Below, one piece after another: positions 1-64,000 of a stretch of DNA of 64,000 nt. The notes under the pieces are model-generated. The model did no database searches. It saw only the letters and a program-made list of their open reading frames with translations, and was not told the origin of the DNA. Positions within the stretch are counted from its first letter, which is position 1; every line of letters begins with the position of its first letter. Origin of the DNA: Paenibacillus lutimineralis (GTDB lineage: Bacteria; Bacillota; Bacilli; Paenibacillales; Paenibacillaceae); the NCBI RefSeq assembly GCF_003991425.1, contig NZ_CP034346.1:3757501-3821500 (forward strand). Reading direction: 5' to 3'. Both the position numbers and the translations under genes were made by a program.

Positions 1-59
1 AAAGTTGCAAAACTCATAATAGCGAGTTACAATTATGTAAATTGGCCATAAGGTAGATG

Positions 60-93
60 CCGCTTCGATATTGATGATCGAGGCGGTTTTTTT
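60..93 (+). terminator. intrinsic terminator
   Basis: A hairpin with arms CCGCTTCGAT and ATCGAGGCGG is followed directly by a run of seven T. A near-copy of this terminator lies at 521-556, which suggests a duplicated unit. Confidence 0.8.
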
Positions 94-146
94 GTCTTTT
101 AGATCTGTAGCTGAACAACAGGTGTGGCATAAGCCTCTCCCTATTC

Positions 147-332
147 TCTAACGAAACTACGTATCGTTATTTAAGCAAAAAAAGGCCTCACAAAATTCTA
201 ACGAAACTGGGTATCGCTATTTAGTGAAAAAGACAGGATTACTCCTCATTTTCGCTCAAATAACGATATGGTGTTTCGTTAGATTTGAAAAGGCATCAAT
301 TTTGCCTAAATAGCGTGTCACAGTTTCGTTAG
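147..332. repeat. 186-bp palindromic repeat, copy 1
   Basis: The repeat has two forward units of the type TAACGAAACT..TATCGYTATTT (starting near 149 and 199), then two units of the same sequence in inverted orientation ending in TTTCGTTAG (near 258-282 and 306-332). The units pair in nested fashion, and the spacers between them are also partly complementary, so the whole element is one long imperfect palindrome whose arms are each an internal duplication. Copy 2 (1277-1462) has the same length and is nearly identical. Both are preceded by the same AACAACAGGTGTGGCA stretch (about 114-129 and 1244-1259), so similarity starts about 37 bp before the palindrome. Confidence 0.85.
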
Positions 333-520
333 CGGGGTTGTGGCGACTAATGTTGCCAAGTTTTGTTCAATTAGGTTCTTGGAGCTCAATGGCAACTTAT
401 TCTTAGTGACGGCGCTCCGGTTGCACTAGTGGCATTGCAGTCAACCAACGACACTATCTAAATAGTTGTCAAATTCTAGGATGGAGGTTAAACTTATCCT
501 AATGTGGTCGTAAAGCATAC
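333..520. other. intergenic spacer, nothing recognised
   Basis: About 190 bp between the first palindromic repeat and the second terminator. I see no credible open frame, known RNA or convincing promoter here. Confidence 0.4.
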
Positions 521-556
521 GCCGCTTCGGTACTTATGTATCGAGGCGGCTTTTTT
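521..556 (+). terminator. terminator or attenuator just before the nuclease-like gene
   Basis: Arms GCCGCTTCGGTA and TATCGAGGCGGC are followed by TTTTTT. It ends about 34 bp before the only plausible start codon of the next gene. That gene is therefore either transcribed by read-through past this hairpin or from a very short upstream space. It resembles the terminator at 60-93. Confidence 0.75.
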
Positions 557-589
557 GTTATTAAAATTTCAAATCGGTGGTGAAGCAGA

Positions 590-1240
590 TTGTCAACATT
601 CGAGCAGATATATGAGGAATGGCTGGAGAAAAATATTGCTCAGGAAGAAAATCAAAGAAGACGTGAATTATTAGTAAAAGGACTGGGACATGGAACAATT
701 GAATTTCTACGCACCATTTGGTATCCCGCCGTTCAACATTTCGATCACTTATATCCTGAATGGGAAGTACGCGATTTTCATAACGGGTATCGTTACATCG
801 ATCTTGCCTATCTTCCTGGAACAATGAAAGGTGCCATCGAAATTCAAGGCTACGGCCCCCATGCTAGGGATCTTGACGTTAGACGGTTTAAGGACCTTTG
901 CTGGCGGCATAGCTTGTTAGCACTGGATCATTGGATCATTTTGCCGATTGCTTACCTTTCAATTAAAGATGAGCCGCAGCGATGTCAACAGCTTATCCTA
1001 TCATTCATTGGCAGGTTTATGGCTGTTGATGCGCCGCCCGAGCTAGATTATCTTGAAGCGGAAACCGTACGTTTTGCACTACGACAGTTCCATTCTTTTA
1101 GTCCGGCAGAGCTTGCAAATCACCTGAGCATTTCAGACCAATACGCACGGCGTATTTTACATAAGCTGGTATCTGCGAATCATTTGGAGGTAGCCACCGG
1201 AAGTAAGAGATATCGCAAATACCGTCTAAGAAACCTATGA
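590..1240 (+). CDS. putative PD-(D/E)XK-like nuclease with C-terminal winged helix
   Basis: A 216-residue protein. Residues about 68-110 contain YIDLAYLP, then AIEIQGYGPHARD and RRFKD. This order of Asp, Glu-x-Gln-Gly, His, and basic residues resembles the core of Vsr/DUF559-type nucleases (D..ExD/QG..H). The last ~50 residues (SPAELANHLSISDQYARRIL followed by a short strand) look like a winged helix-turn-helix. The start is TTG at 590, because an in-frame stop lies at 581-583 and the next Met is deep in the protein; GGTGGTGA upstream is a weak ribosome binding site. The gene sits between two near-identical palindromic repeats and directly behind a terminator-like hairpin. The nuclease call is my reading of motifs; a plain DNA-binding regulator is the alternative. 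Confidence 0.6.
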   Translation: MSTFEQIYEEWLEKNIAQEENQRRRELLVKGLGHGTIEFLRTIWYPAVQHFDHLYPEWEVRDFHNGYRYIDLAYLPGTMKGAIEIQGYGPHARDLDVRRFKDLCWRHSLLALDHWIILPIAYLSIKDEPQRCQQLILSFIGRFMAVDAPPELDYLEAETVRFALRQFHSFSPAELANHLSISDQYARRILHKLVSANHLEVATGSKRYRKYRLRNL

Positions 1241-1276
1241 GCCGAACAACAGGTGTGGCAAATACTCACCTTATTC

Positions 1277-1462
1277 TCTAACGAAACTACATATCGTTAT
1301 TTAAGCAAAAAAAGGCCTCACAAAATTCTAACGAAACTGGGTATCGCTATTTAGTGAAAAAGACAGGATTACTCCCCATTTTCGACCAAATAGCGATATG
1401 GTGTTTCGTTAGAACTCTCGAGGCCTCAAATTTACCTAAATAGCGTGTCACAGTTTCGTTAG
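1277..1462. repeat. 186-bp palindromic repeat, copy 2
   Basis: Same four-unit architecture and length as copy 1 at 147-332, with only scattered base changes. It begins 36 bp after the stop codon of the nuclease-like gene. With copy 1 it forms a direct repeat around that gene. Confidence 0.85.
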
Positions 1463-1574
1463 CGGGAGGTGTCCGGTGGCATAACGCCGCGATCCGGCCT
1501 TACCCGCAAGCAGCCAAGCATTTCCGCTGAGTGTGACTCATGAGCCGCTGCAGAAGAGCTTGCAAAATGCTCAA

Positions 1575-2780
1575 TTACTTTACTTCAACCGATTGTAGAT
1601 CCTGGTTTGAGCCTTTTTTTAAAGTTAACATCACAATGAAGGAAACGCAGTATAAGGCAGCCAAGTAGATCATTACGACCGTCATGTCATACCTTTGAAG
1701 AATATAGCCAACAAAAATTGGTGAAAATCCTCCTATAGCTCTACCGAAGTTAAAAATCGTATTTGTCGCCGTACTTCGAATTTGTACAGGATAAAAATTA
1801 CCAATTAAAGCTCCATACCCGGCGAACATGCCATTCGAGAAAAAGCCGACAATCGCGCCACCGAGTAAAATGGCGATACTTCCAGTTGCGTAAGAGTATA
1901 AAAACACAGCACATGCTGATGCAATCAAAAATATACCAAAAGCCCGCTTTGCGCCAAATCGATCCATAAATCGGCCAAACGCAAGCATCCCAATAATCAT
2001 GCCAACCGCTGTACTAATTGTCCATAAAGCAGAGCTTGAAACCGATAAACCTTGAGATTTCTGCAACATAGATGGTAACCAAATCATTAAGCCATTGTAG
2101 CCGGCAATTTGCACAGTTGCCATAATAATCAATGAAATTGTTGTCATCGATGTTCTAGGCGTCGCAAAAAGCCCGGCTAACTTCCCTTTATTGTCCTCTT
2201 TTTTATTTTTTTGAGCAGCCAGCCATTCCGGTGATTCCTCAAGATTCTTACGTACAATAAAGGCGAAAATAACAGGTAACACACCAACTAAGAATAAAGC
2301 TCTCCACCCTAAAGTTGGTAGAATAACAGCACTGAGCAATGCTGCTAAAATAACCCCGTACTGAGCACCTACACTAACATATGAAGAAGCTCTCCCTTGC
2401 TTATTCTTTGGCCAGGCCTCAGCAACAAGAGCCATACCTATTCCGTATTCGCCTCCTGCGCCAAGACCTGCAATAAATCTATAAATATATACTTGTTCAA
2501 TATTCGTTGCGAGTCCAGTTAGAGCTGTTCCAATGGCAAACAACAAGACAGTGTACGTAAACACTTTTACCCGCCCATACTTATCAGCTAAAACCCCAAA
2601 AATAATTCCACCTAACAGCATACCAATATTCGTGATGGATGAAATCAGTCCACCCGTTGCGAGATCAATGTTAAATTCTGAAATAATCATTGTCATCGCA
2701 AAGGAAATAAACATGATGTCCATCCCTTCTAACGTTAAACCAGCTACTGAAGCTACCACTGTTTTCTTACGATAATCCAT
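1575..2780 (-). CDS. MFS transporter, probably for a pyrimidine-related substrate
   Basis: A 401-residue, 12-helix major facilitator protein. It has the signature loop GVLADKYGRVKV after helix 2 and the matching GRFMDRFGAKRA loop in the second half. It is closest in style to aromatic-acid/sugar-porter type MFS members, with RFIAGLGAGGEYG in helix 4. The start ATG at 2780 is preceded by GGAGGAG. It stands alone, behind a long leader (2781-3067) with a good sigma-A promoter, a PyrR-type RNA loop and an intrinsic terminator. From that leader I infer uptake or exchange of a pyrimidine or precursor such as orotate or uracil. The substrate cannot be read from the protein itself. Confidence 0.85.
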   Translation of the reverse strand: MDYRKKTVVASVAGLTLEGMDIMFISFAMTMIISEFNIDLATGGLISSITNIGMLLGGIIFGVLADKYGRVKVFTYTVLLFAIGTALTGLATNIEQVYIYRFIAGLGAGGEYGIGMALVAEAWPKNKQGRASSYVSVGAQYGVILAALLSAVILPTLGWRALFLVGVLPVIFAFIVRKNLEESPEWLAAQKNKKEDNKGKLAGLFATPRTSMTTISLIIMATVQIAGYNGLMIWLPSMLQKSQGLSVSSSALWTISTAVGMIIGMLAFGRFMDRFGAKRAFGIFLIASACAVFLYSYATGSIAILLGGAIVGFFSNGMFAGYGALIGNFYPVQIRSTATNTIFNFGRAIGGFSPIFVGYILQRYDMTVVMIYLAALYCVSFIVMLTLKKGSNQDLQSVEVK

Positions 2781-2858
2781 TTTAGCGCTCCTCCAATTTC
2801 TTGTTGTTAAAACCTCTTTTAGGTGTTTGAGGGAATGGATTACACAAACTTCTCCATT

Positions 2859-2894
2859 CTCTTTTGAAGCCTCACGGGACTTCTTTTAAAAGAG
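2859..2894 (-). promoter_or_regulatory. second PyrR-like RNA loop
   Basis: On the minus strand a stem CTCTTTT/AAAAGAG encloses AGTCCCGTGAGGCTTC, close to the conserved PyrR-binding loop. It lies after the terminator of the first element. No second T-tract terminator follows, only a hairpin GAATGGA/TCCATTC, so it may be a degenerate second attenuator. Confidence 0.6.
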
Positions 2895-2910
2895 TCACAT
2901 AAAAAACATA

Positions 2911-2945
2911 ATAAAAAGCCCTTCCGTCACAGAGGACAAAAGGGC
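2911..2945 (-). terminator. attenuator terminator of the MFS leader
   Basis: Minus-strand stem GCCCTT..AAGGGC with inner GTC/GAC pairing, followed by TTTTT. It lies between the first PyrR-like loop and the gene, the standard place for a pyr attenuator. Confidence 0.85.
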
Positions 2946-2988
2946 ATGTAAATACATAGATATTATTAATCTTATAACATCAAGTACC

Positions 2989-3019
2989 CCTTTTCAGCCT
3001 CTCTGGACCGTTTTAAAGG
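2989..3019 (-). promoter_or_regulatory. PyrR-binding anti-antiterminator loop
   Basis: On the minus strand CCTTT and AAAGG form a stem around the conserved loop GGTCCAGAGAGGCTGA. This matches the PyrR recognition loop known from Bacillus pyr operon leaders (UCCAGAGAGGCU). In that mechanism UMP-bound PyrR stabilises the loop and lets the downstream terminator form, so expression should rise when pyrimidines are scarce. Confidence 0.85.
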
Positions 3020-3037
3020 AAAATTATTTCGTGTTAC

Positions 3038-3067
3038 ATAGTAGCAAAATAGAATAGGTGATGTCAA
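3038..3067 (-). promoter_or_regulatory. sigma-A promoter of the MFS leader
   Basis: On the minus strand TTGACA (3067-3062) and TACTAT (3043-3038) are separated by 18 bp. Transcription would start near 3030 and run through the PyrR-like loop and terminator into the transporter gene. Confidence 0.75.
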
Positions 3068-3084
3068 TAGCTATGATGAATTCG

Positions 3085-3269
3085 CTAACGAAACTACAGA
3101 TCATTATTCAGGCCAAAAAAGGCCTCAAAAAAATCTAACGAAACGTGGTAGCGTTATTCTTTGAAAAAAGCGGGGATAAGCCCGAATTTTGCTTAAATAG
3201 CGATATGGTGTTTCGTTAGATTTAAAAAGGCCTCAATATTGCCTAAATAGCGTGTCACAGTTTCGTTAA
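3085..3269. repeat. palindromic repeat, copy 3
   Basis: The same two-forward plus two-inverted unit structure as copies 1 and 2, starting CTAACGAAACT and ending CAGTTTCGTTA. It is more diverged inside and 185 bp long. It lies between the MFS promoter and the end of the DUF4132 gene. Confidence 0.8.
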
Positions 3270-3348
3270 CGGGATTATACCACCAAAGGTACGAGCGTGT
3301 TGCCACTAGCCTCTAGCCACTAGCGCCCAGCTCCCAATATCTGCCCCT

Positions 3349-6300
3349 TTATAACTGCATCAAAATTTGCGGATCCTTGATTTTGTTATCTTCGGCTAGC
3401 AACACGACCTTGGACAGTACTTCAGCCGTTCTCGGGTCCTCATCCATAAACGGCAAGAACAACCGTCCGCGATGCTGAGAGTGCACTGGAATAATGTTCA
3501 ATGCCCCGGTTCCTTGTTTGTATGCTATGCCACTACCAAGATGAATAGCGTATTCCCCAAGCTTGCCTTCGATGTGAGCAAAATTGCCGTCCAGTCTCAC
3601 CTTATCCAGCTTGAGCAGACGTAAGGACTCCTCCACGATCACTTTTCGCAGTTCGATCGTCGTCAGGCTCGCCTCCGGATCCACGCCTCCGACATGCGCT
3701 GTGCTGACAACAAGATCGATGTCTCGCATCGTTTCTGAGAACAAGATCGGTGGTACCTCAGCTATAGGAATATGTTTATACGTTTTCCGGTCGAGGAACT
3801 CCACCGCCTCCAACGTCGGAGCTTCTGTATCCGCAGGCGAGAACCAATCCGCCATCGCATAGACCGTAGCGATAATATTTTCCCGATAATGCACCTTTTG
3901 CAGGCCCGATTCGTAGTTGACTGTCCAACCGCGTCCGCGCAACAGCGCTACCGTCTTGCTTGGCTGTACCTGGTGCCCGGCATAACGCTGCGATCCAGTC
4001 TTGCCTGCTCGTTCATCTTCGTTCACAAGATACAGCTCGCGGAATACTTGCTTGAACGGCTGCCGGATGCCACGGGAGAACAAATCGCGTTGATAGTCGC
4101 TCCATTCGCCGCTCTCGTAAAGATCCAGTGGATGGGCAATCGTCAGCTGATCCTTGTCTGCAAGCACCCAGGCATCGCCGGACGGTTCAACCAGTCGCAA
4201 AGTACCATCCTCTGTTGCCGTGAAATATCCAAGCTGCTGATCCGCTTTGAACACTAACGCAGCAACTAGCGGACGTAGCACCGGACTCGCTGACAAGGCC
4301 GCCAGTTCACTAGCGCGGAAATAACTTTGCTCTGCCATAGAACGCTCTAATTCCCGCTTTGCACGACGGTATTGATCTGTCAACTCCGTCTTAGCTTGCT
4401 TGAGCTGCTCAATATAAACGTTCTTCTTGAATCTCGCCGGTACCGATTTTAGCAACTTCCCTTTGCTAGTTACTTCTAATTCGGCTTTACCTTCTTCGTC
4501 CACCGTCAGGTGCACATTTGTATCTGTATCCAAAGCGTATGGCTCAAAAAGACCGGCCAATTGCTCCAGCATGCGAGCTTCCATATCCCAAGTCAGCCGA
4601 ATCACATCGGCGTATCCAGCGCTACGAGCCAGATTGCCAAGTGCAATTTGCCCGGCCGTACCTTCGCTCGCACGCCGCTGTGCACCGAATCCCCTACTCT
4701 GCTTTAAGAATTCCTGAATAAAGTTATATCTCTCGCGTAAATCCTGCTCCGGATTAGATGCAAACGGGATCAAACTGTACGCCAGCAAATGCTCCTTATT
4801 CCGCTTATCGATGACGGATCTCTTCATGTCATCGAGACGCAATTGTCCGAGCACGGCATCGGCAAACAATTGTGAGCGGCGGTGATTGGATCCTGCGGAA
4901 ATATACTTTGCGCAATCATATAACTGGCGGAAGCGTTCTTCACCTATGGTGCGATATGCTTCATTAAACCAATTGACGTCAAATGCTCCATCGTTAAAGT
5001 CCTGCGGCGTAATCGGTGAGTAATGGGCGACAATGGTCTCCTTTTCCGCTGAGAAGCTCTCATTGATATGGGCATGGAAATACCAAGCCGCGCTGCGAAG
5101 CCCCTCCCAGCCCAAATACTTGGCTACAATTTCGATCCATTGCGGTGCATACATAGCAGCTTCAAGCAGAAGCTTCTCCGTGATTCCCGTTCCCTGGAGC
5201 AATTGCCCTAGCTTCTCCTCATCCTCCCCATCACGCGGATAACAAATCTTCAGGAGATGGCTGAGCGACTCCTTCTTCGTCGTCTGGTTACTGTAACCAT
5301 AAATATATCCACGAACAAACGTCTCACCGCGCAAGCTCGTCAGTATACGGATCAATGGTTCCATACCATAAATACGCTCGAAAGACATCGTGAACTTAGT
5401 GGCATCCGTTGACAAATCGCCGCGAGCAAGCTCAATATCAAGTAGACGAGATACGATTCGCTCACGCAGCTCGATCAGCTGCTCTTGTCGATTCACCAGT
5501 GTATCCCGTGGTGAGGTCAGCTCACGCATGTGACTACGTGCATCCCCGCCAAGTAATTCCTTGAACAATTCGTTCTCTCCGATCAACTCCAGCAAAAATG
5601 CTCTGAAATATTGGTCTACATCAAGAATCGAATAACGATCCTCCTCATCCATTTCTCCTCTCCGCAGATCATATTGAACCGCCGTTCGGAAGAAAGAGCG
5701 GAATGACTCCACATCATGGACACGGCTCTGCAAAATGGAATACAAAGGATCTGCCGCCACTAGCCACACGGGTTGATCCTGCTTCTCCAGCTGTTTCACA
5801 TCGCTCGTCATCACTTTGATCAGAGCGGCTTCCGCCAACTCATACGTGTCGCCTCTCTTGCTGTCGATAAAGCAAGCAGACACCAACGTCATCACCTGTT
5901 GGGTATATCGCAGATCATCCAACATTTCCAATACTTCCAGGATGCTCTCCAGCGGCAGATGCTGTTCCAGGAATTGTCTCCGTCCGCCCTCTAAAAGCTT
6001 GGTCTTCCTCATTAGATCGTAGTCAAAAACATCGGAAAAATGACTGTAGAATGAATCTACTCCATACTTCAGATTTTTCATTTGCAGAGTGAGATGAAGT
6101 CCCATTAGCTCCTGTGTGCTCACTCCACTCTCTTCATAAAACTTCTGCCACTTCTCAGCTAAAGGATAATGCTGCAGTTCACTTCCTGTCTCGAAGTGAT
6201 CGTGATCCAGCACCTCCCTCCAATTCTTGTACGATATAGGCCTTAACTCAGCTCCGATGAGCTTAGATTCTTTATGGCCACTGTAATACTCAACCTCGTA

Positions 6301-8340
6301 TTCGGTATCACGATATTCATGCACCAACTCATCCAATCCATGCAGAAACTTGCTTGCTCGTTCTGTAGAGACCATCAAAATTTGCCTCAGGTCTACCCCA
6401 GATACATCTCGCTGCTCCAGCAGCCAAGCCTCCGTCTGCTGCGGATCGTAAAGACCAAAGCCGTTCTCGGCGCTAAAACCGTTGTCCTGCTTCAATTTAT
6501 CAAGCAGCTGTCTTTCCTTAGGCGACGGACTCGTGATGCGATCTGCCCACGGCTTCAACTGTTCGTATTGCTCCGCGCGATCCTGATCGTCTTTGAGCTC
6601 TGTTAATAATTCAAGTCCAGCAAGACGCTGCAACTCACCTTTAGCCAACAACAGCCGTTCTAGACTTAGGGACAGCAATTCTCCTGGCTGATGCAGGAGG
6701 ATATCGATGGCATTCTGCCGTAGTGATCCTGTCTTAAGCTTAAGCAAGTCTTCAACCAGCTTCTGCTCGTTCCCATGCAATGTCAGCTTCTTCACTTGGC
6801 GTAGCGCATGCTCGCGATTGGTCATGCTCTTATCGGAGAGGGAAGCGAAAATAAAAGCCCGCTGCTTCTCAGAACTAGAATCACCTGCGAAATAATTGAT
6901 CAAATCGCCCCTCAGATCTGGACTCATTTGCGCAGACATATCAATCAGCTCGGCGATCCACTCAGAGTCCATATCGTAAGCGGTCAAATATAACATTTTG
7001 CGCAGTACCAGATCAGAGGAATAGTGGAATCCCGCAAAATCAAGCACTGCCGATACGCCCGATTTCTCCTTCACTGGAACCGCTTTGAGAATCGCTTTGA
7101 AACGCTCAAATTCCTGCTTTCTTGTTACCTTATCTTCCAACGCAGGCGTGCGCTTGACCTTCAGAACACGCTGCTCGATCCCGCCAACATGCCATTCATA
7201 TTCATAATCGTAGCTATAGTTCTGCAATATCCAATACAACAGCTCCGGATCATTCTCATTCAAGTTGTTCCGAGCAATTTCAAACTTCACGGCCTGGTTC
7301 TGACTGTTCGCCAGTACATATTGAGCGACTACCTTCTGATAGTACTCACCGTTCTCCATCAAATACTTGATCTGTTCCGGAAGTACCTCTTCCTCATGAA
7401 CAGCGGAAGCCCAGAGGCTAATGTATACCTGATTGGCATTTGCGGAAGTAAGCCACTCTCGACGCTGCTTCTCATCAGTAAGCGCGGTATAAGCCTGCAG
7501 TAACAGTTGGCCTGCCACACGTTGATTTGCTGCTTCCAGCCCCATGCCGGTCCAGGTACCAAGAGCACGCACAATCGAGCTGAACCGGAACAAGTCGTGA
7601 TCCAAAATAACTTTCAGCAAATACAAATTCGCCTGTAGCGTACCCGCATCCATCTGCTCGGCAATCGATTGGCGAAGTCCTTCCTGCAGCCGTGCTGCGA
7701 TAAGCAACTCTCCAACCATCGTATATACATCCTCGCGATGGCTGATCAGAATCCCCTTGATCATTTCAGGCTTAAGGAGAGCCGTCTGGTTATCGCCATA
7801 AATGATCTCTCTTAGCGTCTCTTCTACCCAGCCATCACCATGGTCGAGTTCATAAGCAATCAAATCTGGAATCACTCGATTGATCCAGTAGATCCGCTCG
7901 ATGGTATAATCCGGTTTAGTCAGGTAATCCCGTAGCGAAAACTGCAAAGATTCGGCAGCGAAGAGTTCTTTGATTTTGCCAAGAATCATGTTCAAATGGA
8001 CTTCAGGCCGCTGTGTTCTGAACGGTCTCCGGTAATACCCACTCGCATACGGAAACTCAACCGCATGCCGGATAATGTAATTTACCATTTCTGCCGTCTT
8101 CTCGTCAGTCAGAGCAAGCATCGTTTGCTCAAGCGGATCATAGAAGCTATCCGGCCGTTTGCCACTGAGCCTAGTCAATTCCTTATACAGTGCCATATAT
8201 TCATCACTATCGGAATTAATATAAGGCTCACGAATGAGCTTGTATAATTCCCGAACCACCGTATCCTCGCCTGCCTCGGTCTCTTTGACCCTAGCTTCGA
8301 TCGCTGTCCAATATTGTTCTTCCTGAGTCAGAGCCTTCAT
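3349..8340 (-). CDS. giant DUF4132 (MolR/YehI-type) protein
   Basis: A 1663-residue soluble protein with no signal peptide or membrane helix. The N-terminal ~1100 residues are largely helical and repeat-like, suggesting a HEAT-type scaffold. The C-terminal ~450 residues match the DUF4132 pattern known from E. coli MolR and YehI, with a conserved tail around residues 1560-1663 (IELRKVIVEESLRLLKLDKV, then HLGSGIAYKQGTG and GRLFLPFMDEDP). The start ATG is preceded by GGAGGGAG. It is 15 bp downstream of a small beta-grasp-like gene, so the two are probably one operon. In MolR a WGR domain is fused to DUF4132; here a WGR-like domain is on a separate gene at 19710. The biochemical role of DUF4132 is unknown. 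Confidence 0.8.
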   Translation of the reverse strand: MKALTQEEQYWTAIEARVKETEAGEDTVVRELYKLIREPYINSDSDEYMALYKELTRLSGKRPDSFYDPLEQTMLALTDEKTAEMVNYIIRHAVEFPYASGYYRRPFRTQRPEVHLNMILGKIKELFAAESLQFSLRDYLTKPDYTIERIYWINRVIPDLIAYELDHGDGWVEETLREIIYGDNQTALLKPEMIKGILISHREDVYTMVGELLIAARLQEGLRQSIAEQMDAGTLQANLYLLKVILDHDLFRFSSIVRALGTWTGMGLEAANQRVAGQLLLQAYTALTDEKQRREWLTSANANQVYISLWASAVHEEEVLPEQIKYLMENGEYYQKVVAQYVLANSQNQAVKFEIARNNLNENDPELLYWILQNYSYDYEYEWHVGGIEQRVLKVKRTPALEDKVTRKQEFERFKAILKAVPVKEKSGVSAVLDFAGFHYSSDLVLRKMLYLTAYDMDSEWIAELIDMSAQMSPDLRGDLINYFAGDSSSEKQRAFIFASLSDKSMTNREHALRQVKKLTLHGNEQKLVEDLLKLKTGSLRQNAIDILLHQPGELLSLSLERLLLAKGELQRLAGLELLTELKDDQDRAEQYEQLKPWADRITSPSPKERQLLDKLKQDNGFSAENGFGLYDPQQTEAWLLEQRDVSGVDLRQILMVSTERASKFLHGLDELVHEYRDTEYEVEYYSGHKESKLIGAELRPISYKNWREVLDHDHFETGSELQHYPLAEKWQKFYEESGVSTQELMGLHLTLQMKNLKYGVDSFYSHFSDVFDYDLMRKTKLLEGGRRQFLEQHLPLESILEVLEMLDDLRYTQQVMTLVSACFIDSKRGDTYELAEAALIKVMTSDVKQLEKQDQPVWLVAADPLYSILQSRVHDVESFRSFFRTAVQYDLRRGEMDEEDRYSILDVDQYFRAFLLELIGENELFKELLGGDARSHMRELTSPRDTLVNRQEQLIELRERIVSRLLDIELARGDLSTDATKFTMSFERIYGMEPLIRILTSLRGETFVRGYIYGYSNQTTKKESLSHLLKICYPRDGEDEEKLGQLLQGTGITEKLLLEAAMYAPQWIEIVAKYLGWEGLRSAAWYFHAHINESFSAEKETIVAHYSPITPQDFNDGAFDVNWFNEAYRTIGEERFRQLYDCAKYISAGSNHRRSQLFADAVLGQLRLDDMKRSVIDKRNKEHLLAYSLIPFASNPEQDLRERYNFIQEFLKQSRGFGAQRRASEGTAGQIALGNLARSAGYADVIRLTWDMEARMLEQLAGLFEPYALDTDTNVHLTVDEEGKAELEVTSKGKLLKSVPARFKKNVYIEQLKQAKTELTDQYRRAKRELERSMAEQSYFRASELAALSASPVLRPLVAALVFKADQQLGYFTATEDGTLRLVEPSGDAWVLADKDQLTIAHPLDLYESGEWSDYQRDLFSRGIRQPFKQVFRELYLVNEDERAGKTGSQRYAGHQVQPSKTVALLRGRGWTVNYESGLQKVHYRENIIATVYAMADWFSPADTEAPTLEAVEFLDRKTYKHIPIAEVPPILFSETMRDIDLVVSTAHVGGVDPEASLTTIELRKVIVEESLRLLKLDKVRLDGNFAHIEGKLGEYAIHLGSGIAYKQGTGALNIIPVHSQHRGRLFLPFMDEDPRTAEVLSKVVLLAEDNKIKDPQILMQL

Positions 8341-8355
8341 AATCTCCCTCCATGT

Positions 8356-8772
8356 TCACCATAGTCCTCCCGCCAGCATCGTAAAGCGCATAAATACGAT
8401 ACGATCCCCTTCCTGGGTCGCTAGTGGAGCATCCAAATCCTCAATTTCCGTCTCATTGATAAACACCCGATACAAGCCATCTGCGAAAGCAGTCAATGCC
8501 GCACTCACCGCTTGCTCAGGATCAGCCTGCCTATCATCGTAAACCGTTCCAAAGCCTACCTTGCCCTGTTCTGCGCTTTCCCCGATCTGCGTCTCCGTTA
8601 TGTAGGGAATTACATTCTTCTCAGACTGGCGTTCCTTAAACGCCTGAACTCCCCCTTCCACAACCCCGGTAATCAATTCTCGGAGGGTTTGTGGAATGCC
8701 AGGCAATTCAAGCTCTTGGGCCACAAGCTCCTTGCGTTTACCCGGTTTTTTCACTGTTACGGTCAGTTTCAT
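8356..8772 (-). CDS. small beta-grasp-like protein with near-terminal Gly-Gly
   Basis: A 138-residue protein, taking ATG at 8772 (MKLTVTVKK) because AGGGGGG sits eight bases upstream. A GTG at 8790 and an ATG at 8778 are alternatives. The C-terminus reads VFINETEIEDLDAPL, GDRIVFMRFTMLAGGLW. This resembles the last strands of MoaD/ThiS/ubiquitin-like proteins, which end in a loop with Gly-Gly, though here two residues (LW) follow. It is directly upstream of and probably co-translated with the DUF4132 gene. The fold assignment is inferred from pattern only; I see no E1-like activating enzyme in the window. Confidence 0.6.
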   Translation of the reverse strand: MKLTVTVKKPGKRKELVAQELELPGIPQTLRELITGVVEGGVQAFKERQSEKNVIPYITETQIGESAEQGKVGFGTVYDDRQADPEQAVSAALTAFADGLYRVFINETEIEDLDAPLATQEGDRIVFMRFTMLAGGLW

Positions 8773-9216
8773 CTGCATTTCCCCCCTCACTTACATATTC
8801 CACTGACATATGATCCGATTCCCTATTTGGAACAATATGTATCGAAAAAATTCATATGCACGAAATTCATTACGTCCTATTCCTATACAGAAATTAGCTA
8901 AACAAAGCGTGATCCTGATTCAAAAATAGTATAATGCTTGGCAAGTTATGTAATCAATTTCTATCATTCACGGGAACGTTAAACAATCCTTTGGACCCAG
9001 GTTGGTTAGTTGGATTTACCTAGCCTTCTCTTGCAACTGTTGTCACAAATAATCGAAATTAACTATATGGCATCATATATTTTCATAGAAACTTTCTTGA
9101 GTAGTAAAACGTTAAAATAATAAGGTTGCTGGAAGCCACGCTTACATCTTTACTTGCGGGTGATTCCCTCTTTTCTCGAACTGCATATCTTACATATTCG
9201 AAAGGAAGTCCAAACG
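8773..9216. other. divergent intergenic region, start signals only
   Basis: About 440 bp separate the minus-strand beta-grasp/DUF4132 pair from the plus-strand MORN gene. It must carry promoters for both. The only clear element is a TATAAT at 8930-8935, without a good -35 at 17 bp. No small gene or known RNA is visible. Confidence 0.4.
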
Positions 9217-9948
9217 ATGAAAAAAATCATTGCCTTATCTCTGTCCGTAGCTCTTTGCACAGCTTTGGCCACTGTGTCGCTCATTCCCGCTTCTTCCACA
9301 GCGCATGCAGCGGCAACAAAAGAATTAGTTCAAATTTCGAAGCAAGCCCAATACTATGGTGAAGTCACAAACGGAGCACCTAACGGACGCGGTACGATCC
9401 ATTGGGGGGACAACAAGCAATACTCGGGCGATTTTGTGAATGGCAAGCGCGAAGGCAGCGGTAAATATATCAATGAATATACGCAGGACGGCGATCAGCA
9501 TAAAGTGGTCTATAACGGGGCTTGGAAGCAGGATAAAATGGAAGGCAAGGGAACTTTGACTCATAAAGTGATCCAGGAAGACGGCGAGGTCATATGGAAT
9601 GAAATCCAAACGGGTACATTTAAAAACGGGGTGCTTCAAAATGGTTATGATGTGATTCACGCCCAGGCAGACCCGGATTATAGCTTTACCTATAAAAATG
9701 GAAATGAGAAGCTGGAAATCCTGGGTACAAATTCCGGACTAAAAGAATCACTGCAAAAAGGCACACTGTTCAGCATTAAATACCGTAACGGCTCGATCAA
9801 TAAATTATATTCAAGCTTTCCAGCAGATACTAAATCCGAACAACGTAAATTAGACGATGCATTGAAGTACTTAAAGGGGATCCAGAAGAAGCTGAACCCT
9901 CACATGGATGAATTCGAACGTTTGTCCAAACAAGTACCGCTGAACTAA
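9217..9948 (+). CDS. secreted MORN-repeat protein
   Basis: A 243-residue protein starting at ATG 9217, preceded by AAAGGAAG. An upstream in-frame ATG at 9154 is less likely because the 9217 start gives a perfect signal peptide (MKKIIALSLSVALCTALATV) with cleavage near AHAAA. Residues about 45-120 hold MORN-type repeats (YYGEVTNGAPNGRGTIHWGD, YSGDFVNGKREGSGKYI, YNGAWKQDKMEGKGTLTH). MORN repeats are surface or lipid/protein-binding modules. The rest is lysine-rich and unrecognised. It is the only plus-strand gene inside the island and splits it into two minus-strand blocks. Confidence 0.8.
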   Translation: MKKIIALSLSVALCTALATVSLIPASSTAHAAATKELVQISKQAQYYGEVTNGAPNGRGTIHWGDNKQYSGDFVNGKREGSGKYINEYTQDGDQHKVVYNGAWKQDKMEGKGTLTHKVIQEDGEVIWNEIQTGTFKNGVLQNGYDVIHAQADPDYSFTYKNGNEKLEILGTNSGLKESLQKGTLFSIKYRNGSINKLYSSFPADTKSEQRKLDDALKYLKGIQKKLNPHMDEFERLSKQVPLN

Positions 9949-9971
9949 CAATATAACTTGATCTCCAATAT

Positions 9972-9999
9972 AGAAGCTGCGCAATTAAGCGCAGCTTCT
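9972..9999. terminator. bidirectional hairpin after the MORN gene
   Basis: Perfect arms AGAAGCTGC and GCAGCTTCT around a short loop. The T content after it is modest. It lies between the convergent ends of the MORN gene and the metallophosphoesterase gene and could serve both. Confidence 0.65.
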
Positions 10000-10061
10000 A
10001 TTAGATTTGATACGGATATCCACGCCCCCAATATTACAAATCCTTTCATCCTGCCATCTTC

Positions 10062-10940
10062 CTAATCCAGCACCGCAGCTGTGAAGATATAAGCACGACC
10101 ATCCGCATTTAGAACCTGCGGACCGTCATCTAGTTCAGCCAGCCCCTGTTCCCAATGAATATGCCCACAGCAGACTAATGGGACAGGAGCCCCCTCCAGC
10201 TCTTCGAAAATATCCGGGTTGCCTGGTAGTCCATGCGCTTCGATCTTTGGGCTTTCATGAAGCAGTAGAATATCAGGCCCCTGCCTGACAAGCCGACGCA
10301 AGGTTTCCAGATAATCAGCTTCCGCGATGCGGTTAGGTTTGTCCGTCCTGCCAATGATCCCTCCTAGCCCTGCTATGGTCAGCCCGCCGTATGTAAACTT
10401 ATCTACATCAGAGAAAAAATGAATTCCTGCCGTAGAGGATAATTCGTCTATCCCCGCCTTCGTCAAGAGATCATGATTCCCAGTAACGCCTGTCACGAAC
10501 CCGAAATATTTGCGGAAAGCTCGCCATACGGGAAGTGGATCGCCGCTGGCCCCCCTTCGGGCTAGATCTGTAAATAAATCGCCGCAAAGGCATACCATCA
10601 CCTTGGCCGGGTCCAAGTCCGGCAAATGGATTTGCAGCAAGAGCGCCAGCATCTCCGCTAGTTCTTCGCCCAGCAGCTTCTGCGCGCCTCTCGCAGATTC
10701 CACCACTTGATTAGCTTCCTGGCCCTCTACACTACTATGCCCCGCGATCCCCTGCAAATCAGAAGCGATAACCAGCGCATCCCATTCTTCCGGCAGCCCA
10801 ATCATCTCACCCCAATAAATTGGGAGCCATTCGTAGGATATGCCTGCTCCTCGGGAAGCGGCAGTGATATAAGGAATTCTCTCCAAGGGTTCTCGGGCGA
10901 TGTCTACAATTTGCAGCGATCTCTTGCTATGTTTCTTCAT
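10062..10940 (-). CDS. calcineurin-type metallophosphoesterase
   Basis: A 292-residue cytoplasmic protein. The metal-binding motifs appear in order: SDLQG (60-64), GDLFTD (120-125), GNHD (154-157), LLHES (227-230) and GHIHW (259-263). The usual D-x-H of motif I is D-x-Q here, which may change metal preference. AGGAGG precedes the ATG. It ends the minus-strand block that begins with the kinase and ligase genes. In known bacterial RNA-repair systems (Pnkp/Hen1) the 3'-end phosphatase is of this superfamily, so a role in trimming RNA ends is possible. The substrate is not shown by the sequence. Confidence 0.85.
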   Translation of the reverse strand: MKKHSKRSLQIVDIAREPLERIPYITAASRGAGISYEWLPIYWGEMIGLPEEWDALVIASDLQGIAGHSSVEGQEANQVVESARGAQKLLGEELAEMLALLLQIHLPDLDPAKVMVCLCGDLFTDLARRGASGDPLPVWRAFRKYFGFVTGVTGNHDLLTKAGIDELSSTAGIHFFSDVDKFTYGGLTIAGLGGIIGRTDKPNRIAEADYLETLRRLVRQGPDILLLHESPKIEAHGLPGNPDIFEELEGAPVPLVCCGHIHWEQGLAELDDGPQVLNADGRAYIFTAAVLD

Positions 10941-10964
10941 CGCAATGCCTCCTGCTAAGTCCTG

Positions 10965-11762
10965 TTACAGATAGCGGCCGAAATAGTACTCTACCTTTTC
11001 ATGTGAATACCCGTCTTCCCCTCTCCAGGTGGCCATCGACATAAAATCGGTCCCCCGCCCGCGCTCTTTACGGTAATCATCCTTCGATTCCAGCAGGCCC
11101 GCATATCCCCAAATCTCCATGATTACGTCACGTTCATTCTTATTCGCAGGAAAAATATCTTTCCATCGTTTCTCCAGCTGCCGAGCGGCATCCTTATCTT
11201 CGCAAGAATCAATGGCTTCAATCATTCGCTTTAAGATTTCCACATCTGCATCACTGACAGTAAACGGATCTTCCTTGCTAAGACATTCAAGGTCCAGCAG
11301 GCAGTATACCAGCCAGTTCAAGCGGATGCCTCCCCATTTCACCCGTTCGAAATTCTGAACATTCAGACCCTCATTAACATACTCCTTATTTGACATCAGT
11401 TTATGGTCGTTACAATCCCCGCAAGCGCTGTACGACCGCTGTTCCGCTGGCCGCTCAGCGTAAGTATGCATAGGCAGATCATAGGTAAGAGCCCAGCTTG
11501 ACAAAGCGCTTCGCAAATGGACTTTTCGCGTAGACAAGCTATGCAAAAAAGCCTCAACAATAACATCTTTTGTGAGAACTTCTTGATGGAGCTGCCGCAG
11601 CCTTTGCACACATTGATCATGCGACAGGTTTAAGGGGTCGAACATGAGTCCGTGGCTCTTGGCATACTGAAAATCTTCCTCTGTATAGGTATATCCCCCT
11701 CTTCTCCAACCTCCAGATTGCCAGAAGGTATCGAACAGGATTTTCTTCGCTTTCCGATCCAT
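10965..11762 (-). CDS. unrecognised island protein with a CxxC motif
   Basis: A 265-residue soluble protein that I cannot assign. It has a single CGDC motif near residue 113, many aromatic residues and a helical second half. There is no signal peptide or membrane segment. The ATG at 11762 has AAGGAG upstream with a rather long spacer of about 13 bases. It is 24 bp from the metallophosphoesterase gene and 59 bp from the zinc-ribbon gene, consistent with one operon. Confidence 0.65.
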   Translation of the reverse strand: MDRKAKKILFDTFWQSGGWRRGGYTYTEEDFQYAKSHGLMFDPLNLSHDQCVQRLRQLHQEVLTKDVIVEAFLHSLSTRKVHLRSALSSWALTYDLPMHTYAERPAEQRSYSACGDCNDHKLMSNKEYVNEGLNVQNFERVKWGGIRLNWLVYCLLDLECLSKEDPFTVSDADVEILKRMIEAIDSCEDKDAARQLEKRWKDIFPANKNERDVIMEIWGYAGLLESKDDYRKERGRGTDFMSMATWRGEDGYSHEKVEYYFGRYL

Positions 11763-11821
11763 AGATAATAAATATCTCCTTCCTTAGCGCCGATTTGCCT
11801 TATTTCGCATAGAGATCCGAT

Positions 11822-13117
11822 TCAGCTTTGCTGGTACGTTGTCGCCGTTATCCGGTCCTTGGGACAAATAAACATATAATAAATCCCCTCACCGTAATCC
11901 TCCAAATCCGACCAATCCAACTGTCCGATAAAAAGCATACTCCGGCCACAGCATGGACAATTCGGGTATCCGGCATCTTGTACCCAACCCGGATATCCGC
12001 CGAATTTGGAATGGGAATCCAACTCCCATACCGCGGCGTAGTAAGCAGAACGAGGGATGCTGGATAACATCAGTTGCGGACCAACCAGCAAATACTCTCT
12101 GCTGTATTCTTCTAATTCAATGTCGGGCAAGTAATCGGGCTTCCGGTTATATGCGCTCCAGCTTGGCGCACCGTCTCCATCCAGTTCCATATAAATAACG
12201 CCATAACATCCACAATTCACACAGGTATCCACCTGCAGCCGCTCCCAGGACAGGTTCAATCTGGCCAGTGCCGTATGGGTCGTATCCACATCGATCAGTC
12301 TAGTTAATTTCCCGCTGCACCACGAGCAAGCCGCAGCAGCATGTCTTAAAAATCCAGAGAACATCTGTTGAACTGTGGAATCGCGCTGGTCTTCCATTTT
12401 CTCAACAGCATAGCTACTCCCTTGAACCAGGTTGCGGCGTTGCCCAGAATCCGACAGCTCCCAGCCCGCTTCCCGGGCGTACAATGCTGGAACGACGTAC
12501 AAATGCTCTGCCCACTCCGGAGGCTTCATCCGCCATTCTTGAAAGCGGCGAACGACTTGTTCATCCCCAATCCAGGCTAAGGCAAGCAGAATAAAATTCC
12601 TATTTTCGTCATCCCATTCTACCTGATCCAAGAGCCGGTCCCGAACATCGGGTCCAGCGTCTTTATACAAAATTCCTGGATAGTATAGCTCGTGTTCCAA
12701 GAGGAGCGGCAAGCAGCCGGCGATCGATTCGTTACGGAAGCTCACAAGGGAGGATAGAATGTCACGGCTCGTATCTTCATCTCCTGATACCAGCAAATGA
12801 GACGCATAAGCGGCCATGCTCTCCGCTTCACTAGGAGACAACGACGCGTAAACCTGTTCTTTGCTGCGTGGATATGGAGTGTATTTAATAAGCGGATCAT
12901 ATTGCAGGGGGCTGTGCATGATTTTCAAAATTTCCACCGGATCATTCAGCCCTTCATACAGATTCACCGTTTTACGATGCTGTTGAATATAGGCTTCCCG
13001 CTTCCTCCGCTCTTGCTCCTGGTAGCAGGGCATGCAGTATCCTCCCGTTTTAGCAGCTGTTGACGGTAAAATCATAGCCGCGCAGCCTTCGCTTTGACAT
13101 GGAACTTTTTCCGTCAT
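11822..13117 (-). CDS. zinc-ribbon protein with DUF1963/YwqG-like C-terminus
   Basis: A 431-residue protein. The N-terminus has a treble-clef-like cysteine set (CQSEGC and YCMPCY, residues 6-36). Residues about 45-250 are helical repeats. Further cysteine pairs are CSWC, CVNCGC and CPCCGRSM. The C-terminal segment (GGYPGWVQDAGYPNCPCCG, then FIGQLDWSDLEDYGEG and YMFIC) resembles the end of DUF1963/YwqG-type proteins, which occur in bacterial immunity-like loci. GAGGAAGT precedes the ATG. The role in this operon is unknown. Confidence 0.65.
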   Translation of the reverse strand: MTEKVPCQSEGCAAMILPSTAAKTGGYCMPCYQEQERRKREAYIQQHRKTVNLYEGLNDPVEILKIMHSPLQYDPLIKYTPYPRSKEQVYASLSPSEAESMAAYASHLLVSGDEDTSRDILSSLVSFRNESIAGCLPLLLEHELYYPGILYKDAGPDVRDRLLDQVEWDDENRNFILLALAWIGDEQVVRRFQEWRMKPPEWAEHLYVVPALYAREAGWELSDSGQRRNLVQGSSYAVEKMEDQRDSTVQQMFSGFLRHAAAACSWCSGKLTRLIDVDTTHTALARLNLSWERLQVDTCVNCGCYGVIYMELDGDGAPSWSAYNRKPDYLPDIELEEYSREYLLVGPQLMLSSIPRSAYYAAVWELDSHSKFGGYPGWVQDAGYPNCPCCGRSMLFIGQLDWSDLEDYGEGIYYMFICPKDRITATTYQQS

Positions 13118-13152
13118 ACTTCCTCTGCCCTCCTCCTAATAACTTTAGGAAT

Positions 13153-13818
13153 TTATTGTTTTACAGCTGCGAGCCATGCTTCCTTGACCGAGATCGGGCT
13201 TTTGCTACTGTTCTGCCCGTCCCCTTCTTCCGACCACAGCGGCGGGTAGTAACTCAGTACTTGATCGGACTCCAACTGCCTGACTTGCTCCTGCCAGCCT
13301 TTCCAGCGGAAGGTTTGGTAGAACTGCTCCAGATCTCCATCGGCCAGCCACGCCATAAATCCGGAATAAGCTAGCTCGGTTGACTCCCATTCCAGCGTGT
13401 CCGGAGCAAAATAATAGATTAGACCGGTACCTTCATATCGTCCTGTATCCAAGGCGAAAAAACCGCCTGCAGCATCGTAGGCTACAACCAGCATTCCCTC
13501 CAAGGGAGCAAACTCTAGATCATTCTTATGAAGTCCATTCCAAGAAGTCAAACTGCCGCATATTTCAGCTCTACCAGCTCCAAGCAGAGTAATCCATCCT
13601 TCATCAAACAAGATCCCTCCGGTCCGGTAGGCGACACTCCCTAAGTAGGATCGGGTGCTCACTTGCAAAGCGTATAAAGTCTCCTTAGCTGTATCTAACT
13701 CTGCTGGTATAATTCTGTAGGTATTTGCACTGTCTTTCAGCATTTCGCTAAGTTCGACCCATGAATCATTTTCAGCATCTATAAGTTCTTCGATGGGTTT
13801 TTTAGATTCATTTAACAT
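13153..13818 (-). CDS. DUF2625 family protein
   Basis: A 221-residue protein matching the DUF2625 pattern over most of its length: TLYALQVSTRSYLGSVAYRT, GGILFDEGWITLLGAG, VAYDAAGGFFALD, YYFAPDTLEWE and FYQTFRWKGW. AGAGGACC lies directly before the ATG. The biochemical function of DUF2625 is unknown. Its neighbours on both sides are in the same direction with gaps of 35-55 bp, so it is likely part of the same transcript. Confidence 0.8.
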   Translation of the reverse strand: MLNESKKPIEELIDAENDSWVELSEMLKDSANTYRIIPAELDTAKETLYALQVSTRSYLGSVAYRTGGILFDEGWITLLGAGRAEICGSLTSWNGLHKNDLEFAPLEGMLVVAYDAAGGFFALDTGRYEGTGLIYYFAPDTLEWESTELAYSGFMAWLADGDLEQFYQTFRWKGWQEQVRQLESDQVLSYYPPLWSEEGDGQNSSKSPISVKEAWLAAVKQ

Positions 13819-13873
13819 GGTCCTCTTGTTTCACCTTCTTCTTGATTCCTTCGGTCAGGCTCTTCCAGACTAC

Positions 13874-15547
13874 TTATCTCATCCAGGCCAGCAGTATCTG
13901 CAGCTTGTCCTTGAGTGGCGATGTTTCTTTCTTCGCACGCTGCGCGAGCTTGCTGCGGCTGCCAAAAATCCGGTAAAGAACGTATTCACGCTGATAGTCT
14001 TCCTTTGCTGCAAGCTCATGCACAAGTGCGTCCGCCAGTTCCAGGCTGTCGATGACGATATTTTTAACTGCCCCTGCCGACTCATTGCCTCCCAGTAAGA
14101 TAGATATCAACACTGGCATCTGTTGCACGGAAAGCCCATGTGCTTCCACAAAAGCCTCCGCATATCCGTCCTGAACCGATTGATGCTCCGTATCCACCAA
14201 TTCCATGTACCGCTGCACGAGCGGGTAATAGACTTCGCTGTACAATCCCAATCCAAACACTGCATAGGTTCCGGGCATTGCCGACTTCTCGCCGGGCTCC
14301 ACATCCCCGTACCAGGCGAATTCCTCCAAAGCAGCTTCCACATATTTCGCTACGCGCGGAAACAAGTCTGGGTACTGGACGCAATTGGCAAAAAATTGAT
14401 GCTGCTGCGATTTCGCCAGCTTTTTAACCGGTAAATAGTTTTTGGCTTTGCTTCGTAACGTAAGCTTATAACCTTTGGGGAATCCTTGTTCCAACAGCGA
14501 GATGACATAATCCAGCGCTTCGCGGTAGGCCGCTTCCTCTTCAGACGCAATTCGGATGTCGATCGTCTGCAAAATATCATTCGCTTTGCCTTGGAACAAG
14601 CTGCCTTGCCGCATGCTTTCATACCGTCCGCTGCCCTGCTGCAAATAATTTGCTGCCTGTTCCGATCCGAGCTGCTTGGCAAGTTCAAGATATTCCTTGC
14701 GAGTGTCCGGCTTTTTACGGCCAATCTGCAGCGCCGCATATAGGAAAAATTCTATTGCATCGGCATTCGGCAGGCTAGCCTTGGCTCCTTCTTTAAGCAG
14801 CCATTCATGCCCGAAATTCCCGGTTCGGTCAAAATACCGCTCCAAAAACTGTTTTTCCGCCCACTCTCTTAAGGCTGAAGTATACTGATAGGACCACTGC
14901 TCCAAACGGCTGCGGTTCGCACGATGCTTGTCGTTCAGACGCTGAATTAACGGATCTATAATGTCAGATTTCTGCGCAAAAAACTGCGGATTAAGTAAAT
15001 GGCGCGCAAAGAAAAACTCATCGTCTTCGTTCGGTCGCACTGGCAGCTCTGCCAGTACCTTGGATTGGATAAACGCAGCGAGTTCCTGCTTCAGCACTTG
15101 AAGTTTATGCTCATTGATTAGCACCTCTTGACGGTGCTGCGCGGCAGACCCCCGCTCCAATTCCAGAATCAGTTCCATTCGGTAATCGAAAAACCGGCTG
15201 CCATATCGATCGGATTGAAAAGTCTCTTCTACTTGCGCACGTAAAGCGGAATAAAGTTCCTCCAACAGCGCTTCATCCTTCATTTCCAGCAAACCTTCAA
15301 TATAAGAACCTGCTTCTACCGTATAAGAGCTATCGCTCCAATCAAAGGGTTCATATAAATCGATATATATCGTTCCGTATCCGCCGCCTTGCTGTTCGTT
15401 CTTCCACGAGACTTTAAAGTAATCGTTCACCCCAGCCTGAAGCCGGCTACGATTTTTTAACTCTTGAATTCTTTTGCTTTCCCGCTCATAGACCGGGATA
15501 ATCTGACTCCATACATCGTCAAGAAAAGCTTCGACATATTGATTCAA
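13874..15547 (-). CDS. large unrecognised helical protein
   Basis: A 557-residue protein that I cannot assign with confidence. It is charged, mostly helical, with no signal peptide or membrane helix; residues about 130-170 have coiled-coil character. I place the start at TTG 15547 (LNQYVEAFL), seven bases after GGGGAG. A TTG at 15553 is closer to the ribosome binding site than usual. It lies in the middle of the island with short gaps on both sides. Confidence 0.65.
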   Translation of the reverse strand: MNQYVEAFLDDVWSQIIPVYERESKRIQELKNRSRLQAGVNDYFKVSWKNEQQGGGYGTIYIDLYEPFDWSDSSYTVEAGSYIEGLLEMKDEALLEELYSALRAQVEETFQSDRYGSRFFDYRMELILELERGSAAQHRQEVLINEHKLQVLKQELAAFIQSKVLAELPVRPNEDDEFFFARHLLNPQFFAQKSDIIDPLIQRLNDKHRANRSRLEQWSYQYTSALREWAEKQFLERYFDRTGNFGHEWLLKEGAKASLPNADAIEFFLYAALQIGRKKPDTRKEYLELAKQLGSEQAANYLQQGSGRYESMRQGSLFQGKANDILQTIDIRIASEEEAAYREALDYVISLLEQGFPKGYKLTLRSKAKNYLPVKKLAKSQQHQFFANCVQYPDLFPRVAKYVEAALEEFAWYGDVEPGEKSAMPGTYAVFGLGLYSEVYYPLVQRYMELVDTEHQSVQDGYAEAFVEAHGLSVQQMPVLISILLGGNESAGAVKNIVIDSLELADALVHELAAKEDYQREYVLYRIFGSRSKLAQRAKKETSPLKDKLQILLAWMR

Positions 15548-15616
15548 ACGCAACTCTCCCCTTATTGACCTACGTATAGGCTTACTACTTCATCTCCTGC
15601 TTCTCCCTTGTTTATG

Positions 15617-16684
15617 TCAGCCGATCGTCTCGACGACGTTGCCCTCTTGATCTTTAATATGAGTCTTTATGATTTGGAACAAAAGCCCTGGCAGTGAAGC
15701 CAGTCCAAACTCGCTTTCCAGTGGTACCAGCCTTTGACTGAGCTCGGTGGCAGCTTCTTGATTCAAACGAATACTGACTTCCTTATCCTCCATACGAAAC
15801 TCGGCACTTTCTCCTGGCTCAAATACAACACGGATTTCTTGACTCACAAGGGTAAGACTTCTTTGTTTTAATATCCGTCCACGCAGCAGTTTGCCAATGA
15901 TTCCAGCCTGCTTCGCTCCGAGCTTCACGCGATCCGGCTGTTTGTTGAACCATCCTTTCTTCCCTGGCTCCCAGCCCAACTGATCCACGAATAAAAAGCC
16001 AGTATTAGAGCCTTCCTGCTCTATCCCCTGTTCAACCGCCTCAGCAATCGCCGGAACCTCTAAAAGAGAATCACGCGTTAAATCCGTAACATAACCTGGA
16101 ATCTGTGCCAAGCCTGCTTCAAGCACGCCTAATGTATTCCAAGTCTGCATGGCCTCAAGCTCATCGACTGTAATGCCAACCATTTGAATAAATTCCAAAT
16201 GACCATTCGGTGTCTCAATCGTCGGTAGTTCCGGGTCGAGTGTAAAAGCAAGTGCGGTGAGTAGCGTATCCGCGCCAAGGCAGATGGGGCCATTGGCATC
16301 CAAATAATCACCGGAGCGGAACACATTGCCGCTGCCGAACACGTATCTCCCCATATTTTGCAGCAAATTGAGCGCCCATGCGGGAGGCTCTTCCTCGTCT
16401 TCATTCCGCACAAGCCGAAATGTAAGTTCAAACCCGTAACCGCTGTACTCCGCATTCTCCAATTCTTTCTCATACAGTTCCGAAAATCCATACGTGACAA
16501 AATGCCAATGTGGCACTGGCGTCTCGCTTTTGTAGGCGCTAATACCATCGAGTGGATCCTCGCCTCCAAGTGAATAGGGAATCATCGTCCCATAATGCTT
16601 CAGCTCTTGCTCCCCGTAGATTTTACCTAATTCCTGATCAATCGCATCCCAGCCGGATGTATTTTCTTCTACTTCTTCGCTCAT
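15617..16684 (-). CDS. suppressor-of-fused domain protein
   Basis: A 355-residue protein; the ATG at 16684 is preceded by AGGAGG at good spacing, so a longer N-terminal reading to 16759 is unlikely. The sequence YGTMIPYSLGGEDPLDGIS, VPHWHFVTYGFSELY and GYGFELTFRL, followed by PPAWALNLLQNMGRYVF, is typical of bacterial suppressor-of-fused (SUFU) proteins such as YqcF. Bacterial SUFU domains act as antitoxin or immunity modules in several systems. No cognate toxin gene is visible beside it. Confidence 0.85.
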   Translation of the reverse strand: MSEEVEENTSGWDAIDQELGKIYGEQELKHYGTMIPYSLGGEDPLDGISAYKSETPVPHWHFVTYGFSELYEKELENAEYSGYGFELTFRLVRNEDEEEPPAWALNLLQNMGRYVFGSGNVFRSGDYLDANGPICLGADTLLTALAFTLDPELPTIETPNGHLEFIQMVGITVDELEAMQTWNTLGVLEAGLAQIPGYVTDLTRDSLLEVPAIAEAVEQGIEQEGSNTGFLFVDQLGWEPGKKGWFNKQPDRVKLGAKQAGIIGKLLRGRILKQRSLTLVSQEIRVVFEPGESAEFRMEDKEVSIRLNQEAATELSQRLVPLESEFGLASLPGLLFQIIKTHIKDQEGNVVETIG

Positions 16685-16783
16685 CACTTTGCCTCCTATG
16701 TATTTATGACTAATTGAATATAAGATCGTGTTCAGAAAGATCGGTTTTCTTATCAACACTGGGCTTTTTGAACTACCTTTAAA

Positions 16784-17593
16784 TTACGGTAATTTTCGAA
16801 CGCGTTGCTTGGGCTTTTGAGTCCGCCAGGCCACCAGAATCCCGGCTTCGCCTAATATCTGATTCACAACCGTAAGATGTTCAACCGGTATTTCCCATAC
16901 GAAATGACTGCCGAGCGGACGGAGCGACCCTCGTTCTTCGTCATCTTCAATCCAGTCTCGCAAGGTCGGGCCATCTCCCTGCCCCGCGATATGAATTTTC
17001 ATATGCTTCTCACTGAGAAGATTATATGGATACACCATCCGCAACATGCTTTCTGTGTATCGACCCTGTCCCTGATAGGTTCCTGGCGCTTCGTGAATAA
17101 AAGCGAAGCCGTTCTCATAAGGAAACATGGTGGCACCGTTTTCTCCCGCCGCGTAGTACATTGCTTTCGTAATTCTATCTACCGTATATACAATGCCGTA
17201 TGGTACATCAAACCGCTGTGCAGCACTGTTAGTCCACTCCGTTATCGCTCCATATATCTCTTCAAGCTTACTGTCGCAATGGGCCCCGATATGCGGAAAA
17301 CTACCATATTCACCGGTCTGATATGTAAAAGCAGCGTCCCAGGGTCGCCCTCCACGTACATCGCTGTAAAGCCAATAAGAACTTGTCAACCCGTTCTCGA
17401 TCCTTGCCTTTAGTTCCTCCAAGGATACCTCGAATAGATCATGATCCCCTTCATGGTCCCCATCCTTTATATGCTCATAATAAGTGGCTCCGGTAATCGG
17501 CATGCCAATGGCATCAAAATAAGACTTCCCGGCTTGCAAGGCATCCAAAGGATGAATATGAAGAGTGTCGTAAAGCGAAACTCCTGTGCACAA
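16784..17593 (-). CDS. unrecognised island protein
   Basis: A 269-residue soluble protein of unknown family. The start is TTG at 17593, eight bases after a perfect AGGAGG. It has acidic segments and many aromatic residues (TYQTGEYGSFPHIGAHCDS, AMYYAAGENGATMFPYENG), which gives it the look of immunity-like proteins, but I cannot name a family. A palindromic repeat separates it from the RNA ligase gene upstream, which may or may not break the transcript. Confidence 0.65.
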   Translation of the reverse strand: MCTGVSLYDTLHIHPLDALQAGKSYFDAIGMPITGATYYEHIKDGDHEGDHDLFEVSLEELKARIENGLTSSYWLYSDVRGGRPWDAAFTYQTGEYGSFPHIGAHCDSKLEEIYGAITEWTNSAAQRFDVPYGIVYTVDRITKAMYYAAGENGATMFPYENGFAFIHEAPGTYQGQGRYTESMLRMVYPYNLLSEKHMKIHIAGQGDGPTLRDWIEDDEERGSLRPLGSHFVWEIPVEHLTVVNQILGEAGILVAWRTQKPKQRVRKLP

Positions 17594-17628
17594 AAATAAT
17601 CACCTCCTATTCAGGCTCAGATGTTTTT

Positions 17629-17813
17629 CTAACGAAACTACAAACCGCTATTGCCTCAAATACAAGCTAAAATCGAATCTAACGAAACTACAGAACGTTA
17701 TTTAGGGTAAAAACAAGCACTATGCCCCCATTTTAGGTCAATAGCGATACCCCGTTTCGTTAAAATTTTCAGATTTCCTTTCTAGCCCCCATAGCGATAT
17801 CTAGTTTCGTTAG
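17629..17813. repeat. palindromic repeat, copy 4
   Basis: Same plan as the other copies: forward units starting at about 17629 and 17679, inverted units ending in GTTTCGTTAA and AGTTTCGTTAG, total 185 bp. Internal sequence is the most diverged of the four, while length and unit spacing are kept. It lies between the RNA ligase gene and the next gene of the same strand. Confidence 0.8.
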
Positions 17814-17878
17814 AACTCATGTTTTGGGTACTTCTACTCAGAATTACATGATCAACACCTCTTTCTTTATCAACAACT

Positions 17879-18523
17879 TTATTCCGCCGCTACCTCGGTA
17901 AGCAGGTTCGATTCAACCTGTTTGCTTAACCAATGTTCATCGGTTTGAACATGGTTTTTACGGACGAATTTGGCTACGGACCGTTTGAAATCCTCATACG
18001 CAAAGGCAGATGCCAGCCTGACAACGTATCCTTCTTGTTCTCCGCCGCAGCGAGACTGTGTGGTATAACACGCCTTAGCCGCTTCCTCGCTCCAAATTCC
18101 TCGGTACAGCACAGGAACTGTCGACAAATTGAGCCGTGCCGCCAAATCTACTGTCTCATCCCAAGACAGGCAAATATTGTGCTCATTCCATACGGAGAAC
18201 AGCATGAAATAACTTGGCAGAGCCGAATAATACAGGGAATGCTTCGCGTACACATTCTCACCGCATAACCGATGTCCTTCCGGAATCAGGTATTTAATGC
18301 CGCCATGCAGCGTTTTTACGTAATGCCGGGATGAATGGTCCTTACTGTCCAGCGATCTGGCATGAATGAAATCTGGATACATGGTCGTATTTTCGCCGTC
18401 CATTTTTTCAGTAATAACGACTTCTCGCCCTACAAAATGATCGGTATTTCGTAAAATCTTATCATCATCGGTATACCCGCGCGACCATGGCAGATGCATC
18501 GTTTTCGGATATTTGATTTTCAT
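17879..18523 (-). CDS. RNA ligase of the Rnl2-like nucleotidyltransferase family
   Basis: A 214-residue protein with all core ligase motifs. Motif I is EKMDGENT with the adenylated lysine at residue 40; motif III is in LCGENVYAKHS to YFMLFSVW (87-112); motif IV is EGYVVRL (164-170); motif V is VAKFVRK with Lys185. ATP-dependent RNA ligases of this family seal 3'-OH and 5'-phosphate ends. AGAGGTGAT precedes the ATG. It lies 44 bp downstream of the kinase-HD gene, which would supply the 5'-phosphate, so the pair reads as a repair module. It is a compact ligase without an extra C-terminal domain. Confidence 0.9.
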   Translation of the reverse strand: MKIKYPKTMHLPWSRGYTDDDKILRNTDHFVGREVVITEKMDGENTTMYPDFIHARSLDSKDHSSRHYVKTLHGGIKYLIPEGHRLCGENVYAKHSLYYSALPSYFMLFSVWNEHNICLSWDETVDLAARLNLSTVPVLYRGIWSEEAAKACYTTQSRCGGEQEGYVVRLASAFAYEDFKRSVAKFVRKNHVQTDEHWLSKQVESNLLTEVAAE

Positions 18524-18567
18524 AGATCAATCACCTCTTTTCTATCAGGATGCTGCAGCATCCTCAT

Positions 18568-19524
18568 TTAGCAAAGGAATCTGCTTCGGCAAAAAAAATA
18601 GAGCTCCGCCAGCCGATCCTCGCCAAGCAAATGATAAATTCGGGACGCACCAGCATCACCGCCGTGCAAGATCTCCATATGGAAGCTGACCATATTCACA
18701 ACATGCAGAATAAAATCGTCTTCATAGCCAAGCTCATTCAGCACATGGCAAGCTATCATTGCAGACACATGCTCGTGCCCGTAATACGAGTAGTACCCGC
18801 GCATCTCTTTCCATACTTTGCAGAACGGTTTACCCGCGTCGTGGAATACAGCTGCAAGCTGCATCGCCAGCAAGCTGTCGCCTTCATAGAAGACATTGAT
18901 ATAATCCAGGACGGCATAGGTATGCTCGGATAGGGTTTTGGAATGATGCGGATTCTCTTGATCATATCCCAGCATGACCCGAAAATGGGGCGAACTTGCT
19001 AAATAAGCAAACAGTTCATCATGCCCCGCCTGTTCCGCAAGCAACTGCTCTAGCCTGGGTCGATCGAGATCCGTCTCTGCCGTAGCATGAATCAGATGCA
19101 ATGCTTGAAATCCTTCACCTAAAACAGGGAATTCGAAGTTTTTGGCAAACTTGGTGAGCACCGTGTCGCTGATCCGTCGCTTTCTTCCCTCGATTCGTTC
19201 CTTTGCTAGCGCAAAAGGAGTATCAAAAACGTGGCACTGGACCGGGAAGTCTTTGAAACGTTTCAAAAACTTGAGACGCCGATCCCGACTGACATTCGTG
19301 GCATCAAAGACCACATTTCTGCCCGTCCCAAACGCCTGCTCTATCTCTGCAAAGGCCTCATCAAAAACCAAATACGTGTTTTTCTGCTTCGACTCGCTGC
19401 CGAACAATCTTTCCCGAATGGAATCGGTCGCTACCAGCACTGCTTTTTCCCGCTTGGTTAATTCTTTGGCATAATAGCTTTTCCCGCTACCCGGAATACC
19501 GACCAGCATATGAATCACACTCAT
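18568..19524 (-). CDS. polynucleotide kinase fused to HD phosphohydrolase
   Basis: A 318-residue two-domain protein. Residues 9-16 form the P-loop GIPGSGKS. DSIR (34-37) matches the Asp/Arg pair that binds the 5'-OH end in T4-type kinases, and DATNVSRDRR with RKRR follow. The second half is an HD domain with His201, FHDAGK (His228-Asp229) and GHEH (249-252). The likely reaction is 5' phosphorylation of RNA plus removal of 3' or cyclic phosphates. The ribosome binding site AAAGGAGGTGAT is near perfect. The last residues come from a run of eight T: with one T fewer the end would read YFFAEADSFAK, the expected HD-family ending, so the 3' end is probably frameshifted. Confidence 0.88.
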   Translation of the reverse strand: MSVIHMLVGIPGSGKSYYAKELTKREKAVLVATDSIRERLFGSESKQKNTYLVFDEAFAEIEQAFGTGRNVVFDATNVSRDRRLKFLKRFKDFPVQCHVFDTPFALAKERIEGRKRRISDTVLTKFAKNFEFPVLGEGFQALHLIHATAETDLDRPRLEQLLAEQAGHDELFAYLASSPHFRVMLGYDQENPHHSKTLSEHTYAVLDYINVFYEGDSLLAMQLAAVFHDAGKPFCKVWKEMRGYYSYYGHEHVSAMIACHVLNELGYEDDFILHVVNMVSFHMEILHGGDAGASRIYHLLGEDRLAELYFFCRSRFLC

Positions 19525-19663
19525 CGCTATATCACCTCCTTTCCAGCAGCCCTATGATCAGTATATAGGAAGCATTTTACGAAACACACGGGACCTGCGA
19601 CGCATCGACCTCGGCCTTTTCACCTGAATTTTCCTGTTTATGGTCTGTATGGTCCTACTTTCA

Positions 19664-19672
19664 TGGTATAAT
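19664..19672 (+). promoter_or_regulatory. extended -10 promoter of the WGR-like gene
   Basis: TGGTATAAT, an extended -10, lies about 38 bp before the ATG at 19710. There is no strong -35. The 185-bp gap also has to hold the promoter of the divergent kinase-ligase genes, for which I see no clear consensus. Confidence 0.5.
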
Positions 19673-19709
19673 TTGACGAATCTATAATGAAAAGGGGATT
19701 AGCCATCCT

Positions 19710-20807
19710 ATGAGAAGAATATTTCAAAATTCACATAGCCATAAAACCTGGGAAATCGACTATGACGGGAACCGCGTTGTCATGTCCAATAATGGAGGCA
19801 AGCCTCGCGAGAAGTTATTCGTCGATTCCGGTCAAGCGGCGAAATATGCGGAGAAAGAAATGTGGAGTAAACTTAAAAAGGGCTTCATTTATAGAAATTC
19901 CGAAGCTGCGCCGGGCACACCATTGTTCCACCTTTATATCGGGGCCGGTTACACCGGTTTTATGCCGCTGGCTGCTATTGCGGATACCAACCAGTTCTAT
20001 GCTGGATATGTGGTCGGCCAATTTGAAAAGGAAGAAATCTATCATCTGGACGAGCATGGGCAAAAACAGGTTACTTGGGAGTTGGCAGGTAATCATTTGA
20101 TCTATGATATGTTTTATTGTCTGGAAGCGGGCAAGCTTCTCATTAATGACAGCCATAAGATTTCAGGAATATCCATGGATGGAAGCGTTCGTAGCTACAC
20201 TTCATTTACATATCATAACAGCACGCTCTCCCTTTCGGGAAACCGTGGGCTTTGGTACGATGGATCTCATTTATTGATGACAGATCTTCTGACGCAGGAA
20301 CGCCTGTATCGGACTGAGGCAACACCAGAAATCGTTAATGGTCACAGTCCCCAGCTATGCGCCGCCTTATCGCGAGACGGGCGCTTAATGGCCTACTGTA
20401 CTCATCCTGATGATATTATCATTTGCGATATGGAGACAGGCTCTGCACATTCGATAGCCAAGGACATCAGTGCTATGACCACAGCCATGGATTTTTCAGC
20501 CGATAACCGCTACTTATTTACCCAAGAACAATACGGCTCATGGGAACTTGCATGCTATGATATGAACACTCTAACAAGACGGTCGGAGTGGAAAACCGAT
20601 CATGTTAGAAGCTTCGCCGTACATCCGACCAAACCACTACTGGCCATATTTAGCTTCGGAAAGGTTCAACTCTATCATACAGAGTCCTGGCAGCGAATAC
20701 TCGAATTCAAGCCAGAACATGTCGTGAAGAACTGCAAGCTGGTCTTTACTAAAGATTACTTGGCGTTGTATTCCGATTATGGTTGCATAAGCTTGTATGC
20801 CATCTAA
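19710..20807 (+). CDS. WGR-like domain fused to a beta-propeller
   Basis: A 365-residue cytoplasmic protein. Residues 1-63 (RRIFQN.., KTWEIDYDGNRVVMSNNG, then GFIY after a KLKKG helix) match the layout of WGR domains as in E. coli MolR, although the Trp-Gly-Arg strand itself reads SNNGGKP. From about residue 100 there are WD40-like blades (LSRDGRLMAYCTHPDDIIIC, DFSADNRYLFTQEQYGSWEL, FAVHPTKPLLAIFSFGKVQL). WGR domains sense or bind nucleic acid ends in PARP- and MolR-type proteins. The gene is divergent from the kinase-ligase genes, which supports a shared function. Confidence 0.7.
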   Translation: MRRIFQNSHSHKTWEIDYDGNRVVMSNNGGKPREKLFVDSGQAAKYAEKEMWSKLKKGFIYRNSEAAPGTPLFHLYIGAGYTGFMPLAAIADTNQFYAGYVVGQFEKEEIYHLDEHGQKQVTWELAGNHLIYDMFYCLEAGKLLINDSHKISGISMDGSVRSYTSFTYHNSTLSLSGNRGLWYDGSHLLMTDLLTQERLYRTEATPEIVNGHSPQLCAALSRDGRLMAYCTHPDDIIICDMETGSAHSIAKDISAMTTAMDFSADNRYLFTQEQYGSWELACYDMNTLTRRSEWKTDHVRSFAVHPTKPLLAIFSFGKVQLYHTESWQRILEFKPEHVVKNCKLVFTKDYLALYSDYGCISLYAI

Positions 20808-20953
20808 CAATTATATATCCACATTTTTTGCTACCAAAGCCAGTTGAACTCGAAAGCGCACAATAACGAGAATCAACGATCAGGTTCTCCCCTGTCACAC
20901 GAAACTGCAGCAATTAGGCGCAGGAATCCTGGAACTAGCGAATCACACTTATC

Positions 20954-21176
20954 AAGCGGTCAAAAACGACCGTTAGAGTAGGGAAACAGCAAATTCGCTC
21001 TTCTAACGGACACTTTTGACCATTAGAAGCAAAAAAGACGGTTTTCTGCGACATCCCCCCTTGTAATGGACATAATTGTCCGTTACAAGGACAGGGTACA
21101 AAAGGATCAACGCTAACGGTCAAAAATGTCCGAGTAATCAGGCCAAGACATGGGAATGCCCACATTTTTGGGCATG
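20954..21176. repeat. cluster of short hairpins with TAACGGWCA motifs
   Basis: Five successive small inverted repeats lie in about 220 bp: CGGTC..GACCG (20957), CTAACGGACA..TGACCATTAG (21003-21026), TTGTAATGGACA..TGTCCGTTACAA (21061-21088), a weaker CTAACGGTCA..TGTCCG (21113), and TGCCCA..TGGGCA (21157). The first four share one motif. It fills the gap between the convergent WGR-like and MFS genes and is distinct from the 186-bp family. Confidence 0.65.
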
Positions 21177-21248
21177 CAAAAGGGGCGTCTCTAAGTCGGA
21201 AAACCAACTTTTGAGACATCCCCCTGTTATTGCTGTGTTGTCCGGCAT

Positions 21249-22427
21249 TTATGCGCAAGTCTGTTTCCTGCTTCCCGTCTGAACCTCCGTTTCACGGATC
21301 TTTAACAGATAAGGCAGCAATGAAATAAGTCCCAGTACAGCCAGGATCACACCAACCCATAAAGGAGAAGTCAAACCAAAACCTTGATCGATAGTGAATC
21401 CTCCGAGTGATGAGCCTATAACAATACCTAGATTGATAATGGAGACATGAATCGTATTAACCAATGATCCCGCATTGGAGGAGCGTGTAACTCTGGTCGT
21501 CATTGCCGGATTCATTGGCACTCCTGCGAGCCCAATGACGATCACAGCCATCACTACGATTACTGGGTGATCAGCCAACAAGCCAAATATAATCAATGCG
21601 GAAGTGAGCATAATCAAACCTGTAGTTAATATAGGCATCATATATCGGTCAGCAAGCCTTCCTGTGATGATATTCCCGATGACTGTTGCCACCCCGTAGA
21701 TGCCAAGCAAAAGCGGGACAGTCTGCTCTCCAAAACCAGCAACATCGGTCAGGATTGGTGAAAAATAACTGAATGCCGCAAAAGCCGCTCCAATAATCAA
21801 CATGCTAGTCGTATAAGCGGCCCACAAGTGACGATTGTTGAAGTCTTTGAATTCTTCCCATATACTTACGGATTCTGCAGATGGCGATGAAGGAATGAGC
21901 CATTGTGCCAGAATTGCGGACAATAGTACCAGAACATCGACCGCCCAAAAGCTTGCGCGCCATCCAAAATACTGATCGCACAGCATCGCAACAGGCAGAC
22001 CGATCGCAGTAGCCACCATTAAACCGCCTAGAACGATGGATGCTGCACGGCCGCCGGACTCCGAACTTACAAGCGTTAGAGCTAGCGCAATAGAGACCCC
22101 AAAGCAAGCAGATGAAGCGATTCCGGTAATTACCCTCGCTACCATCATTATCTCATAGTTTGGTGCTAGGGCTCCCAAGGTTTGGCCCGCAAAGAAGACA
22201 ATAGCAAGCACCATAAAAGCTTTTTTACGCGGCACCTTATACAATCCCACTGTAAGAAGCGGCCCCCCAATAATCATTCCGGCGGCATAGGCGGAAATAA
22301 GATATCCAACTGCTGCAATCGAGACTCCGAAATCCCTCGACAATGAAGACATCATTCCGGCGACCATAAATTCTGAGGTGGTCATGGAAAATATCATGAG
22401 GCCAAGTACATAGATGACTAACGGCAC
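21249..22427 (-). CDS. MFS exporter of the DHA1 drug-efflux type
   Basis: About 392 residues with 12 predicted helices and the DHA1 look of YdhP/AraJ-type exporters: YLISAYAAGMIIGGPLLTVG, then the short loop YKVPRKKA and the motif C-like GLPVAMLCDQYFGWR. I take GTG at 22427 (MPLVIYVLGLMIFS), which has AGGAG 11 bases upstream and a normal family N-terminus. A TTG at 22448 has no ribosome binding site. Two palindromic operators lie just upstream and a TetR gene follows on the same strand, so this is a typical repressor-controlled efflux pair. The exported compound is unknown. Confidence 0.82.
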   Translation of the reverse strand: MPLVIYVLGLMIFSMTTSEFMVAGMMSSLSRDFGVSIAAVGYLISAYAAGMIIGGPLLTVGLYKVPRKKAFMVLAIVFFAGQTLGALAPNYEIMMVARVITGIASSACFGVSIALALTLVSSESGGRAASIVLGGLMVATAIGLPVAMLCDQYFGWRASFWAVDVLVLLSAILAQWLIPSSPSAESVSIWEEFKDFNNRHLWAAYTTSMLIIGAAFAAFSYFSPILTDVAGFGEQTVPLLLGIYGVATVIGNIITGRLADRYMMPILTTGLIMLTSALIIFGLLADHPVIVVMAVIVIGLAGVPMNPAMTTRVTRSSNAGSLVNTIHVSIINLGIVIGSSLGGFTIDQGFGLTSPLWVGVILAVLGLISLLPYLLKIRETEVQTGSRKQTCA

Positions 22428-22457
22428 GCAAACAACAACTCCTGTCAATATTTTATT

Positions 22458-22477
22458 TTTGTATTAATCAGTACAAA
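22458..22477. promoter_or_regulatory. TetR operator 1
   Basis: A 20-bp inverted repeat, TTTGTA and TACAAA around eight bases, immediately upstream of the MFS start. A second copy with the same spacing lies at 22548. Confidence 0.65.
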
Positions 22478-22547
22478 AGTAAACAAAAAAATTCTATTCG
22501 AATTAGATCATTATCAGATGAACATTTTTTATAGATAATCAGACACT

Positions 22548-22567
22548 TTTGTATTATTCAGTACAAA
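22548..22567. promoter_or_regulatory. TetR operator 2
   Basis: Same 20-bp palindrome as operator 1 (TTTGTA..TACAAA), 90 bp further upstream and followed by another TTGTACAAA. It lies between the TetR stop and the MFS start. Confidence 0.65.
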
Positions 22568-22599
22568 ATTGTACAAAAAATATATGTGGACTTTTCTCT

Positions 22600-23187
22600 C
22601 TAAAAAATGGAATCTAGGGTTCCGTCAATGATCCTTTTCGCCAAAGTGTAATTCATCGTAGCTGGAAAAATAACGCGAAGTCCATAATAGCTGCTAAGTA
22701 TCATTCCGGCAAGCTCTTCAGTTGATTGCTCTTTTGATATTTCGCCCGTATCCTGGCCCCTTCGGATGGCTTTCCATATCGCTTGTTCCAGTAAATCTAC
22801 ATGTTGCTTGAAGATCCTCTCGACGACTGGGTCGCTCTTTGCCCTTTCACCCGCCGCATTAATCAGAAGACAGCCTCTACTGTCATCTTTCTCTCCCCTT
22901 GGAATCTCCCACTCCAATAACGAGCGGAGACAGTCCTTTACCGGGCCCTCTTGCTCCAATATTTCGATTTGCGCCTGAATACCCACTTCATGATAACGCC
23001 GAAGGGCATGCTCATACAATTCGTGCTTGCTGCCAAATGCGTTATATAAACTTCCTCTGCCGAGTCCAGTTTGCTTACAGAGGTCATCCGTTGAACAGGC
23101 TTCATAGCCATTCGTCCTGAACACTTCCACAGCGGCATCAATAACAGCGGTATCTTTAAACTCTCGAGGTCTTCCACTTTTGCTCAT
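22600..23187 (-). CDS. TetR family repressor
   Basis: A 195-residue regulator. Residues about 10-55 form the TetR helix-turn-helix (VIDAAVEVFRTNGYEACSTD, TGLGRGSLYNAFGSKHELYE). The C-terminal half is the ligand and dimer domain with SRGCLLINAAGE, a feature of the AcrR/YxaF-like subgroup. It lies directly upstream of the MFS gene on the same strand. Palindromes TTTGTA-N8-TACAAA before the MFS gene, and a related imperfect site before its own start, fit repression of both genes until an inducer binds. Confidence 0.88.
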   Translation of the reverse strand: MSKSGRPREFKDTAVIDAAVEVFRTNGYEACSTDDLCKQTGLGRGSLYNAFGSKHELYEHALRRYHEVGIQAQIEILEQEGPVKDCLRSLLEWEIPRGEKDDSRGCLLINAAGERAKSDPVVERIFKQHVDLLEQAIWKAIRRGQDTGEISKEQSTEELAGMILSSYYGLRVIFPATMNYTLAKRIIDGTLDSIF

Positions 23188-23234
23188 AAATCAGCATTCC
23201 TTTCTTAAGATTGAACTGTAATTAGAATACGCAT

Positions 23235-23253
23235 TTTGTACTGTTCTGTCAAA
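23235..23253. promoter_or_regulatory. imperfect operator before the TetR gene
   Basis: TTTGTACTGTTCTGTCAAA lies about 48 bp upstream of the TetR start. The left half matches the two operators exactly (TTTGTACTG in the other orientation), the right half is degenerate. It suggests autoregulation. Confidence 0.45.
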
Positions 23254-23268
23254 TATACCTCAAGCTTA

Positions 23269-23296
23269 GTCCCCTGCGAAAAAAATCGCAGGGGAC
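23269..23296 (-). terminator. hairpin after the RCC1 gene
   Basis: Perfect 11-bp arms GTCCCCTGCGA and TCGCAGGGGAC around a short A/T loop. On the minus strand no T-tract follows, so termination may be weak, but its position 40 bp past the stop fits. Confidence 0.55.
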
Positions 23297-23338
23297 CCCT
23301 TTGTCTTGAACAAGTAGTTTGGAAACCGCGCAGTCTTC

Positions 23339-24805
23339 TTAAGATTGAATCACAATCTCTCCAGTTGCTTTGTTCCATTTTAAATCGATTCCCAGACCTT
23401 CACAGATCATCTCGAGCGGGAACAGGGTCGAGTTGGACATAGAGATGATGTTGGCCGGAGCCTCCGACTTTTTGCCATTGATGTATACCTCGCCTGGCTT
23501 GCCTTTGTTTATGGATACCGTCCGGCTGCCATAAGTGAAGCTCCACTCCGTGTAAGAACGCGGGACAGCCTTCGGATCGTTCGCCTTCACTTCTTTGCGG
23601 GTAATGGTTATGCCCATCGCTTCAAACACACTGGTGTAGGGAACGTATAATTGATTATCCACTACACCTGAGGTGGCATAAAAACTGATGTCCTCACCGT
23701 TCACTTTCCAAGACAGAGCTTGCTGCACTGGAGTTATCAGCGCCTCCGAGCGGTTATATTCCGAGCCACTGCCTGAGGCAAGCCCTGCGTTATAACCATT
23801 AGACCAGGCCAGGAACTCCCCTTTTTTATTTAAGGCAAAGCCTGTCTGCCCCGTCGTTCCCCATATTGCCGAGATGCCTGTCAAACCTTTGATCTGAAAT
23901 GGCTTGGCCTTGCTGCCAGAGTTGTAGTTCCACTGCCAGACAGTACCGTCCTGCTTAAGAGCATAGAGCCGGTTATAACCTGTCTGGATATCAGAGATCT
24001 CTTTTAACCCACTGATAGCCGTGAGTTTCTGATTCTTCTCGTTCAATTGAAGTACAGCTCCATCCTTACGCAGCACGAAGATGTCTCGCCATGATATAGC
24101 TACGCGTGATATCTCCGATATGAGAATCTCTGGTGCCTTTATCTCATTCACAGTCCGATACCTTCCGTAGAAGTCATTATATATATTTAGCGAGCTCAAC
24201 TTGCCATCCTGATCCAGAAGCAGTGCTTTCGAGCCCATAATATGAACTTCTTTAATCCCTGTAACTCCTTTTAGTGATACATACTTCATCTGCTTTTTAT
24301 AATCAGAATCATAAAAAACATGCCACAATGTAGCCGTACCGTCTTTATGCACTGCGATTCCTGCGGAACCGTTCGTACTGATGCTTGCCACATCTCTTAG
24401 ACCTTCAAGCTTAGATGGAAGTTCCCTTTTTTGATATGGTAGTACAGGATCATCGTTCACATAACCGGAATATCCCTCTCCCCATGCCCATACCTCCCCC
24501 TCAGCCGTCACAGCATATGAAGTACTCTGCGCTGCCGCAACCTGGGTTACATGCGCAAGTCCTGCGATCTTCTTTGGTACATATTGATGAATGCCTGTAC
24601 CGTCCCCGACCTGGCCGAACTTATTGTATCCCCATCCGGTAACGGAACCATCGCTCCAGGCTGCTACTCCAAATAAATCTCCACCAGCGGCGCTAACAAC
24701 ATGAACCGGAGAGTCCGCCTTCACTTCGTGACCGCCCGGCCATAAGCTGCCGATAGCCAGGAAGGCTATAATGAACCATTTTCCGAAGATATCCCTTCGC
24801 TTCAT
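23339..24805 (-). CDS. secreted RCC1-repeat protein with copper-amine-oxidase-like C-terminal domain
   Basis: 488 residues from ATG 24805, which has GGAGGAAG upstream; a longer N-terminal reading to 24931 lacks a ribosome binding site. A signal peptide is followed by RCC1-type blades (AAWSDGSVTGWGYNKFGQVG, YAVTAEGEVWAWGEG, YALKQDGTVWQWNY). The last ~120 residues (FYATSGVVDNQLYVPYTSVF, EMICEGLGIDLKWNKATGEI) match the stalk-type copper-amine-oxidase N-terminal-like domain common in secreted Paenibacillus proteins. The role is probably ligand or wall binding outside the cell. No partner gene is adjacent. Confidence 0.85.
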   Translation of the reverse strand: MKRRDIFGKWFIIAFLAIGSLWPGGHEVKADSPVHVVSAAGGDLFGVAAWSDGSVTGWGYNKFGQVGDGTGIHQYVPKKIAGLAHVTQVAAAQSTSYAVTAEGEVWAWGEGYSGYVNDDPVLPYQKRELPSKLEGLRDVASISTNGSAGIAVHKDGTATLWHVFYDSDYKKQMKYVSLKGVTGIKEVHIMGSKALLLDQDGKLSSLNIYNDFYGRYRTVNEIKAPEILISEISRVAISWRDIFVLRKDGAVLQLNEKNQKLTAISGLKEISDIQTGYNRLYALKQDGTVWQWNYNSGSKAKPFQIKGLTGISAIWGTTGQTGFALNKKGEFLAWSNGYNAGLASGSGSEYNRSEALITPVQQALSWKVNGEDISFYATSGVVDNQLYVPYTSVFEAMGITITRKEVKANDPKAVPRSYTEWSFTYGSRTVSINKGKPGEVYINGKKSEAPANIISMSNSTLFPLEMICEGLGIDLKWNKATGEIVIQS

Positions 24806-25001
24806 CCAACTTCCTCCTTCAATACTATCAGATATTCTACCAAGCCATAATACCATATATTGGGTGTCAAAAATATAAAAAAGCCTGCAAATATGCAGCA
24901 ATTTAACCAATATTGCCACCTTAGAGATCAAATCCCTGCGATAATGCAGTTTTTGAGTTTGGCTAAAGGTTTCAAGTTTGGATGAGGAATATCCATATAA
25001 A

Positions 25002-25043
25002 AGAGACAGCCCCCATTGTCTATTAAAACAGGGAACTGTCTCT
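25002..25043 (-). terminator. terminator of the GH4 gene
   Basis: Minus-strand arms AGAGACAG and CTGTCTCT, then TTTTAT. It lies 24 bp after the stop codon. Confidence 0.8.
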
Positions 25044-25066
25044 CATAAATTAAGTAGACTAAGAAA

Positions 25067-26365
25067 TTATTTAAATTCCGGCAGCCAACTGCCATGCGCT
25101 TCAATCAGATCGTCACAGAGCGAGACGATATCATCGATCGACAACTCGGCAGAGGTATGCGGATCAAGCATGGCGGCATGGTAAATATGCTCCTTGCGTC
25201 CGGTTACGGCTGCTTCAATGGTCAACAGCTGCGTGTTGATATTTGTCCTGTTCAAGGCAGCCAACTGCGGCGGCAGCGCTCCTACATAAGTTGGAGTAAT
25301 CCCAGACGCATCCACCAGACATGGTACTTCCACGCAAGCTTCGGACGGAAGGTTCGTAATTAACCCGGTGTTCATCACATTGCCGCCGATCTTGAACGGC
25401 TTGTTCGTCTCGATCGCTTCCATAATGTAAGAAGCATACTCATGAGTTCGGACATGCTCAATGCTCTCGCTGGCAAACAGCTTCTCGCGCATTTCCTTCC
25501 AGCCTTTGATCTGTTCAATACAGCGACGAGGATACTCGTCAAGTGGAATATTGAAGCGTTCGATCAGCTCAGGATAGTTGCGCTTGATGAAGTAAGGATG
25601 ATACTCGGCATTATGCTCAGACGATTCCGTGACATAATAGCCGAAACGCAGCATCAGCTCAAACCGCACCATGTCATGATGTTTCTCCTTCTGTTTCTCC
25701 GCCGCCCGGCGCTTGATCTCGGGATACAGATCTACCCCATCCTTTGTGACTTCGAGCAGCCAGGCCATATGATTAATTCCGGCAATTTTGGATTGAACCC
25801 CTTCATGATCCATGCCTAATGATTCAAGCAATCCTGGTACACAGACCTGTACGCTGTGACACAACCCTACAGTGCGGATTCCGCCGACAGTATTCATCAC
25901 ATTCGTTAGTACCGCCATCGGATTCGTATAGTTCAGGAACAAGGCATCGGGGCAGACCTCCTGCATATCCTGAGCGAAATCAAGCATCACCGGAATCGTC
26001 CGCAAATTGCGGAATATCCCCCCGATTCCTAAGGTATCTGCGATCGTCTGACGCAAACCATACTTCTTCGGGATCTCAAAATCGGTAATCGTACAAGGAT
26101 CATAACCACCAACTTGGATCGCATTAACGACAAATTTGGCGCCTTTAAGAGCTGCCTTCCGATCATGGTACGCCTTGACTGTGCAACTGCTTCCAAGAGT
26201 CTGCCTCATACTATTCAGTAATCTCTCAGAATCGCTTAAACGCTCCTCATTTATGTCATACAAAGCCAACTCATAGCCTTGCAGAGCTTCCGTCAGCATG
26301 ACATCGCCTAGCACATTTTTAGCAAAAACCGTACTGCCTGCACCTAGAAAAGTTATTTTGGACAT
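25067..26365 (-). CDS. melA: GH4 alpha-galactosidase-like enzyme
   Basis: 432 residues from ATG 26365, preceded by GGAGG. The N-terminal Rossmann fold (KITFLGAGSTVFAKN) binds NAD+. NAIQVGGYDP, LNYTNPMA, the CHSVQ motif (Cys and His metal ligands) and GINHMAW are hallmarks of glycoside hydrolase family 4, which uses NAD+ and Mn2+ in a redox elimination mechanism. The CHSV form is the one found in alpha-galactosidases of the MelA group; alpha-glucuronidase is the main alternative. The enzyme is cytoplasmic. A divergent AraC regulator starts 190 bp away and probably controls it. No transporter is adjacent. Confidence 0.85.
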   Translation of the reverse strand: MSKITFLGAGSTVFAKNVLGDVMLTEALQGYELALYDINEERLSDSERLLNSMRQTLGSSCTVKAYHDRKAALKGAKFVVNAIQVGGYDPCTITDFEIPKKYGLRQTIADTLGIGGIFRNLRTIPVMLDFAQDMQEVCPDALFLNYTNPMAVLTNVMNTVGGIRTVGLCHSVQVCVPGLLESLGMDHEGVQSKIAGINHMAWLLEVTKDGVDLYPEIKRRAAEKQKEKHHDMVRFELMLRFGYYVTESSEHNAEYHPYFIKRNYPELIERFNIPLDEYPRRCIEQIKGWKEMREKLFASESIEHVRTHEYASYIMEAIETNKPFKIGGNVMNTGLITNLPSEACVEVPCLVDASGITPTYVGALPPQLAALNRTNINTQLLTIEAAVTGRKEHIYHAAMLDPHTSAELSIDDIVSLCDDLIEAHGSWLPEFK

Positions 26366-26555
26366 TAACCATCGCCTCCATGTCATAATCTATCTCGAGT
26401 ATAAGCGCAGACAGAATTAGGGAACATGGAGCAACCCATGATTTACATGTCATAATCCAATATCTATATAACATTTATAGCGATAAACCTGTGTCTTACC
26501 TGTTATAATATAATATATAGCTTCTACTCACTTCACGAACGGAGGACGTTGCTGC

Positions 26556-27383
26556 ATGTCCCGAATCAATGTCACGATTAATTCCGCGATGCCGCCGGAC
26601 CGGCTGGATCTTAACCTGATCTTCTTCGGCAAAGAGGAGTGCTTGCCTAATCATTCCTGGGGTCCAGGGGTACGTGATACCTATATTCTTCATCATGTTC
26701 ATAGCGGTTGCGGTGTATTTCATAGCGGCAATCATAGCTATTCCCTATCCGCCGGGCAAGGCTTCCTGATCGAACCAGGAACTATTGTTCATTATGAAGC
26801 AGATGAGCTTGATCCATGGACGTATTCATGGGTCGCCTTCAACGGTCTCAGCGCTAAATCATTCATGAGACGTGCTCAGCTTGAAGCGTCCCAGCTCATT
26901 TATGATACGCCTCATAACCCTTATTTTGAATCCTTCTACGATGATCTGCTAGCCGTTCATTCCGAGCGAAGCAGTGATGTATTAAGCCAGAGCATACTTT
27001 ATCGGCTAATTGCCGAGCTCATATCCTGTTCTGAAACCTCTTGCGAACAGTCCAAGCCTTCTCCCTCCAGAGATACTTATATCCAGCAAGCGATAGGTTT
27101 TATTGAGAGCAATTACAGTCAGAAGATTACGATTCAGGATATCGCCGCCTTTGTTGGTCTGGACCGGACCTATTTATCCAGTCTGTTCAAGACCAAATAC
27201 GGCAGCTCCCTGCAGAGCTTCCTCGTGGAATACCGAATGAACCGAGCGACTGAATTGCTGGCTAACCCGGCGTTGTCCATCAGCGACATATCGCGCTCCG
27301 TCGGCTACACAGACCCATTCATTTTCTCGAAGATGTTCAAGAAGGTCATCGGACAATCCCCTAAATATTTTCGCGGGAACTAG
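26556..27383 (+). CDS. AraC family sugar regulator
   Basis: A 275-residue regulator with an N-terminal cupin domain (residues about 35-110: HHVHSGCGVFHSGNHSYSL, GQGFLIEPGTIVHYEADE) and two C-terminal helix-turn-helix motifs (ITIQDIAAFVGLDRTYLSSL; SISDISRSVGYTDPFIFSKM). The start ATG at 26556 has GGAGG upstream. It is divergent from the GH4 gene and likely activates it in response to an alpha-galactoside. Its last 23 bp overlap the convergent UvrC-like gene. Confidence 0.88.
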   Translation: MSRINVTINSAMPPDRLDLNLIFFGKEECLPNHSWGPGVRDTYILHHVHSGCGVFHSGNHSYSLSAGQGFLIEPGTIVHYEADELDPWTYSWVAFNGLSAKSFMRRAQLEASQLIYDTPHNPYFESFYDDLLAVHSERSSDVLSQSILYRLIAELISCSETSCEQSKPSPSRDTYIQQAIGFIESNYSQKITIQDIAAFVGLDRTYLSSLFKTKYGSSLQSFLVEYRMNRATELLANPALSISDISRSVGYTDPFIFSKMFKKVIGQSPKYFRGN

Positions 27384-28473
27384 GCGGCAGGAAGCTGTAC
27401 AACACTTCATCCAACTCTTGTTGCTCCATCTCCCCCAGCCAGGATTGCTGAATATGGAGATGACAGCTTCCGCTTCCGTGTAAGTAGTTATATATGATCT
27501 GAGCCTGATCAATCTCTTCTCGACTTATTTGAACCAGGGCCTCATCAGAGTCTGAATCTATCTTAAAATATTGCAGGATTCTCGATCGGATCTCCGCCGC
27601 TAATAACACTCTCTGTTGTCCATCTGCAGGGAGAGCATATTTTTGACTAAATAAAATGTGGTTCTGTCTAATCAGGAAAAGCTTGATCATAGCATCGTCA
27701 ATATACTCATAGACGACGGTGCTAAGATTCTGCGCTGAGAATTCAATTACTTTTCTCTTACTTAACAGAAAGTTCACGGATTCTATATGATCTCTCCATC
27801 TCGCAGCCGCTTCAAATTCAAAGCTCTCTGCGGCCATTTGCATGCTCTGTTCCATCTCATGAAGAAGAGCTGAACCGGAGCCTTGAAGCAAACTCACGAT
27901 ACGATCCATGATCCGCTCATACTCCTGCACTGCCTCCCCGCCGAGACAGACTCCAAGACATAGCCCAAGAGAATAATTTAAGCATGCCCTCCCAGCTAAC
28001 GGCTGACTGCAAGCAATGTGATAACACTCCTCAATACTCTGAATGGCTCGCTGAACCGAATGTTTACTGGCTGTATAAGGGCCGAAATACATACTCTCGC
28101 CGTCGCCACCTGGGGTGTCAGTCACTTCCATGCGCCGCAGGCCGGCCTTATTCCGAATCGCTACATAGGTATAAGCGAGCGGATTCTTCATCTTCCTGTT
28201 GTACATCGGCTTCAGCTCTTGAATCAGTCTGCACTCCAGCATAAATGCTTCAAATTCTGTATCGGTATTGCGATACTCCAGCTCAGCGATATGGGCGACC
28301 AACTTGGCAATCTTCGGCGAATGAGACTTTGAATTGTGAAAATACGACTGAACCCTCCGCTTCAGCTGTTTGGCCTTGCCAACATAAATGATCGTACCCC
28401 GGGAATCCTTCATCAGATATACCCCCGGCGTTAAGGGCAAATTTCTAACCCGTTCTGCTACATGCGTGTTCAA
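27361..28473 (-). CDS. short UvrC-like GIY-YIG nuclease
   Basis: 370 residues from TTG 28473 (read as MNTHVAERVRNLPLTPGVYL), eight bases after GGAGGA; an ATG at 28506 lacks a site. Residues about 14-95 form the GIY-YIG domain (PGVYLMKDSRGTIIYVGKAK). A cysteine group (CYHIACSQPLAGRACLNYS, LCLGVC) and a UVR-like helix pair (FEFEAAARWRDHIESV) follow. It lacks the C-terminal RNase H-like nuclease and helix-hairpin-helix domains of UvrC (about 600 residues), so only the 3'-side incision half is present, as in Cho-like proteins. Tail-to-tail overlap with the AraC gene. Confidence 0.85.
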   Translation of the reverse strand: MNTHVAERVRNLPLTPGVYLMKDSRGTIIYVGKAKQLKRRVQSYFHNSKSHSPKIAKLVAHIAELEYRNTDTEFEAFMLECRLIQELKPMYNRKMKNPLAYTYVAIRNKAGLRRMEVTDTPGGDGESMYFGPYTASKHSVQRAIQSIEECYHIACSQPLAGRACLNYSLGLCLGVCLGGEAVQEYERIMDRIVSLLQGSGSALLHEMEQSMQMAAESFEFEAAARWRDHIESVNFLLSKRKVIEFSAQNLSTVVYEYIDDAMIKLFLIRQNHILFSQKYALPADGQQRVLLAAEIRSRILQYFKIDSDSDEALVQISREEIDQAQIIYNYLHGSGSCHLHIQQSWLGEMEQQELDEVLYSFLPPSSRENI

Positions 28474-28631
28474 CCCTAGTCTCCTCCAAATCTCCCAGCT
28501 TCTCATTATGTCAAAATATCATCCATTCTATAATCCGCTCTCATCTAATCCATGCTTATGTAGTAATTCTACTATTTCAATCGTTATAGATTAAGAGGTT
28601 ATTATCGACAATATTGAATATAGAGGTAGCT

Positions 28632-29516
28632 ATGAGAAAAATTAGCCGCAAAATCGGGAATACCAACATGTTGCTGGCCTTCATCATTTTTTTGCTGTGG
28701 ATGATTGTTCTAGGGGCGCCCGGCTTGCCGTCGGTTTACGCCTGGTTTCTGTTAAAGCTTGTTATGCCGTTCCTCGGCTCCGCAGGCATGCTGATCAGTC
28801 TTGTCATTATTGCAATCAATCTATCTAAGGGAAGACGGCTTGCAGGTCGAATAATCACTTTTGGGCTATGTACGATTATGGCGCTGCATCTGCTCCTCAC
28901 GTTGAATATCATTCTAATGCCGTACCCTGCGCAAGTCGACAGGACCAAACCTGCCGTTACCGCTACATGGCCTCTTGCCGGGCCAACGGTTGTCGGCTGG
29001 GGTGGCGATTCCACCCATACCAATCTTCCCCACGTCATATGGCCGTCGGAGCGCTGGGCATATGATCTACTGATGGAGCCATATAGTACAGGCAGTACTC
29101 ATTTTGAAGATTACGGGATTTGGAACCAAGAAGTACTTGCCCCCGTATCCGGTACAGTCATCGCTGCATATGACGCTGAGCCTGATATTGAGCCTGGATC
29201 AGAAGATATACTATCAATGGAAGGTAATCATGTATATTTGAAAATGGATGAGACCGGAACTTATCTGTTGCTAAACCATCTTCGGCAAAATAGTGTCACA
29301 GTGCAGGTTGGGGACCAGGTTAAGCCAGGTGATGTCCTGGGTCGGGTTGGCAATAGCGGTTCAAGTTCTGAGCCTCATCTGCATATTCATCATCAGCGGC
29401 AAAATCCGTTGTCCACTCCTCATCCGATATTGGCAGAGGGGCTCCCGTTGTATTTCACAGGAATCGATGCAGAGCCTATGCCTGAAAAAGGAGATATCGT
29501 CCTTCCGCTTCAGTAG
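28632..29516 (+). CDS. membrane-anchored M23 peptidase
   Basis: 294 residues from ATG 28632, with AGAGGT upstream; an earlier ATG at 28614 has none. Three to four membrane helices occupy residues about 12-105. The C-terminal domain has the M23 zinc peptidase features: RWAYDL, VLAPVSGTVIAAYD, LLNHLRQNSV, GDVLGRVGNSGSSSEPHLHI. This family cleaves peptide cross-links of peptidoglycan or has a related wall role. The N-terminal zinc site is the AYDL variant, where the usual ligand His is less obvious, so activity is likely but not certain. Confidence 0.8.
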   Translation: MRKISRKIGNTNMLLAFIIFLLWMIVLGAPGLPSVYAWFLLKLVMPFLGSAGMLISLVIIAINLSKGRRLAGRIITFGLCTIMALHLLLTLNIILMPYPAQVDRTKPAVTATWPLAGPTVVGWGGDSTHTNLPHVIWPSERWAYDLLMEPYSTGSTHFEDYGIWNQEVLAPVSGTVIAAYDAEPDIEPGSEDILSMEGNHVYLKMDETGTYLLLNHLRQNSVTVQVGDQVKPGDVLGRVGNSGSSSEPHLHIHHQRQNPLSTPHPILAEGLPLYFTGIDAEPMPEKGDIVLPLQ

Positions 29517-29526
29517 CACTAAATAT

Positions 29527-29574
29527 AAAGACTCATATTCGTCGGGCCCTGCTGGCCCTGAATATGAGTCTTTT
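29527..29574. terminator. bidirectional terminator
   Basis: Arms AAAGACTCATATTC and GAATATGAGTCTTT around a GC-rich loop, with T runs on both strands. It lies between the convergent M23 peptidase and lipoprotein genes. Confidence 0.9.
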
Positions 29575-29605
29575 ACAATTAACAGGATATTCGCTTCAGA
29601 AGCGA

Positions 29606-30238
29606 TCACTCCGTTAACTGTTTCAAATCTTTGAAGTTTATCTTGATCGTATTCTTATCGCTAGCGATAATCTGATTATCAACCAGCTGATAAGATCCTT
29701 GAATCGGGTTCAGCAAGGAAGCCGGAGAGTTATCGAAGGTTGCCAGGAACATAATATAATCGCCATTCATTTTAAGCTCGGTCGAATCATTGACCTTGAA
29801 GATCGTCTTCTGATTCTCGCCGCCCACCTGTTTTACTTGTATCGTCTCCTTCTCCGTCACCTCTCCCTTATAGACCTTCTGAATCTCCACATCATAAATG
29901 GTGTATGGGATCAGCGGACTGGCCGCGGGATCAGTACCCGGATTCAATCGCTCATCGCCGGGATCGGAAGGCTTCTGAGCAACATTCAGAAATTTGAACG
30001 TAGAACTCAGTATCCGTCCTTCAACGATAAGGTCTGCCCGATTCTCGAGTTCCCCTAAGCTGCTATATTTCGGAAAAGAAGCATCAATCAATACTTCCTG
30101 CTTGGGAACCACTTCGGAAGCTCCGTTGGCAGAAGTCTGCGAATCGCTGGACTTTGCTTCATTAGAGCCGCAACCAGCAAGCAACGCCATGGTGAGGCAG
30201 AATATTGAGAACACAGGAATCCATTTACTTTTATTCAT
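29606..30238 (-). CDS. secreted lipoprotein of unknown function
   Basis: 210 residues from the ATG at 30238, which has the better distance to GGAGGAGG than the ATG at 30244. Signal peptide with lipobox LLAGC, then a Ser/Asn-rich linker. The body (ENRADLIVEGRILSSTF, YDVEIQKVYKGEVTEKETIQ, DYIMFLATFDNS) is the pattern of a small beta-rich extracellular domain common in Bacillota lipoproteins. The family function is unknown. It follows the protease gene by 20-odd bp, so the two are probably co-expressed. Confidence 0.75.
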   Translation of the reverse strand: MNKSKWIPVFSIFCLTMALLAGCGSNEAKSSDSQTSANGASEVVPKQEVLIDASFPKYSSLGELENRADLIVEGRILSSTFKFLNVAQKPSDPGDERLNPGTDPAASPLIPYTIYDVEIQKVYKGEVTEKETIQVKQVGGENQKTIFKVNDSTELKMNGDYIMFLATFDNSPASLLNPIQGSYQLVDNQIIASDKNTIKINFKDLKQLTE

Positions 30239-30264
30239 GCCCATCCTCCTCCAAGTCCTCTTAA

Positions 30265-30789
30265 TTAATATACCGAATTGACGTCATTAATGTCATACTG
30301 CTGTGGGGTCGTTACGGTATTAAAATTGTTGGTATACTTCATAATCGAGGCAAGCGTTGTATTGGGGTTATCCTTCAAGAAGAAGCAATGTCCAAATTCA
30401 TGAACCGTGGTACCTTTGACAAAATTGGAGAAATTCGTAGCATCTCTAGCGATGGTTCTGGCATTTAATTGGATGGTGTATTTATAAGGGGATTTCCATT
30501 GTGTATTCAATCCGTACCATGTATCCGAGTACTGGGCAGCTGTAATGGAATTCGTGGAAGAGCTCAAGTAACCGATAGTAACCTTGGTTGCAGTACCATT
30601 CCAGGCGGAGATTCCATTGGAGATCGGCGTCTTCCATGTATCATTTAGGTTATCCGGATACTTCACATCGATGCCCGCTTTCGGGCTTCCGATATTCGTT
30701 AATTCTGCATTTGCCTGAAAGCTATGGGCGAGCAATAGTGGAAGTAGAATGACAGATGAGACCACTAATTTCATAATTCTAATTTTCAA
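30265..30789 (-). CDS. small secreted metzincin-like protease
   Basis: About 174 residues. I take TTG at 30789, six bases after GAGGTG; GTG at 30798 and ATG at 30774 are possible. A signal peptide ends near ANAE. The zinc site is HEFGHCFFLKD and a Met-turn candidate SIMKY follows, so this looks like a metzincin. The Gly usual at the third turn position is Phe, and the third ligand would be Asp, as in snapalysin-type proteases. Those changes make full activity uncertain. It is in a two-gene unit with the lipoprotein downstream. Confidence 0.75.
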   Translation of the reverse strand: MKIRIMKLVVSSVILLPLLLAHSFQANAELTNIGSPKAGIDVKYPDNLNDTWKTPISNGISAWNGTATKVTIGYLSSSTNSITAAQYSDTWYGLNTQWKSPYKYTIQLNARTIARDATNFSNFVKGTTVHEFGHCFFLKDNPNTTLASIMKYTNNFNTVTTPQQYDINDVNSVY

Positions 30790-30798
30790 AATTCTCAC

Positions 30799-31045
30799 CT
30801 CGTATAATTTTTTCTTGAACCACTCGGTTACATTGACCGACGTTGATGGGCTTGAGCTTGTTGCACTTGCTCCCCTCCTGTCTCCTCTTAATACCGCTTC
30901 AACTACCTATTAATCTCTTTTTTAACTTATTTAGTATAATAATGATTCTATCAAAATATATACCATATTGTACCTATTATAGCAATATGATCTATCATCC
31001 CATTCGATAGTTCAACATCAGTGAGAATACTTACACTAATAACAA
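30799..31045. other. intergenic, nothing recognised
   Basis: About 250 bp of AT-rich sequence upstream of the protease gene. A promoter for that gene must be here, but I cannot pick one with confidence. Confidence 0.4.
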
Positions 31046-31069
31046 AACCCCGCGCCTAGGCACGGGGTT
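31046..31069 (-). terminator. terminator of the thioredoxin-like gene
   Basis: Minus-strand arms AACCCC and GGGGTT with further G/C pairing, followed by a TTTTGTTATT tract. It lies 27 bp beyond the stop codon. Confidence 0.8.
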
Positions 31070-31095
31070 AGCCAGAAACTTAATACTAAGCAGGA

Positions 31096-31434
31096 TTAAT
31101 GCGAAGTATACAGTTCATATATTCTTTTTAGCTTCTCCTCTAAATCCGCAAAGCGGACGAAACGATCCTCTCTCAAATATTCCTTGCCCTCGACGAACAA
31201 GAGTAGTGTAGGTGCTGTGAAGATCGATAAATGTCCGGCGATCTCTTCCACTTCTAACGCATTCACTTGCCCTAACTCCATTTGCGGAAAATGGTCCAAC
31301 AAAGTTTGCAGCTTAGGTAGTATCGCATGACATACACTACAGTCTGGTCTTGATACATATAGGAAGGATAGCTCATGCTCTTTGATGAAGGCTTCTACCT
31401 TCGCATATGAATCTAATTCTCCTAGTTTCTTCAT
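31096..31434 (-). CDS. thioredoxin-like protein
   Basis: 112 residues from ATG 31434, seven bases after AGGAG; ATG 31437 is too close to the site. The redox pair is in RPDCSVCHAILPKL (CSVC in place of CGPC), then FTAPTLLLFVEGKEY supplies the cis-Pro loop. No signal peptide, so it acts in the cytoplasm. The CSVC variant is usual for small Bacillus YtpP/YbbN-like thiol proteins. No operon partner. Confidence 0.85.
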   Translation of the reverse strand: MKKLGELDSYAKVEAFIKEHELSFLYVSRPDCSVCHAILPKLQTLLDHFPQMELGQVNALEVEEIAGHLSIFTAPTLLLFVEGKEYLREDRFVRFADLEEKLKRIYELYTSH

Positions 31435-31487
31435 CATTTTTCTCCTATTCTCTTACTGGACTCTATGTTTGGCTTTTAAATAAAGGG

Positions 31488-31508
31488 TATTCGGAATATG
31501 TGGTGGAA
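31488..31508. repeat. ISL3-like terminal inverted repeat, left copy
   Basis: TATTCGGAATATGTGGTGG and two further bases occur here and, inverted, at 34891-34911. It lies 7 bp outside the 3' end of the ISL3 transposase pseudogene, as expected for the end of the element. Confidence 0.7.
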
Positions 31509-31514
31509 AAGGGC

Positions 31515-32586
31515 TTATAATTCGTCCTTCTCCAATTTCTCAATCAAGGTGGAAAGATCGATACCTAGCAGGGTTATTTCTTCTGGCTCACGTATAACAG
31601 GTGACATTTTAAACATCGGGAAGTTTTCTTCCCGTTCATAGTTATCGATTCGCCGCTGATACTTAGGCTTACGTTGCTTTGCAAGCCCCTCTGTAAAGAG
31701 TATTTTGGCTCGTAGGGATTCGGAATGAATAGCCTCTACCCAAACGGTTAATGACGCGGATAAGGCTGTTCAGTGACTCCGTATAAGCATTAGTAACGCG
31801 GTGATCGAAGTATCTCTTCTTCCCAGTTAGCCATAGCTTTTGTAACATCTCTTCATCAGTTAAATGTGTATATATCATAAGAGGCTCAAAAGCCGTATGA
31901 AGTTCTTTTGGAATCTTCGCTTTCCAGGCGTAGTATTTGAAGTATGCCTTTTGTCTACTGTCGCTATCCCACAATGTAAAGAACGATTCTTTCAATTCGT
32001 AGACAATGCCGAGAGAGGAGTTAGGAAGTCTAGAAAGATAAGCTATGACCGTATCGCTTATTACGATTCGGTAGAAAGTCGACAAGTGTTCTTTCCTCGA
32101 TGTTGGTTATGACGCATCTTGGCTTGATAATGTGGATTTCATCGATACCGAGCCAGTTAGGAATTTCAAAGCTAACCGTTTTTTCCAGACGGTTGATGTA
32201 GTCACGAAAAATATTCCGGACCGTCTTTTCGTTCATCCCAACGTCATCGGAAATGCTGACAAATGTTCGTTTAAGACTTTGCTTTTCAACATAAGACAGG
32301 AGACTCTTAGTACAGCTTCTCTTTTCGTCTATGGTATGGTCTAATCGCTCCCAAAAGGTTTGATTACACTCACGGCATTTATACCGCTGACGCTTAATTA
32401 GAAGCCCTACACGCTTTCCGTGAATCGGTAAAGCTGCTCTCTGTTGCTGTGCTTGTAGAGGTTCGCTACGCACCCACAATGAGGGCAATGAGAAGGTAGA
32501 GAGTTAGTCTCCACTCGAATTAGAAAATCGTGTTCATTCTCTGAAATGCTAAGAACCTTAAAACTCGAAAGATTAAGAATATCCAT
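31515..32586 (-). pseudogene. decayed ISL3-family transposase
   Basis: The N-terminus (MDILNLSSFKVLSISENEHD, then SLPSHCPHCGC), zinc-binding CRECNQTFWER, helix-turn-helix, NWLGIDEIHI with a catalytic Asp, LVDFLPNRNK, and the C-terminal AYTESLNSLIRVINRLGRGY are all ISL3 features. They lie in at least three frames: shifts occur near 32440-32480, near 32050-32080 and near 31690. About 90 residues of the central catalytic region after LSRLPN are missing. The last frame ends in LSTLIEKLEKDEL at 31515. It cannot encode an active transposase. Confidence 0.85.
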
Positions 32587-33065
32587 ATGGCTACCTTCTG
32601 TTCATCAAAAATAGACTTAATTTTTTCTCTTCGAACGGGGAAGCAAGTATATAGGGTAACATTTTTTTATTGCTCTTCCTGGTGGACCCGGAACGATGGA
32701 AGAATATTTCTAGATCTTTACATGAGGTTAGCTGGGATTGCATAAAAAGCCATGTGGTCTGCTAAATATCAATCAATATTTTGATCCACTAGTGTCCATG
32801 TTTGAAGTTATGGAATGTAAAACAATTCATGCAGCCGAAATATACCGTCAGGATTCTTAAAATTAATATTAGTTGACCCCAATAATTGTAGCAGCGGCCG
32901 TCATGGACGACAAAATAAAGTCCTAGACTAACCGCTGTTGTATTGAACTATTGTTTCCCGGTAGTTGAATCAGCCACTTATAGTCTCTCTATTCCAAAAT
33001 CCGCATTCGATTAGCCCTGCCCCGACTGCCCTTTGTCGGATGAACCGTTTCACTCGATGCGCGAG
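32587..33065. other. intergenic region between IS remnant and DJ-1 gene
   Basis: About 480 bp with no credible gene. A loose inverted repeat AGCAGCGG..CCGCTGTT (about 32890-32938) could be a weak terminator for the DJ-1/PfpI gene. The right end of the ISL3 element is not found here, where it would be expected. Confidence 0.4.
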
Positions 33066-34418
33066 CTATCCTTTTTTCCTGCCGATAAGACGCCTATCGA
33101 TGAACCGAGCGACAAGCAAAGACAGGATACCGAGCAAAATCGGTATGCCAAACGCTTCAAAGGAGAAAGGGTGGCCCTCCAGCTTCAGGTGGTCGGTGGC
33201 ACGATATTCAAGCCGCTTAGCGGCAAATTTCGCTGTCTGGATATCCTCCTGTTTTGCCAAATCCTCGAATGCAGGGTCCATTGCAAACCGGCCCGACATA
33301 TCACGATGCAAGAACATCATCTTCGCACTATTGCCGCTGTTATTCCACTGCTTGATATCCTCGGCAGCTTCAGACTCGGCATCGGCACCTACGACAATCA
33401 TTTTCTCGAGCTTCGGCACGTCTTTTGTTTGATAACGCGCGACCAGGTTCAGGCCGTGTTTCGTTACGATGGCTTCATTCTTGCTGGAAACCGTTAGTGT
33501 GGTTGTCGTACCCGAAGCGGCATACGTGTCAAATGCGGCTGACAAATCCAGCTCATCTGCGCCGTTATAGAGAAGCACGCCCGCTTTGACTTTGTTCCAT
33601 TGATAAACATTATTCAGTACGTACGTTATATCACTCAACCCGGCATTGAATGGCTTCATTTTCGGATTTGTCACGTAATTGTAAGAAGGATAATTCATAT
33701 TTTCCGCTACTTTTCTCGCAACCGCATCACCCAACTGCTGAGAGATGACATATAGCGTTGCGTCGATCCCTGATGTCAGACCGGCAGAAGAGACGATATT
33801 ACCTTGCGGAACGTAGCGCTGATCTTTCACCCACTGAATGTCTGGATATTTTTTGATAAGCCGGTTAATGTCTCCCCAGTGCGTCGCGGCTGATTTGCTG
33901 TTCAGCAAGCCAGTATCCGCCAGATTTTCTGCTCCGTTGCAAATAGAGAGCAATGTCGTATTAACGTCCGCGTGCTTTCGAATCCATTCTCGGACAGGTA
34001 CATATTTATTATCATCCAAAATCGGCATAAACGGAATGACGATAATGTCCGGACTTTTGCCTAGCATCGCGTCCATTTCATCAAATGAATAATGTGGGAC
34101 AACATCGAGTCCCCCGGTTAGGGATTTAATTTCGCGGTCAGGGGCAACGCCATATACATTGTAAGCCTCTGTCATCGCAAACATCTCGTATGGGACGAGA
34201 AAGTCGAACACTTCCGTCACTTCGTTCGCCAGTAGCACAGCCACTGTCGGTTTGCCGGCATCATATTTCGGTACCTGCACATTCGTTAATGCGGGGACGG
34301 CTTTATTGTAAATCGACATTCCGTTATTCATTGTGTTGATGAATCCGATCGCTCCTGCCCCTCCCACGACAACGACAAAAACGATGAGATAAATCGTGAT
34401 GCGTAATACAACTTTCAC
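33066..34418 (-). CDS. membrane-anchored DJ-1/PfpI family protein
   Basis: 450 residues from GTG 34418, with AAAGGAG upstream. One helix at the N-terminus (residues 5-28) and one near the C-terminus (about 425-443, before a basic tail) place the body outside the membrane. Residues about 58-235 are a DJ-1/PfpI domain (TVAVLLANEVTEVFDFLVPY, IIVIPFMP) with a nucleophile-elbow Cys in TTLLSICNGAENLADTGLL. Residues about 275-345 look like a second, degenerate copy (KAGVLLYNGADELDLSAAFD). The substrate is unknown. It lies inside a segment bounded by inverted ISL3-like ends. Confidence 0.82.
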   Translation of the reverse strand: MKVVLRITIYLIVFVVVVGGAGAIGFINTMNNGMSIYNKAVPALTNVQVPKYDAGKPTVAVLLANEVTEVFDFLVPYEMFAMTEAYNVYGVAPDREIKSLTGGLDVVPHYSFDEMDAMLGKSPDIIVIPFMPILDDNKYVPVREWIRKHADVNTTLLSICNGAENLADTGLLNSKSAATHWGDINRLIKKYPDIQWVKDQRYVPQGNIVSSAGLTSGIDATLYVISQQLGDAVARKVAENMNYPSYNYVTNPKMKPFNAGLSDITYVLNNVYQWNKVKAGVLLYNGADELDLSAAFDTYAASGTTTTLTVSSKNEAIVTKHGLNLVARYQTKDVPKLEKMIVVGADAESEAAEDIKQWNNSGNSAKMMFLHRDMSGRFAMDPAFEDLAKQEDIQTAKFAAKRLEYRATDHLKLEGHPFSFEAFGIPILLGILSLLVARFIDRRLIGRKKG

Positions 34419-34890
34419 TTGTCATTTCTCCTTTAGCTCCGGCTTCTTTACCAAAACAAAATATAACAAACCAAGATGAATTTATCATCAGTCTATGGTT
34501 GGTTAGAGGAGCTCGACCAATGTTGGAACGGATGCTGGACCTAAGACTGTTCTACTTTTTTTGCAAGACTCGATAGGGCTATAATTTTTCTGGAAAGGGT
34601 GAAACATCAACGAAATTTCCACAAATTTCCCATATGCACGTTCTCATGAATTGGGGGCAATGTACCTGATGGTGGAACATGTATTTGTGGATGGACAAAA
34701 GCCTTTATGTAACTGTTCCTCATCATCGACTGGTATTGCCGCAAAGTCATCACTTTACGACGTAAAAACATTGTCACTACACCTACCTTTTGACACTACA
34801 AGATGAGGAATTATCCTACCTATATTTCACCATAAAAAAGAGTTTTCCACTATATAATCCGACTTTATCGTATAATGTCATTGAGAGCTA
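34419..34890. other. intergenic region upstream of the DJ-1 gene
   Basis: About 470 bp. On the minus strand a 54-codon frame (34771-34607) exists but has no convincing ribosome binding site or similarity. I see no firm feature. Confidence 0.35.
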
Positions 34891-34911
34891 TTCCACCACA
34901 TATTCCGAATA
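34891..34911. repeat. ISL3-like terminal inverted repeat, right copy
   Basis: Inverted perfect 21-bp match to 31488-31508. The two copies bound a 3.4-kb segment holding the transposase pseudogene and the DJ-1/PfpI gene. Confidence 0.65.
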
Positions 34912-34965
34912 GCCTAAATAAATAACCCTGTTGATATTAGTCTATGGTATTTTGATGGTACAAAA

Positions 34966-35065
34966 AACCGCTCCTTTCAATGATGGATGTGTGATACCTC
35001 CATTTTAACAGAAGACGCTTTTTTGTCCGTTGACTTAAGGAATAAGTAATGGCCCTCAGGTCAAT
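34966..35065. repeat. degenerate repeat element related to 49846-49945
   Basis: It shares AAACCGCTCCTTT, then GTTGACTTAAGG and TGGCCCTCA with the sequence at 49850-49940 (AAACCGCTCCTTT, GTTTGACTTAGG, TGCCCCTCA). Here the hairpin arms are imperfect. It may be a small mobile or structured repeat. Confidence 0.45.
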
Positions 35066-35154
35066 TTGGTCCTTTTTAGGTTAGCTTATACAATAATAGA
35101 CGGAAGCAGTCTTCACCGCTCCCGCCTTCTACCGTATTAAATGCTTCAATTAAA

Positions 35155-38100
35155 TTAATCCGTAGACGAAATCCATTTTGCGTAAAGAACCGTATTATCG
35201 GAGACGGTGCAGGTTTCAAAGTTCCACGCTGTCGTATAGCTCTCGTCTGTATACCAACCGCCGAATTTATATCCCTTCCTCGTCGGGTCGATTGATGGTT
35301 TAGATGCAAGACCGCCTACAGGTACAGCCTGATGCTGAATATAGCTTCCTCCCTGTCCCGTTTTAAACTCAACAGCCTTCAGGCCTTCATTCCCAATTTG
35401 ATGCACGCCGATATCAAGCACATCATCAGGCCGAATGGCATTTCCAAAAAAGTCGCGTGTCAAAGGGAAAATTTTGCTTAGATCCCGCCGTCCTTCAAGC
35501 GTTTGATCTGCTCGAAATCCAGCGCCTACCGCAATATTTTGGTCTGCTGACTTGAGCTTGAAGCCTGCTAGCTTAGACACATCAAATTCGGAGCGGGCAA
35601 TCGCTCTGCCGATCCCAGTATTTCTCGAGTTGAACAGAACTGTATTCTTATCCCCGTTCTTAACAATAGTACCGTTGGTTGGAATAGCGTCTTTAGGAAT
35701 GATGTCTATATCCAGAGACTGCCCAATATTTTCCAGTATAGTTGTTGGGTCCGCATAAATATTATGCGATCCATAAACGCCTGAAGCAAATTTGCTTCGA
35801 TCGATCAGAGTTTGCGGATAAATGATATTATAATCGAAGCTGCCATTTGTCATGACACTCTTTGAACCTATGTCGAAAACATTAACCGTATCCTTGCCGT
35901 ACAAAATATTGTTATAAAAATGGCTCCAGATCCGACCTGTGCTGGCTGTACCGAATATTCGCGTCGTGTTTGTACCAAGCTTGAAAATATTGTTGTGAAT
36001 AATCGGATAATCGGCGCCATTTGAGCTGCCACCAACCGCATAATAAAACAAATGCGAGTATGCCGCAGATCCTTCTTGAGGACTGCCATCATCAATACTA
36101 ATGTTGTAACGCACAATGCTGTTCTTCGACCCTGGCATGAACAACATGAAGCCGCCATAATTGTTTCGGCTATAGTTATATTGATAAACTGCCCCGTCAT
36201 TGAAACTGTCAATGTCAAATGCTTCACCATCGGCGCAATTGTACGGGTTATCCACCACTTCGTTAAATTCCATCACGGAGTCCTTGACGCCCATGAACCA
36301 GAGCGCAGCATAATTGGCCACACTGATATATTTGCCAACCCCATCGGTGATGTTTGGACCTTCCCCGTTCGGCTTCGCGTCAGTTAAATACGTTTTTCCA
36401 AAACCCGTAATGTAGTTGTATCGAGCTTCGCCCTCAAGAGCGTTGGAAAGAACCATCGCATCACCAGAGCCGTTAGCCATGTAATTGTTGAAGTAACGCA
36501 CTTTCATAATGGCGGGATATCCACTCTTGGTCCAACCGTCCGGGTGGAAACCTGTATTGCGAATTCCTTCGTTGTCGCAGCGGATTGCGGTATTGCCCTC
36601 GGCCAGAATATCGTCGATATAGCCGTAAAATATAATGCCGCCAGCCACCTTAGCACCGCCATAGGACTGGTGAAGGGCATTGACATCGTGTACATAGGAA
36701 TTGGTCACGTATACATGGCTTTTTTTGCTGGCCATAAAGTTCTCGGGAGTACGCTCCCTAAGCGTCTCAGCGTAATTATTCATAATCATAATGCCGTTAC
36801 GTCCTATTTCCCATTGGGAGCCAAGGTTTGTCACTTCAAGCCCGTCGATTTCCCAATATTCCTCGTTCACGAGCTCGACAGCGCCGGAGGCTAAACGACT
36901 TTCTACCGGATTAGTGTCAAAAATATAGTACAGATCCTTGCTTAGGGTACCGCCGCCATTAATGACCGGTCTCTTGTACTTTTGACCTCCGTCGTTATAT
37001 TTGCCAAGCTTAATCACCTTATCCTCCGTGCCGGAGCCTCGCAGCTTCAATTGACCGTTCCAAATTGATTCGGCATCCAGGAAAATTTGATCCCCAGGAT
37101 TGAATCTTTTCTGATTTATTTTGTCCAAAGACTTCCAAGCAGTCTCTGGCGTCAGTCCATCATTGGCATCATTCCCGGTTTGGTTTGAAACATAATACAC
37201 TCTCGGTTCATGATTCACAATGTCGACCATAACGTCCAGGGTCTGCCCGCCTTCAAATTCTAGCTGGACTGCTGCCTGACCCACAGGTAGCGAGCTTAAG
37301 AAGCCGTTCTTCAACAGCATCATGCTTGTGGTGTCCATCAGACTATAATCGACATCTTCGATAAGTCTCTGGCCATCGTACAGTACCCCTGTCAGGTCGA
37401 CCAGGTCCGGCGTCACGCGCAGGGTGATATTTTCCTTGTTCTCCAGGTCAAATTCAACAGCAGCGGGCGTTACTTTATATTGTTTACCCGCCAACTTGAT
37501 CTGAGTGGAGATCGTAGCGGTTTTCAGAGTCGCCGACTGCGAAATGACAGAGACATCGTCAAAAAAGTAACGATTTTCGATATTTCCAGCGTTAGCGTTC
37601 CAGTTGGTCATCAGCACAAGGGCGCCGATGTCCTTGACCGCAGTAGTTTTATACGCTATTTGCCCGTCAATTTTAGCGGTCATACCGTCACTGTTGACGA
37701 TCCACTCGAATTTATGCCATCCCCCGGAACGTTCAATTTTATTGCTGGTCGAACCGTCTGTAGGATTCCATGCGCTGCCTGCACGCCAAATATAATAACC
37801 TTGTCTGTTTTTATCGCTTAGATCCTGTACAACACCTAGGGCATAATAATTGCTGGTACTGTTGTTATTAGCTACATTCTGGACGCTGAACGCCAGTTTA
37901 ATCAGTTGATCCATATCGCCATGATCATAGAACCAAGCCGTAACCGTTCCATGAACTGGACTGCCCGCTCTTGAATTCACCAGCGCTCGAGCAGGCCCTG
38001 TAGTACCTGATACAGCGGTAGCGGCGTTACGCCCATAGTGCGGCATCACAGTAGTATGACTATAGGAACCTGGAACCCCTGCAGTAAACTTCTTGTCGCC

Positions 38101-39120
38101 CTCAAAATTATCCATGAAAAGGATGTCGATGCCCTCATAATAAGAGACCGTCGCGTATACAGTAACCTGGTCATCTTCTGACTCACCCGGATGATAGGAC
38201 GACTTGACATGAATATTCCCGTCCCGGTCCACATCAACCTTAGCCTTATCTACATCGTTTAGACTAAAGGCGACATCATCAATGACGTAATCAAATCCGC
38301 CATCAACGAACAGCCTGTCGCTGGACCCCTTGCTCAACACGGATGAATCAAAGCTCAACGAAAGATCATTAGCAGAGAGTTGTTGCGCATTAAATAGACC
38401 AAAGCCTTTGGAATCGCTTAATGCGGAATCCGGGGTATGCCGATTATCAGCCGTTACGCCCTTAACCTTGAATGTGTAATCACCCGGGCCATGTTGGCTG
38501 ATCATGCTGTCCCAATCATATTGGTTAGTCAAAGAGGCTTCCAGCCCTAATGAAGTTGTATTCTTAAACAATTCAACTACATAGCTGACAGCATCGGGCG
38601 TCTCCTCCCAAACTGCCTTGGCTCCGGACCATGCAAGGCCTGTCACCGCATTCAGTTCGTGGCCTATCGTTAGCTTCAATTCACGTTCAGCATTCCCAAA
38701 GCTCAATTCAAGCAAATAGCTCCCCGGCGACAAACTATCCAAATAGTGATTTGAAATAAGAACAGTATTTTCGGACGTATTAACGGTATAGTTTCCGCTG
38801 CCGATAGACTCGCCGTTCAACTTTGCTTCCGTTAAATCCTCTAGATTCGGCAACACATTCACTATCAGACCCTGTGCTGATCCATGACTATAGACAGCGC
38901 TTTTAGGATGAATGGAATAGTCCTCCTCGTTCTCATTAAGAACGATCCGTCCGCCTTCCTCTTCCCCGATACCTTCTGGCTTGTCCAAGCTAGCATCCAG
39001 AGTAAGCAGTCCCTCCTCCGAATTACCAGCTTGAACATTAGCTAGGGCCAAATTTGCTCCTATAAGTGAGAAGATTAGAACAAGTGATACAATCTTTTTG
39101 AACCGTCTAAAAAGATACAT
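35155..39120 (-). CDS. giant secreted beta-helix protein, probable polysaccharide lyase
   Basis: 1321 residues from ATG 39120, preceded by GAGGAGGG. A signal peptide (residues 1-27) is followed by a CBM_X2-like domain (about 50-140), an Ig/Fn3-like domain, a jelly-roll sugar-binding-like domain (about 330-540), a second CBM_X2-like domain (about 545-640), a long right-handed beta-helix (about 645-1190, starting VYYVSNQTGNDANDGLTPET) and one C-terminal InlB-type repeat (KGYKFGGWYTDESYTTAWNF). This layout fits an extracellular polysaccharide lyase or binding protein. It could start the breakdown of the polymer handled by the GH88 and fucosidase genes upstream. I cannot assign a lyase family. 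Confidence 0.8.
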   Translation of the reverse strand: MYLFRRFKKIVSLVLIFSLIGANLALANVQAGNSEEGLLTLDASLDKPEGIGEEEGGRIVLNENEEDYSIHPKSAVYSHGSAQGLIVNVLPNLEDLTEAKLNGESIGSGNYTVNTSENTVLISNHYLDSLSPGSYLLELSFGNAERELKLTIGHELNAVTGLAWSGAKAVWEETPDAVSYVVELFKNTTSLGLEASLTNQYDWDSMISQHGPGDYTFKVKGVTADNRHTPDSALSDSKGFGLFNAQQLSANDLSLSFDSSVLSKGSSDRLFVDGGFDYVIDDVAFSLNDVDKAKVDVDRDGNIHVKSSYHPGESEDDQVTVYATVSYYEGIDILFMDNFEGDKKFTAGVPGSYSHTTVMPHYGRNAATAVSGTTGPARALVNSRAGSPVHGTVTAWFYDHGDMDQLIKLAFSVQNVANNNSTSNYYALGVVQDLSDKNRQGYYIWRAGSAWNPTDGSTSNKIERSGGWHKFEWIVNSDGMTAKIDGQIAYKTTAVKDIGALVLMTNWNANAGNIENRYFFDDVSVISQSATLKTATISTQIKLAGKQYKVTPAAVEFDLENKENITLRVTPDLVDLTGVLYDGQRLIEDVDYSLMDTTSMMLLKNGFLSSLPVGQAAVQLEFEGGQTLDVMVDIVNHEPRVYYVSNQTGNDANDGLTPETAWKSLDKINQKRFNPGDQIFLDAESIWNGQLKLRGSGTEDKVIKLGKYNDGGQKYKRPVINGGGTLSKDLYYIFDTNPVESRLASGAVELVNEEYWEIDGLEVTNLGSQWEIGRNGIMIMNNYAETLRERTPENFMASKKSHVYVTNSYVHDVNALHQSYGGAKVAGGIIFYGYIDDILAEGNTAIRCDNEGIRNTGFHPDGWTKSGYPAIMKVRYFNNYMANGSGDAMVLSNALEGEARYNYITGFGKTYLTDAKPNGEGPNITDGVGKYISVANYAALWFMGVKDSVMEFNEVVDNPYNCADGEAFDIDSFNDGAVYQYNYSRNNYGGFMLFMPGSKNSIVRYNISIDDGSPQEGSAAYSHLFYYAVGGSSNGADYPIIHNNIFKLGTNTTRIFGTASTGRIWSHFYNNILYGKDTVNVFDIGSKSVMTNGSFDYNIIYPQTLIDRSKFASGVYGSHNIYADPTTILENIGQSLDIDIIPKDAIPTNGTIVKNGDKNTVLFNSRNTGIGRAIARSEFDVSKLAGFKLKSADQNIAVGAGFRADQTLEGRRDLSKIFPLTRDFFGNAIRPDDVLDIGVHQIGNEGLKAVEFKTGQGGSYIQHQAVPVGGLASKPSIDPTRKGYKFGGWYTDESYTTAWNFETCTVSDNTVLYAKWISSTD

Positions 39121-39259
39121 ACTTTCCCTCCTCAAATCAGAATGCTTCCCTGAAACTTCATGAATTTAAAACTTAAGATTCGTAATATGCCTTTTTCACC
39201 TCCCCCCTTTCAATCTTCTAAAGATCGCTGAGTAATTTAGGCTGATTGATAGATGAGTC

Positions 39260-40222
39260 CTAAAATCGGATAGAGTTCAATTTCTGCCGGTCAATGTGTA
39301 TATTTGCATTTTCAACGCGTTCTTTCACCATCAATTGAAGTTGATTCTCTGCATTCATTTGTAATAAAAATGGTTTAACCTCCGAATAAGGCCTATAACC
39401 CATTTCCTTTCTAGACATCAGCAATACATCGACGAGCTCACCTTTGTATTCAACTTTACTCAGCTGCTCCCCCGCCTCCAGCTTGTTCAATTCATACCAA
39501 ATATTAAGCGCTTCCATATCTCCCTTTGGAATATCATTCTCCGACTGAGTCAACATTTCAGTGGAGCCGTCCTGCCGCAGCATCATATATTTAAGTTCAA
39601 CACCCAGCGTAAACATATCTTTGTCTTGTTCGTAAACAGGATATAACTCTTCATCCGTCACCCTCGTTGTATCCAAATACCACTTGACGAGCTCAGACCA
39701 GACATTATTTCTGACATAGTTATAGTATTGATACTCATCAAAGGAAGACAAACCGTAAAACACCTCGCCATCCTTCAGCATGCGTTCGCGCTCGGCATTC
39801 GTAATTTTTCGTTCATTCATGATGGAAGAAAAGCGGATATCCTTGTCAATCAGCCCATGTTCCACGGCAATGATAGCCTCCATTTTGGCTGTCAGCAGCT
39901 TTTCAAGCGCGCTGTGGCGGGCATATTCCAAGGGAGTTTGCCCGTCATATTTGCGATCCCAAAATTCAGAGTCGGCGTCAGCTCCATATTTCTGAAGAAA
40001 AGTGTTGGCGGTTAATGCACGTTCATCATATAAAAATAGTAGAAACTCCTGTTCGGATACCCCAAATCCGTCAATGACAATCAAGTCACCCCCCTGAGGT
40101 GATCCGCTAACCGGTTTTATTAGTGAGGAAACTACGAAAATAAGGCCAATGGCAACGACTGTAACGAAAGAAACCAATGCAACTCTCTTAGTTTTGCTAT
40201 GGATAAGCAAGCGTTTAGACAA
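39260..40222 (-). CDS. membrane-anchored SurA-like (PpiC-type) chaperone
   Basis: 320 residues; the start is TTG 40222 after GGGGGTG. One N-terminal membrane helix (about 14-35) anchors an extracellular domain. IDGFGVSEQEFLLFLYDERA and the helical body followed by RVTDEELYPVYEQDKDMFTL resemble the SurA N-terminal and linker parts of foldases. A complete parvulin domain is not evident; the C-terminus (GYRPYSEVKPFLLQMNAENQ) again matches SurA-like proteins. It is directly upstream of the giant beta-helix gene and may help fold it after secretion. Confidence 0.65.
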   Translation of the reverse strand: MSKRLLIHSKTKRVALVSFVTVVAIGLIFVVSSLIKPVSGSPQGGDLIVIDGFGVSEQEFLLFLYDERALTANTFLQKYGADADSEFWDRKYDGQTPLEYARHSALEKLLTAKMEAIIAVEHGLIDKDIRFSSIMNERKITNAERERMLKDGEVFYGLSSFDEYQYYNYVRNNVWSELVKWYLDTTRVTDEELYPVYEQDKDMFTLGVELKYMMLRQDGSTEMLTQSENDIPKGDMEALNIWYELNKLEAGEQLSKVEYKGELVDVLLMSRKEMGYRPYSEVKPFLLQMNAENQLQLMVKERVENANIHIDRQKLNSIRF

Positions 40223-40318
40223 AAAAATGCACCCCCAGATGGCTTAATGCAGGCGTTTTGTTTTAATACTATAATAGGGAATCGTCCCTTCAGGAGCGTG
40301 CATAAAAACTACCATTAT

Positions 40319-40336
40319 GTGCAACTTTTGTACGAT
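40319..40336. promoter_or_regulatory. possible YesN-type regulator site
   Basis: GTGCAACTTTTGTACGAT resembles the tandem units upstream of both importer genes (GTGCAATATTTCGAT, GTGCAAAATTTTGAT). It lies about 100 bp upstream of the SurA-like gene. It is a single copy, so support is weak. Confidence 0.35.
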
Positions 40337-40378
40337 AATATATCACGGCACAGATCAGCTGTGTTTTCAAGCAGACAA

Positions 40379-40409
40379 ACGGCCCACCCGCCGTCTGCGG
40401 ATGAGCCGT
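40379..40409 (-). terminator. terminator after the first GH29 gene
   Basis: On the minus strand ACGGCTCATCCGC and GGCGGGTGGGCCGT pair around AGAC, then TTTGTCT. It separates the GH29 gene from the SurA-like gene. Confidence 0.7.
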
Positions 40410-40431
40410 AACAATTCCGAATATTATTCTA

Positions 40432-41760
40432 TCAGCATAATTCCTCTACCACTAGGGTCAGTTCGATCACCGTATCTATTTCATCAGGAAGCGGAAATGT
40501 ATAGTGTTCAGGACGGGATAAGGAAAGAAACGCATCATTTGAATACAGCGCCGTGTTCCATGGATGCCCGATCAACACCTCAGAGCCGTCCGCCAGCAGG
40601 CGAGCTTTCTTGATTCGTCCGGCTAATCCTAGCAAATTGATCGCACCTACATTTTCTTCAAACAAATGGGCGTATAGCTTATCCCCTCTCTTCGTATAAC
40701 GCCCCCACTCCGGCTTCTCTATCCCGGCTTCGCCGCATCCGTAGACACTGTCCGAGTTGCGCCGGATCCATGAACCGATTTCTTCCAGTATAGCTTTTGA
40801 CTTGTCCGGAATTTCCCCTCTGGCATTCGGTCCCACATTCAATAGCAAATTGCCGTTTTTACTAACACACTCAACCAGCTTACGGATGATCATTCTTGCC
40901 GTTTTATACACCTGGTCGCTTGAGGAATAACTCCAATGATTGTTCAGCGTGATACATGCTTCCCATGGTATGGACTCACCTGCTTCATTGACAACCCCTC
41001 TGGGCGGAATGATCTGCTCCGGAGAAGCAAAATCCCCGGAGTAGAAGCTGGGATCGTTAGAGTATATGCTTCCGCCTATCGAACCGCTAGCTTCCAATCG
41101 ATTATCCACGATAATCTGCGGCTGCAGTGAGCGAATCATCTCCATTAATTCATTAGCACGCCAAGCTTTCCCTTGCAAGTGTTCATACGAGAAATCGAAC
41201 CACATGATATCCAACATGCCATAATCGGTGAGCAGCTCCCGAACTTGTCCGTGCATATAATCCAGGTAGCGGTCAAAAGTGGCCGGATCCCGCTCAAACT
41301 CGGGATTATCGCGCATAGGATGATGGAGATCCCCATAGGCCGGATAATCGGGGTGACGCCAGTCAAGCAAAGAGTAGTATAATCCTACCTTCAATCCTTC
41401 GGCGCGGAAAGCATCCAGAAATTCTCGGACGAGATCCCGTTTCGCTTGCGTATTCGTCGACTTGTAATCGGTTAGCTGACTGTCAAACAAACAAAAGCCG
41501 TCATGATGCTTAGCCGTCATTACAGCGTATTTCATCCCGGCCTGCTTGGCTATCCTCGCCCAAGCTCGCGGGTCATAAAGGTCTGGATTAAATTCATCGA
41601 AATAAACCTGATAATCTTCCAACGTCATTTTTTCCTGGCTTCGTACCCATTCGTCTCTTGCCGGAATTGCATACAGTCCCCAATGAATGAACATCCCAAA
41701 CCGGTCGTGTAAGAACCACTGGGTACGTTCCGTTCTTTGTTCAACAATACTTCTATTCAT
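40432..41760 (-). CDS. GH29 alpha-L-fucosidase (first copy)
   Basis: 442 residues, no signal peptide, so intracellular. GMFIHWGLY (22-30), AKHHDGFCLFDS (83-94) and MLDIMWFDFSYE with the nucleophile Asp189 are GH29 landmarks. It removes terminal alpha-L-fucose. The WFDF form, without the GA after the Asp, differs from the second GH29 gene at 50014, so the two probably have different linkage preferences. AAGGGG precedes the ATG, and it follows the GH88 gene by 16 bp. They should act together on imported oligosaccharides. Confidence 0.9.
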   Translation of the reverse strand: MNRSIVEQRTERTQWFLHDRFGMFIHWGLYAIPARDEWVRSQEKMTLEDYQVYFDEFNPDLYDPRAWARIAKQAGMKYAVMTAKHHDGFCLFDSQLTDYKSTNTQAKRDLVREFLDAFRAEGLKVGLYYSLLDWRHPDYPAYGDLHHPMRDNPEFERDPATFDRYLDYMHGQVRELLTDYGMLDIMWFDFSYEHLQGKAWRANELMEMIRSLQPQIIVDNRLEASGSIGGSIYSNDPSFYSGDFASPEQIIPPRGVVNEAGESIPWEACITLNNHWSYSSSDQVYKTARMIIRKLVECVSKNGNLLLNVGPNARGEIPDKSKAILEEIGSWIRRNSDSVYGCGEAGIEKPEWGRYTKRGDKLYAHLFEENVGAINLLGLAGRIKKARLLADGSEVLIGHPWNTALYSNDAFLSLSRPEHYTFPLPDEIDTVIELTLVVEELC

Positions 41761-41776
41761 ACCAGCACCCCTTCAT

Positions 41777-42910
41777 TTATCTTTCATACCAGTATCCAGA
41801 AACTCCCCGTTCAAGACGCATCAAAGCCTCAAGGTAGTAATAATCTCCCCATATTACGAAGTCGTCTGGAGAATGCCCATGACGTACGCTGTAAGAGCCG
41901 CGCCGGAGAAACCCTTCCGCATCCGGATCGCCGATCGTTGAATACCGCTCCACCAGAGACTCCATAGAGCGCTCCATCCATTGCTGGAAATAGTCCCGTT
42001 CCGGGTCATTCGTTTCCAGATGACTCAGCAGCTCGTGCAATCCCGCGCAGACGATAGCGGAAGCGGAACTGTCGCGCGGCGTACCGGCGTCGACTGGCGC
42101 ATTCAGATCCCAATAGGCGACGCGATCCTCCGGTAGATGCTCCAGAAAATAGCGAGCCAGCCGTTTGGATGTTTCCAAGAATAGCTTAATTCCGGTATAA
42201 CGGTACGATAAAGCGAAGCCGTAAACGCCCCATGCCTGCCCCCGAGTCCATGTCGATCCGTTGTGAAAGCCTTGATGGGTTGAGCCGCCGATGGGGACCC
42301 CCGTCAACTGATCGAAGGAGAACGTATGATACGAGGAATCATCGCCTCGGACCAGATACCTTCTGCTCTTCTCCGCTTGGATCATTGCTCTCTCGCGATA
42401 GCAAATATCTCCGGTTACATCCGATGCCCAATAAAGCAAGGGAAGATTCAACAGGCAGTCTATAATAATGCGGCCTCCTTCTACCTCATCGCCCTCCTTC
42501 CCCCAAGCCTGAATCAACTGCGACGGTTCACGCCAACGCTTCATTAATTTATCCGTAGCGCTAATCGTCAGTCTCTTCGCCTCTTCATTCTTCTCGAGAA
42601 TCCATTGAGCCTTGGTGGACAGCGAAAATAGAAAGCCGATGTCATGATGATCTAAAGAGATATACTGCTGCAAACGATGGCGGAAGCTTTCGATTTGTTT
42701 GATCGCAGCATTGCGATAAACCTCATCCTGTGTGTATTCATAACAGAGCCAGTTGATTCCCGTCCAAAATCCGTTTGTCCACTCATTGTTTGGGTTCAAA
42801 TTTTGAGTATAACCGCCGCCATTGACCCCGACATGGGGAAACTGATCTCCGAATCGAGCAATATTGGCTCTAGTTTTCTCAACTGCATCCTCTATCGCTT
42901 TATTCCACAT
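41777..42910 (-). CDS. GH88 unsaturated uronyl hydrolase (first copy)
   Basis: 377 residues from ATG 42910 (MWNKAIEDAVEKTRANIARF), nine bases after AGGGG; an ATG at 42934 has no site. The alpha/alpha-barrel and the two catalytic Asp are in LDHHDIGFLFSL and IIIDCLLNLPLL. GH88 hydrates and releases the 4,5-unsaturated uronate left by a polysaccharide lyase. There is no signal peptide, so it acts after import. A close paralog is at 62898. It follows the response regulator by 25 bp. Confidence 0.92.
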   Translation of the reverse strand: MWNKAIEDAVEKTRANIARFGDQFPHVGVNGGGYTQNLNPNNEWTNGFWTGINWLCYEYTQDEVYRNAAIKQIESFRHRLQQYISLDHHDIGFLFSLSTKAQWILEKNEEAKRLTISATDKLMKRWREPSQLIQAWGKEGDEVEGGRIIIDCLLNLPLLYWASDVTGDICYRERAMIQAEKSRRYLVRGDDSSYHTFSFDQLTGVPIGGSTHQGFHNGSTWTRGQAWGVYGFALSYRYTGIKLFLETSKRLARYFLEHLPEDRVAYWDLNAPVDAGTPRDSSASAIVCAGLHELLSHLETNDPERDYFQQWMERSMESLVERYSTIGDPDAEGFLRRGSYSVRHGHSPDDFVIWGDYYYLEALMRLERGVSGYWYER

Positions 42911-42935
42911 CCGTCCTAACCCCTCTTCATTCAAG

Positions 42936-44516
42936 TTAGTGCCTATATTCGCTTGGAGTCACTCCGTTATACTTTTTGAACACCTTCGAGAAATAAGTTC
43001 GATCCGAATAACCCAATTTCATGGAGATCACTTCGATCTTGCCCGCATCGTTCTTGATCATCTGCGCCGCCATATCCATCTTCAGACTATGTACATAATC
43101 CGTGAAATTCATGCCGGTTAATTTCTTAAAATACCGGGAGAAGTAATTCGGATTCAGAAATAGGTGACTTGCCATCGTAACAGCTGTAATATTCTCCGAT
43201 ATGTGCTCTATCACATAATCTTCAATAACTTTCAGCCTGGGTGTTTTCGAGAACATCATGACGGAATCTGCCGTCGGTCCCATGACATGCTCAATCCGCA
43301 TATGAATCAGCTCCAGCGACTCTTCGATTCTTCCAGCATGCAAGAAATAGTAATGAAAGGATTCTGATTCTCCCTGATAACCGAGCTCAAATTCAATCAT
43401 ACGAATCATTTGCGAGCATTCCGAACGCCCCCTAGAGGGCGATACCCGGCTTTCCTTCATTTCTGCCAGCGATTTATCGAACAAATCCAGTAGCAACTTC
43501 GGGTTTCCTTCCCTCGCAGCAGCCAAGAATGACGCTCTTACGCCTGTCGTCATATGGGGTGTTCTGAGCCACTCGGCCGGCTTCCAATCCTGCATGACAG
43601 CTGAGGAGACCGAATCGTAATACAGATCTGAATCATACTGCTTCAGGCGGGAATGAATCGAACCGATCGATTTAACGCCTTGGAACGGATTGCTGACGAC
43701 AACCCGTATTCGAACCTTGATATACTGCTGAACCGCTCTATGAACTTGATCTATATATCGACCGAATCGTTCACACGCATTTACAGCAAGATTCTTCTCG
43801 TAATTATAGATCAGCAGAATCGTTCCATCTTCGTCTTGAAACACTGACATTCCGTCAATGGCCAAAGCTAAATTTTCGGCAATATTATAAAGAGCGAACC
43901 GGATCGGCGGAAGATCCTTGAAGCTGTAGCGCGCCGCGAATGAAGCGTAATCGAACATGCCATGCGCCATCAGAAAGTCGCTTTTTTTCCATACAACCCC
44001 TATTCTTAAGCCCAATTTCTTCACCGAATCCGAGTCGTCTCCAGACAAAACTTGCTTCATGAATGACTGTTTAAGCAAGTTCTTATGCCGTTGAATCTCT
44101 ATCCGATCTGATAATTGCTCCAGGCGGCTCGTCATTTCGTCCAGATGCGATACCGCCTTGAGAACGCTTTCCTTCAATTTGACAGAAGTGAGTTCATCCT
44201 TGATCAAATAATCGTCCGCGCTGATCTGTACCGCCTTGCGGGCGTAAGAGAAATCCTCGTGACAGGTGAGGAAGATAATCCGGACATCCGGATTGATTTT
44301 CTTCATCTCCATAGCCAGTTCGACCCCATCCATCTGCGGGAGACCTATATCTGTAATAACCAATTGCGGGTCCATCTCTTTGAACAGACGCAATGCCTGA
44401 ATACTAGAGCAGGCAGAAGAGGTTATTCTCAGACCGAGCTCATCCCATGGCAGCAGTTGTTCTAAGTAACTTAACATAGGAACGTCATCGTCAACCAGCA
44501 TCATCCGATATATCAT
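42936..44516 (-). CDS. YesN-type response regulator (cassette 1)
   Basis: 526 residues from ATG 44516 with GGAGGG upstream; the longer reading to 44576 has no site. Receiver domain: MLVDDDVPML, phosphorylated Asp in LVITDIGLPQMDGVELAMEM, then FLTCHEDFSYARKAVQISAD. A long middle section is followed by a C-terminal AraC DNA-binding domain (NITAVTMASHLFLNPNYFSR, KIEVISMKLGYSDRTYFSKV). It pairs with the sensor kinase at 46412, and probably binds the tandem sites at 49756-49797. Paralogous to the gene at 57335. Confidence 0.9.
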   Translation of the reverse strand: MIYRMMLVDDDVPMLSYLEQLLPWDELGLRITSSACSSIQALRLFKEMDPQLVITDIGLPQMDGVELAMEMKKINPDVRIIFLTCHEDFSYARKAVQISADDYLIKDELTSVKLKESVLKAVSHLDEMTSRLEQLSDRIEIQRHKNLLKQSFMKQVLSGDDSDSVKKLGLRIGVVWKKSDFLMAHGMFDYASFAARYSFKDLPPIRFALYNIAENLALAIDGMSVFQDEDGTILLIYNYEKNLAVNACERFGRYIDQVHRAVQQYIKVRIRVVVSNPFQGVKSIGSIHSRLKQYDSDLYYDSVSSAVMQDWKPAEWLRTPHMTTGVRASFLAAAREGNPKLLLDLFDKSLAEMKESRVSPSRGRSECSQMIRMIEFELGYQGESESFHYYFLHAGRIEESLELIHMRIEHVMGPTADSVMMFSKTPRLKVIEDYVIEHISENITAVTMASHLFLNPNYFSRYFKKLTGMNFTDYVHSLKMDMAAQMIKNDAGKIEVISMKLGYSDRTYFSKVFKKYNGVTPSEYRH

Positions 44517-44544
44517 GCAGCTTCCCTCCACATCTGCTGTAAGT

Positions 44545-45375
44545 CTATCCTTTGACTCCTCCCATAGTAATTCCATTAATCACTTGCTTCTGAAGAAGCA
44601 CGAAAACGATAAGAATAGGCAAAATCGTCGATAAAGCAGCCATCATAATCACCGCATAGCTTGTACCGTATTGTGAAGCAAACGACTGTATTCCAAGCGT
44701 AACGGTATACTTGCTTTTACTGATCAGGAAAATCAATGGGTTCTGGTAATCATTCCATGTCCAGAGAAACTTCAGAATGCCTACAGTTGCCAAGATCGGT
44801 TTGGCCATCGGCAGAATGATCTGCCAATAAATCCGCAAATGCCCGGCGCCATCGATCTTCGCCGCTTCGATATACTCCGTATGAATATCCTTAATAAATT
44901 GACGCGCCAGAAACGTCAACGGGATCGAACATGCTCCCATCAGGATCAGTGCGAAGTGCGTATCATAAAGTCCGAACCATTTAATAAGGATATATCTTGG
45001 AACTAGGGTTGATTCCTGCGGAATAAGAAAGAATGAGAGCACGAGTACGAACAGCCCATTTTTGAACGGGAAATTCAATTTGGCGAACGAATAGCCGGCC
45101 ATGGATGAGAAGAGCAGTGTCAGTAATGTCATTAGAACCGCGAGTTTCAATGAATTCAAATAGTACAAGCCGAACGGCACATTGCCAAGCCATACGGTTT
45201 TGAAATTCTCAATCAGGTTCCACTTGGTCGGAATCCATTCGATTGGAAATTTCATCACATCTACTTCATATTTGGCAGCTGCAGATAACATCCAAACCAA
45301 TGGAGAAATGAACAACAAAGAGAAAAATCCGACTATGACAGTAGTTATCAATTTACCCAAACTCAATTTTTTCAT
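44545..45375 (-). CDS. sugar ABC permease, MalG type (cassette 1)
   Basis: 276 residues with six membrane helices and the EAA loop FIKDIHTEYIEAAKIDGAGH. It belongs to the carbohydrate importer family 1 and ends in VINGITMGGVKG, typical of MalG-type subunits. AGGGGG lies before the ATG. It is 12 bp from the partner permease. There is no ATPase gene in the window, so a shared MsmX-type ATPase is likely used. Confidence 0.92.
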   Translation of the reverse strand: MKKLSLGKLITTVIVGFFSLLFISPLVWMLSAAAKYEVDVMKFPIEWIPTKWNLIENFKTVWLGNVPFGLYYLNSLKLAVLMTLLTLLFSSMAGYSFAKLNFPFKNGLFVLVLSFFLIPQESTLVPRYILIKWFGLYDTHFALILMGACSIPLTFLARQFIKDIHTEYIEAAKIDGAGHLRIYWQIILPMAKPILATVGILKFLWTWNDYQNPLIFLISKSKYTVTLGIQSFASQYGTSYAVIMMAALSTILPILIVFVLLQKQVINGITMGGVKG

Positions 45376-45387
45376 CGGTCATACCCC

Positions 45388-46317
45388 CTAGAACTCGTTC
45401 TTCTGCATACGTGATGTAATGATCGAAATAATAGCGATAATCATAAACAGCACCATAGACAATGCAGAAGCGTAGCCCATGCGGAAATTTTGGAACCCTT
45501 CCTCATAGAGGTAATAAACCAATACGTTGGTCGAGTTATTCGGACCTCCGGAAGTTAGAAAAGCGATCAGATCGAACACCTTGAAGGAAGAGACTATGCC
45601 GGTGATACTTAAGAAAAATGTTGTCGGTCCAAGCAAGGGAACGGTTATCTTGAAAAATTTCTGTAAAGTCCCAGCTCCATCGATATCTGCCGCTTCGTAC
45701 AACTCATCTGGAATATTCGTTAATCCGGCCATGTAAATGATCATATTGTAGCCGAGAACCTGCCACACCGCGATGATAATAATTGCCCAAAGAGCATAAT
45801 TTGTGCTGCCCAGCCACCCCGGAGGCTCGCTCATCCCTAATGTCATCAAGATGTTGTTGATTGCGCCTTGCGTAGGGTGGAATAATATGCTGAACACGGT
45901 TGCAACTGCTACGGTTGTAGCAATATACGGGATAAAAAAGACCACTTTGAACAGTTCCTTCAGATATACCCTCGAATTGATTACCGCAGCCAGAATCAAT
46001 CCGAGCAGCATGCTTACCGGAACAAGAATGACGGAATAAAGCAGATTGTTCTTCAGTGCTTTGAGAAATTTCGCATCAGAGAGAATCGCTTTGTAGTTAT
46101 CGAGACCAATCCAATGAATTGCATCGAGCCCTCCAACCAGGTTCCACTCTGTAAAGCTTAAATATAGCGAAAAGAATAACGAGAAAACGCCGAACAACAG
46201 GATGCCCGCAATCTCCGGGACAACAAACAAAAATCCGACTAACGATTCCCTACGGGAGTTTGTCCAAAAAACCTTCCTACCTTTCTCAACATCTGTTTTC
46301 GTCGAAACCATTGCCAT
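45388..46317 (-). CDS. sugar ABC permease, MalF type (cassette 1)
   Basis: 309 residues from ATG 46317 with GAGGTGAGGG upstream (a GTG at 46326 overlaps the site). Six helices, with the EAA loop NIPDELYEAADIDGAGTLQK. It pairs with the MalG-type permease downstream and the binding protein at 48299. Confidence 0.92.
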   Translation of the reverse strand: MAMVSTKTDVEKGRKVFWTNSRRESLVGFLFVVPEIAGILLFGVFSLFFSLYLSFTEWNLVGGLDAIHWIGLDNYKAILSDAKFLKALKNNLLYSVILVPVSMLLGLILAAVINSRVYLKELFKVVFFIPYIATTVAVATVFSILFHPTQGAINNILMTLGMSEPPGWLGSTNYALWAIIIIAVWQVLGYNMIIYMAGLTNIPDELYEAADIDGAGTLQKFFKITVPLLGPTTFFLSITGIVSSFKVFDLIAFLTSGGPNNSTNVLVYYLYEEGFQNFRMGYASALSMVLFMIIAIISIITSRMQKNEF

Positions 46318-46411
46318 ATCCCTCACCTCAATCTATATGTATCTATGAGAGTATGATAATGGATCACGCGAAAACCCGAGGAAACGATTTATACTAGTAT
46401 GTGAAATATTG

Positions 46412-48190
46412 TTACCTTGGACACTTATCGTCATCGACAACAATATATTCGGCCTGCTCTCGTTGCTGGTTGCTCTCTTCAGGTTTGGGAATAAACATGA
46501 TAAAAGTGGTGCCGGCATCCTCATTTCGCAGCACGTCTATTGTTGCATTAGGTCCGTAAGTTAAACGCAAGCGCCTGAGCGTGTTTAACAACCCAACTCT
46601 GCGATTTTCCTGGGCATACGTTTCCTCCTTAAGTATTGTCCTGAGCCGATCGATCTGTGCTTCTTCCATGCCGATCCCGTTATCTTTCACCTGTATGATC
46701 ACCCCTGACTCCGTCTCGCTGATTTGAACCTCAATCTCTGCATAATCGGGCGGATTTGCAAAACCGTGTACGATCGCATTCTCTACAAGAGGCTGCAGCA
46801 CAAGGCGTGGAACTTCGAATGACTCCAGATTTTCCGGAAGATCTACGATCAGGTAAAGCCGTAAACGGCTTCTGACCTTCATGATATCAACATAATCCTG
46901 GAGCAGCTTACACTCCTGCCTTAGCGTACTCTTATCGTTCACACGCATATACGCTCTTAAGAGACTCATTAAAGCTTCGATCTGCCGGCCGCGGATGGAA
47001 TCCCCAGCAAGCAGCAAATCGCATTTGATGGAATTCAAAGTGTTTATCAAGAAATGAGGTCGAATTTGGGAGAACAGAGCCTGCAGCTCAATAATCCGCT
47101 TCTCCTCCTGCTCCTGCTCAACGTCTGAGATCAACTGGTTGATCTGATCCAGCATATTATTAAAGGCCTTGCCCAGGACCCCGAATTCGTCGGAACCTGT
47201 TACAGGGAATCGCACAAGCCGATTCCCGTCTCCGAATTTCTCCGCAATCCTCTGCAGCTTGAATAACGGTCGATGAATCCGTTTCGCCAAGACGATGGAC
47301 AGAGCGATAAAAATAAGGGCCGATACGCCGAGCACTAGCCCGTACAGAAAAAATATATTCGTTATCTCGTCCGTAATCTCCTTAGGTGAAAACCGATACA
47401 CCACTTTCCAACCCGTTCTCGAAACATTTGACTGCAATTCGATAACTTCGGGGACGGATTCAAGCTCTGATTGCTGCGGGTATAAAAGAATCGGGTTCCC
47501 GTCCGCTTCATACAAGCCGATCTGCCCTGCTCCGATGCCTTCGAACAACTGATGAAAGTACCTGTGGGAAACCGCTACGTACAGCACCCCCAAGTAATCA
47601 TTGCCGTTATGTTCTTTGATCACCTTCACAAAAAGATAATTTGATTCATCAATATCGTACAATTCTCCTTGCCCAGCAGGCACGTTAAACCAATAAATCC
47701 GCTCCGGATTAGCCTCTTTCTTCCATCGTTCTGTAATCCATTCCGATGATATCGCCTCGATCCTATTATTGGCATCGTAATCAGCACCGGCAGTTCCGAT
47801 CTGGAACTGGGCTTTGTTCACATAGAATACAAGCGCTTTCAGACCGGAAGTCTTGGAAAAGGCTAGGTCCAGCATTTCAGAAATCCGTCCGTATCTCTTA
47901 TAATCTTCCGAAGAAGCAATCTGGTCCACATTCTTGAATGCATGCAAATCATCATATAGCGCGTTGTATCTGAATAAGTTCGAAGCGTATATGATGTCCT
48001 CCACACTCTTTTCCATATCTCCGGCCATTACATTGACTACATTCTGACGCGAGTTCTGTACCTTATCGATGACAACATCCTTGATCAGGAAAAAGGTCAT
48101 GAATGAAACGATGGACAGCGGAAGCAGGATAAAAATTAACAAAGTCAGCTGATTCCGCATATAAAACGACCGTTTAAAAAGTTTGTACAT
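46412..48190 (-). CDS. YesM-type sensor histidine kinase (cassette 1)
   Basis: 592 residues. Helix at about 12-35, extracellular sensor (about 40-280), second helix (about 283-305), HAMP linker, then a His-kinase dimer region with IRPHFLINTLNSIKCDL, N-box ENAIVHGF and G-box VKDNGIGMEEAQ. The C-terminal tail (KPEESNQQREQAEYIVVDDD) is longer than in the paralog at 58921. It senses an extracellular signal, probably a sugar or the loaded binding protein, and should phosphorylate the regulator at 42936. It is separated from the upstream binding-protein gene by a hairpin. Confidence 0.92.
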   Translation of the reverse strand: MYKLFKRSFYMRNQLTLLIFILLPLSIVSFMTFFLIKDVVIDKVQNSRQNVVNVMAGDMEKSVEDIIYASNLFRYNALYDDLHAFKNVDQIASSEDYKRYGRISEMLDLAFSKTSGLKALVFYVNKAQFQIGTAGADYDANNRIEAISSEWITERWKKEANPERIYWFNVPAGQGELYDIDESNYLFVKVIKEHNGNDYLGVLYVAVSHRYFHQLFEGIGAGQIGLYEADGNPILLYPQQSELESVPEVIELQSNVSRTGWKVVYRFSPKEITDEITNIFFLYGLVLGVSALIFIALSIVLAKRIHRPLFKLQRIAEKFGDGNRLVRFPVTGSDEFGVLGKAFNNMLDQINQLISDVEQEQEEKRIIELQALFSQIRPHFLINTLNSIKCDLLLAGDSIRGRQIEALMSLLRAYMRVNDKSTLRQECKLLQDYVDIMKVRSRLRLYLIVDLPENLESFEVPRLVLQPLVENAIVHGFANPPDYAEIEVQISETESGVIIQVKDNGIGMEEAQIDRLRTILKEETYAQENRRVGLLNTLRRLRLTYGPNATIDVLRNEDAGTTFIMFIPKPEESNQQREQAEYIVVDDDKCPR

Positions 48191-48238
48191 GCGCCTTTCG
48201 CCTCACTCCGATCTAAGTTCCGATTCAACCGAAAGCCT

Positions 48239-48267
48239 GAAAAGGCCGCCATGGCGGCCGCCTTTTC
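48239..48267 (-). terminator. partial terminator between binding protein and kinase
   Basis: Perfect GC-rich hairpin with arms GAAAAGGCGGCC and GGCCTTTTC. It lies between the binding-protein stop and the kinase start. Such hairpins commonly keep downstream genes lower than the binding protein. Confidence 0.7.
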
Positions 48268-48298
48268 AATATACCAATCTATCAACCGGTCAATCTAT

Positions 48299-49687
48299 TC
48301 ATTTTTTCGCTTGGCTGATGATTTTATTGGCATCATCCATCATTTGCTTCTGTGCGGCTTCGAACGTGAGATTGTCAAGCATAAAAGCGCTGAAGCCGTC
48401 CTCGATAACCTTCTTCATCTGCCCTGCATAATCGGTAGTCCAGTTCGCGTCGTAGACCGTTTTCGCTCTACTGTCAAAGACTGTCGCTTTCAAGGATTCC
48501 TCCTCGATCAACGCAGCGTCCGGGCCGACCAGAGCTTGGATTACTTTGCTGGCATCTGTCTTCTTGTAGCCTGGGAAATCTCGAATGACATCGGTCTGCA
48601 GAGCTACATATTCAATGAATTTATAAGCTTCTTCTTTGTGCTTGGAAGAAGTGCCCACGGATAGGTAGTCCCCGCCGATATAAGAAGATCCGATTTCCGC
48701 GCTATCGGACGAACGAGGTAGAGGCGCAAAGACAGTCTGGAAATCATGTGGATATTTCTCTTGATCCTTGATCATTCCTACAATAAATGTTGCTGTAGGC
48801 ACCATAGCTGCTTTCCCGCTGAAAAATTCTGAAGCGTAATGAAGCTTGGCACCAACGATCTCAGAGAACGGCTTGACCGATTTGTCTTCCTTCTCCATAG
48901 CGCGGCGCAGCTCGAAAAATTGCTTGTAGGATTCGTCGTTGAATATCGGCTGCTGATCTTGGGACAGATACGGATGCGGCTTTTCGGAGTATGCCGGGAA
49001 GCCCACGTACTCTCCCCAAGTATGGAAGTAAGCTCCGAATTGTTTATCTGCTCCTTCGCCCCTATTCAACTTTTTCGCATAATCACGGAAATCATCCCAG
49101 GTCCAGCCCCATTCCGGAACCGGAAGATTTGCTTCATCGAGGGCCTGTTTATTGATAATAACCACCCAAGGGCTGGCCATATCCTGAAGACCGTAGACCT
49201 TACCCTGATAGACCGGATTGACGTAGAAGTCGTTAGCAGGATCGATGTTATTATTCTTCAGATCATCGTCGATCGGAGCCAGGACGCCTCGCGCTGCCCG
49301 CTCGATAATAAAGTCGACATGAGAGAATTGAATGACGTCAATAGGATCGTCTGCTGCGCTCATAATATCCAATTTCTTATAGAAGTCGGTGCTGTTTGCG
49401 TTATCTACAAGCTGTATCGGTTCTACATGGATACCAGGGTTCTCCTTCTCAAAGTTATCGACAATCTTCTGTATATCCTCGAATTGTGAACCATTGTACC
49501 AAGTGTAGTATTTGATCGTAACCTTATCCTGTTTCTTGTCTTCCTCTTTCGGCTGAGTTGCGGCCTGATTTCCATCCGTATTGCCTGATGCCTGATCGTT
49601 CGCCGGCGAATTTCCCCCGCTTGAACCGCATCCTGTGACCAATGCAAACGCAAGGAAGCTGATCAATAACATTTTGAACCTTTTCAT
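48299..49687 (-). CDS. sugar ABC substrate-binding lipoprotein (cassette 1)
   Basis: 462 residues. Signal peptide with lipobox LVTGCGSS, a Gln/Asn-rich linker, then the family 1 solute-binding fold (VTIKYYTWYNGSQFEDIQKI, YGLQDMASPWVVIINKQALD, WTWDDFRDYAKKL). It binds the imported oligosaccharide on the outer face of the membrane. It is first in the cassette, with tandem regulator sites and a cre-like site upstream, and shares all motifs with the paralog at 53804. Confidence 0.92.
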   Translation of the reverse strand: MKRFKMLLISFLAFALVTGCGSSGGNSPANDQASGNTDGNQAATQPKEEDKKQDKVTIKYYTWYNGSQFEDIQKIVDNFEKENPGIHVEPIQLVDNANSTDFYKKLDIMSAADDPIDVIQFSHVDFIIERAARGVLAPIDDDLKNNNIDPANDFYVNPVYQGKVYGLQDMASPWVVIINKQALDEANLPVPEWGWTWDDFRDYAKKLNRGEGADKQFGAYFHTWGEYVGFPAYSEKPHPYLSQDQQPIFNDESYKQFFELRRAMEKEDKSVKPFSEIVGAKLHYASEFFSGKAAMVPTATFIVGMIKDQEKYPHDFQTVFAPLPRSSDSAEIGSSYIGGDYLSVGTSSKHKEEAYKFIEYVALQTDVIRDFPGYKKTDASKVIQALVGPDAALIEEESLKATVFDSRAKTVYDANWTTDYAGQMKKVIEDGFSAFMLDNLTFEAAQKQMMDDANKIISQAKK

Positions 49688-49730
49688 TTCGCATCCCCCT
49701 ACCTATCATTATGTAACTTCGATTTAGATT

Positions 49731-49797
49731 TTAGTAGTAAAAGCGCTTCCATAGTGTGCAATATTTCGATATGTTCGTGCAATATTTCGATATGTTC
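49731..49797 (-). promoter_or_regulatory. control region of cassette 1
   Basis: Two perfect 21-bp direct repeats (49756-49776 and 49777-49797, each starting GTGCAATATTTCGATATG) lie just upstream of a likely promoter: TTGCAC and TACTAA on the minus strand, 19 bp apart. A cre-like sequence TAAAAGCGCTTCCA (49738-49751) sits between them. Two helical turns per unit suits an AraC-type regulator, and CcpA would repress by blocking the promoter. Confidence 0.6.
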
Positions 49798-49845
49798 GCT
49801 GCATTTTGATATTGAATGGAATCTGGTTATTGGTTTATCACATAT

Positions 49846-49905
49846 AAAAAGAAACCGCTCCTTTTGGGTGATTGGTAGTGTAACCCAAAGGCGGTTTCTT
49901 TTTAT
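49846..49905 (-). terminator. terminator of the fucosidase gene / repeat element
   Basis: Near-perfect arms AAAAAGAAACCGC and GCGGTTTCTTTTT with an inner TGGGT/ACCCA stem. It lies downstream of the second GH29 gene. Sequence around it (to about 49945) resembles 34966-35065, so it may belong to a repeat family. Confidence 0.75.
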
Positions 49906-50013
49906 AGTTTGACTTAGGTAAAAGGGTATGCCCCTCAAGCGACAACCTATCCTTCTTCACCAGCTTCGTAGGCTTTTCAGAGTTGCTAGATTGATGGGAG
50001 GCTGCAGACTGAT

Positions 50014-51273
50014 CTATTGCGAGCTATATACAGCAAATTTACGAATGATCGGATTAGCAACAGACTCCGTAAGCCGTAACCGGATTTTATCTGCATTTAT
50101 TGGTGTCAGGGCATCGATCTTCTTATGGCCGATTGCGCTGCCATGAACGATCTCCTTCCATTCTCCATCGGCATGGACTTCAAGAACATATTGACGCACC
50201 CGTTCCCCGTACTCTATATCTTCCATCAGCACGACATGATCAATCAACGAAGCTTTGGTCAGTTCCAATTCAAGCATCTCACCGCAACCCTCAATCTCAG
50301 CCAGAGAATGACTGAATCTACGTCTGATCTCCTCTCCAAGTTCCAGCAGGCGCTTGGCATCTACCTCAGGCAGCAGCCCACGATCGTCCGGGGAGACGTT
50401 AAGCAGAAGGGTCGCCCCATGACCCACCGATCGATAATAAATATCCATCAATTGCTCTAATGTCAATAAGGAATCCTCATCATTCGGATGCCAGAACCAG
50501 TGATCCTTACGGATCGGTACGTCGCATTCCGCCGGCACCCAATCTGGGGTCTCCGGCAGCCACTGTAAAGATGCTTCACTGAACATGCTTCCTTTCGCTG
50601 TCTTTGCCGTATTCCAGCAAGGGTATGGGGCAAGTCCGTCCTCATTACCAACCCAGCGTATCGTCGGAGCGCCCATATTGAAGATCATCGCCTCTGGCTG
50701 GTGCTGCTTGACAAGACCAATGATCCGCCGCCAGTCATATTCACGGCCTTCGGAGCCAGCGCCGTCGAACCAGATTTCCACTAGTGGCCCGTAACCAGTA
50801 AGCAATTCCTCTAATTGACGGCAGTAGAAGTCGTCATATTTCTCGGGATCCGAGTAGCATGGCTCGTGTCTGTCCCAGGGAGACACATAGATGCCGAAGC
50901 CCATCCCTTCCTCACGGCAGGCGTTCGCACATTCTCTAACAACATCGCCTTGTCCATTCTTCCAAGGACTAGAAGCGACGGAATAATCGGTCGTCGAGGT
51001 TGGCCAGAGGCAGAACCCGTCATGATGCTTCGCTGTCAGAACGAAATAGCGGAATCCCGCCTCTTTTGCCGTTCTAACCCATTGCCGTGCATCCAGTTCC
51101 TTCGGATTGAACAGAGCAGGTGAATCATTGCCTTCTCCCCATTCTTGATCACAGAATGTATTCATTCCGAAATGGCAGAACAAGCCAAGCTCCTTATCCT
51201 GCCAAGCTAGTTGCTCTGGGGTCGGCAGAGCCATAACATAATCCGATGGCTGCTTCTTCAATTCATTATTCAT
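50014..51273 (-). CDS. GH29 alpha-L-fucosidase (second copy)
   Basis: 419 residues without signal peptide. LGLFCHFGMNTF (29-40), AKHHDGFCLWPT (81-92) and LVEIWFDGAGSEG with nucleophile Asp170 are GH29 motifs. The WFDGA form is typical of the GH29 subgroup that prefers alpha-1,3/1,4 linkages. A C-terminal region (after ~330) is beta-rich. It follows the GH95 gene by 25 bp and ends at a terminator. Confidence 0.9.
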   Translation of the reverse strand: MNNELKKQPSDYVMALPTPEQLAWQDKELGLFCHFGMNTFCDQEWGEGNDSPALFNPKELDARQWVRTAKEAGFRYFVLTAKHHDGFCLWPTSTTDYSVASSPWKNGQGDVVRECANACREEGMGFGIYVSPWDRHEPCYSDPEKYDDFYCRQLEELLTGYGPLVEIWFDGAGSEGREYDWRRIIGLVKQHQPEAMIFNMGAPTIRWVGNEDGLAPYPCWNTAKTAKGSMFSEASLQWLPETPDWVPAECDVPIRKDHWFWHPNDEDSLLTLEQLMDIYYRSVGHGATLLLNVSPDDRGLLPEVDAKRLLELGEEIRRRFSHSLAEIEGCGEMLELELTKASLIDHVVLMEDIEYGERVRQYVLEVHADGEWKEIVHGSAIGHKKIDALTPINADKIRLRLTESVANPIIRKFAVYSSQ

Positions 51274-51298
51274 TTATATTTACCCCTTCATAAATTTA

Positions 51299-53656
51299 CT
51301 ATTTATTAAGTACGACTAGATATGTGTGTCCAGGCTCAGCAGCAAATGTATATCGATAACCTTGCCCAGAGTATAAACTTGCCATCGTTACAGGAACATG
51401 CTGAGCATCGTAAATAGATAGCCGTTCTTCACTAAACAAATTACAGTCCCTTGCGCTTGTAGAATATATCTCTGCGGCTTCCAGTTTCCCATTCTGCCAG
51501 CGAATATTAATGACGAAGCCACCTCTGGCCCGCAAGCCTGTAACTGATCCGCTTGACCAGGCGGTAGGAAGAGCCGGCAGCAGCCGAAGCTCACCGCCGT
51601 GCGATTGCAGCAGCATCTCTTGAATGGCTGCAGCTCCACCAAAATTAGCATCAATTTGGAACGGAGGATGATCGCCGAACAGATTCGGATGCACTGCCTT
51701 GGCTAGCAGTTCACGCAGGCTACCATGCGCCTTGTCCCCATCGCCAAGTCTGGCCCAGAAGTTAGCGATCCATGCCTGGCTCCAGCCGGTATGTCCGCCT
51801 CCATGCTGCAGCCGCCGTTCCAGCGTCGCTCTGGCGGCGACTCCCAGCTCAGGCATTCTATGTGGAATAATCTGTTCACCCGGATGAAGGGCAAATAAAT
51901 GAGAAATGTGACGATGGCCTGGTTCATGCTCTTCGTAGTCGACGGCCCATTCCATGATCTGACCGTGGCGGCCGACTTTAGGCTCTGGCAGCTTTGCCCG
52001 GGCTCCAGTCCATTGCCCTATCAATCCCTCATCCATCCCCAGAATCTCCGCCGCTTCAATACAAGCGGTAAATAACGCGTAAATGATCTGCGAGTCCATA
52101 GATGAACCTGAGCATAAAGAACCAACCTGCCCCTTCTCGTTCACATAGCTATTTTCTGGTGAGAGTGAAGGTGTTGTAACCAAATAGCCATTCTCATCAA
52201 AAATAAGGAAATCAAGAAAGAACAGTGACGCTTCCTTCAACACCGGATAAGCCCGTTCGCGCAAAAATGCTTCTGAAAGATTATACCGATAATGCTCCCA
52301 TAGATGCAGCGCCAGCCAGGCCCCGCCCATCGGCCAAAAGATAGCTGGCGTCCAGGCTCCGAACAAGCCGCTCTCCGCCCAAATATTCGAGCTAGAGTGA
52401 GCCGTGAAGCCCCTTGCTCCATATAAGGTTGCCGCTGTCCTCTGTCCATTAATGACCAGTCGATCGATGAAATCGAATAACGGCTCATGACATTCTGACA
52501 GATTACCTGTCTCGGCGATCCAATAGTTCATTTGCAGGTTGATGTTCAGATGATAATCGCTCTCCCAAGGCGGTGTGAAGCTGTCATTCCAGATCCCTTG
52601 CAAATTCGCAGGCAAGCTGCCTGGTCTTGAGCTTGATATGAGCAAATAACGACCGTATTGATAGAACAGAGCTTCAAGCTGTGGGTCCTCGCCCCCTTGC
52701 CGATAAGACTGCAGCCGTTCAGAAGTAGATCGATAATTTCCTACATATTCACGGCTAGTACCTAACGGTTCTTCAATCACTTCGGCTTCTCCTGCTGGAT
52801 CATCCGAATGAACTTCAAGGCTAACACGATCAAACAACATGCCGTGATCAGCCGTATGTGAATCAAGCAATGTTCTGTACGTGATCGCTCTGGCTGCTTC
52901 CATCTGACAGAGCGCTTTCTGGTGCGGATCCACACAGCGGAACGTGGTCTGTGCCGTGAGCATTAGTGTCACCGCATCAGCGGATCGAATGTCCAGATAA
53001 TTGCCGGATGTCCGGCACTCTCCTCCTGTTGCTTGAGCGCTCAATACCGCTGCGTACTTAACGCCATCAGGTCCACAAATTCCCTCCATCACTAAGGTAT
53101 GCTCATTCTCCTGCAGCATGTCCCCATCGAAGGGACGCCGACTTAATCGTGCGGTTAAGCTTATAGCCTCCGGTTCTGATGCCGTGATTCGAACGACTAA
53201 TACCTGATGAACGGCACTGGCAAAGACTTCACGATGATAGCGGACTCCATCCACTACATAACTTATTGAAGCGACTCCTGTACTCAGATTCAATCTCCTG
53301 CAGTAATCCTCCGCTTCCGACTTTACGTTACCGAACTGAAGCAGCAGGTCTCCCAGAGGCTGATAAGGTCCAAAATATTGCGGAACATTCGTGAAATGAA
53401 GGAGCATCTTCCTCTCTGCCTCTTGAACCTCGCCTTTACGCAACAGATCTCGAATCTCGTCCAGCTTCATTCTGCCCTGTGGATGATCGCATTGTTTTGG
53501 ACCCCCGTACCAGATAGAATCTTCATTCAGGCCGATTCGCTCCGAGGACACGCCGCCAAATAACATCGCCCCAATCCTACCATTACCGACTGGAAATGAC
53601 TCTGTCCAGATCCAAGCGGGCTGTTTCTCGATAAGCTCGTTCATCAAGTTCGTCAT
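51299..53656 (-). CDS. GH95 alpha-L-fucosidase
   Basis: 785 residues, cytoplasmic. N-terminal beta-sandwich with [19 protein letters not shown] and [10 protein letters not shown], then an alpha/alpha barrel. Catalytic residues line up with Bifidobacterium AfcA: Asn pair in NINLQMN (371-377), acid Glu501 in LSPENSY, and Asp669 in [11 protein letters not shown]95 enzymes cleave alpha-1,2-fucose or alpha-galactose. AGGAG precedes the ATG. A terminator separates it from the upstream binding protein, so it may have its own promoter or rely on read-through. Confidence 0.92.
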
Positions 53657-53710
53657 CGTTCTACTCCTATCTACTCCAAATAGTCTTCATATTCCCGTTT
53701 AAATAGATAA

Positions 53711-53755
53711 CAAGGGCCGTCTCTCATGTTCATAAGATCATTGAGACGGCCCTTG
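53711..53755 (-). terminator. terminator after cassette 2 binding protein
   Basis: Minus-strand arms CAAGGGCCGTCTC and GAGACGGCCCTTG, followed by TTAT. Strong hairpin between the binding-protein stop and the GH95 start. Confidence 0.8.
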
Positions 53756-53803
53756 CAAGTCAAATGTTAATCATCAAATCTTTACTATCTAATCAAGCCC
53801 GTA

Positions 53804-55192
53804 TTATTCAACGAAGCCTTTCTCATTGATGTACTTCGTCGCTTCATCTACCATCCACTTCAATACATCATCAAGCGGCTCATTGCTAAGCATAAATTTA
53901 CTGAAGCCATCATTGATAACTTTCGAAATTTCCGCGTTAGCTTTAGTCATCTTTTCAGAAGCGCCAAGGAACTGAATATCATCGCTAAACAAAGAGTATT
54001 TGAGTGAATCCATGTCATACATATCTTCATGACCAGCAACCAGCTTGTTCATTATTTCTTCGTTGTTCGCTTTCTTATAGCCGGAGAATTCTGGTCTGCT
54101 TGGTGAATCTGCTGTAGTCATAAATCTCATCAGCTTATAGGACTCTTCTTTGTGCTTGGAAGTAGCACCCATTACAATTTGCGAACCACTAGTGAAGTAT
54201 TTGCCTTCATAACCTTTAGGTTCAGCTCCTGCCGGAGGTACTGGTACCGGTGCAAATGCAGTCTTGAAAGTATGTGGATATTGCTCAGTATTACCTGGAT
54301 CAGCAATCGTAAAGTTACCTGTCAAAATCATAGCCGCTTCTTCGTTGAAGAACTCGGTGCGGTAGTTCAGCTTCGCTGCGAGAATGTCTGAATAAGGCTT
54401 AGATGTCTTATCTACAGTCTCCATGTCTTTACGCAATTGGAAGAAATATTTATACGATGGATCAGACAGGATCGTCGTACCGTCATTATACACGAACGGG
54501 TCCTTCATCATCGTCTGAGCAGGAGCGTTCATGTAAAGCTCCCAAGTATGGAAGTAAGTACCGTAACGTTTATCAACGCCTTCGCCTTTTGTCAGCTTCT
54601 TCGCATATTCGCGGAAGTCATCCCAAGTCCATCCGTATTTAGGAACTTCAAGACCAGCTTCATCCAAGGCATCCTTGTTCATCATAATGTAGTTGATGCT
54701 CTTGGTATATTGCATACCATAGTTCTTGCCATCAACCTTAGCATTAACCCAGTACTCATCATCAGGGTTGACGCCTTCCTTATCATAGAACTCATTCAAA
54801 GGTGCGAACGCTCCGCGGCCCGCACGTTCAACAGCAGAGCCCAAGCTTGCTAATTGTACTACGTCAATGGATTCTCCAGAGGAGATCAGAAAGTCGAGCT
54901 TCTTCTCCATTTCAACGGAATCACCAGGTACAAGAACGACATGCTCAACCTTAATGTCCGGATTCTGTTCCATAAATTCCTTCAGCATTGCATCTGTTCC
55001 AACTGCTTGTGCATCGTTATCCCAGTTGTAATACTTGATCGTAACTTGTTTGTCGGATTTTGTATTCCCGGAATTATTCGTGCCTGATGCAGCATTTCCG
55101 TCACCGGATTTTCCGCATCCGCTTAACATCAAGCTGATGGCAAGAACGGTACCGAGAATGATAGAAAAGCTCTTTTTACCCTTGTGTCTCAT
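53804..55192 (-). CDS. sugar ABC substrate-binding lipoprotein (cassette 2)
   Basis: 462 residues from ATG 55192, with GGGGG upstream; the reading to 55276 has no site. Lipobox LMLSGCGKS, then the family 1 solute-binding fold (VTIKYYNWDNDAQAVGTDAM, YGMQYTKSINYIMMNKDALD, WTWDDFREYAKKL). It is the paralog of the cassette 1 protein, aligning end to end. A promoter with TATAAT and regulator-like tandem sites is upstream. Confidence 0.92.
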   Translation of the reverse strand: MRHKGKKSFSIILGTVLAISLMLSGCGKSGDGNAASGTNNSGNTKSDKQVTIKYYNWDNDAQAVGTDAMLKEFMEQNPDIKVEHVVLVPGDSVEMEKKLDFLISSGESIDVVQLASLGSAVERAGRGAFAPLNEFYDKEGVNPDDEYWVNAKVDGKNYGMQYTKSINYIMMNKDALDEAGLEVPKYGWTWDDFREYAKKLTKGEGVDKRYGTYFHTWELYMNAPAQTMMKDPFVYNDGTTILSDPSYKYFFQLRKDMETVDKTSKPYSDILAAKLNYRTEFFNEEAAMILTGNFTIADPGNTEQYPHTFKTAFAPVPVPPAGAEPKGYEGKYFTSGSQIVMGATSKHKEESYKLMRFMTTADSPSRPEFSGYKKANNEEIMNKLVAGHEDMYDMDSLKYSLFSDDIQFLGASEKMTKANAEISKVINDGFSKFMLSNEPLDDVLKWMVDEATKYINEKGFVE

Positions 55193-55243
55193 CTTGTTTC
55201 CCCCTGCACTGAAGTTTTTTAGTGTAGTGCCTGTACAAGTCTC

Positions 55244-55325
55244 ATTATAGGCGGTTGCCTCGAAGGCCAAGTGCAAAATTTTGATGTTATAGGATTACAT
55301 TTTTGACTTTTCGATAGCGCTTACT
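55244..55325 (-). promoter_or_regulatory. control region of cassette 2
   Basis: A perfect -10 TATAAT (55249-55244) with a weak -35 near 55271-55265. Upstream are two related units, GTGCAAAATTTTGATGTTAT (55271) and GATTACATTTTTGACTTTTC (about 55293). The first matches the cassette 1 unit at about 15 of 21 positions. A cre-like GTAAGCGCTATC (about 55313-55325, minus strand) lies further up. Confidence 0.55.
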
Positions 55326-55348
55326 TTTTTGATAAGGCTGATCAGAGA

Positions 55349-56185
55349 TCAGCCTTTCACGCCCCCAAGTGCAATCCCGTTAATAACCTGTTTCTGCAGA
55401 GCGATGAACACGATCAGCAGCGGGATAATCGCCGATACAGCTGCTGTCATCATAATCGCATAGTTGTTCGTGAAGTCATCACGGAACAGTGTCATTCCGA
55501 GTGGAATAGTGTACAGATCCTTGTCCAGTAAGAAGATGAGCGGATTCTGATAGTCATTCCAGGTCCAGATGAATTTGATAATAGCTACCGTTGCCAGTAC
55601 CGGCTTACAGAGCGGCACCATAATGGATGAGAAGATTCTTACATGCCCTGCCCCATCGATTCTTGCTGCTTCAATAAACTCATCACTGACGCCAATCATA
55701 AATTGCCGCAACAGGAATGTAAAGTAGATCGAGAACATGCTCATAAATATAATCGCTGCATGTGTGTTATAGAGACCGAACCAGCGAATCAGCAAGAAGC
55801 GCGGAATCAAAGTCGCTTGATCAGGAATAATCATAAAGGACAAAAGTGCCATAAATACGAGATTCCGTCCTTTAAAATTGATTTTTGTCAACGCGTAAGC
55901 CGACATCGATGAGATAATCAGCGTAATGATAGTTGTAATAATAGCTATCTTGAATGAGTTGAAATAAAATTCATAGAAGGGAACCTTCCCCATCCAGACT
56001 GTCTTAAAATTATACGCTACATTGATCTTCTCGGGAATCCATTGAATCGGGAAGCGCATAACATCTTTCTCGTATTTGAACGCTGCTGATACCATCCAGA
56101 CGAGAGGTATTAGGAATACGATGGACAGAGCACCCATGAAGACGGTGACTATCGCTTTTGATATGTTTTTTCTAATTAGCTGCAT
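55349..56185 (-). CDS. sugar ABC permease, MalG type (cassette 2)
   Basis: 278 residues, six helices, EAA loop FMIGVSDEFIEAARIDGAGH, C-terminus VINGIALGGVKG. Paralog of the gene at 44545. It lies 12 bp from the MalF-type partner. Confidence 0.92.
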   Translation of the reverse strand: MQLIRKNISKAIVTVFMGALSIVFLIPLVWMVSAAFKYEKDVMRFPIQWIPEKINVAYNFKTVWMGKVPFYEFYFNSFKIAIITTIITLIISSMSAYALTKINFKGRNLVFMALLSFMIIPDQATLIPRFLLIRWFGLYNTHAAIIFMSMFSIYFTFLLRQFMIGVSDEFIEAARIDGAGHVRIFSSIMVPLCKPVLATVAIIKFIWTWNDYQNPLIFLLDKDLYTIPLGMTLFRDDFTNNYAIMMTAAVSAIIPLLIVFIALQKQVINGIALGGVKG

Positions 56186-56197
56186 TTGATATTCCCC

Positions 56198-57130
56198 CTA
56201 GTCTTCATTTCTCATTTTCCAGGTCAGTGCTGTAATTATGCCGATAATAGCGAACAGCAGCCAGGAAATGGCGGAAGCGTAGCCCATGTTATGATATTTG
56301 AAGCCTTCCTCGTAAATGCGGTATACGAGCACCATAGAAGAGTTGTTCGGACCACCTTCGGTCAGATACGCGATGACGTCGAACACTTTGAACGAGCCGA
56401 TCAGCATCGTAATCAACAAGAAGAAGGTTGTTGGACGCAGCATCGGTACCGTGATGGCGAAGAATTTCTTCATAGGTCCTGCTCCGTCAATTTCCGCTGC
56501 TTCATAGATTTCATTGGAGATGTTCGTTAGACCAGCCATGTAGATAATAATGGTATAACCGAGGCTCGCCCACGAACTGATAATTGCGATCGACAATAAT
56601 GATGTCTTTGGATCAACCAGCCATTTGGGTGGATTGGAAATACCGATATCCATCAAGAATTGGTTAATTGGACCGAGAGACGGGTGGAACAATGCGCTCC
56701 ATACCGCTGCTACCGCGATAATCGACGATATGTACGGAATGAAGAATGCTACCTTGAAATAATCTTTGAAGAAAACGCTGTTATGAATGAGCACTGCCAG
56801 TACCAAAGCAATTGCGATCGGAATCGGCACGGTCAGTATCATATAGATAACATTGTTCTTAACAGCTTGGATAATCGTCGGATCATGGAACATTTTTACA
56901 TAGTTATCGAATCCGGTAAATTCAATTCCCTTCACTCCAGATAATAAATCCCATTTCGATAAACTCAAATATAGGGAAAATCCAAGAGCAAATACATTAA
57001 GGAATAGCATGCCGACAATTTCCGGCGTTAGAAATAGCCAACCGATCATTGCTTCCTTGCGATGCGGAGTCCAAAATTTCTTGCGTGGTTCTCTCTGGAT
57101 GTCCGGCACAGGTTGTTTGACTGCCTCCAC
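56198..57130 (-). CDS. sugar ABC permease, MalF type (cassette 2)
   Basis: 310 residues from GTG 57130 with GAGGTGAT upstream. Six helices and the EAA loop NISNEIYEAAEIDGAGPMKK. Paralog of the gene at 45388. Confidence 0.92.
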   Translation of the reverse strand: MEAVKQPVPDIQREPRKKFWTPHRKEAMIGWLFLTPEIVGMLFLNVFALGFSLYLSLSKWDLLSGVKGIEFTGFDNYVKMFHDPTIIQAVKNNVIYMILTVPIPIAIALVLAVLIHNSVFFKDYFKVAFFIPYISSIIAVAAVWSALFHPSLGPINQFLMDIGISNPPKWLVDPKTSLLSIAIISSWASLGYTIIIYMAGLTNISNEIYEAAEIDGAGPMKKFFAITVPMLRPTTFFLLITMLIGSFKVFDVIAYLTEGGPNNSSMVLVYRIYEEGFKYHNMGYASAISWLLFAIIGIITALTWKMRNED

Positions 57131-57280
57131 GTTGTATCACCTCAACAATTAATAAGTTATCATTATAGTAATATATTCGCAGGCAACTAGAAGGAGTGAT
57201 TATGACTAGGAGCGTGCACGATTTTGACCTTCTACTGAGCGCCGAACTTATGGATATATAGGCCTTTTTGAAATACAAAA

Positions 57281-57317
57281 AAGCGCGGCAAATTGTTGAG
57301 AACAATTCACCACGCTT
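57281..57317 (-). terminator. terminator after cassette 2 regulator
   Basis: Minus-strand arms AAGCGTGGTGAATTGTT and AACAATTTGCCGCGCTT, then TTTT. It separates the two-component genes from the permeases, unlike cassette 1. Confidence 0.85.
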
Positions 57318-57334
57318 ATTCTAGTCTAATATGA

Positions 57335-58921
57335 TTATTTACGCGCCGTATGCTTGGCTTTATATTCGCTTGGCGTTGTGCCTACGTATTTCTTAAATAC
57401 TTTAGAGAAATAGGTTCTGTCCGAATATCCCAGGCCGATGGCCATCGATTCTAGATTTTGATTGGACATCTTCAGCATCTTTGTCGCCAGCTTCATCTTG
57501 TACTGATGCACATAATCGGTAAAAGTCAGCCCGGTCATCCGCTTGAAATAACGAGAGAAATAGCTCGGATTCAAGTACAGATAACGCGCCATATCGATCG
57601 AAGTGATATTGTCAGCGAGATGCTGCTCAATATATTGCTGAATGACCTGCAGCTTCGGCTCCTGAGTCGTACTTGTTCCCTGCTTGTCCCTGCTCTCCGT
57701 AATCTGGACGAGCTTCCGCTCAATCAGCTCCATGGAATCGCTTAGTGTACGAGATAAGGTTAGATATTTGAACAGATCCTCTTCAAACTTCAAATTAGAG
57801 AACATCAGCTCAATACCCCGCAACATAAAAGAAAGCTCCTTCGCAAAATCACTCGGTTCGATCATCGATTCCCGCGCATTTCTGGCGATCTCCAGCAGAA
57901 TACTGTGGATACCGTCCAGATCTTGCTTGATTACCGCCTGCTCCAGCTGCGACACGCAGCTATTCAGGAACCCTTGTGGGGCCTGCTGGAAGATCGGGGC
58001 AGCACTCTGGGAAATATCTGTAATCGTATAATCGGCTGTTTCATAGAACTCCAATTTACCTTGCAATATTTGCTGATAGGCCGGCCCCACAGAATCCAGC
58101 TCCATTTTATCTGATACAGATACAATACTAGGCTGAATCTTAAGATAGTTTACACACTTGGAACGCAGCTGCTGTAGGAAATTGCTAAAATGCAGTGTGG
58201 CATTCTGAGCTAAATTCATCCGGAAATTGTACAAAATCGCGATATTGTCTTTTTCAAGAATCGGTGTAACTCCTTCAAAGGATTCGGACAGTTCCAGTGC
58301 AATATTGTATATCGCGTACAGAATAAGCTGATATTCACTCTGTTTATATCGCGTATCGAAGTTGGCAAATTGTACATTCACGATCCCCAGCATGAACCAC
58401 GGATAATTCCAGGAGACTCCGATTTGTGAAGCATACGCCATCGTCATCTCAGACGGTGCCCGGTCAATGACCCTCTTCAGTAAATCCTGACGGAATAGCT
58501 GGCTGTTATAATTAGAAGTCTTCCAGCGAATCAGACCGCTTCTAGACTTCAAGATCGTAACGGATTTCTCCAAGCTCTTCTGCAGTTGATCCGCTGTCAG
58601 TTGATCCTTGATCAGATAGTCATCCGCCTTAAGCTTAATCGCCTGCTGAGCATAATTGAAATCTTCATGACAGGTCAGGAAGATCACCCGTACATCCGGC
58701 TTGATCGAGGTAAAGCTGTCGGCCAGCTCAATTCCGTTCTTCTGCGGCAGGCCAATATCTGTAATTACAATATCAGGCTGAACCTCTTCAAACATATGCA
58801 TGGCCTTCACGCTTGAATAGGTCGTCCCGACAATCTGCAGATTGTTCGCTTCCCAGTCGATCATCTGCTGCAGCACTTTAAGCATGGGAACATCATCGTC
58901 GATAAGCATGACTCTATACAT
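57335..58921 (-). CDS. YesN-type response regulator (cassette 2)
   Basis: 528 residues. Receiver MLIDDDVPML, phosphorylated Asp in IVITDIGLPQKNGIELADSF, FLTCHEDFNYAQQAIKLKAD; C-terminal AraC domain (NITSIDMARYLYLNPSYFSR, LESMAIGLGYSDRTYFSKVF). The ATG overlaps the kinase stop as TAATG, so the two are translationally coupled. Paralog of the gene at 42936. Confidence 0.92.
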   Translation of the reverse strand: MYRVMLIDDDVPMLKVLQQMIDWEANNLQIVGTTYSSVKAMHMFEEVQPDIVITDIGLPQKNGIELADSFTSIKPDVRVIFLTCHEDFNYAQQAIKLKADDYLIKDQLTADQLQKSLEKSVTILKSRSGLIRWKTSNYNSQLFRQDLLKRVIDRAPSEMTMAYASQIGVSWNYPWFMLGIVNVQFANFDTRYKQSEYQLILYAIYNIALELSESFEGVTPILEKDNIAILYNFRMNLAQNATLHFSNFLQQLRSKCVNYLKIQPSIVSVSDKMELDSVGPAYQQILQGKLEFYETADYTITDISQSAAPIFQQAPQGFLNSCVSQLEQAVIKQDLDGIHSILLEIARNARESMIEPSDFAKELSFMLRGIELMFSNLKFEEDLFKYLTLSRTLSDSMELIERKLVQITESRDKQGTSTTQEPKLQVIQQYIEQHLADNITSIDMARYLYLNPSYFSRYFKRMTGLTFTDYVHQYKMKLATKMLKMSNQNLESMAIGLGYSDRTYFSKVFKKYVGTTPSEYKAKHTARK

Positions 58922-60633
58922 TATTCATTCCCCCCAGATAGAAAAACATGGTGTATCCCCAGAGGCAAATACAGAGAAACCGAAGTACCTCCCTGCTGGA
59001 GGTTGCTGATCGTCATTGTAGCTTCTTCTCCAAAGGTCAATCTCAATCTCTGAACGACATTGATCAATCCGACTCTCTGATAAGAACCGTCCTCTTCGTC
59101 ATCGAACATGAGTCTGCGGTTAAGCATCCCTAACGTCTCTTCTTCTATACCGCTTCCATTATCCTCAATCTCAATCATAACTCCGCCTGCGTCATACCGT
59201 GAGCTAACTCTGATCGTTGGCGAAGGATGATCCACAAATCCATGCACAATCGCATTCTCTACCAACGGCTGCAGAATAAGCTTAGGTACGATCAGTTCTT
59301 TCGTCTTAGGCTCCAGATCAATCTCAAGCTTCAACGGGATTTCACTGCGTATCTTCATAATGTCTACATAGTGAGCGAGCAGCTTGCATTCTTCTTCCAG
59401 CGTGGTCGGTTCGTTCACTTTTAGATATGCTCGCAGAAGACTCATGAGGGAATCAATAATTCCACTATGCAGCTTGTCCTGCTGTAATATGAGACTGCAT
59501 TTAATCGAATTGAGCGTATTGATTAGAAAATGAGGGCGAATCTGCATAAACAGCGCTTCCAATTCCATGACCCGCTTTTGCTCTTGTTCCTGCTCGATAT
59601 CATGAATCAGCTGCTGCAGTTGATCTAGCATTGTGTTCAACGTATGGCCTAGCTCGGCGATATCATCCCTGCCCTTGACCTCCAGCCGCACATCTAGATT
59701 ACCAAGACCAAATTGACGAACTACTCGCTGCAGCTTATGGATCGGACTATGCAGCCTCTTGGCGATCACCATGGAAGTCATCAAGAAGACCAGGAACAGC
59801 AGAATAACGACGATAAGTCCGGTATAGAACGTACGAGAAATCTGACCAGACCATTCTTTCTCCGACGCCTCATAGACAAGCTTCCAGCTTGACTTAGAGA
59901 TGTCACGGAACGTTCGCACATTGTGATTAGGTTCTGTATTATCCAATGACAATTCCGGATTCCCGGAGATCAACTCGCCCGAAGAATCGAACAACGCGAC
60001 CTTACCGAACTCCACAGGACTTAATAACTTGCTAAAATAGGATTCCGCAATCGAGACGAGCAGAACGGACACGTACTGCTTCTCCCGGCTGTCATAGATG
60101 ACTCTGGCAATATAGTAGCTTCTGTTGCCGAGACCACTGTCAGCCATACCAAGCCACTGCAGCTTCTCCGGCTCATTCAAATCCACTCGCTTCATCAACT
60201 GGGTTACACTGGCATTCACCCCCGTCAAGTTCTCCGTTCCGGAAGAAATGACAAAGTGCTGACGGTTAACGAGGTACATGCGAATATTGTTGTTCAGCGG
60301 CTTCGTGTTGATTAGGTTGAATAAATCCTGAATTTGTGTAAACAGCACATACTCATTGTAATTATTGATTCGCTTCGTATCGGCAAAAGACTTCAAATTG
60401 GCTCGTACATTGGCATCGTTTACAATAAAATGGGATGCAAACGTGACGTCATCAACCGTCTTGTTCATCTCGTCGGTCATTACGTTCAGGAAATTCTCAT
60501 TGCTGAGCTGAAGCTTCTCGACCATCGAACCGCGAATTAATAGGAATGAGACGGTCGAGACGACAATCAGCGGAATGAAGATAAGAACTAGGAATGACAG
60601 CTGAATACGTCTATAGTATGTTAGTTTGAACAT
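58921..60633 (-). CDS. YesM-type sensor histidine kinase (cassette 2)
   Basis: 570 residues. Two membrane helices around an extracellular sensor, HAMP, then IRPHFLINTLNSIKCSL, N-box ENAIVHGF and G-box IEDNGSGIEEE. It should phosphorylate the coupled regulator. The extracellular sensor differs from that of the paralog at 46412, so the two may answer different signals. Confidence 0.92.
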   Translation of the reverse strand: MFKLTYYRRIQLSFLVLIFIPLIVVSTVSFLLIRGSMVEKLQLSNENFLNVMTDEMNKTVDDVTFASHFIVNDANVRANLKSFADTKRINNYNEYVLFTQIQDLFNLINTKPLNNNIRMYLVNRQHFVISSGTENLTGVNASVTQLMKRVDLNEPEKLQWLGMADSGLGNRSYYIARVIYDSREKQYVSVLLVSIAESYFSKLLSPVEFGKVALFDSSGELISGNPELSLDNTEPNHNVRTFRDISKSSWKLVYEASEKEWSGQISRTFYTGLIVVILLFLVFLMTSMVIAKRLHSPIHKLQRVVRQFGLGNLDVRLEVKGRDDIAELGHTLNTMLDQLQQLIHDIEQEQEQKRVMELEALFMQIRPHFLINTLNSIKCSLILQQDKLHSGIIDSLMSLLRAYLKVNEPTTLEEECKLLAHYVDIMKIRSEIPLKLEIDLEPKTKELIVPKLILQPLVENAIVHGFVDHPSPTIRVSSRYDAGGVMIEIEDNGSGIEEETLGMLNRRLMFDDEEDGSYQRVGLINVVQRLRLTFGEEATMTISNLQQGGTSVSLYLPLGIHHVFLSGGNE

Positions 60634-60733
60634 GCACTCCCGCGCCTCTTTCTATAGGTAGTTCAAAAAGTCCGCTTTTGTTTACGTGAACTCTCATCTC
60701 TATTTTATCAGTTCGTCATCCCTTAGGCATTCA

Positions 60734-62908
60734 TTAATTTATAACCGTAATCTTCCTCTTGTCAGCAGAGCCCGTAATAAGTACGACCTCTCCGAAAATC
60801 TGTACCCCGTCCACCACATAGGAATCGTAATGACCTGAGGGTACCTTATGACTGATCACTAGGATATGCTCACTATCTAATTCAGGATGGACAATCCGGC
60901 AAGCCTCGGCCTGTGCATCATCTACCTGTTCACCGGTATGGCGGAACACTGGGATCTTGCTTACTTGCGGGGCTACCGATTCGCCAGGACGCAGCGGGTA
61001 GAGTAGCTGCATCATTGAGGCCATTCCTCTCCCGCTCCGTGAATACGTCACTTGATGGTTGGATTCCAACAAATTATATTCGCGAGAAATGACGCCTTCG
61101 GATACTTCGGCATGAAGCCCTTCACTCTGAATTGGGAGCATGAGCAGGTTCGCTTCCTCGTCATTTTGAGTACGACAGATTAGTGAACCCTTCTCTAATC
61201 CGATGACACCCGATCCGAAGTGGAAATGCTGCTTGAACTGATGCTCTCCCTTACTTTGGAAGCGGTCAACGAGCAGCCAGTAATGCGGCTTGATAAAAAT
61301 AATTCTCCGGTTTACCAACACTGGATCGTCTAAATGCAGATAGCCATCATGGCTGCCTTCTACATAGTCGTAATCAGGGCGACTGATCCATTTGCAGCCT
61401 AGAGGACTGGCAATGCGATGGAACATCCAAGTGTCAGCAATTTCCGTAAAGCCGATGTCATCGACTGTCGTCGTGTTGTGGGCTGCGCTTTCTTTTAACG
61501 CTTGTCGAACCGGTGTATGGTCACTGTAATTGTATCTGCCGAGATCCGTTAGAAATTCCTTCCCGTAGGCGTGAAGGTCAATATGCAGCATATCCGCATG
61601 CCCGTGTCCGCCGCCTTGCGGCCCACAGTGGAAGTACATATACAAATCCTGCTCGCTCCAGCCTGAACGCATTACATAATGCCCGGAGTGGAGAAAAGCA
61701 TGAGACATTTCCGCTGGCTCCACAGGATTCAAGCTCTCATAGCTTCTGACGGCTTCCATTCCAAGCAGCCATGCACTATCATAGTCCATCTGCTGATTAG
61801 CACCGAAACGTAGAGTCTCATCCTTAAACAGCGCAGCTGCATACGTCAATAACGAACGAACGTCATTATCGTCGCTGTCGCCGAACATAGGCTGCCTATG
61901 ACTAGGATTAGCCCAATACAGGGAAGCCATAGCCATCTCGTGCACTTTGCCGCGGAATTCCTCGTCCAGCTTAATTCCATGTCGCTCGGCAAAATATAGA
62001 CAATCGAGGTAGCAGCACATCACCTCATGATGATAGGTCGGCGATTGCTCCCAATGAATTCCGTCTGCCATAACCTGAATACGTGCTGTCTCTCCAAGGC
62101 GCTCTTCGCCCAAGCTGCACCACTGCTCGGAACCCTTCAGTTCAGGGAAGGTTAAGGCAATCGGAAGTAAGCCATTCGTCTCCAGCACGCCCCAATTGCT
62201 GATATGCTTCCAGCTTGTAAATGCATCCGCTAAATACCGAGCATGCTCCGATAAGGAGATCAGCACTTTCGCGAGCAAGGCCGGCGTGAACTGCGGAGAA
62301 TCCCACACATAACGCAGCGCCTTAATCCAGTTGCTGCCCCGCAGACCAGCTTCAATCGTACGCCAGTTAAGCGTATCGCTGGTAGGCTCGTTCGGCACTG
62401 GATTGCGATCGATCCAATCTTCAAGCTGGCGGCATAACGCTGCCGCATATTTATCATCTCCGGTCATGGCGTAAGCCTGACCCAGGGCGATCCAGTAGCG
62501 ATGCCGATTCAACATGTACGCCCATTCCGGATCGACATCAGGAATGTAGTTCCAGTCAATTGCTTCATCGAATGTAACTGGAACCTGAGTCCGCTCCATA
62601 TCCCATGGGAACTGGAATAGGAATGTCTGGTTAACGACTTCATCCGCCGTCTTCATCACCATTGCGACCTCATCCACCCAGTTCTCTTTGACGTAATTGG
62701 TAATTTGAGCAGTTTCCTCTTGTGACCATCGGTTCCCTGGTAGATGACGCTCCAGATAATAACGATGCAAGGCTTGCAGGGCATCTTCATAGTGATTCTG
62801 CTTAACCGCTTCAGCTACATCAGCTAATTCTGGCTTCTCCAGTTGAAGCAGCGAAAAGACCGAATATACTTTGTCCTGATAACTCGCTTCCGTACCGTTA
62901 ACGTTCAT
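60734..62908 (-). CDS. heparinase II/III family polysaccharide lyase
   Basis: 724 residues without a clear signal peptide. The N-terminal ~350 residues form an alpha/alpha toroid (NWRTIEAGLRGSNWIKALRY, ISNWGVLETNGLLPIALTFP, GIHWEQSPTYHHEVM). The C-terminal part is the heparinase II/III beta-sandwich (GPQGGGHGHADMLHIDLHAY, FLTDLGRYNY, AAHNTTTVD). This superfamily cleaves uronic-acid polymers such as heparin, alginate or related glycans by elimination, producing the unsaturated end removed by GH88. The start ATG overlaps the end of the GH88 gene by 11 bp. Its substrate and cell location are not fixed by the sequence; a cytoplasmic oligo-lyase is possible. Confidence 0.88.
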   Translation of the reverse strand: MNVNGTEASYQDKVYSVFSLLQLEKPELADVAEAVKQNHYEDALQALHRYYLERHLPGNRWSQEETAQITNYVKENWVDEVAMVMKTADEVVNQTFLFQFPWDMERTQVPVTFDEAIDWNYIPDVDPEWAYMLNRHRYWIALGQAYAMTGDDKYAAALCRQLEDWIDRNPVPNEPTSDTLNWRTIEAGLRGSNWIKALRYVWDSPQFTPALLAKVLISLSEHARYLADAFTSWKHISNWGVLETNGLLPIALTFPELKGSEQWCSLGEERLGETARIQVMADGIHWEQSPTYHHEVMCCYLDCLYFAERHGIKLDEEFRGKVHEMAMASLYWANPSHRQPMFGDSDDNDVRSLLTYAAALFKDETLRFGANQQMDYDSAWLLGMEAVRSYESLNPVEPAEMSHAFLHSGHYVMRSGWSEQDLYMYFHCGPQGGGHGHADMLHIDLHAYGKEFLTDLGRYNYSDHTPVRQALKESAAHNTTTVDDIGFTEIADTWMFHRIASPLGCKWISRPDYDYVEGSHDGYLHLDDPVLVNRRIIFIKPHYWLLVDRFQSKGEHQFKQHFHFGSGVIGLEKGSLICRTQNDEEANLLMLPIQSEGLHAEVSEGVISREYNLLESNHQVTYSRSGRGMASMMQLLYPLRPGESVAPQVSKIPVFRHTGEQVDDAQAEACRIVHPELDSEHILVISHKVPSGHYDSYVVDGVQIFGEVVLITGSADKRKITVIN

Positions 62909-64000
62909 ACCAATACCCCTTTATTCCTTTTTCAAGACGCATTAAGGCTTCCAGATAGTAGTAATCGCCCCAGATCATATAATCATCCGGCGACAGTCCG
63001 CCACGTACATAATAAGAACCACGGTTCAGAAGTCCTTCCGCTTCCTCTCCAATCGTGGAGTAATTCTCTACCAGGGAGGTCAAGGAATCGGTCAAGCCTT
63101 GCATGAAGTACTCCCGATCCGGATCCTGCTCATCCATATGCTCCAATAGCTCCTGCAGACCAGCCGCTACGATAGCCGAAGCTGAGCTGTCACGATAGGT
63201 GTCTTTGTCTATCGGAGCATTGAAGTCCCAATAAGCTACATGATCCTCAGGTAAATGGGCAAGGAAATAACGGGCCATTCTTTTTGAAGTCTCCAGGAAT
63301 AACGGATCGCCTGTATAACGATAAGCAAGTGCAAATCCATATACACCCCATGCCTGGCCACGTGTCCAGGTTGAACCGTTTGTATAGCCCTGATGTGTAG
63401 CCCCGCCGATCGGTTCACCCGTGCTTGGATCGAAGAAGAAGGTGTGATAGGAGCTATCGTCTCCACGCACAATATAACGTCTCGTCTTCTCAGCCTGTGT
63501 AATCGCGACCTCACGATACTTCGGATCGCCGGTCTGCTGTTCCGCCCAGAACAGAAGCGGCAGGTTCAATAGGCAGTCAATGATAATCCGTCCTGCTTCC
63601 TTCGGATCTCCCTCGCGTCCCCACGCCTGGATGTAGCCGCCTCCAGCTGGACGCCAGCGCTTCAAGAGGTGATCTGCTGCCTCCAGTGTCAATTGGCGAG
63701 CGCTTTCATCCTTCTCAATAATCCACTGTGCCTTCGAGGATAGAGAATACAAAAAGCCGATATCATGATGATCCAGCACGATCTTGGCATCAAAGCGGCG
63801 ACGGAAATCTTTTACTGTCTCGATCGCCTTCTCACGGAAAGACTCATCTCCTGTATACTCATAGCACAGCCACAGCATCCCGCTCCAGAATCCGTTCGTC
63901 CAATCCTCATTGTCATTCAACTGATAGACGCCGTCCGTACTAATATGCGGGAATCTCGTTCCGAACCGCTCCATATTTGCCCTAACCTTACCTACCGCAT
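62898..64000 (-). CDS. GH88 unsaturated uronyl hydrolase (second copy), partial
   Basis: The frame runs off the right edge; the last bases read AVGKVRANMERFG, matching AVEKTRANIARFG of the first copy, so only about ten residues are missing. At least 366 residues are visible, with the same catalytic Asp motifs (VLDHHDIGFLYSL, IIIDCLLNLPLL) and the same ending GYWYER. It overlaps the lyase gene by 11 bp. Paralog of the gene at 41777. Confidence 0.92.
   Translation of the reverse strand, partial: AVGKVRANMERFGTRFPHISTDGVYQLNDNEDWTNGFWSGMLWLCYEYTGDESFREKAIETVKDFRRRFDAKIVLDHHDIGFLYSLSSKAQWIIEKDESARQLTLEAADHLLKRWRPAGGGYIQAWGREGDPKEAGRIIIDCLLNLPLLFWAEQQTGDPKYREVAITQAEKTRRYIVRGDDSSYHTFFFDPSTGEPIGGATHQGYTNGSTWTRGQAWGVYGFALAYRYTGDPLFLETSKRMARYFLAHLPEDHVAYWDFNAPIDKDTYRDSSASAIVAAGLQELLEHMDEQDPDREYFMQGLTDSLTSLVENYSTIGEEAEGLLNRGSYYVRGGLSPDDYMIWGDYYYLEALMRLEKGIKGYWYER

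Follow-up and report, generated by a model that had tools for sequence, protein, structure and literature searches.

A predicted kinase-HD/RNA ligase repair pair beside an immunity-type gene array in Paenibacillus lutimineralis

Do the genes packed into 17 kb of the Paenibacillus lutimineralis genome, among them a kinase-HD protein, an RNA ligase, a metallophosphoesterase and a giant DUF4132 protein, form one RNA-repair system, or do separate units lie side by side? The region falls within a 64-kb stretch of DNA that was analysed whole (the window), and an initial annotation made from the sequence had read it as a single repair island. All of the genes named there are present, with identities largely as described, and the arrangement is indeed mostly on one strand with short gaps: of 13 genes in positions 3349-20807, 11 lie on the minus strand, and the MORN and WGR-like/propeller genes lie on the plus strand (Table 1). 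Our analysis suggests that the region probably comprises at least three independent units, namely a Pnk-HD/ligase pair, an immunity-type array and a pair formed by the DUF4132 giant and a ubiquitin-fold protein. Rfam finds just one element in the window, a PyrR motif spanning 2911-3023; no tRNA genes were found in its 64 kb, and promoter-like and terminator-like sites are fewer than in shuffled sequence. Ten of the 13 proteins were scanned with PADLOC, and the matches were confined to HD against Cas3 (best E 6.6e-7) and a single phosphoesterase hit (E 2.3e-6).

Table 1. Genes of the region, with positions in the window and the basis of each assignment.
Feature	Positions	Strand	Basis or remark
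DUF5724-DUF4132-DUF7737 giant protein	3349..8340	-	Pfam; separate module
Ubiquitin-fold (beta-grasp) protein, DUF4132 partner	8356..8790	-	Model and fold search; separate module
MORN-repeat protein, signal-like N-terminus	9154..9948	+	Pfam MORN; signal-like start judged by eye
Metallophosphoesterase variant, sporadic cluster member	10062..10940	-	Pfam Metallophos E 1.1e-5
265-aa cluster protein	10965..11762	-	No family above cut-off
DUF1963-like protein, weak match at C-terminus	11822..13117	-	Pfam DUF1963 E 0.0012, 19.7 bits vs cut-off 23
DUF2625 protein, weakly SUKH-like	13153..13818	-	Pfam DUF2625 6.6e-76; SUKH_6 1e-4, below cut-off
DUF6138 protein, reshuffling-cluster member	13874..15553	-	Pfam 8.2e-242
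SUFU-family protein	15617..16759	-	Pfam 1.3e-38
269-aa protein, rare	16784..17593	-	4/148 genomes after two fragments dropped
ATP-dependent RNA ligase, 214 aa, motif I EKMDGEN, K40	17879..18523	-	Pfam RNA_ligase 1.4e-33
Pnk-HD: N-terminal kinase, C-terminal HD	18568..19524	-	Pfam AAA_33 5.5e-26; HD E 9e-4
WGR-like domain and WD40-type propeller, neighbour gene	19710..20807	+	PDB 2ra8 match; propeller matches below cut-off

The kinase carries the P-loop GIPGSGKS with D34 and R37, the catalytic residues of the T4 Pnk type, and the C-terminal HD phosphoesterase domain holds the doublet H228-D229, its Pfam score (19.9 bits) falling just below the cut-off of 22. A Zeta_toxin model also passes its cut-off on the kinase, where AAA_33 scores far higher; it is the only toxin model to do so, and Pfam identified no toxin genes among the 13. 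The closest solved sequence to the kinase is Pnkp of C. thermocellum, which the modelled kinase matches as well. Among the fold-search matches listed, mammalian PNKP ranks first for the kinase in Foldseek, and a tRNA processing enzyme is the nearest structure to the HD part of the predicted model. Since the kinase model is Pnkp-like and the HD part resembles a tRNA enzyme, Pnk-HD alone could plausibly heal both ends, without the metallophosphoesterase. In the ligase, RNA_ligase is the sole Pfam domain matched, and K40-x-D-G, E89, E162, E164 and K185 are invariant across 10 aligned sequences; the nucleotidyltransferase motifs are thus present, as the initial annotation had said of its core motifs. 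No sequence relatives of the ligase were found in the PDB at E up to 10. Neither RtcB (PF01139) nor Hen1 (PF12623) was detected in the window's genome, with profiles that detect 9/14 and 1/14 control genomes, respectively.

Linkage was followed in 148 genomes of the family and in the 28 Bacillales loci among the best 80 of at least 545 ligase loci, two samples that partly overlap (G037 is L158 and G061 is L160). Fragments and partial or weak matches were dropped before counting (ligase, 1/16 genomes; SUFU, 5/49; the 265-aa gene, 4/48; DUF1963-like, 6/43; DUF6138, 2/57; DUF4132, 2/48; the 269-aa gene, 2/6), as were other partial rows inside kept genomes; all 18 phosphoesterase genomes were kept, three of them fragments. 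Kinase-HD adjoins the ligase wherever the latter is intact in the family (15/15 genomes) and in 28/28 Bacillales loci, in both samples more often than by chance. The order kinase then HD found in the window recurs in all 28 loci. The intact ligase itself is patchy (15/148 family genomes), and remnants persist in G032 and G136. Kinase matches beyond those 15 genomes comprise a 102-residue remnant in G136 and, in four genomes, partial matches to the kinase domain at 31-34% identity (E down to 1e-24 in two); an HD-only match lies elsewhere in the window's own genome (E 7e-13). With catalytic residues conserved and the genes adjacent in every intact case seen, these data support the proposed healing and sealing role, and kinase-HD and ligase are predicted to form a two-gene operon for nucleic-acid end healing and sealing.

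Outside Bacillales the ligase keeps different company. In 39 of the other 52 loci (one a Clostridia bin with no kinase nearby, two with no phylum in the title), a kinase of reversed domain order lies on the ligase's other side, downstream. The reversed order and opposite side suggest two separate pairings of the ligase with healing enzymes of opposite domain order, a split that holds for these best 80 loci only. Of the best 80 of 173 viral kinase loci, 37 are kinase-then-HD fusions, the best matches spanning most of the protein being 23-32% identical, and none of the best 80 of 254 viral ligase loci has this kinase within 3 kb. The ligase tree drew on 111 of 160 loci, taking only odd-numbered viral loci and all but nine of the Bacillales loci; the kinase tree excluded identical sequences, two non-Bacillales loci whose kinase match is shorter than 100 residues, and viral kinase loci above L345 with no detected HD.

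Several characterized systems resemble the pair in part. HD-Pnk of Runella slithyformis is reportedly an end-healing enzyme with an N-terminal HD and a C-terminal kinase, an order different from that in the window, where the kinase is N-terminal and its gene lies upstream of the ligase. The same fusion occurs in the HD-kinase DRB0098 of Deinococcus radiodurans, which also shares a radiation-induced operon with an ATP-dependent ligase-like gene; there, mutants of the HD pair kept measured 3'-phosphatase activity, possibly that of a contaminant, and ligation by the ligase-like partner was not seen (PMC1997131). The same report describes the phage RM378 polynucleotide kinase/3'-phosphatase, similarly a kinase with an HD 3'-phosphatase (PMC1997131). 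Bacterial Pnkp-Hen1 and Pnkp1-Rnl-Hen1 repair ribotoxin-cut RNA, healing and sealing it with kinase, phosphatase and ligase (PMC4411300); the same activities are predicted here in two short proteins, but Hen1 was not detected and HD replaces the calcineurin-type phosphatase.

What, then, of the neighbours? Metallophosphoesterases usually carry D-x-H at the first motif; the first motif reads D-L-Q-G in 15/15 aligned copies, the window's included. The gene is near the ligase in 1/6 family genomes with both, that one being the window's own genome, and near the pair in 4/28 Bacillales loci. Its proposed role as core phosphatase is not supported by these counts, and the HD domain can fill that role; with HD present and the first motif altered, we reject it as a needed 3' phosphatase. 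It is a sporadic cluster member that the repair pair does not require. Upstream of the pair, Pfam calls no WGR domain in the WGR-like gene, and that label stands through a match of residues 4-67 to PDB 2ra8 (E 0.0013), which carries a WGR domain; the rest of the protein gives WD40/propeller matches, all below cut-offs. This gene sits beside the pair in 2/28 Bacillales loci (L145 and L146) and is probably a bystander. MORN homologues occur 8-15 kb downstream of the ligase in 7 of the 14 remaining intact-ligase regions (six of the seven belong to a single genus), a recurrence that the three-unit reading leaves unexplained.

The DUF4132 giant had been cast as a repair scaffold. It is found in 46/148 family genomes, just 10 of which have the ligase; the two genes come within 20 kb of each other only in the window genome and G048, 2 of those 10, which argues against that role. 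DUF4132 or the beta-grasp gene is near the pair in 2/28 Bacillales loci, and the literature searched contains no paper with both DUF4132 and RNA ligase. MolR is a WGR-DUF4132 protein; the giant shares its DUF4132 domain and differs in its DUF5724-DUF4132-DUF7737 architecture, with no WGR called, and in having a separate ubiquitin-fold partner. That partner adjoins DUF4132 in 30/30 fetched loci, the best-scoring of the 46 genomes, beyond chance. A medium-confidence model (pLDDT 73.8) with a beta-grasp fold supports its label, and the structural matches listed are mostly to proteins of the ubiquitin, MoaD and Urm1 types, none with a Foldseek E below 0.03. The C-terminal tail reads TML-(A/S)-G-x-x-W, and across 25 sequences just one of the two di-glycine positions, the first, is an invariant glycine; lacking a C-terminal di-glycine, the protein was rejected as a classical conjugated modifier. 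The DUF4132 giant and the ubiquitin-fold protein are a third, separate pair, rarely near the ligase.

The remaining genes recur near the pair in shifting combinations. SUFU is the commonest, within 10 kb of the ligase in 5/14 family genomes with both and beside it in 12/28 Bacillales loci; DUF6138 lies within 20 kb of the ligase in 6/15 family genomes with both. Within 10 kb, the DUF1963-like gene, whose match falls under the Pfam cut-off so that its label holds weakly, accompanies DUF6138 in 8/31 and the ligase in 4/5 genomes with both, the 265-aa gene does so in 10/38 and 2/7, and the 269-aa gene accompanies the ligase in 3/3. In the window, 285 nt separate the 269-aa gene from the ligase gene. 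At least one of SUFU, DUF6138, DUF1963-like and ankyrin/SUKH genes, the last carried by relatives' versions of the cluster, stands beside the pair in 14/28 Bacillales loci of Paenibacillus, Brevibacillus and Lysinibacillus; in the other 14, no cluster gene was detected in the fetched flanks, some of them truncated. Cluster genes lie near the pair far more often than predicted by random placement, an expectation that assumes random gene positions and ignores relatedness, and as a group they do so in three genera. The accessory genes proposed as parts of the system thus keep part of that claim: SUFU, DUF6138, the DUF1963-like gene and the two unknowns do recur by the pair, but most also occur in many genomes without it. 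Both the kinase-ligase pair and the SUFU group show linkage beyond this strain, which the initial annotation had made its test; such linkage is nearly absent for DUF4132, the beta-grasp gene and the WGR-propeller gene.

Gene content varies among related species, as seen in the gene orders of 11 genomes (two of them in part) and loci L145-L172, a comparison between species and not between strains of one species; the close relatives L145 and L146 keep nearly identical gene order. SUFU, DUF6138, the DUF1963-like gene and the relatives' ankyrin/SUKH genes form a reshuffling cluster resembling a heterogeneous polyimmunity locus, a run of unrelated immunity-type genes on the same strand, with short gaps, no toxin gene between them, variable content and, in several cases, a recombinase alongside (PMC3482391). 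The common strand, short gaps, absence of toxin genes and variable content recur here, while the immunity character of the genes is evident only in part. Unlike those loci, this one consists mostly of conserved single-copy families, several with no immunity record, and adjoins an RNA repair pair (PMC3482391). Immunity-type likeness is clear for SUFU; DUF2625 and the DUF1963-like protein give only weak matches to immunity-type models; no immunity record was seen for DUF6138 and the two unknowns, and no mention of DUF1963 was found in the accessible part of PMC3482391. An unsystematic look near the loci identified no toxin gene. Many genomes that lack the pair keep SUFU and the 265-aa gene, mostly as single copies, at 47-76% and 52-71% identity respectively. 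Such conservation is unlike fast-changing immunity genes and runs against an immunity reading.

Could the whole 17-kb region nonetheless work as a single RNA-repair system, in which the metallophosphoesterase serves as phosphatase, DUF4132 and helical-repeat proteins provide the scaffold and the remaining genes are new components? The shared strand and short gaps, the gene order kept in L145 and L146, the recurrence of SUFU and DUF6138 beside the pair and that of MORN downstream of the ligase are all consistent with it. Against it stand the linkage counts for DUF4132 (2/10) and the phosphoesterase (1/6), the presence of member genes in many ligase-less genomes, and an HD domain that can supply the 3' phosphoesterase; on the linkage counts we reject the island as one system and judge the idea highly improbable.

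The pair itself allows two further readings. It might repair DNA strand breaks, as proposed for the Deinococcus operon, whose kinase phosphorylates DNA (PMC1997131); the mammalian PNKP match points the same way. However, RNA_ligase is the ligase's sole domain match, the HD part is closest to a tRNA enzyme, and the solved sequence nearest to the kinase, C. thermocellum Pnkp, is linked to RNA repair by the same report (PMC1997131). Activity on DNA is also known for enzymes of this class, and the Deinococcus operon is radiation-induced (PMC1997131); we therefore give DNA repair some weight but think it unlikely. Alternatively, the pair might serve housekeeping RNA processing, such as maturing or circularising one RNA, its immunity-type neighbours merely sharing a hot spot. 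Such a role would suit the 14/28 Bacillales loci with no detected cluster genes, and cluster genes that are mostly conserved, single-copy and found without the pair; the patchiness of the intact ligase and the remnants left in G032 and G136 are more in keeping with a dispensable function, and we doubt the housekeeping role.

We therefore return to the three-unit reading. Beyond the observed domains, conserved catalytic residues, predicted folds and Bacillales adjacency of the repair pair, we infer an RNA substrate (possibly tRNA), three reactions and a toxin context. An RNase, probably a metal-independent ribotoxin, would cut RNA, producing 5'-OH ends together with either 2',3'-cyclic-phosphate or 3'-phosphate ends. 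Pnk-HD would phosphorylate the 5' end with its kinase domain and restore a 3'-OH with its HD domain, and the ligase, once adenylated at K40, would seal the break. SUFU, DUF6138, DUF2625, the DUF1963-like protein, the two unknowns and the metallophosphoesterase would form a reshuffling immunity-type array that may block incoming toxins, leaving the repair pair to mend damage already done, and the ubiquitin-fold protein and the DUF4132 giant would act as a separate two-gene module. More tentatively, and with considerable doubt, the Bacillales loci may be combined ribotoxin-survival loci, in which a phage-type kinase-HD/ligase pair lies, in many species, next to a SUFU/ankyrin/SUKH/DUF1963/DUF6138 array that neutralises the cutting toxins, so that prevention and repair are inherited, and perhaps expressed, together. 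On this reading the repair pair would be an independent assembly, since in other phyla the ligase family goes with an enzyme of opposite domain order on its other side.

These data remove a misleading view of DUF4132 and the phosphoesterase as repair factors, and draw attention to a conserved, uncharacterised ubiquitin-fold/DUF4132 pair. If the predictions are correct, a Paenibacillus genome with no detected RtcB or Hen1 would possess a compact RNA repair system, RNA repair would be linked to toxin-immunity-type gene arrays in three genera, and one ligase family would have been joined to healing enzymes of opposite domain order.

The 13 genes at 3349-20807, 11 of them on the minus strand, had been described in the initial annotation as a single candidate RNA-repair island that includes DUF4132 and the phosphoesterase; the observation as a whole is confirmed, as are most of its gene names by Pfam, and the interpretation is supported in part. 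Pfam matches exist for HD and for the DUF1963-like name, both below the cut-off. The WGR-like name received no Pfam call, although residues 4-67 of that protein match PDB 2ra8 (E 0.0013), with WD40-type matches C-terminal to them. The genome is one contig of 6.5 Mb, in which the window occupies C1:3757501-3821500. Outside the cluster, a PyrR-binding RNA motif (60.5 bits) lies upstream of an MFS transporter gene, and an RCC1-repeat protein carries, besides what looks by eye like an export signal, a domain of the copper amine oxidase N-terminal type.

Features of the region (window positions)
Feature	Position	Strand
MFS transporter gene	1575-2780	
PyrR-binding RNA motif	2911-3023	-
DUF5724-DUF4132-DUF7737 giant	3349-8340	-
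Beta-grasp (ubiquitin-fold) gene	8356-8790	-
MORN gene	9154-9948	+
Metallophosphoesterase	10062-10940	-
265-aa gene	10965-11762	-
DUF1963-like gene	11822-13117	-
DUF2625	13153-13818	-
DUF6138	13874-15553	-
SUFU	15617-16759	-
269-aa gene	16784-17593	-
ATP-dependent RNA ligase	17879-18523	-
Kinase-HD	18568-19524	-
Divergent 3' end of kinase-HD	18568-18610	-
WGR-like protein	19710-20807	
RCC1-repeat protein	23339-24931	-

The kinase-HD and ligase genes constitute, with high confidence, a two-gene repair module, whose substrate is, with moderate confidence, RNA rather than DNA. The ligase is present in 16 of 148 Paenibacillaceae genomes and intact in 15, and kinase-HD adjoins it in all 15. Among named genomes we studied the top 80 ligase loci out of at least 545; 28 of these 80 are from Bacillales and 52 are not. 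In 28/28 Bacillales loci of this set the gene upstream of the ligase encodes a kinase-then-HD protein, and the nearest ligase relatives among the named matches listed are from Paenibacillus. Outside the ligase carriers, the family search recovered partial kinase matches (31-34% identity) in four genomes and, in G136, a remnant of the kinase directly adjoining SUFU (C5:104751-106177). G136 gave no ligase match; G032, of the same genus, retains a ligase piece containing a stop (C1:1884639-1884884). The window's kinase-HD ends in YFFCRSRFLC, against YFFAE or YFFAQ in 11 other aligned rows; since the divergence begins at a T run, it suggests either a sequencing error in a homopolymer or a frameshift in the last codons. 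In Lysinibacillus L171 (6051-8523), a NADAR gene just upstream of kinase-HD adjoins genes resembling, by eye, a nucleotidyltransferase and its partner, so that NAD/ADP-ribose genes there adjoin the repair pair.

In most of the non-Bacillales loci sampled the arrangement is reversed. Within the same top 80 (out of at least 545 loci), the nearest kinase domain is downstream of the ligase and C-terminal in its protein in 39/52 non-Bacillales loci, and none of the 52 has a kinase domain upstream within 3 kb. In these 39 proteins the stretch preceding the kinase can be aligned to the HD of Bacillales (Prob 97.8, E 1.2e-12), the kinase domains of the two sets match each other (Prob 99.8), swapped-domain comparisons gave no match, and Pfam calls HD in 4/5 of those tested. 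An unrooted kinase tree (149 columns) groups Bacillales (98/99) apart from the remaining bacteria (99/95), and phage kinase-HD proteins surround both. Bacillales ligases likewise form one group (99/89), within a fork shared with phage ligases (90/93); in the ligase tree this fork belongs to one side of a split with weak support (29/73). On that side, 9/9 non-Bacillales bacterial ligases lack a nearby kinase; on the other, 39/43 have one. No such kinase occurs within 3 kb in 80 viral ligase loci. We read these findings as one ligase family paired twice, separately, with healing enzymes of opposite order, a claim limited by the weakness of the split and by the restriction to the top 80 loci out of at least 545.

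Linkage of the neighbouring genes was counted over family genomes carrying both genes, including the window's own where linked. SUFU lies within 10 kb of the ligase in 5/14, the DUF1963-like gene within 10 kb in 4/5, and DUF6138 within 20 kb in 6/15 (within 10 kb in 3/15); the 269-aa gene is linked in 3/3, the 265-aa gene in 2/7, the phosphoesterase in 1/6, and DUF4132 within 20 kb in 2/10. Random placement predicts 0.1 or less for every count. Of the 28 Bacillales loci, 12 have SUFU in the fetched flanks and 14 have one or more cluster genes there; the phosphoesterase was detected in four and beta-grasp or DUF4132 in two. The SUFU link spans Paenibacillus, Brevibacillus and Lysinibacillus: two Brevibacillus loci (L163, L164) unite the 265-aa gene, kinase-HD, ligase, SUFU and DUF6138, and SUFU accompanies the pair in Lysinibacillus L169 and L171, with ankyrin and DUF1963 genes separating it from the ligase in L169. 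A tight functional bond is nevertheless disfavoured, because the cluster genes are common without the pair (fragments dropped, DUF6138 occurs in 55 of 148 genomes, SUFU and the 265-aa gene in 44 each and the DUF1963-like gene in 37, versus 15 for the ligase) and because a comparable cluster is present in G079 and G089, neither of which gave a ligase or kinase match. In 7/14 other intact-ligase regions (L049-L054, L056; six from one genus) a MORN homologue lies downstream of the ligase at a distance of 8-15 kb, possibly reflecting loose linkage or shared synteny. Metallophosphoesterases usually have D-x-H as their first motif; D-L-Q-G stands there in 15 of 15 aligned copies, the window's included.

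The beta-grasp gene adjoins the giant in 30/30 fetched loci, which were the top-scoring among the 46 genomes that encode the giant (two fragments dropped). Its product, which has no Pfam or NCBIfam match and has 166 relatives with E no higher than 0.001, is predicted to be ubiquitin-like (medium-confidence model); its C-terminus has an invariant T-M-L-x-G-x-x-W pattern and lacks a di-glycine. This analysis found no link between the module and RNA repair.

With moderate to low confidence, the pair's neighbours represent an immunity-type array. The part of PMC3482391 consulted lists SUFU, SUKH and ankyrin proteins as immunity families, and describes polyimmunity loci as same-strand, closely spaced immunity genes of variable content with no toxins between; DUF1963 is not named in that part. 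The cluster fits well in layout and variability, and that of relative L158 holds SUKH, ankyrin with DUF4274, and DUF1963 proteins. However, the genes are for the most part conserved and single-copy, and for several of the families there is no record of an immunity role; as the fit is incomplete, the term serves here to indicate a likeness and does not assert membership.

The sections of PMC1997131 consulted propose a subfamily of kinases with an HD 3'-phosphohydrolase, give the phage RM378 enzyme as its one member with demonstrated 3'-phosphatase activity, and describe a D. radiodurans operon of an HD-kinase and a ligase-like gene; Pnkp1-Rnl-Hen1 repairs ribotoxin-cut RNA (PMC4411300, in part). 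Given these precedents, the pair is a variant of an already known repair type. Against the limited literature consulted, the less familiar aspects seem to be that the pair keeps one form throughout these Bacillales loci and that it is linked to immunity-type arrays.
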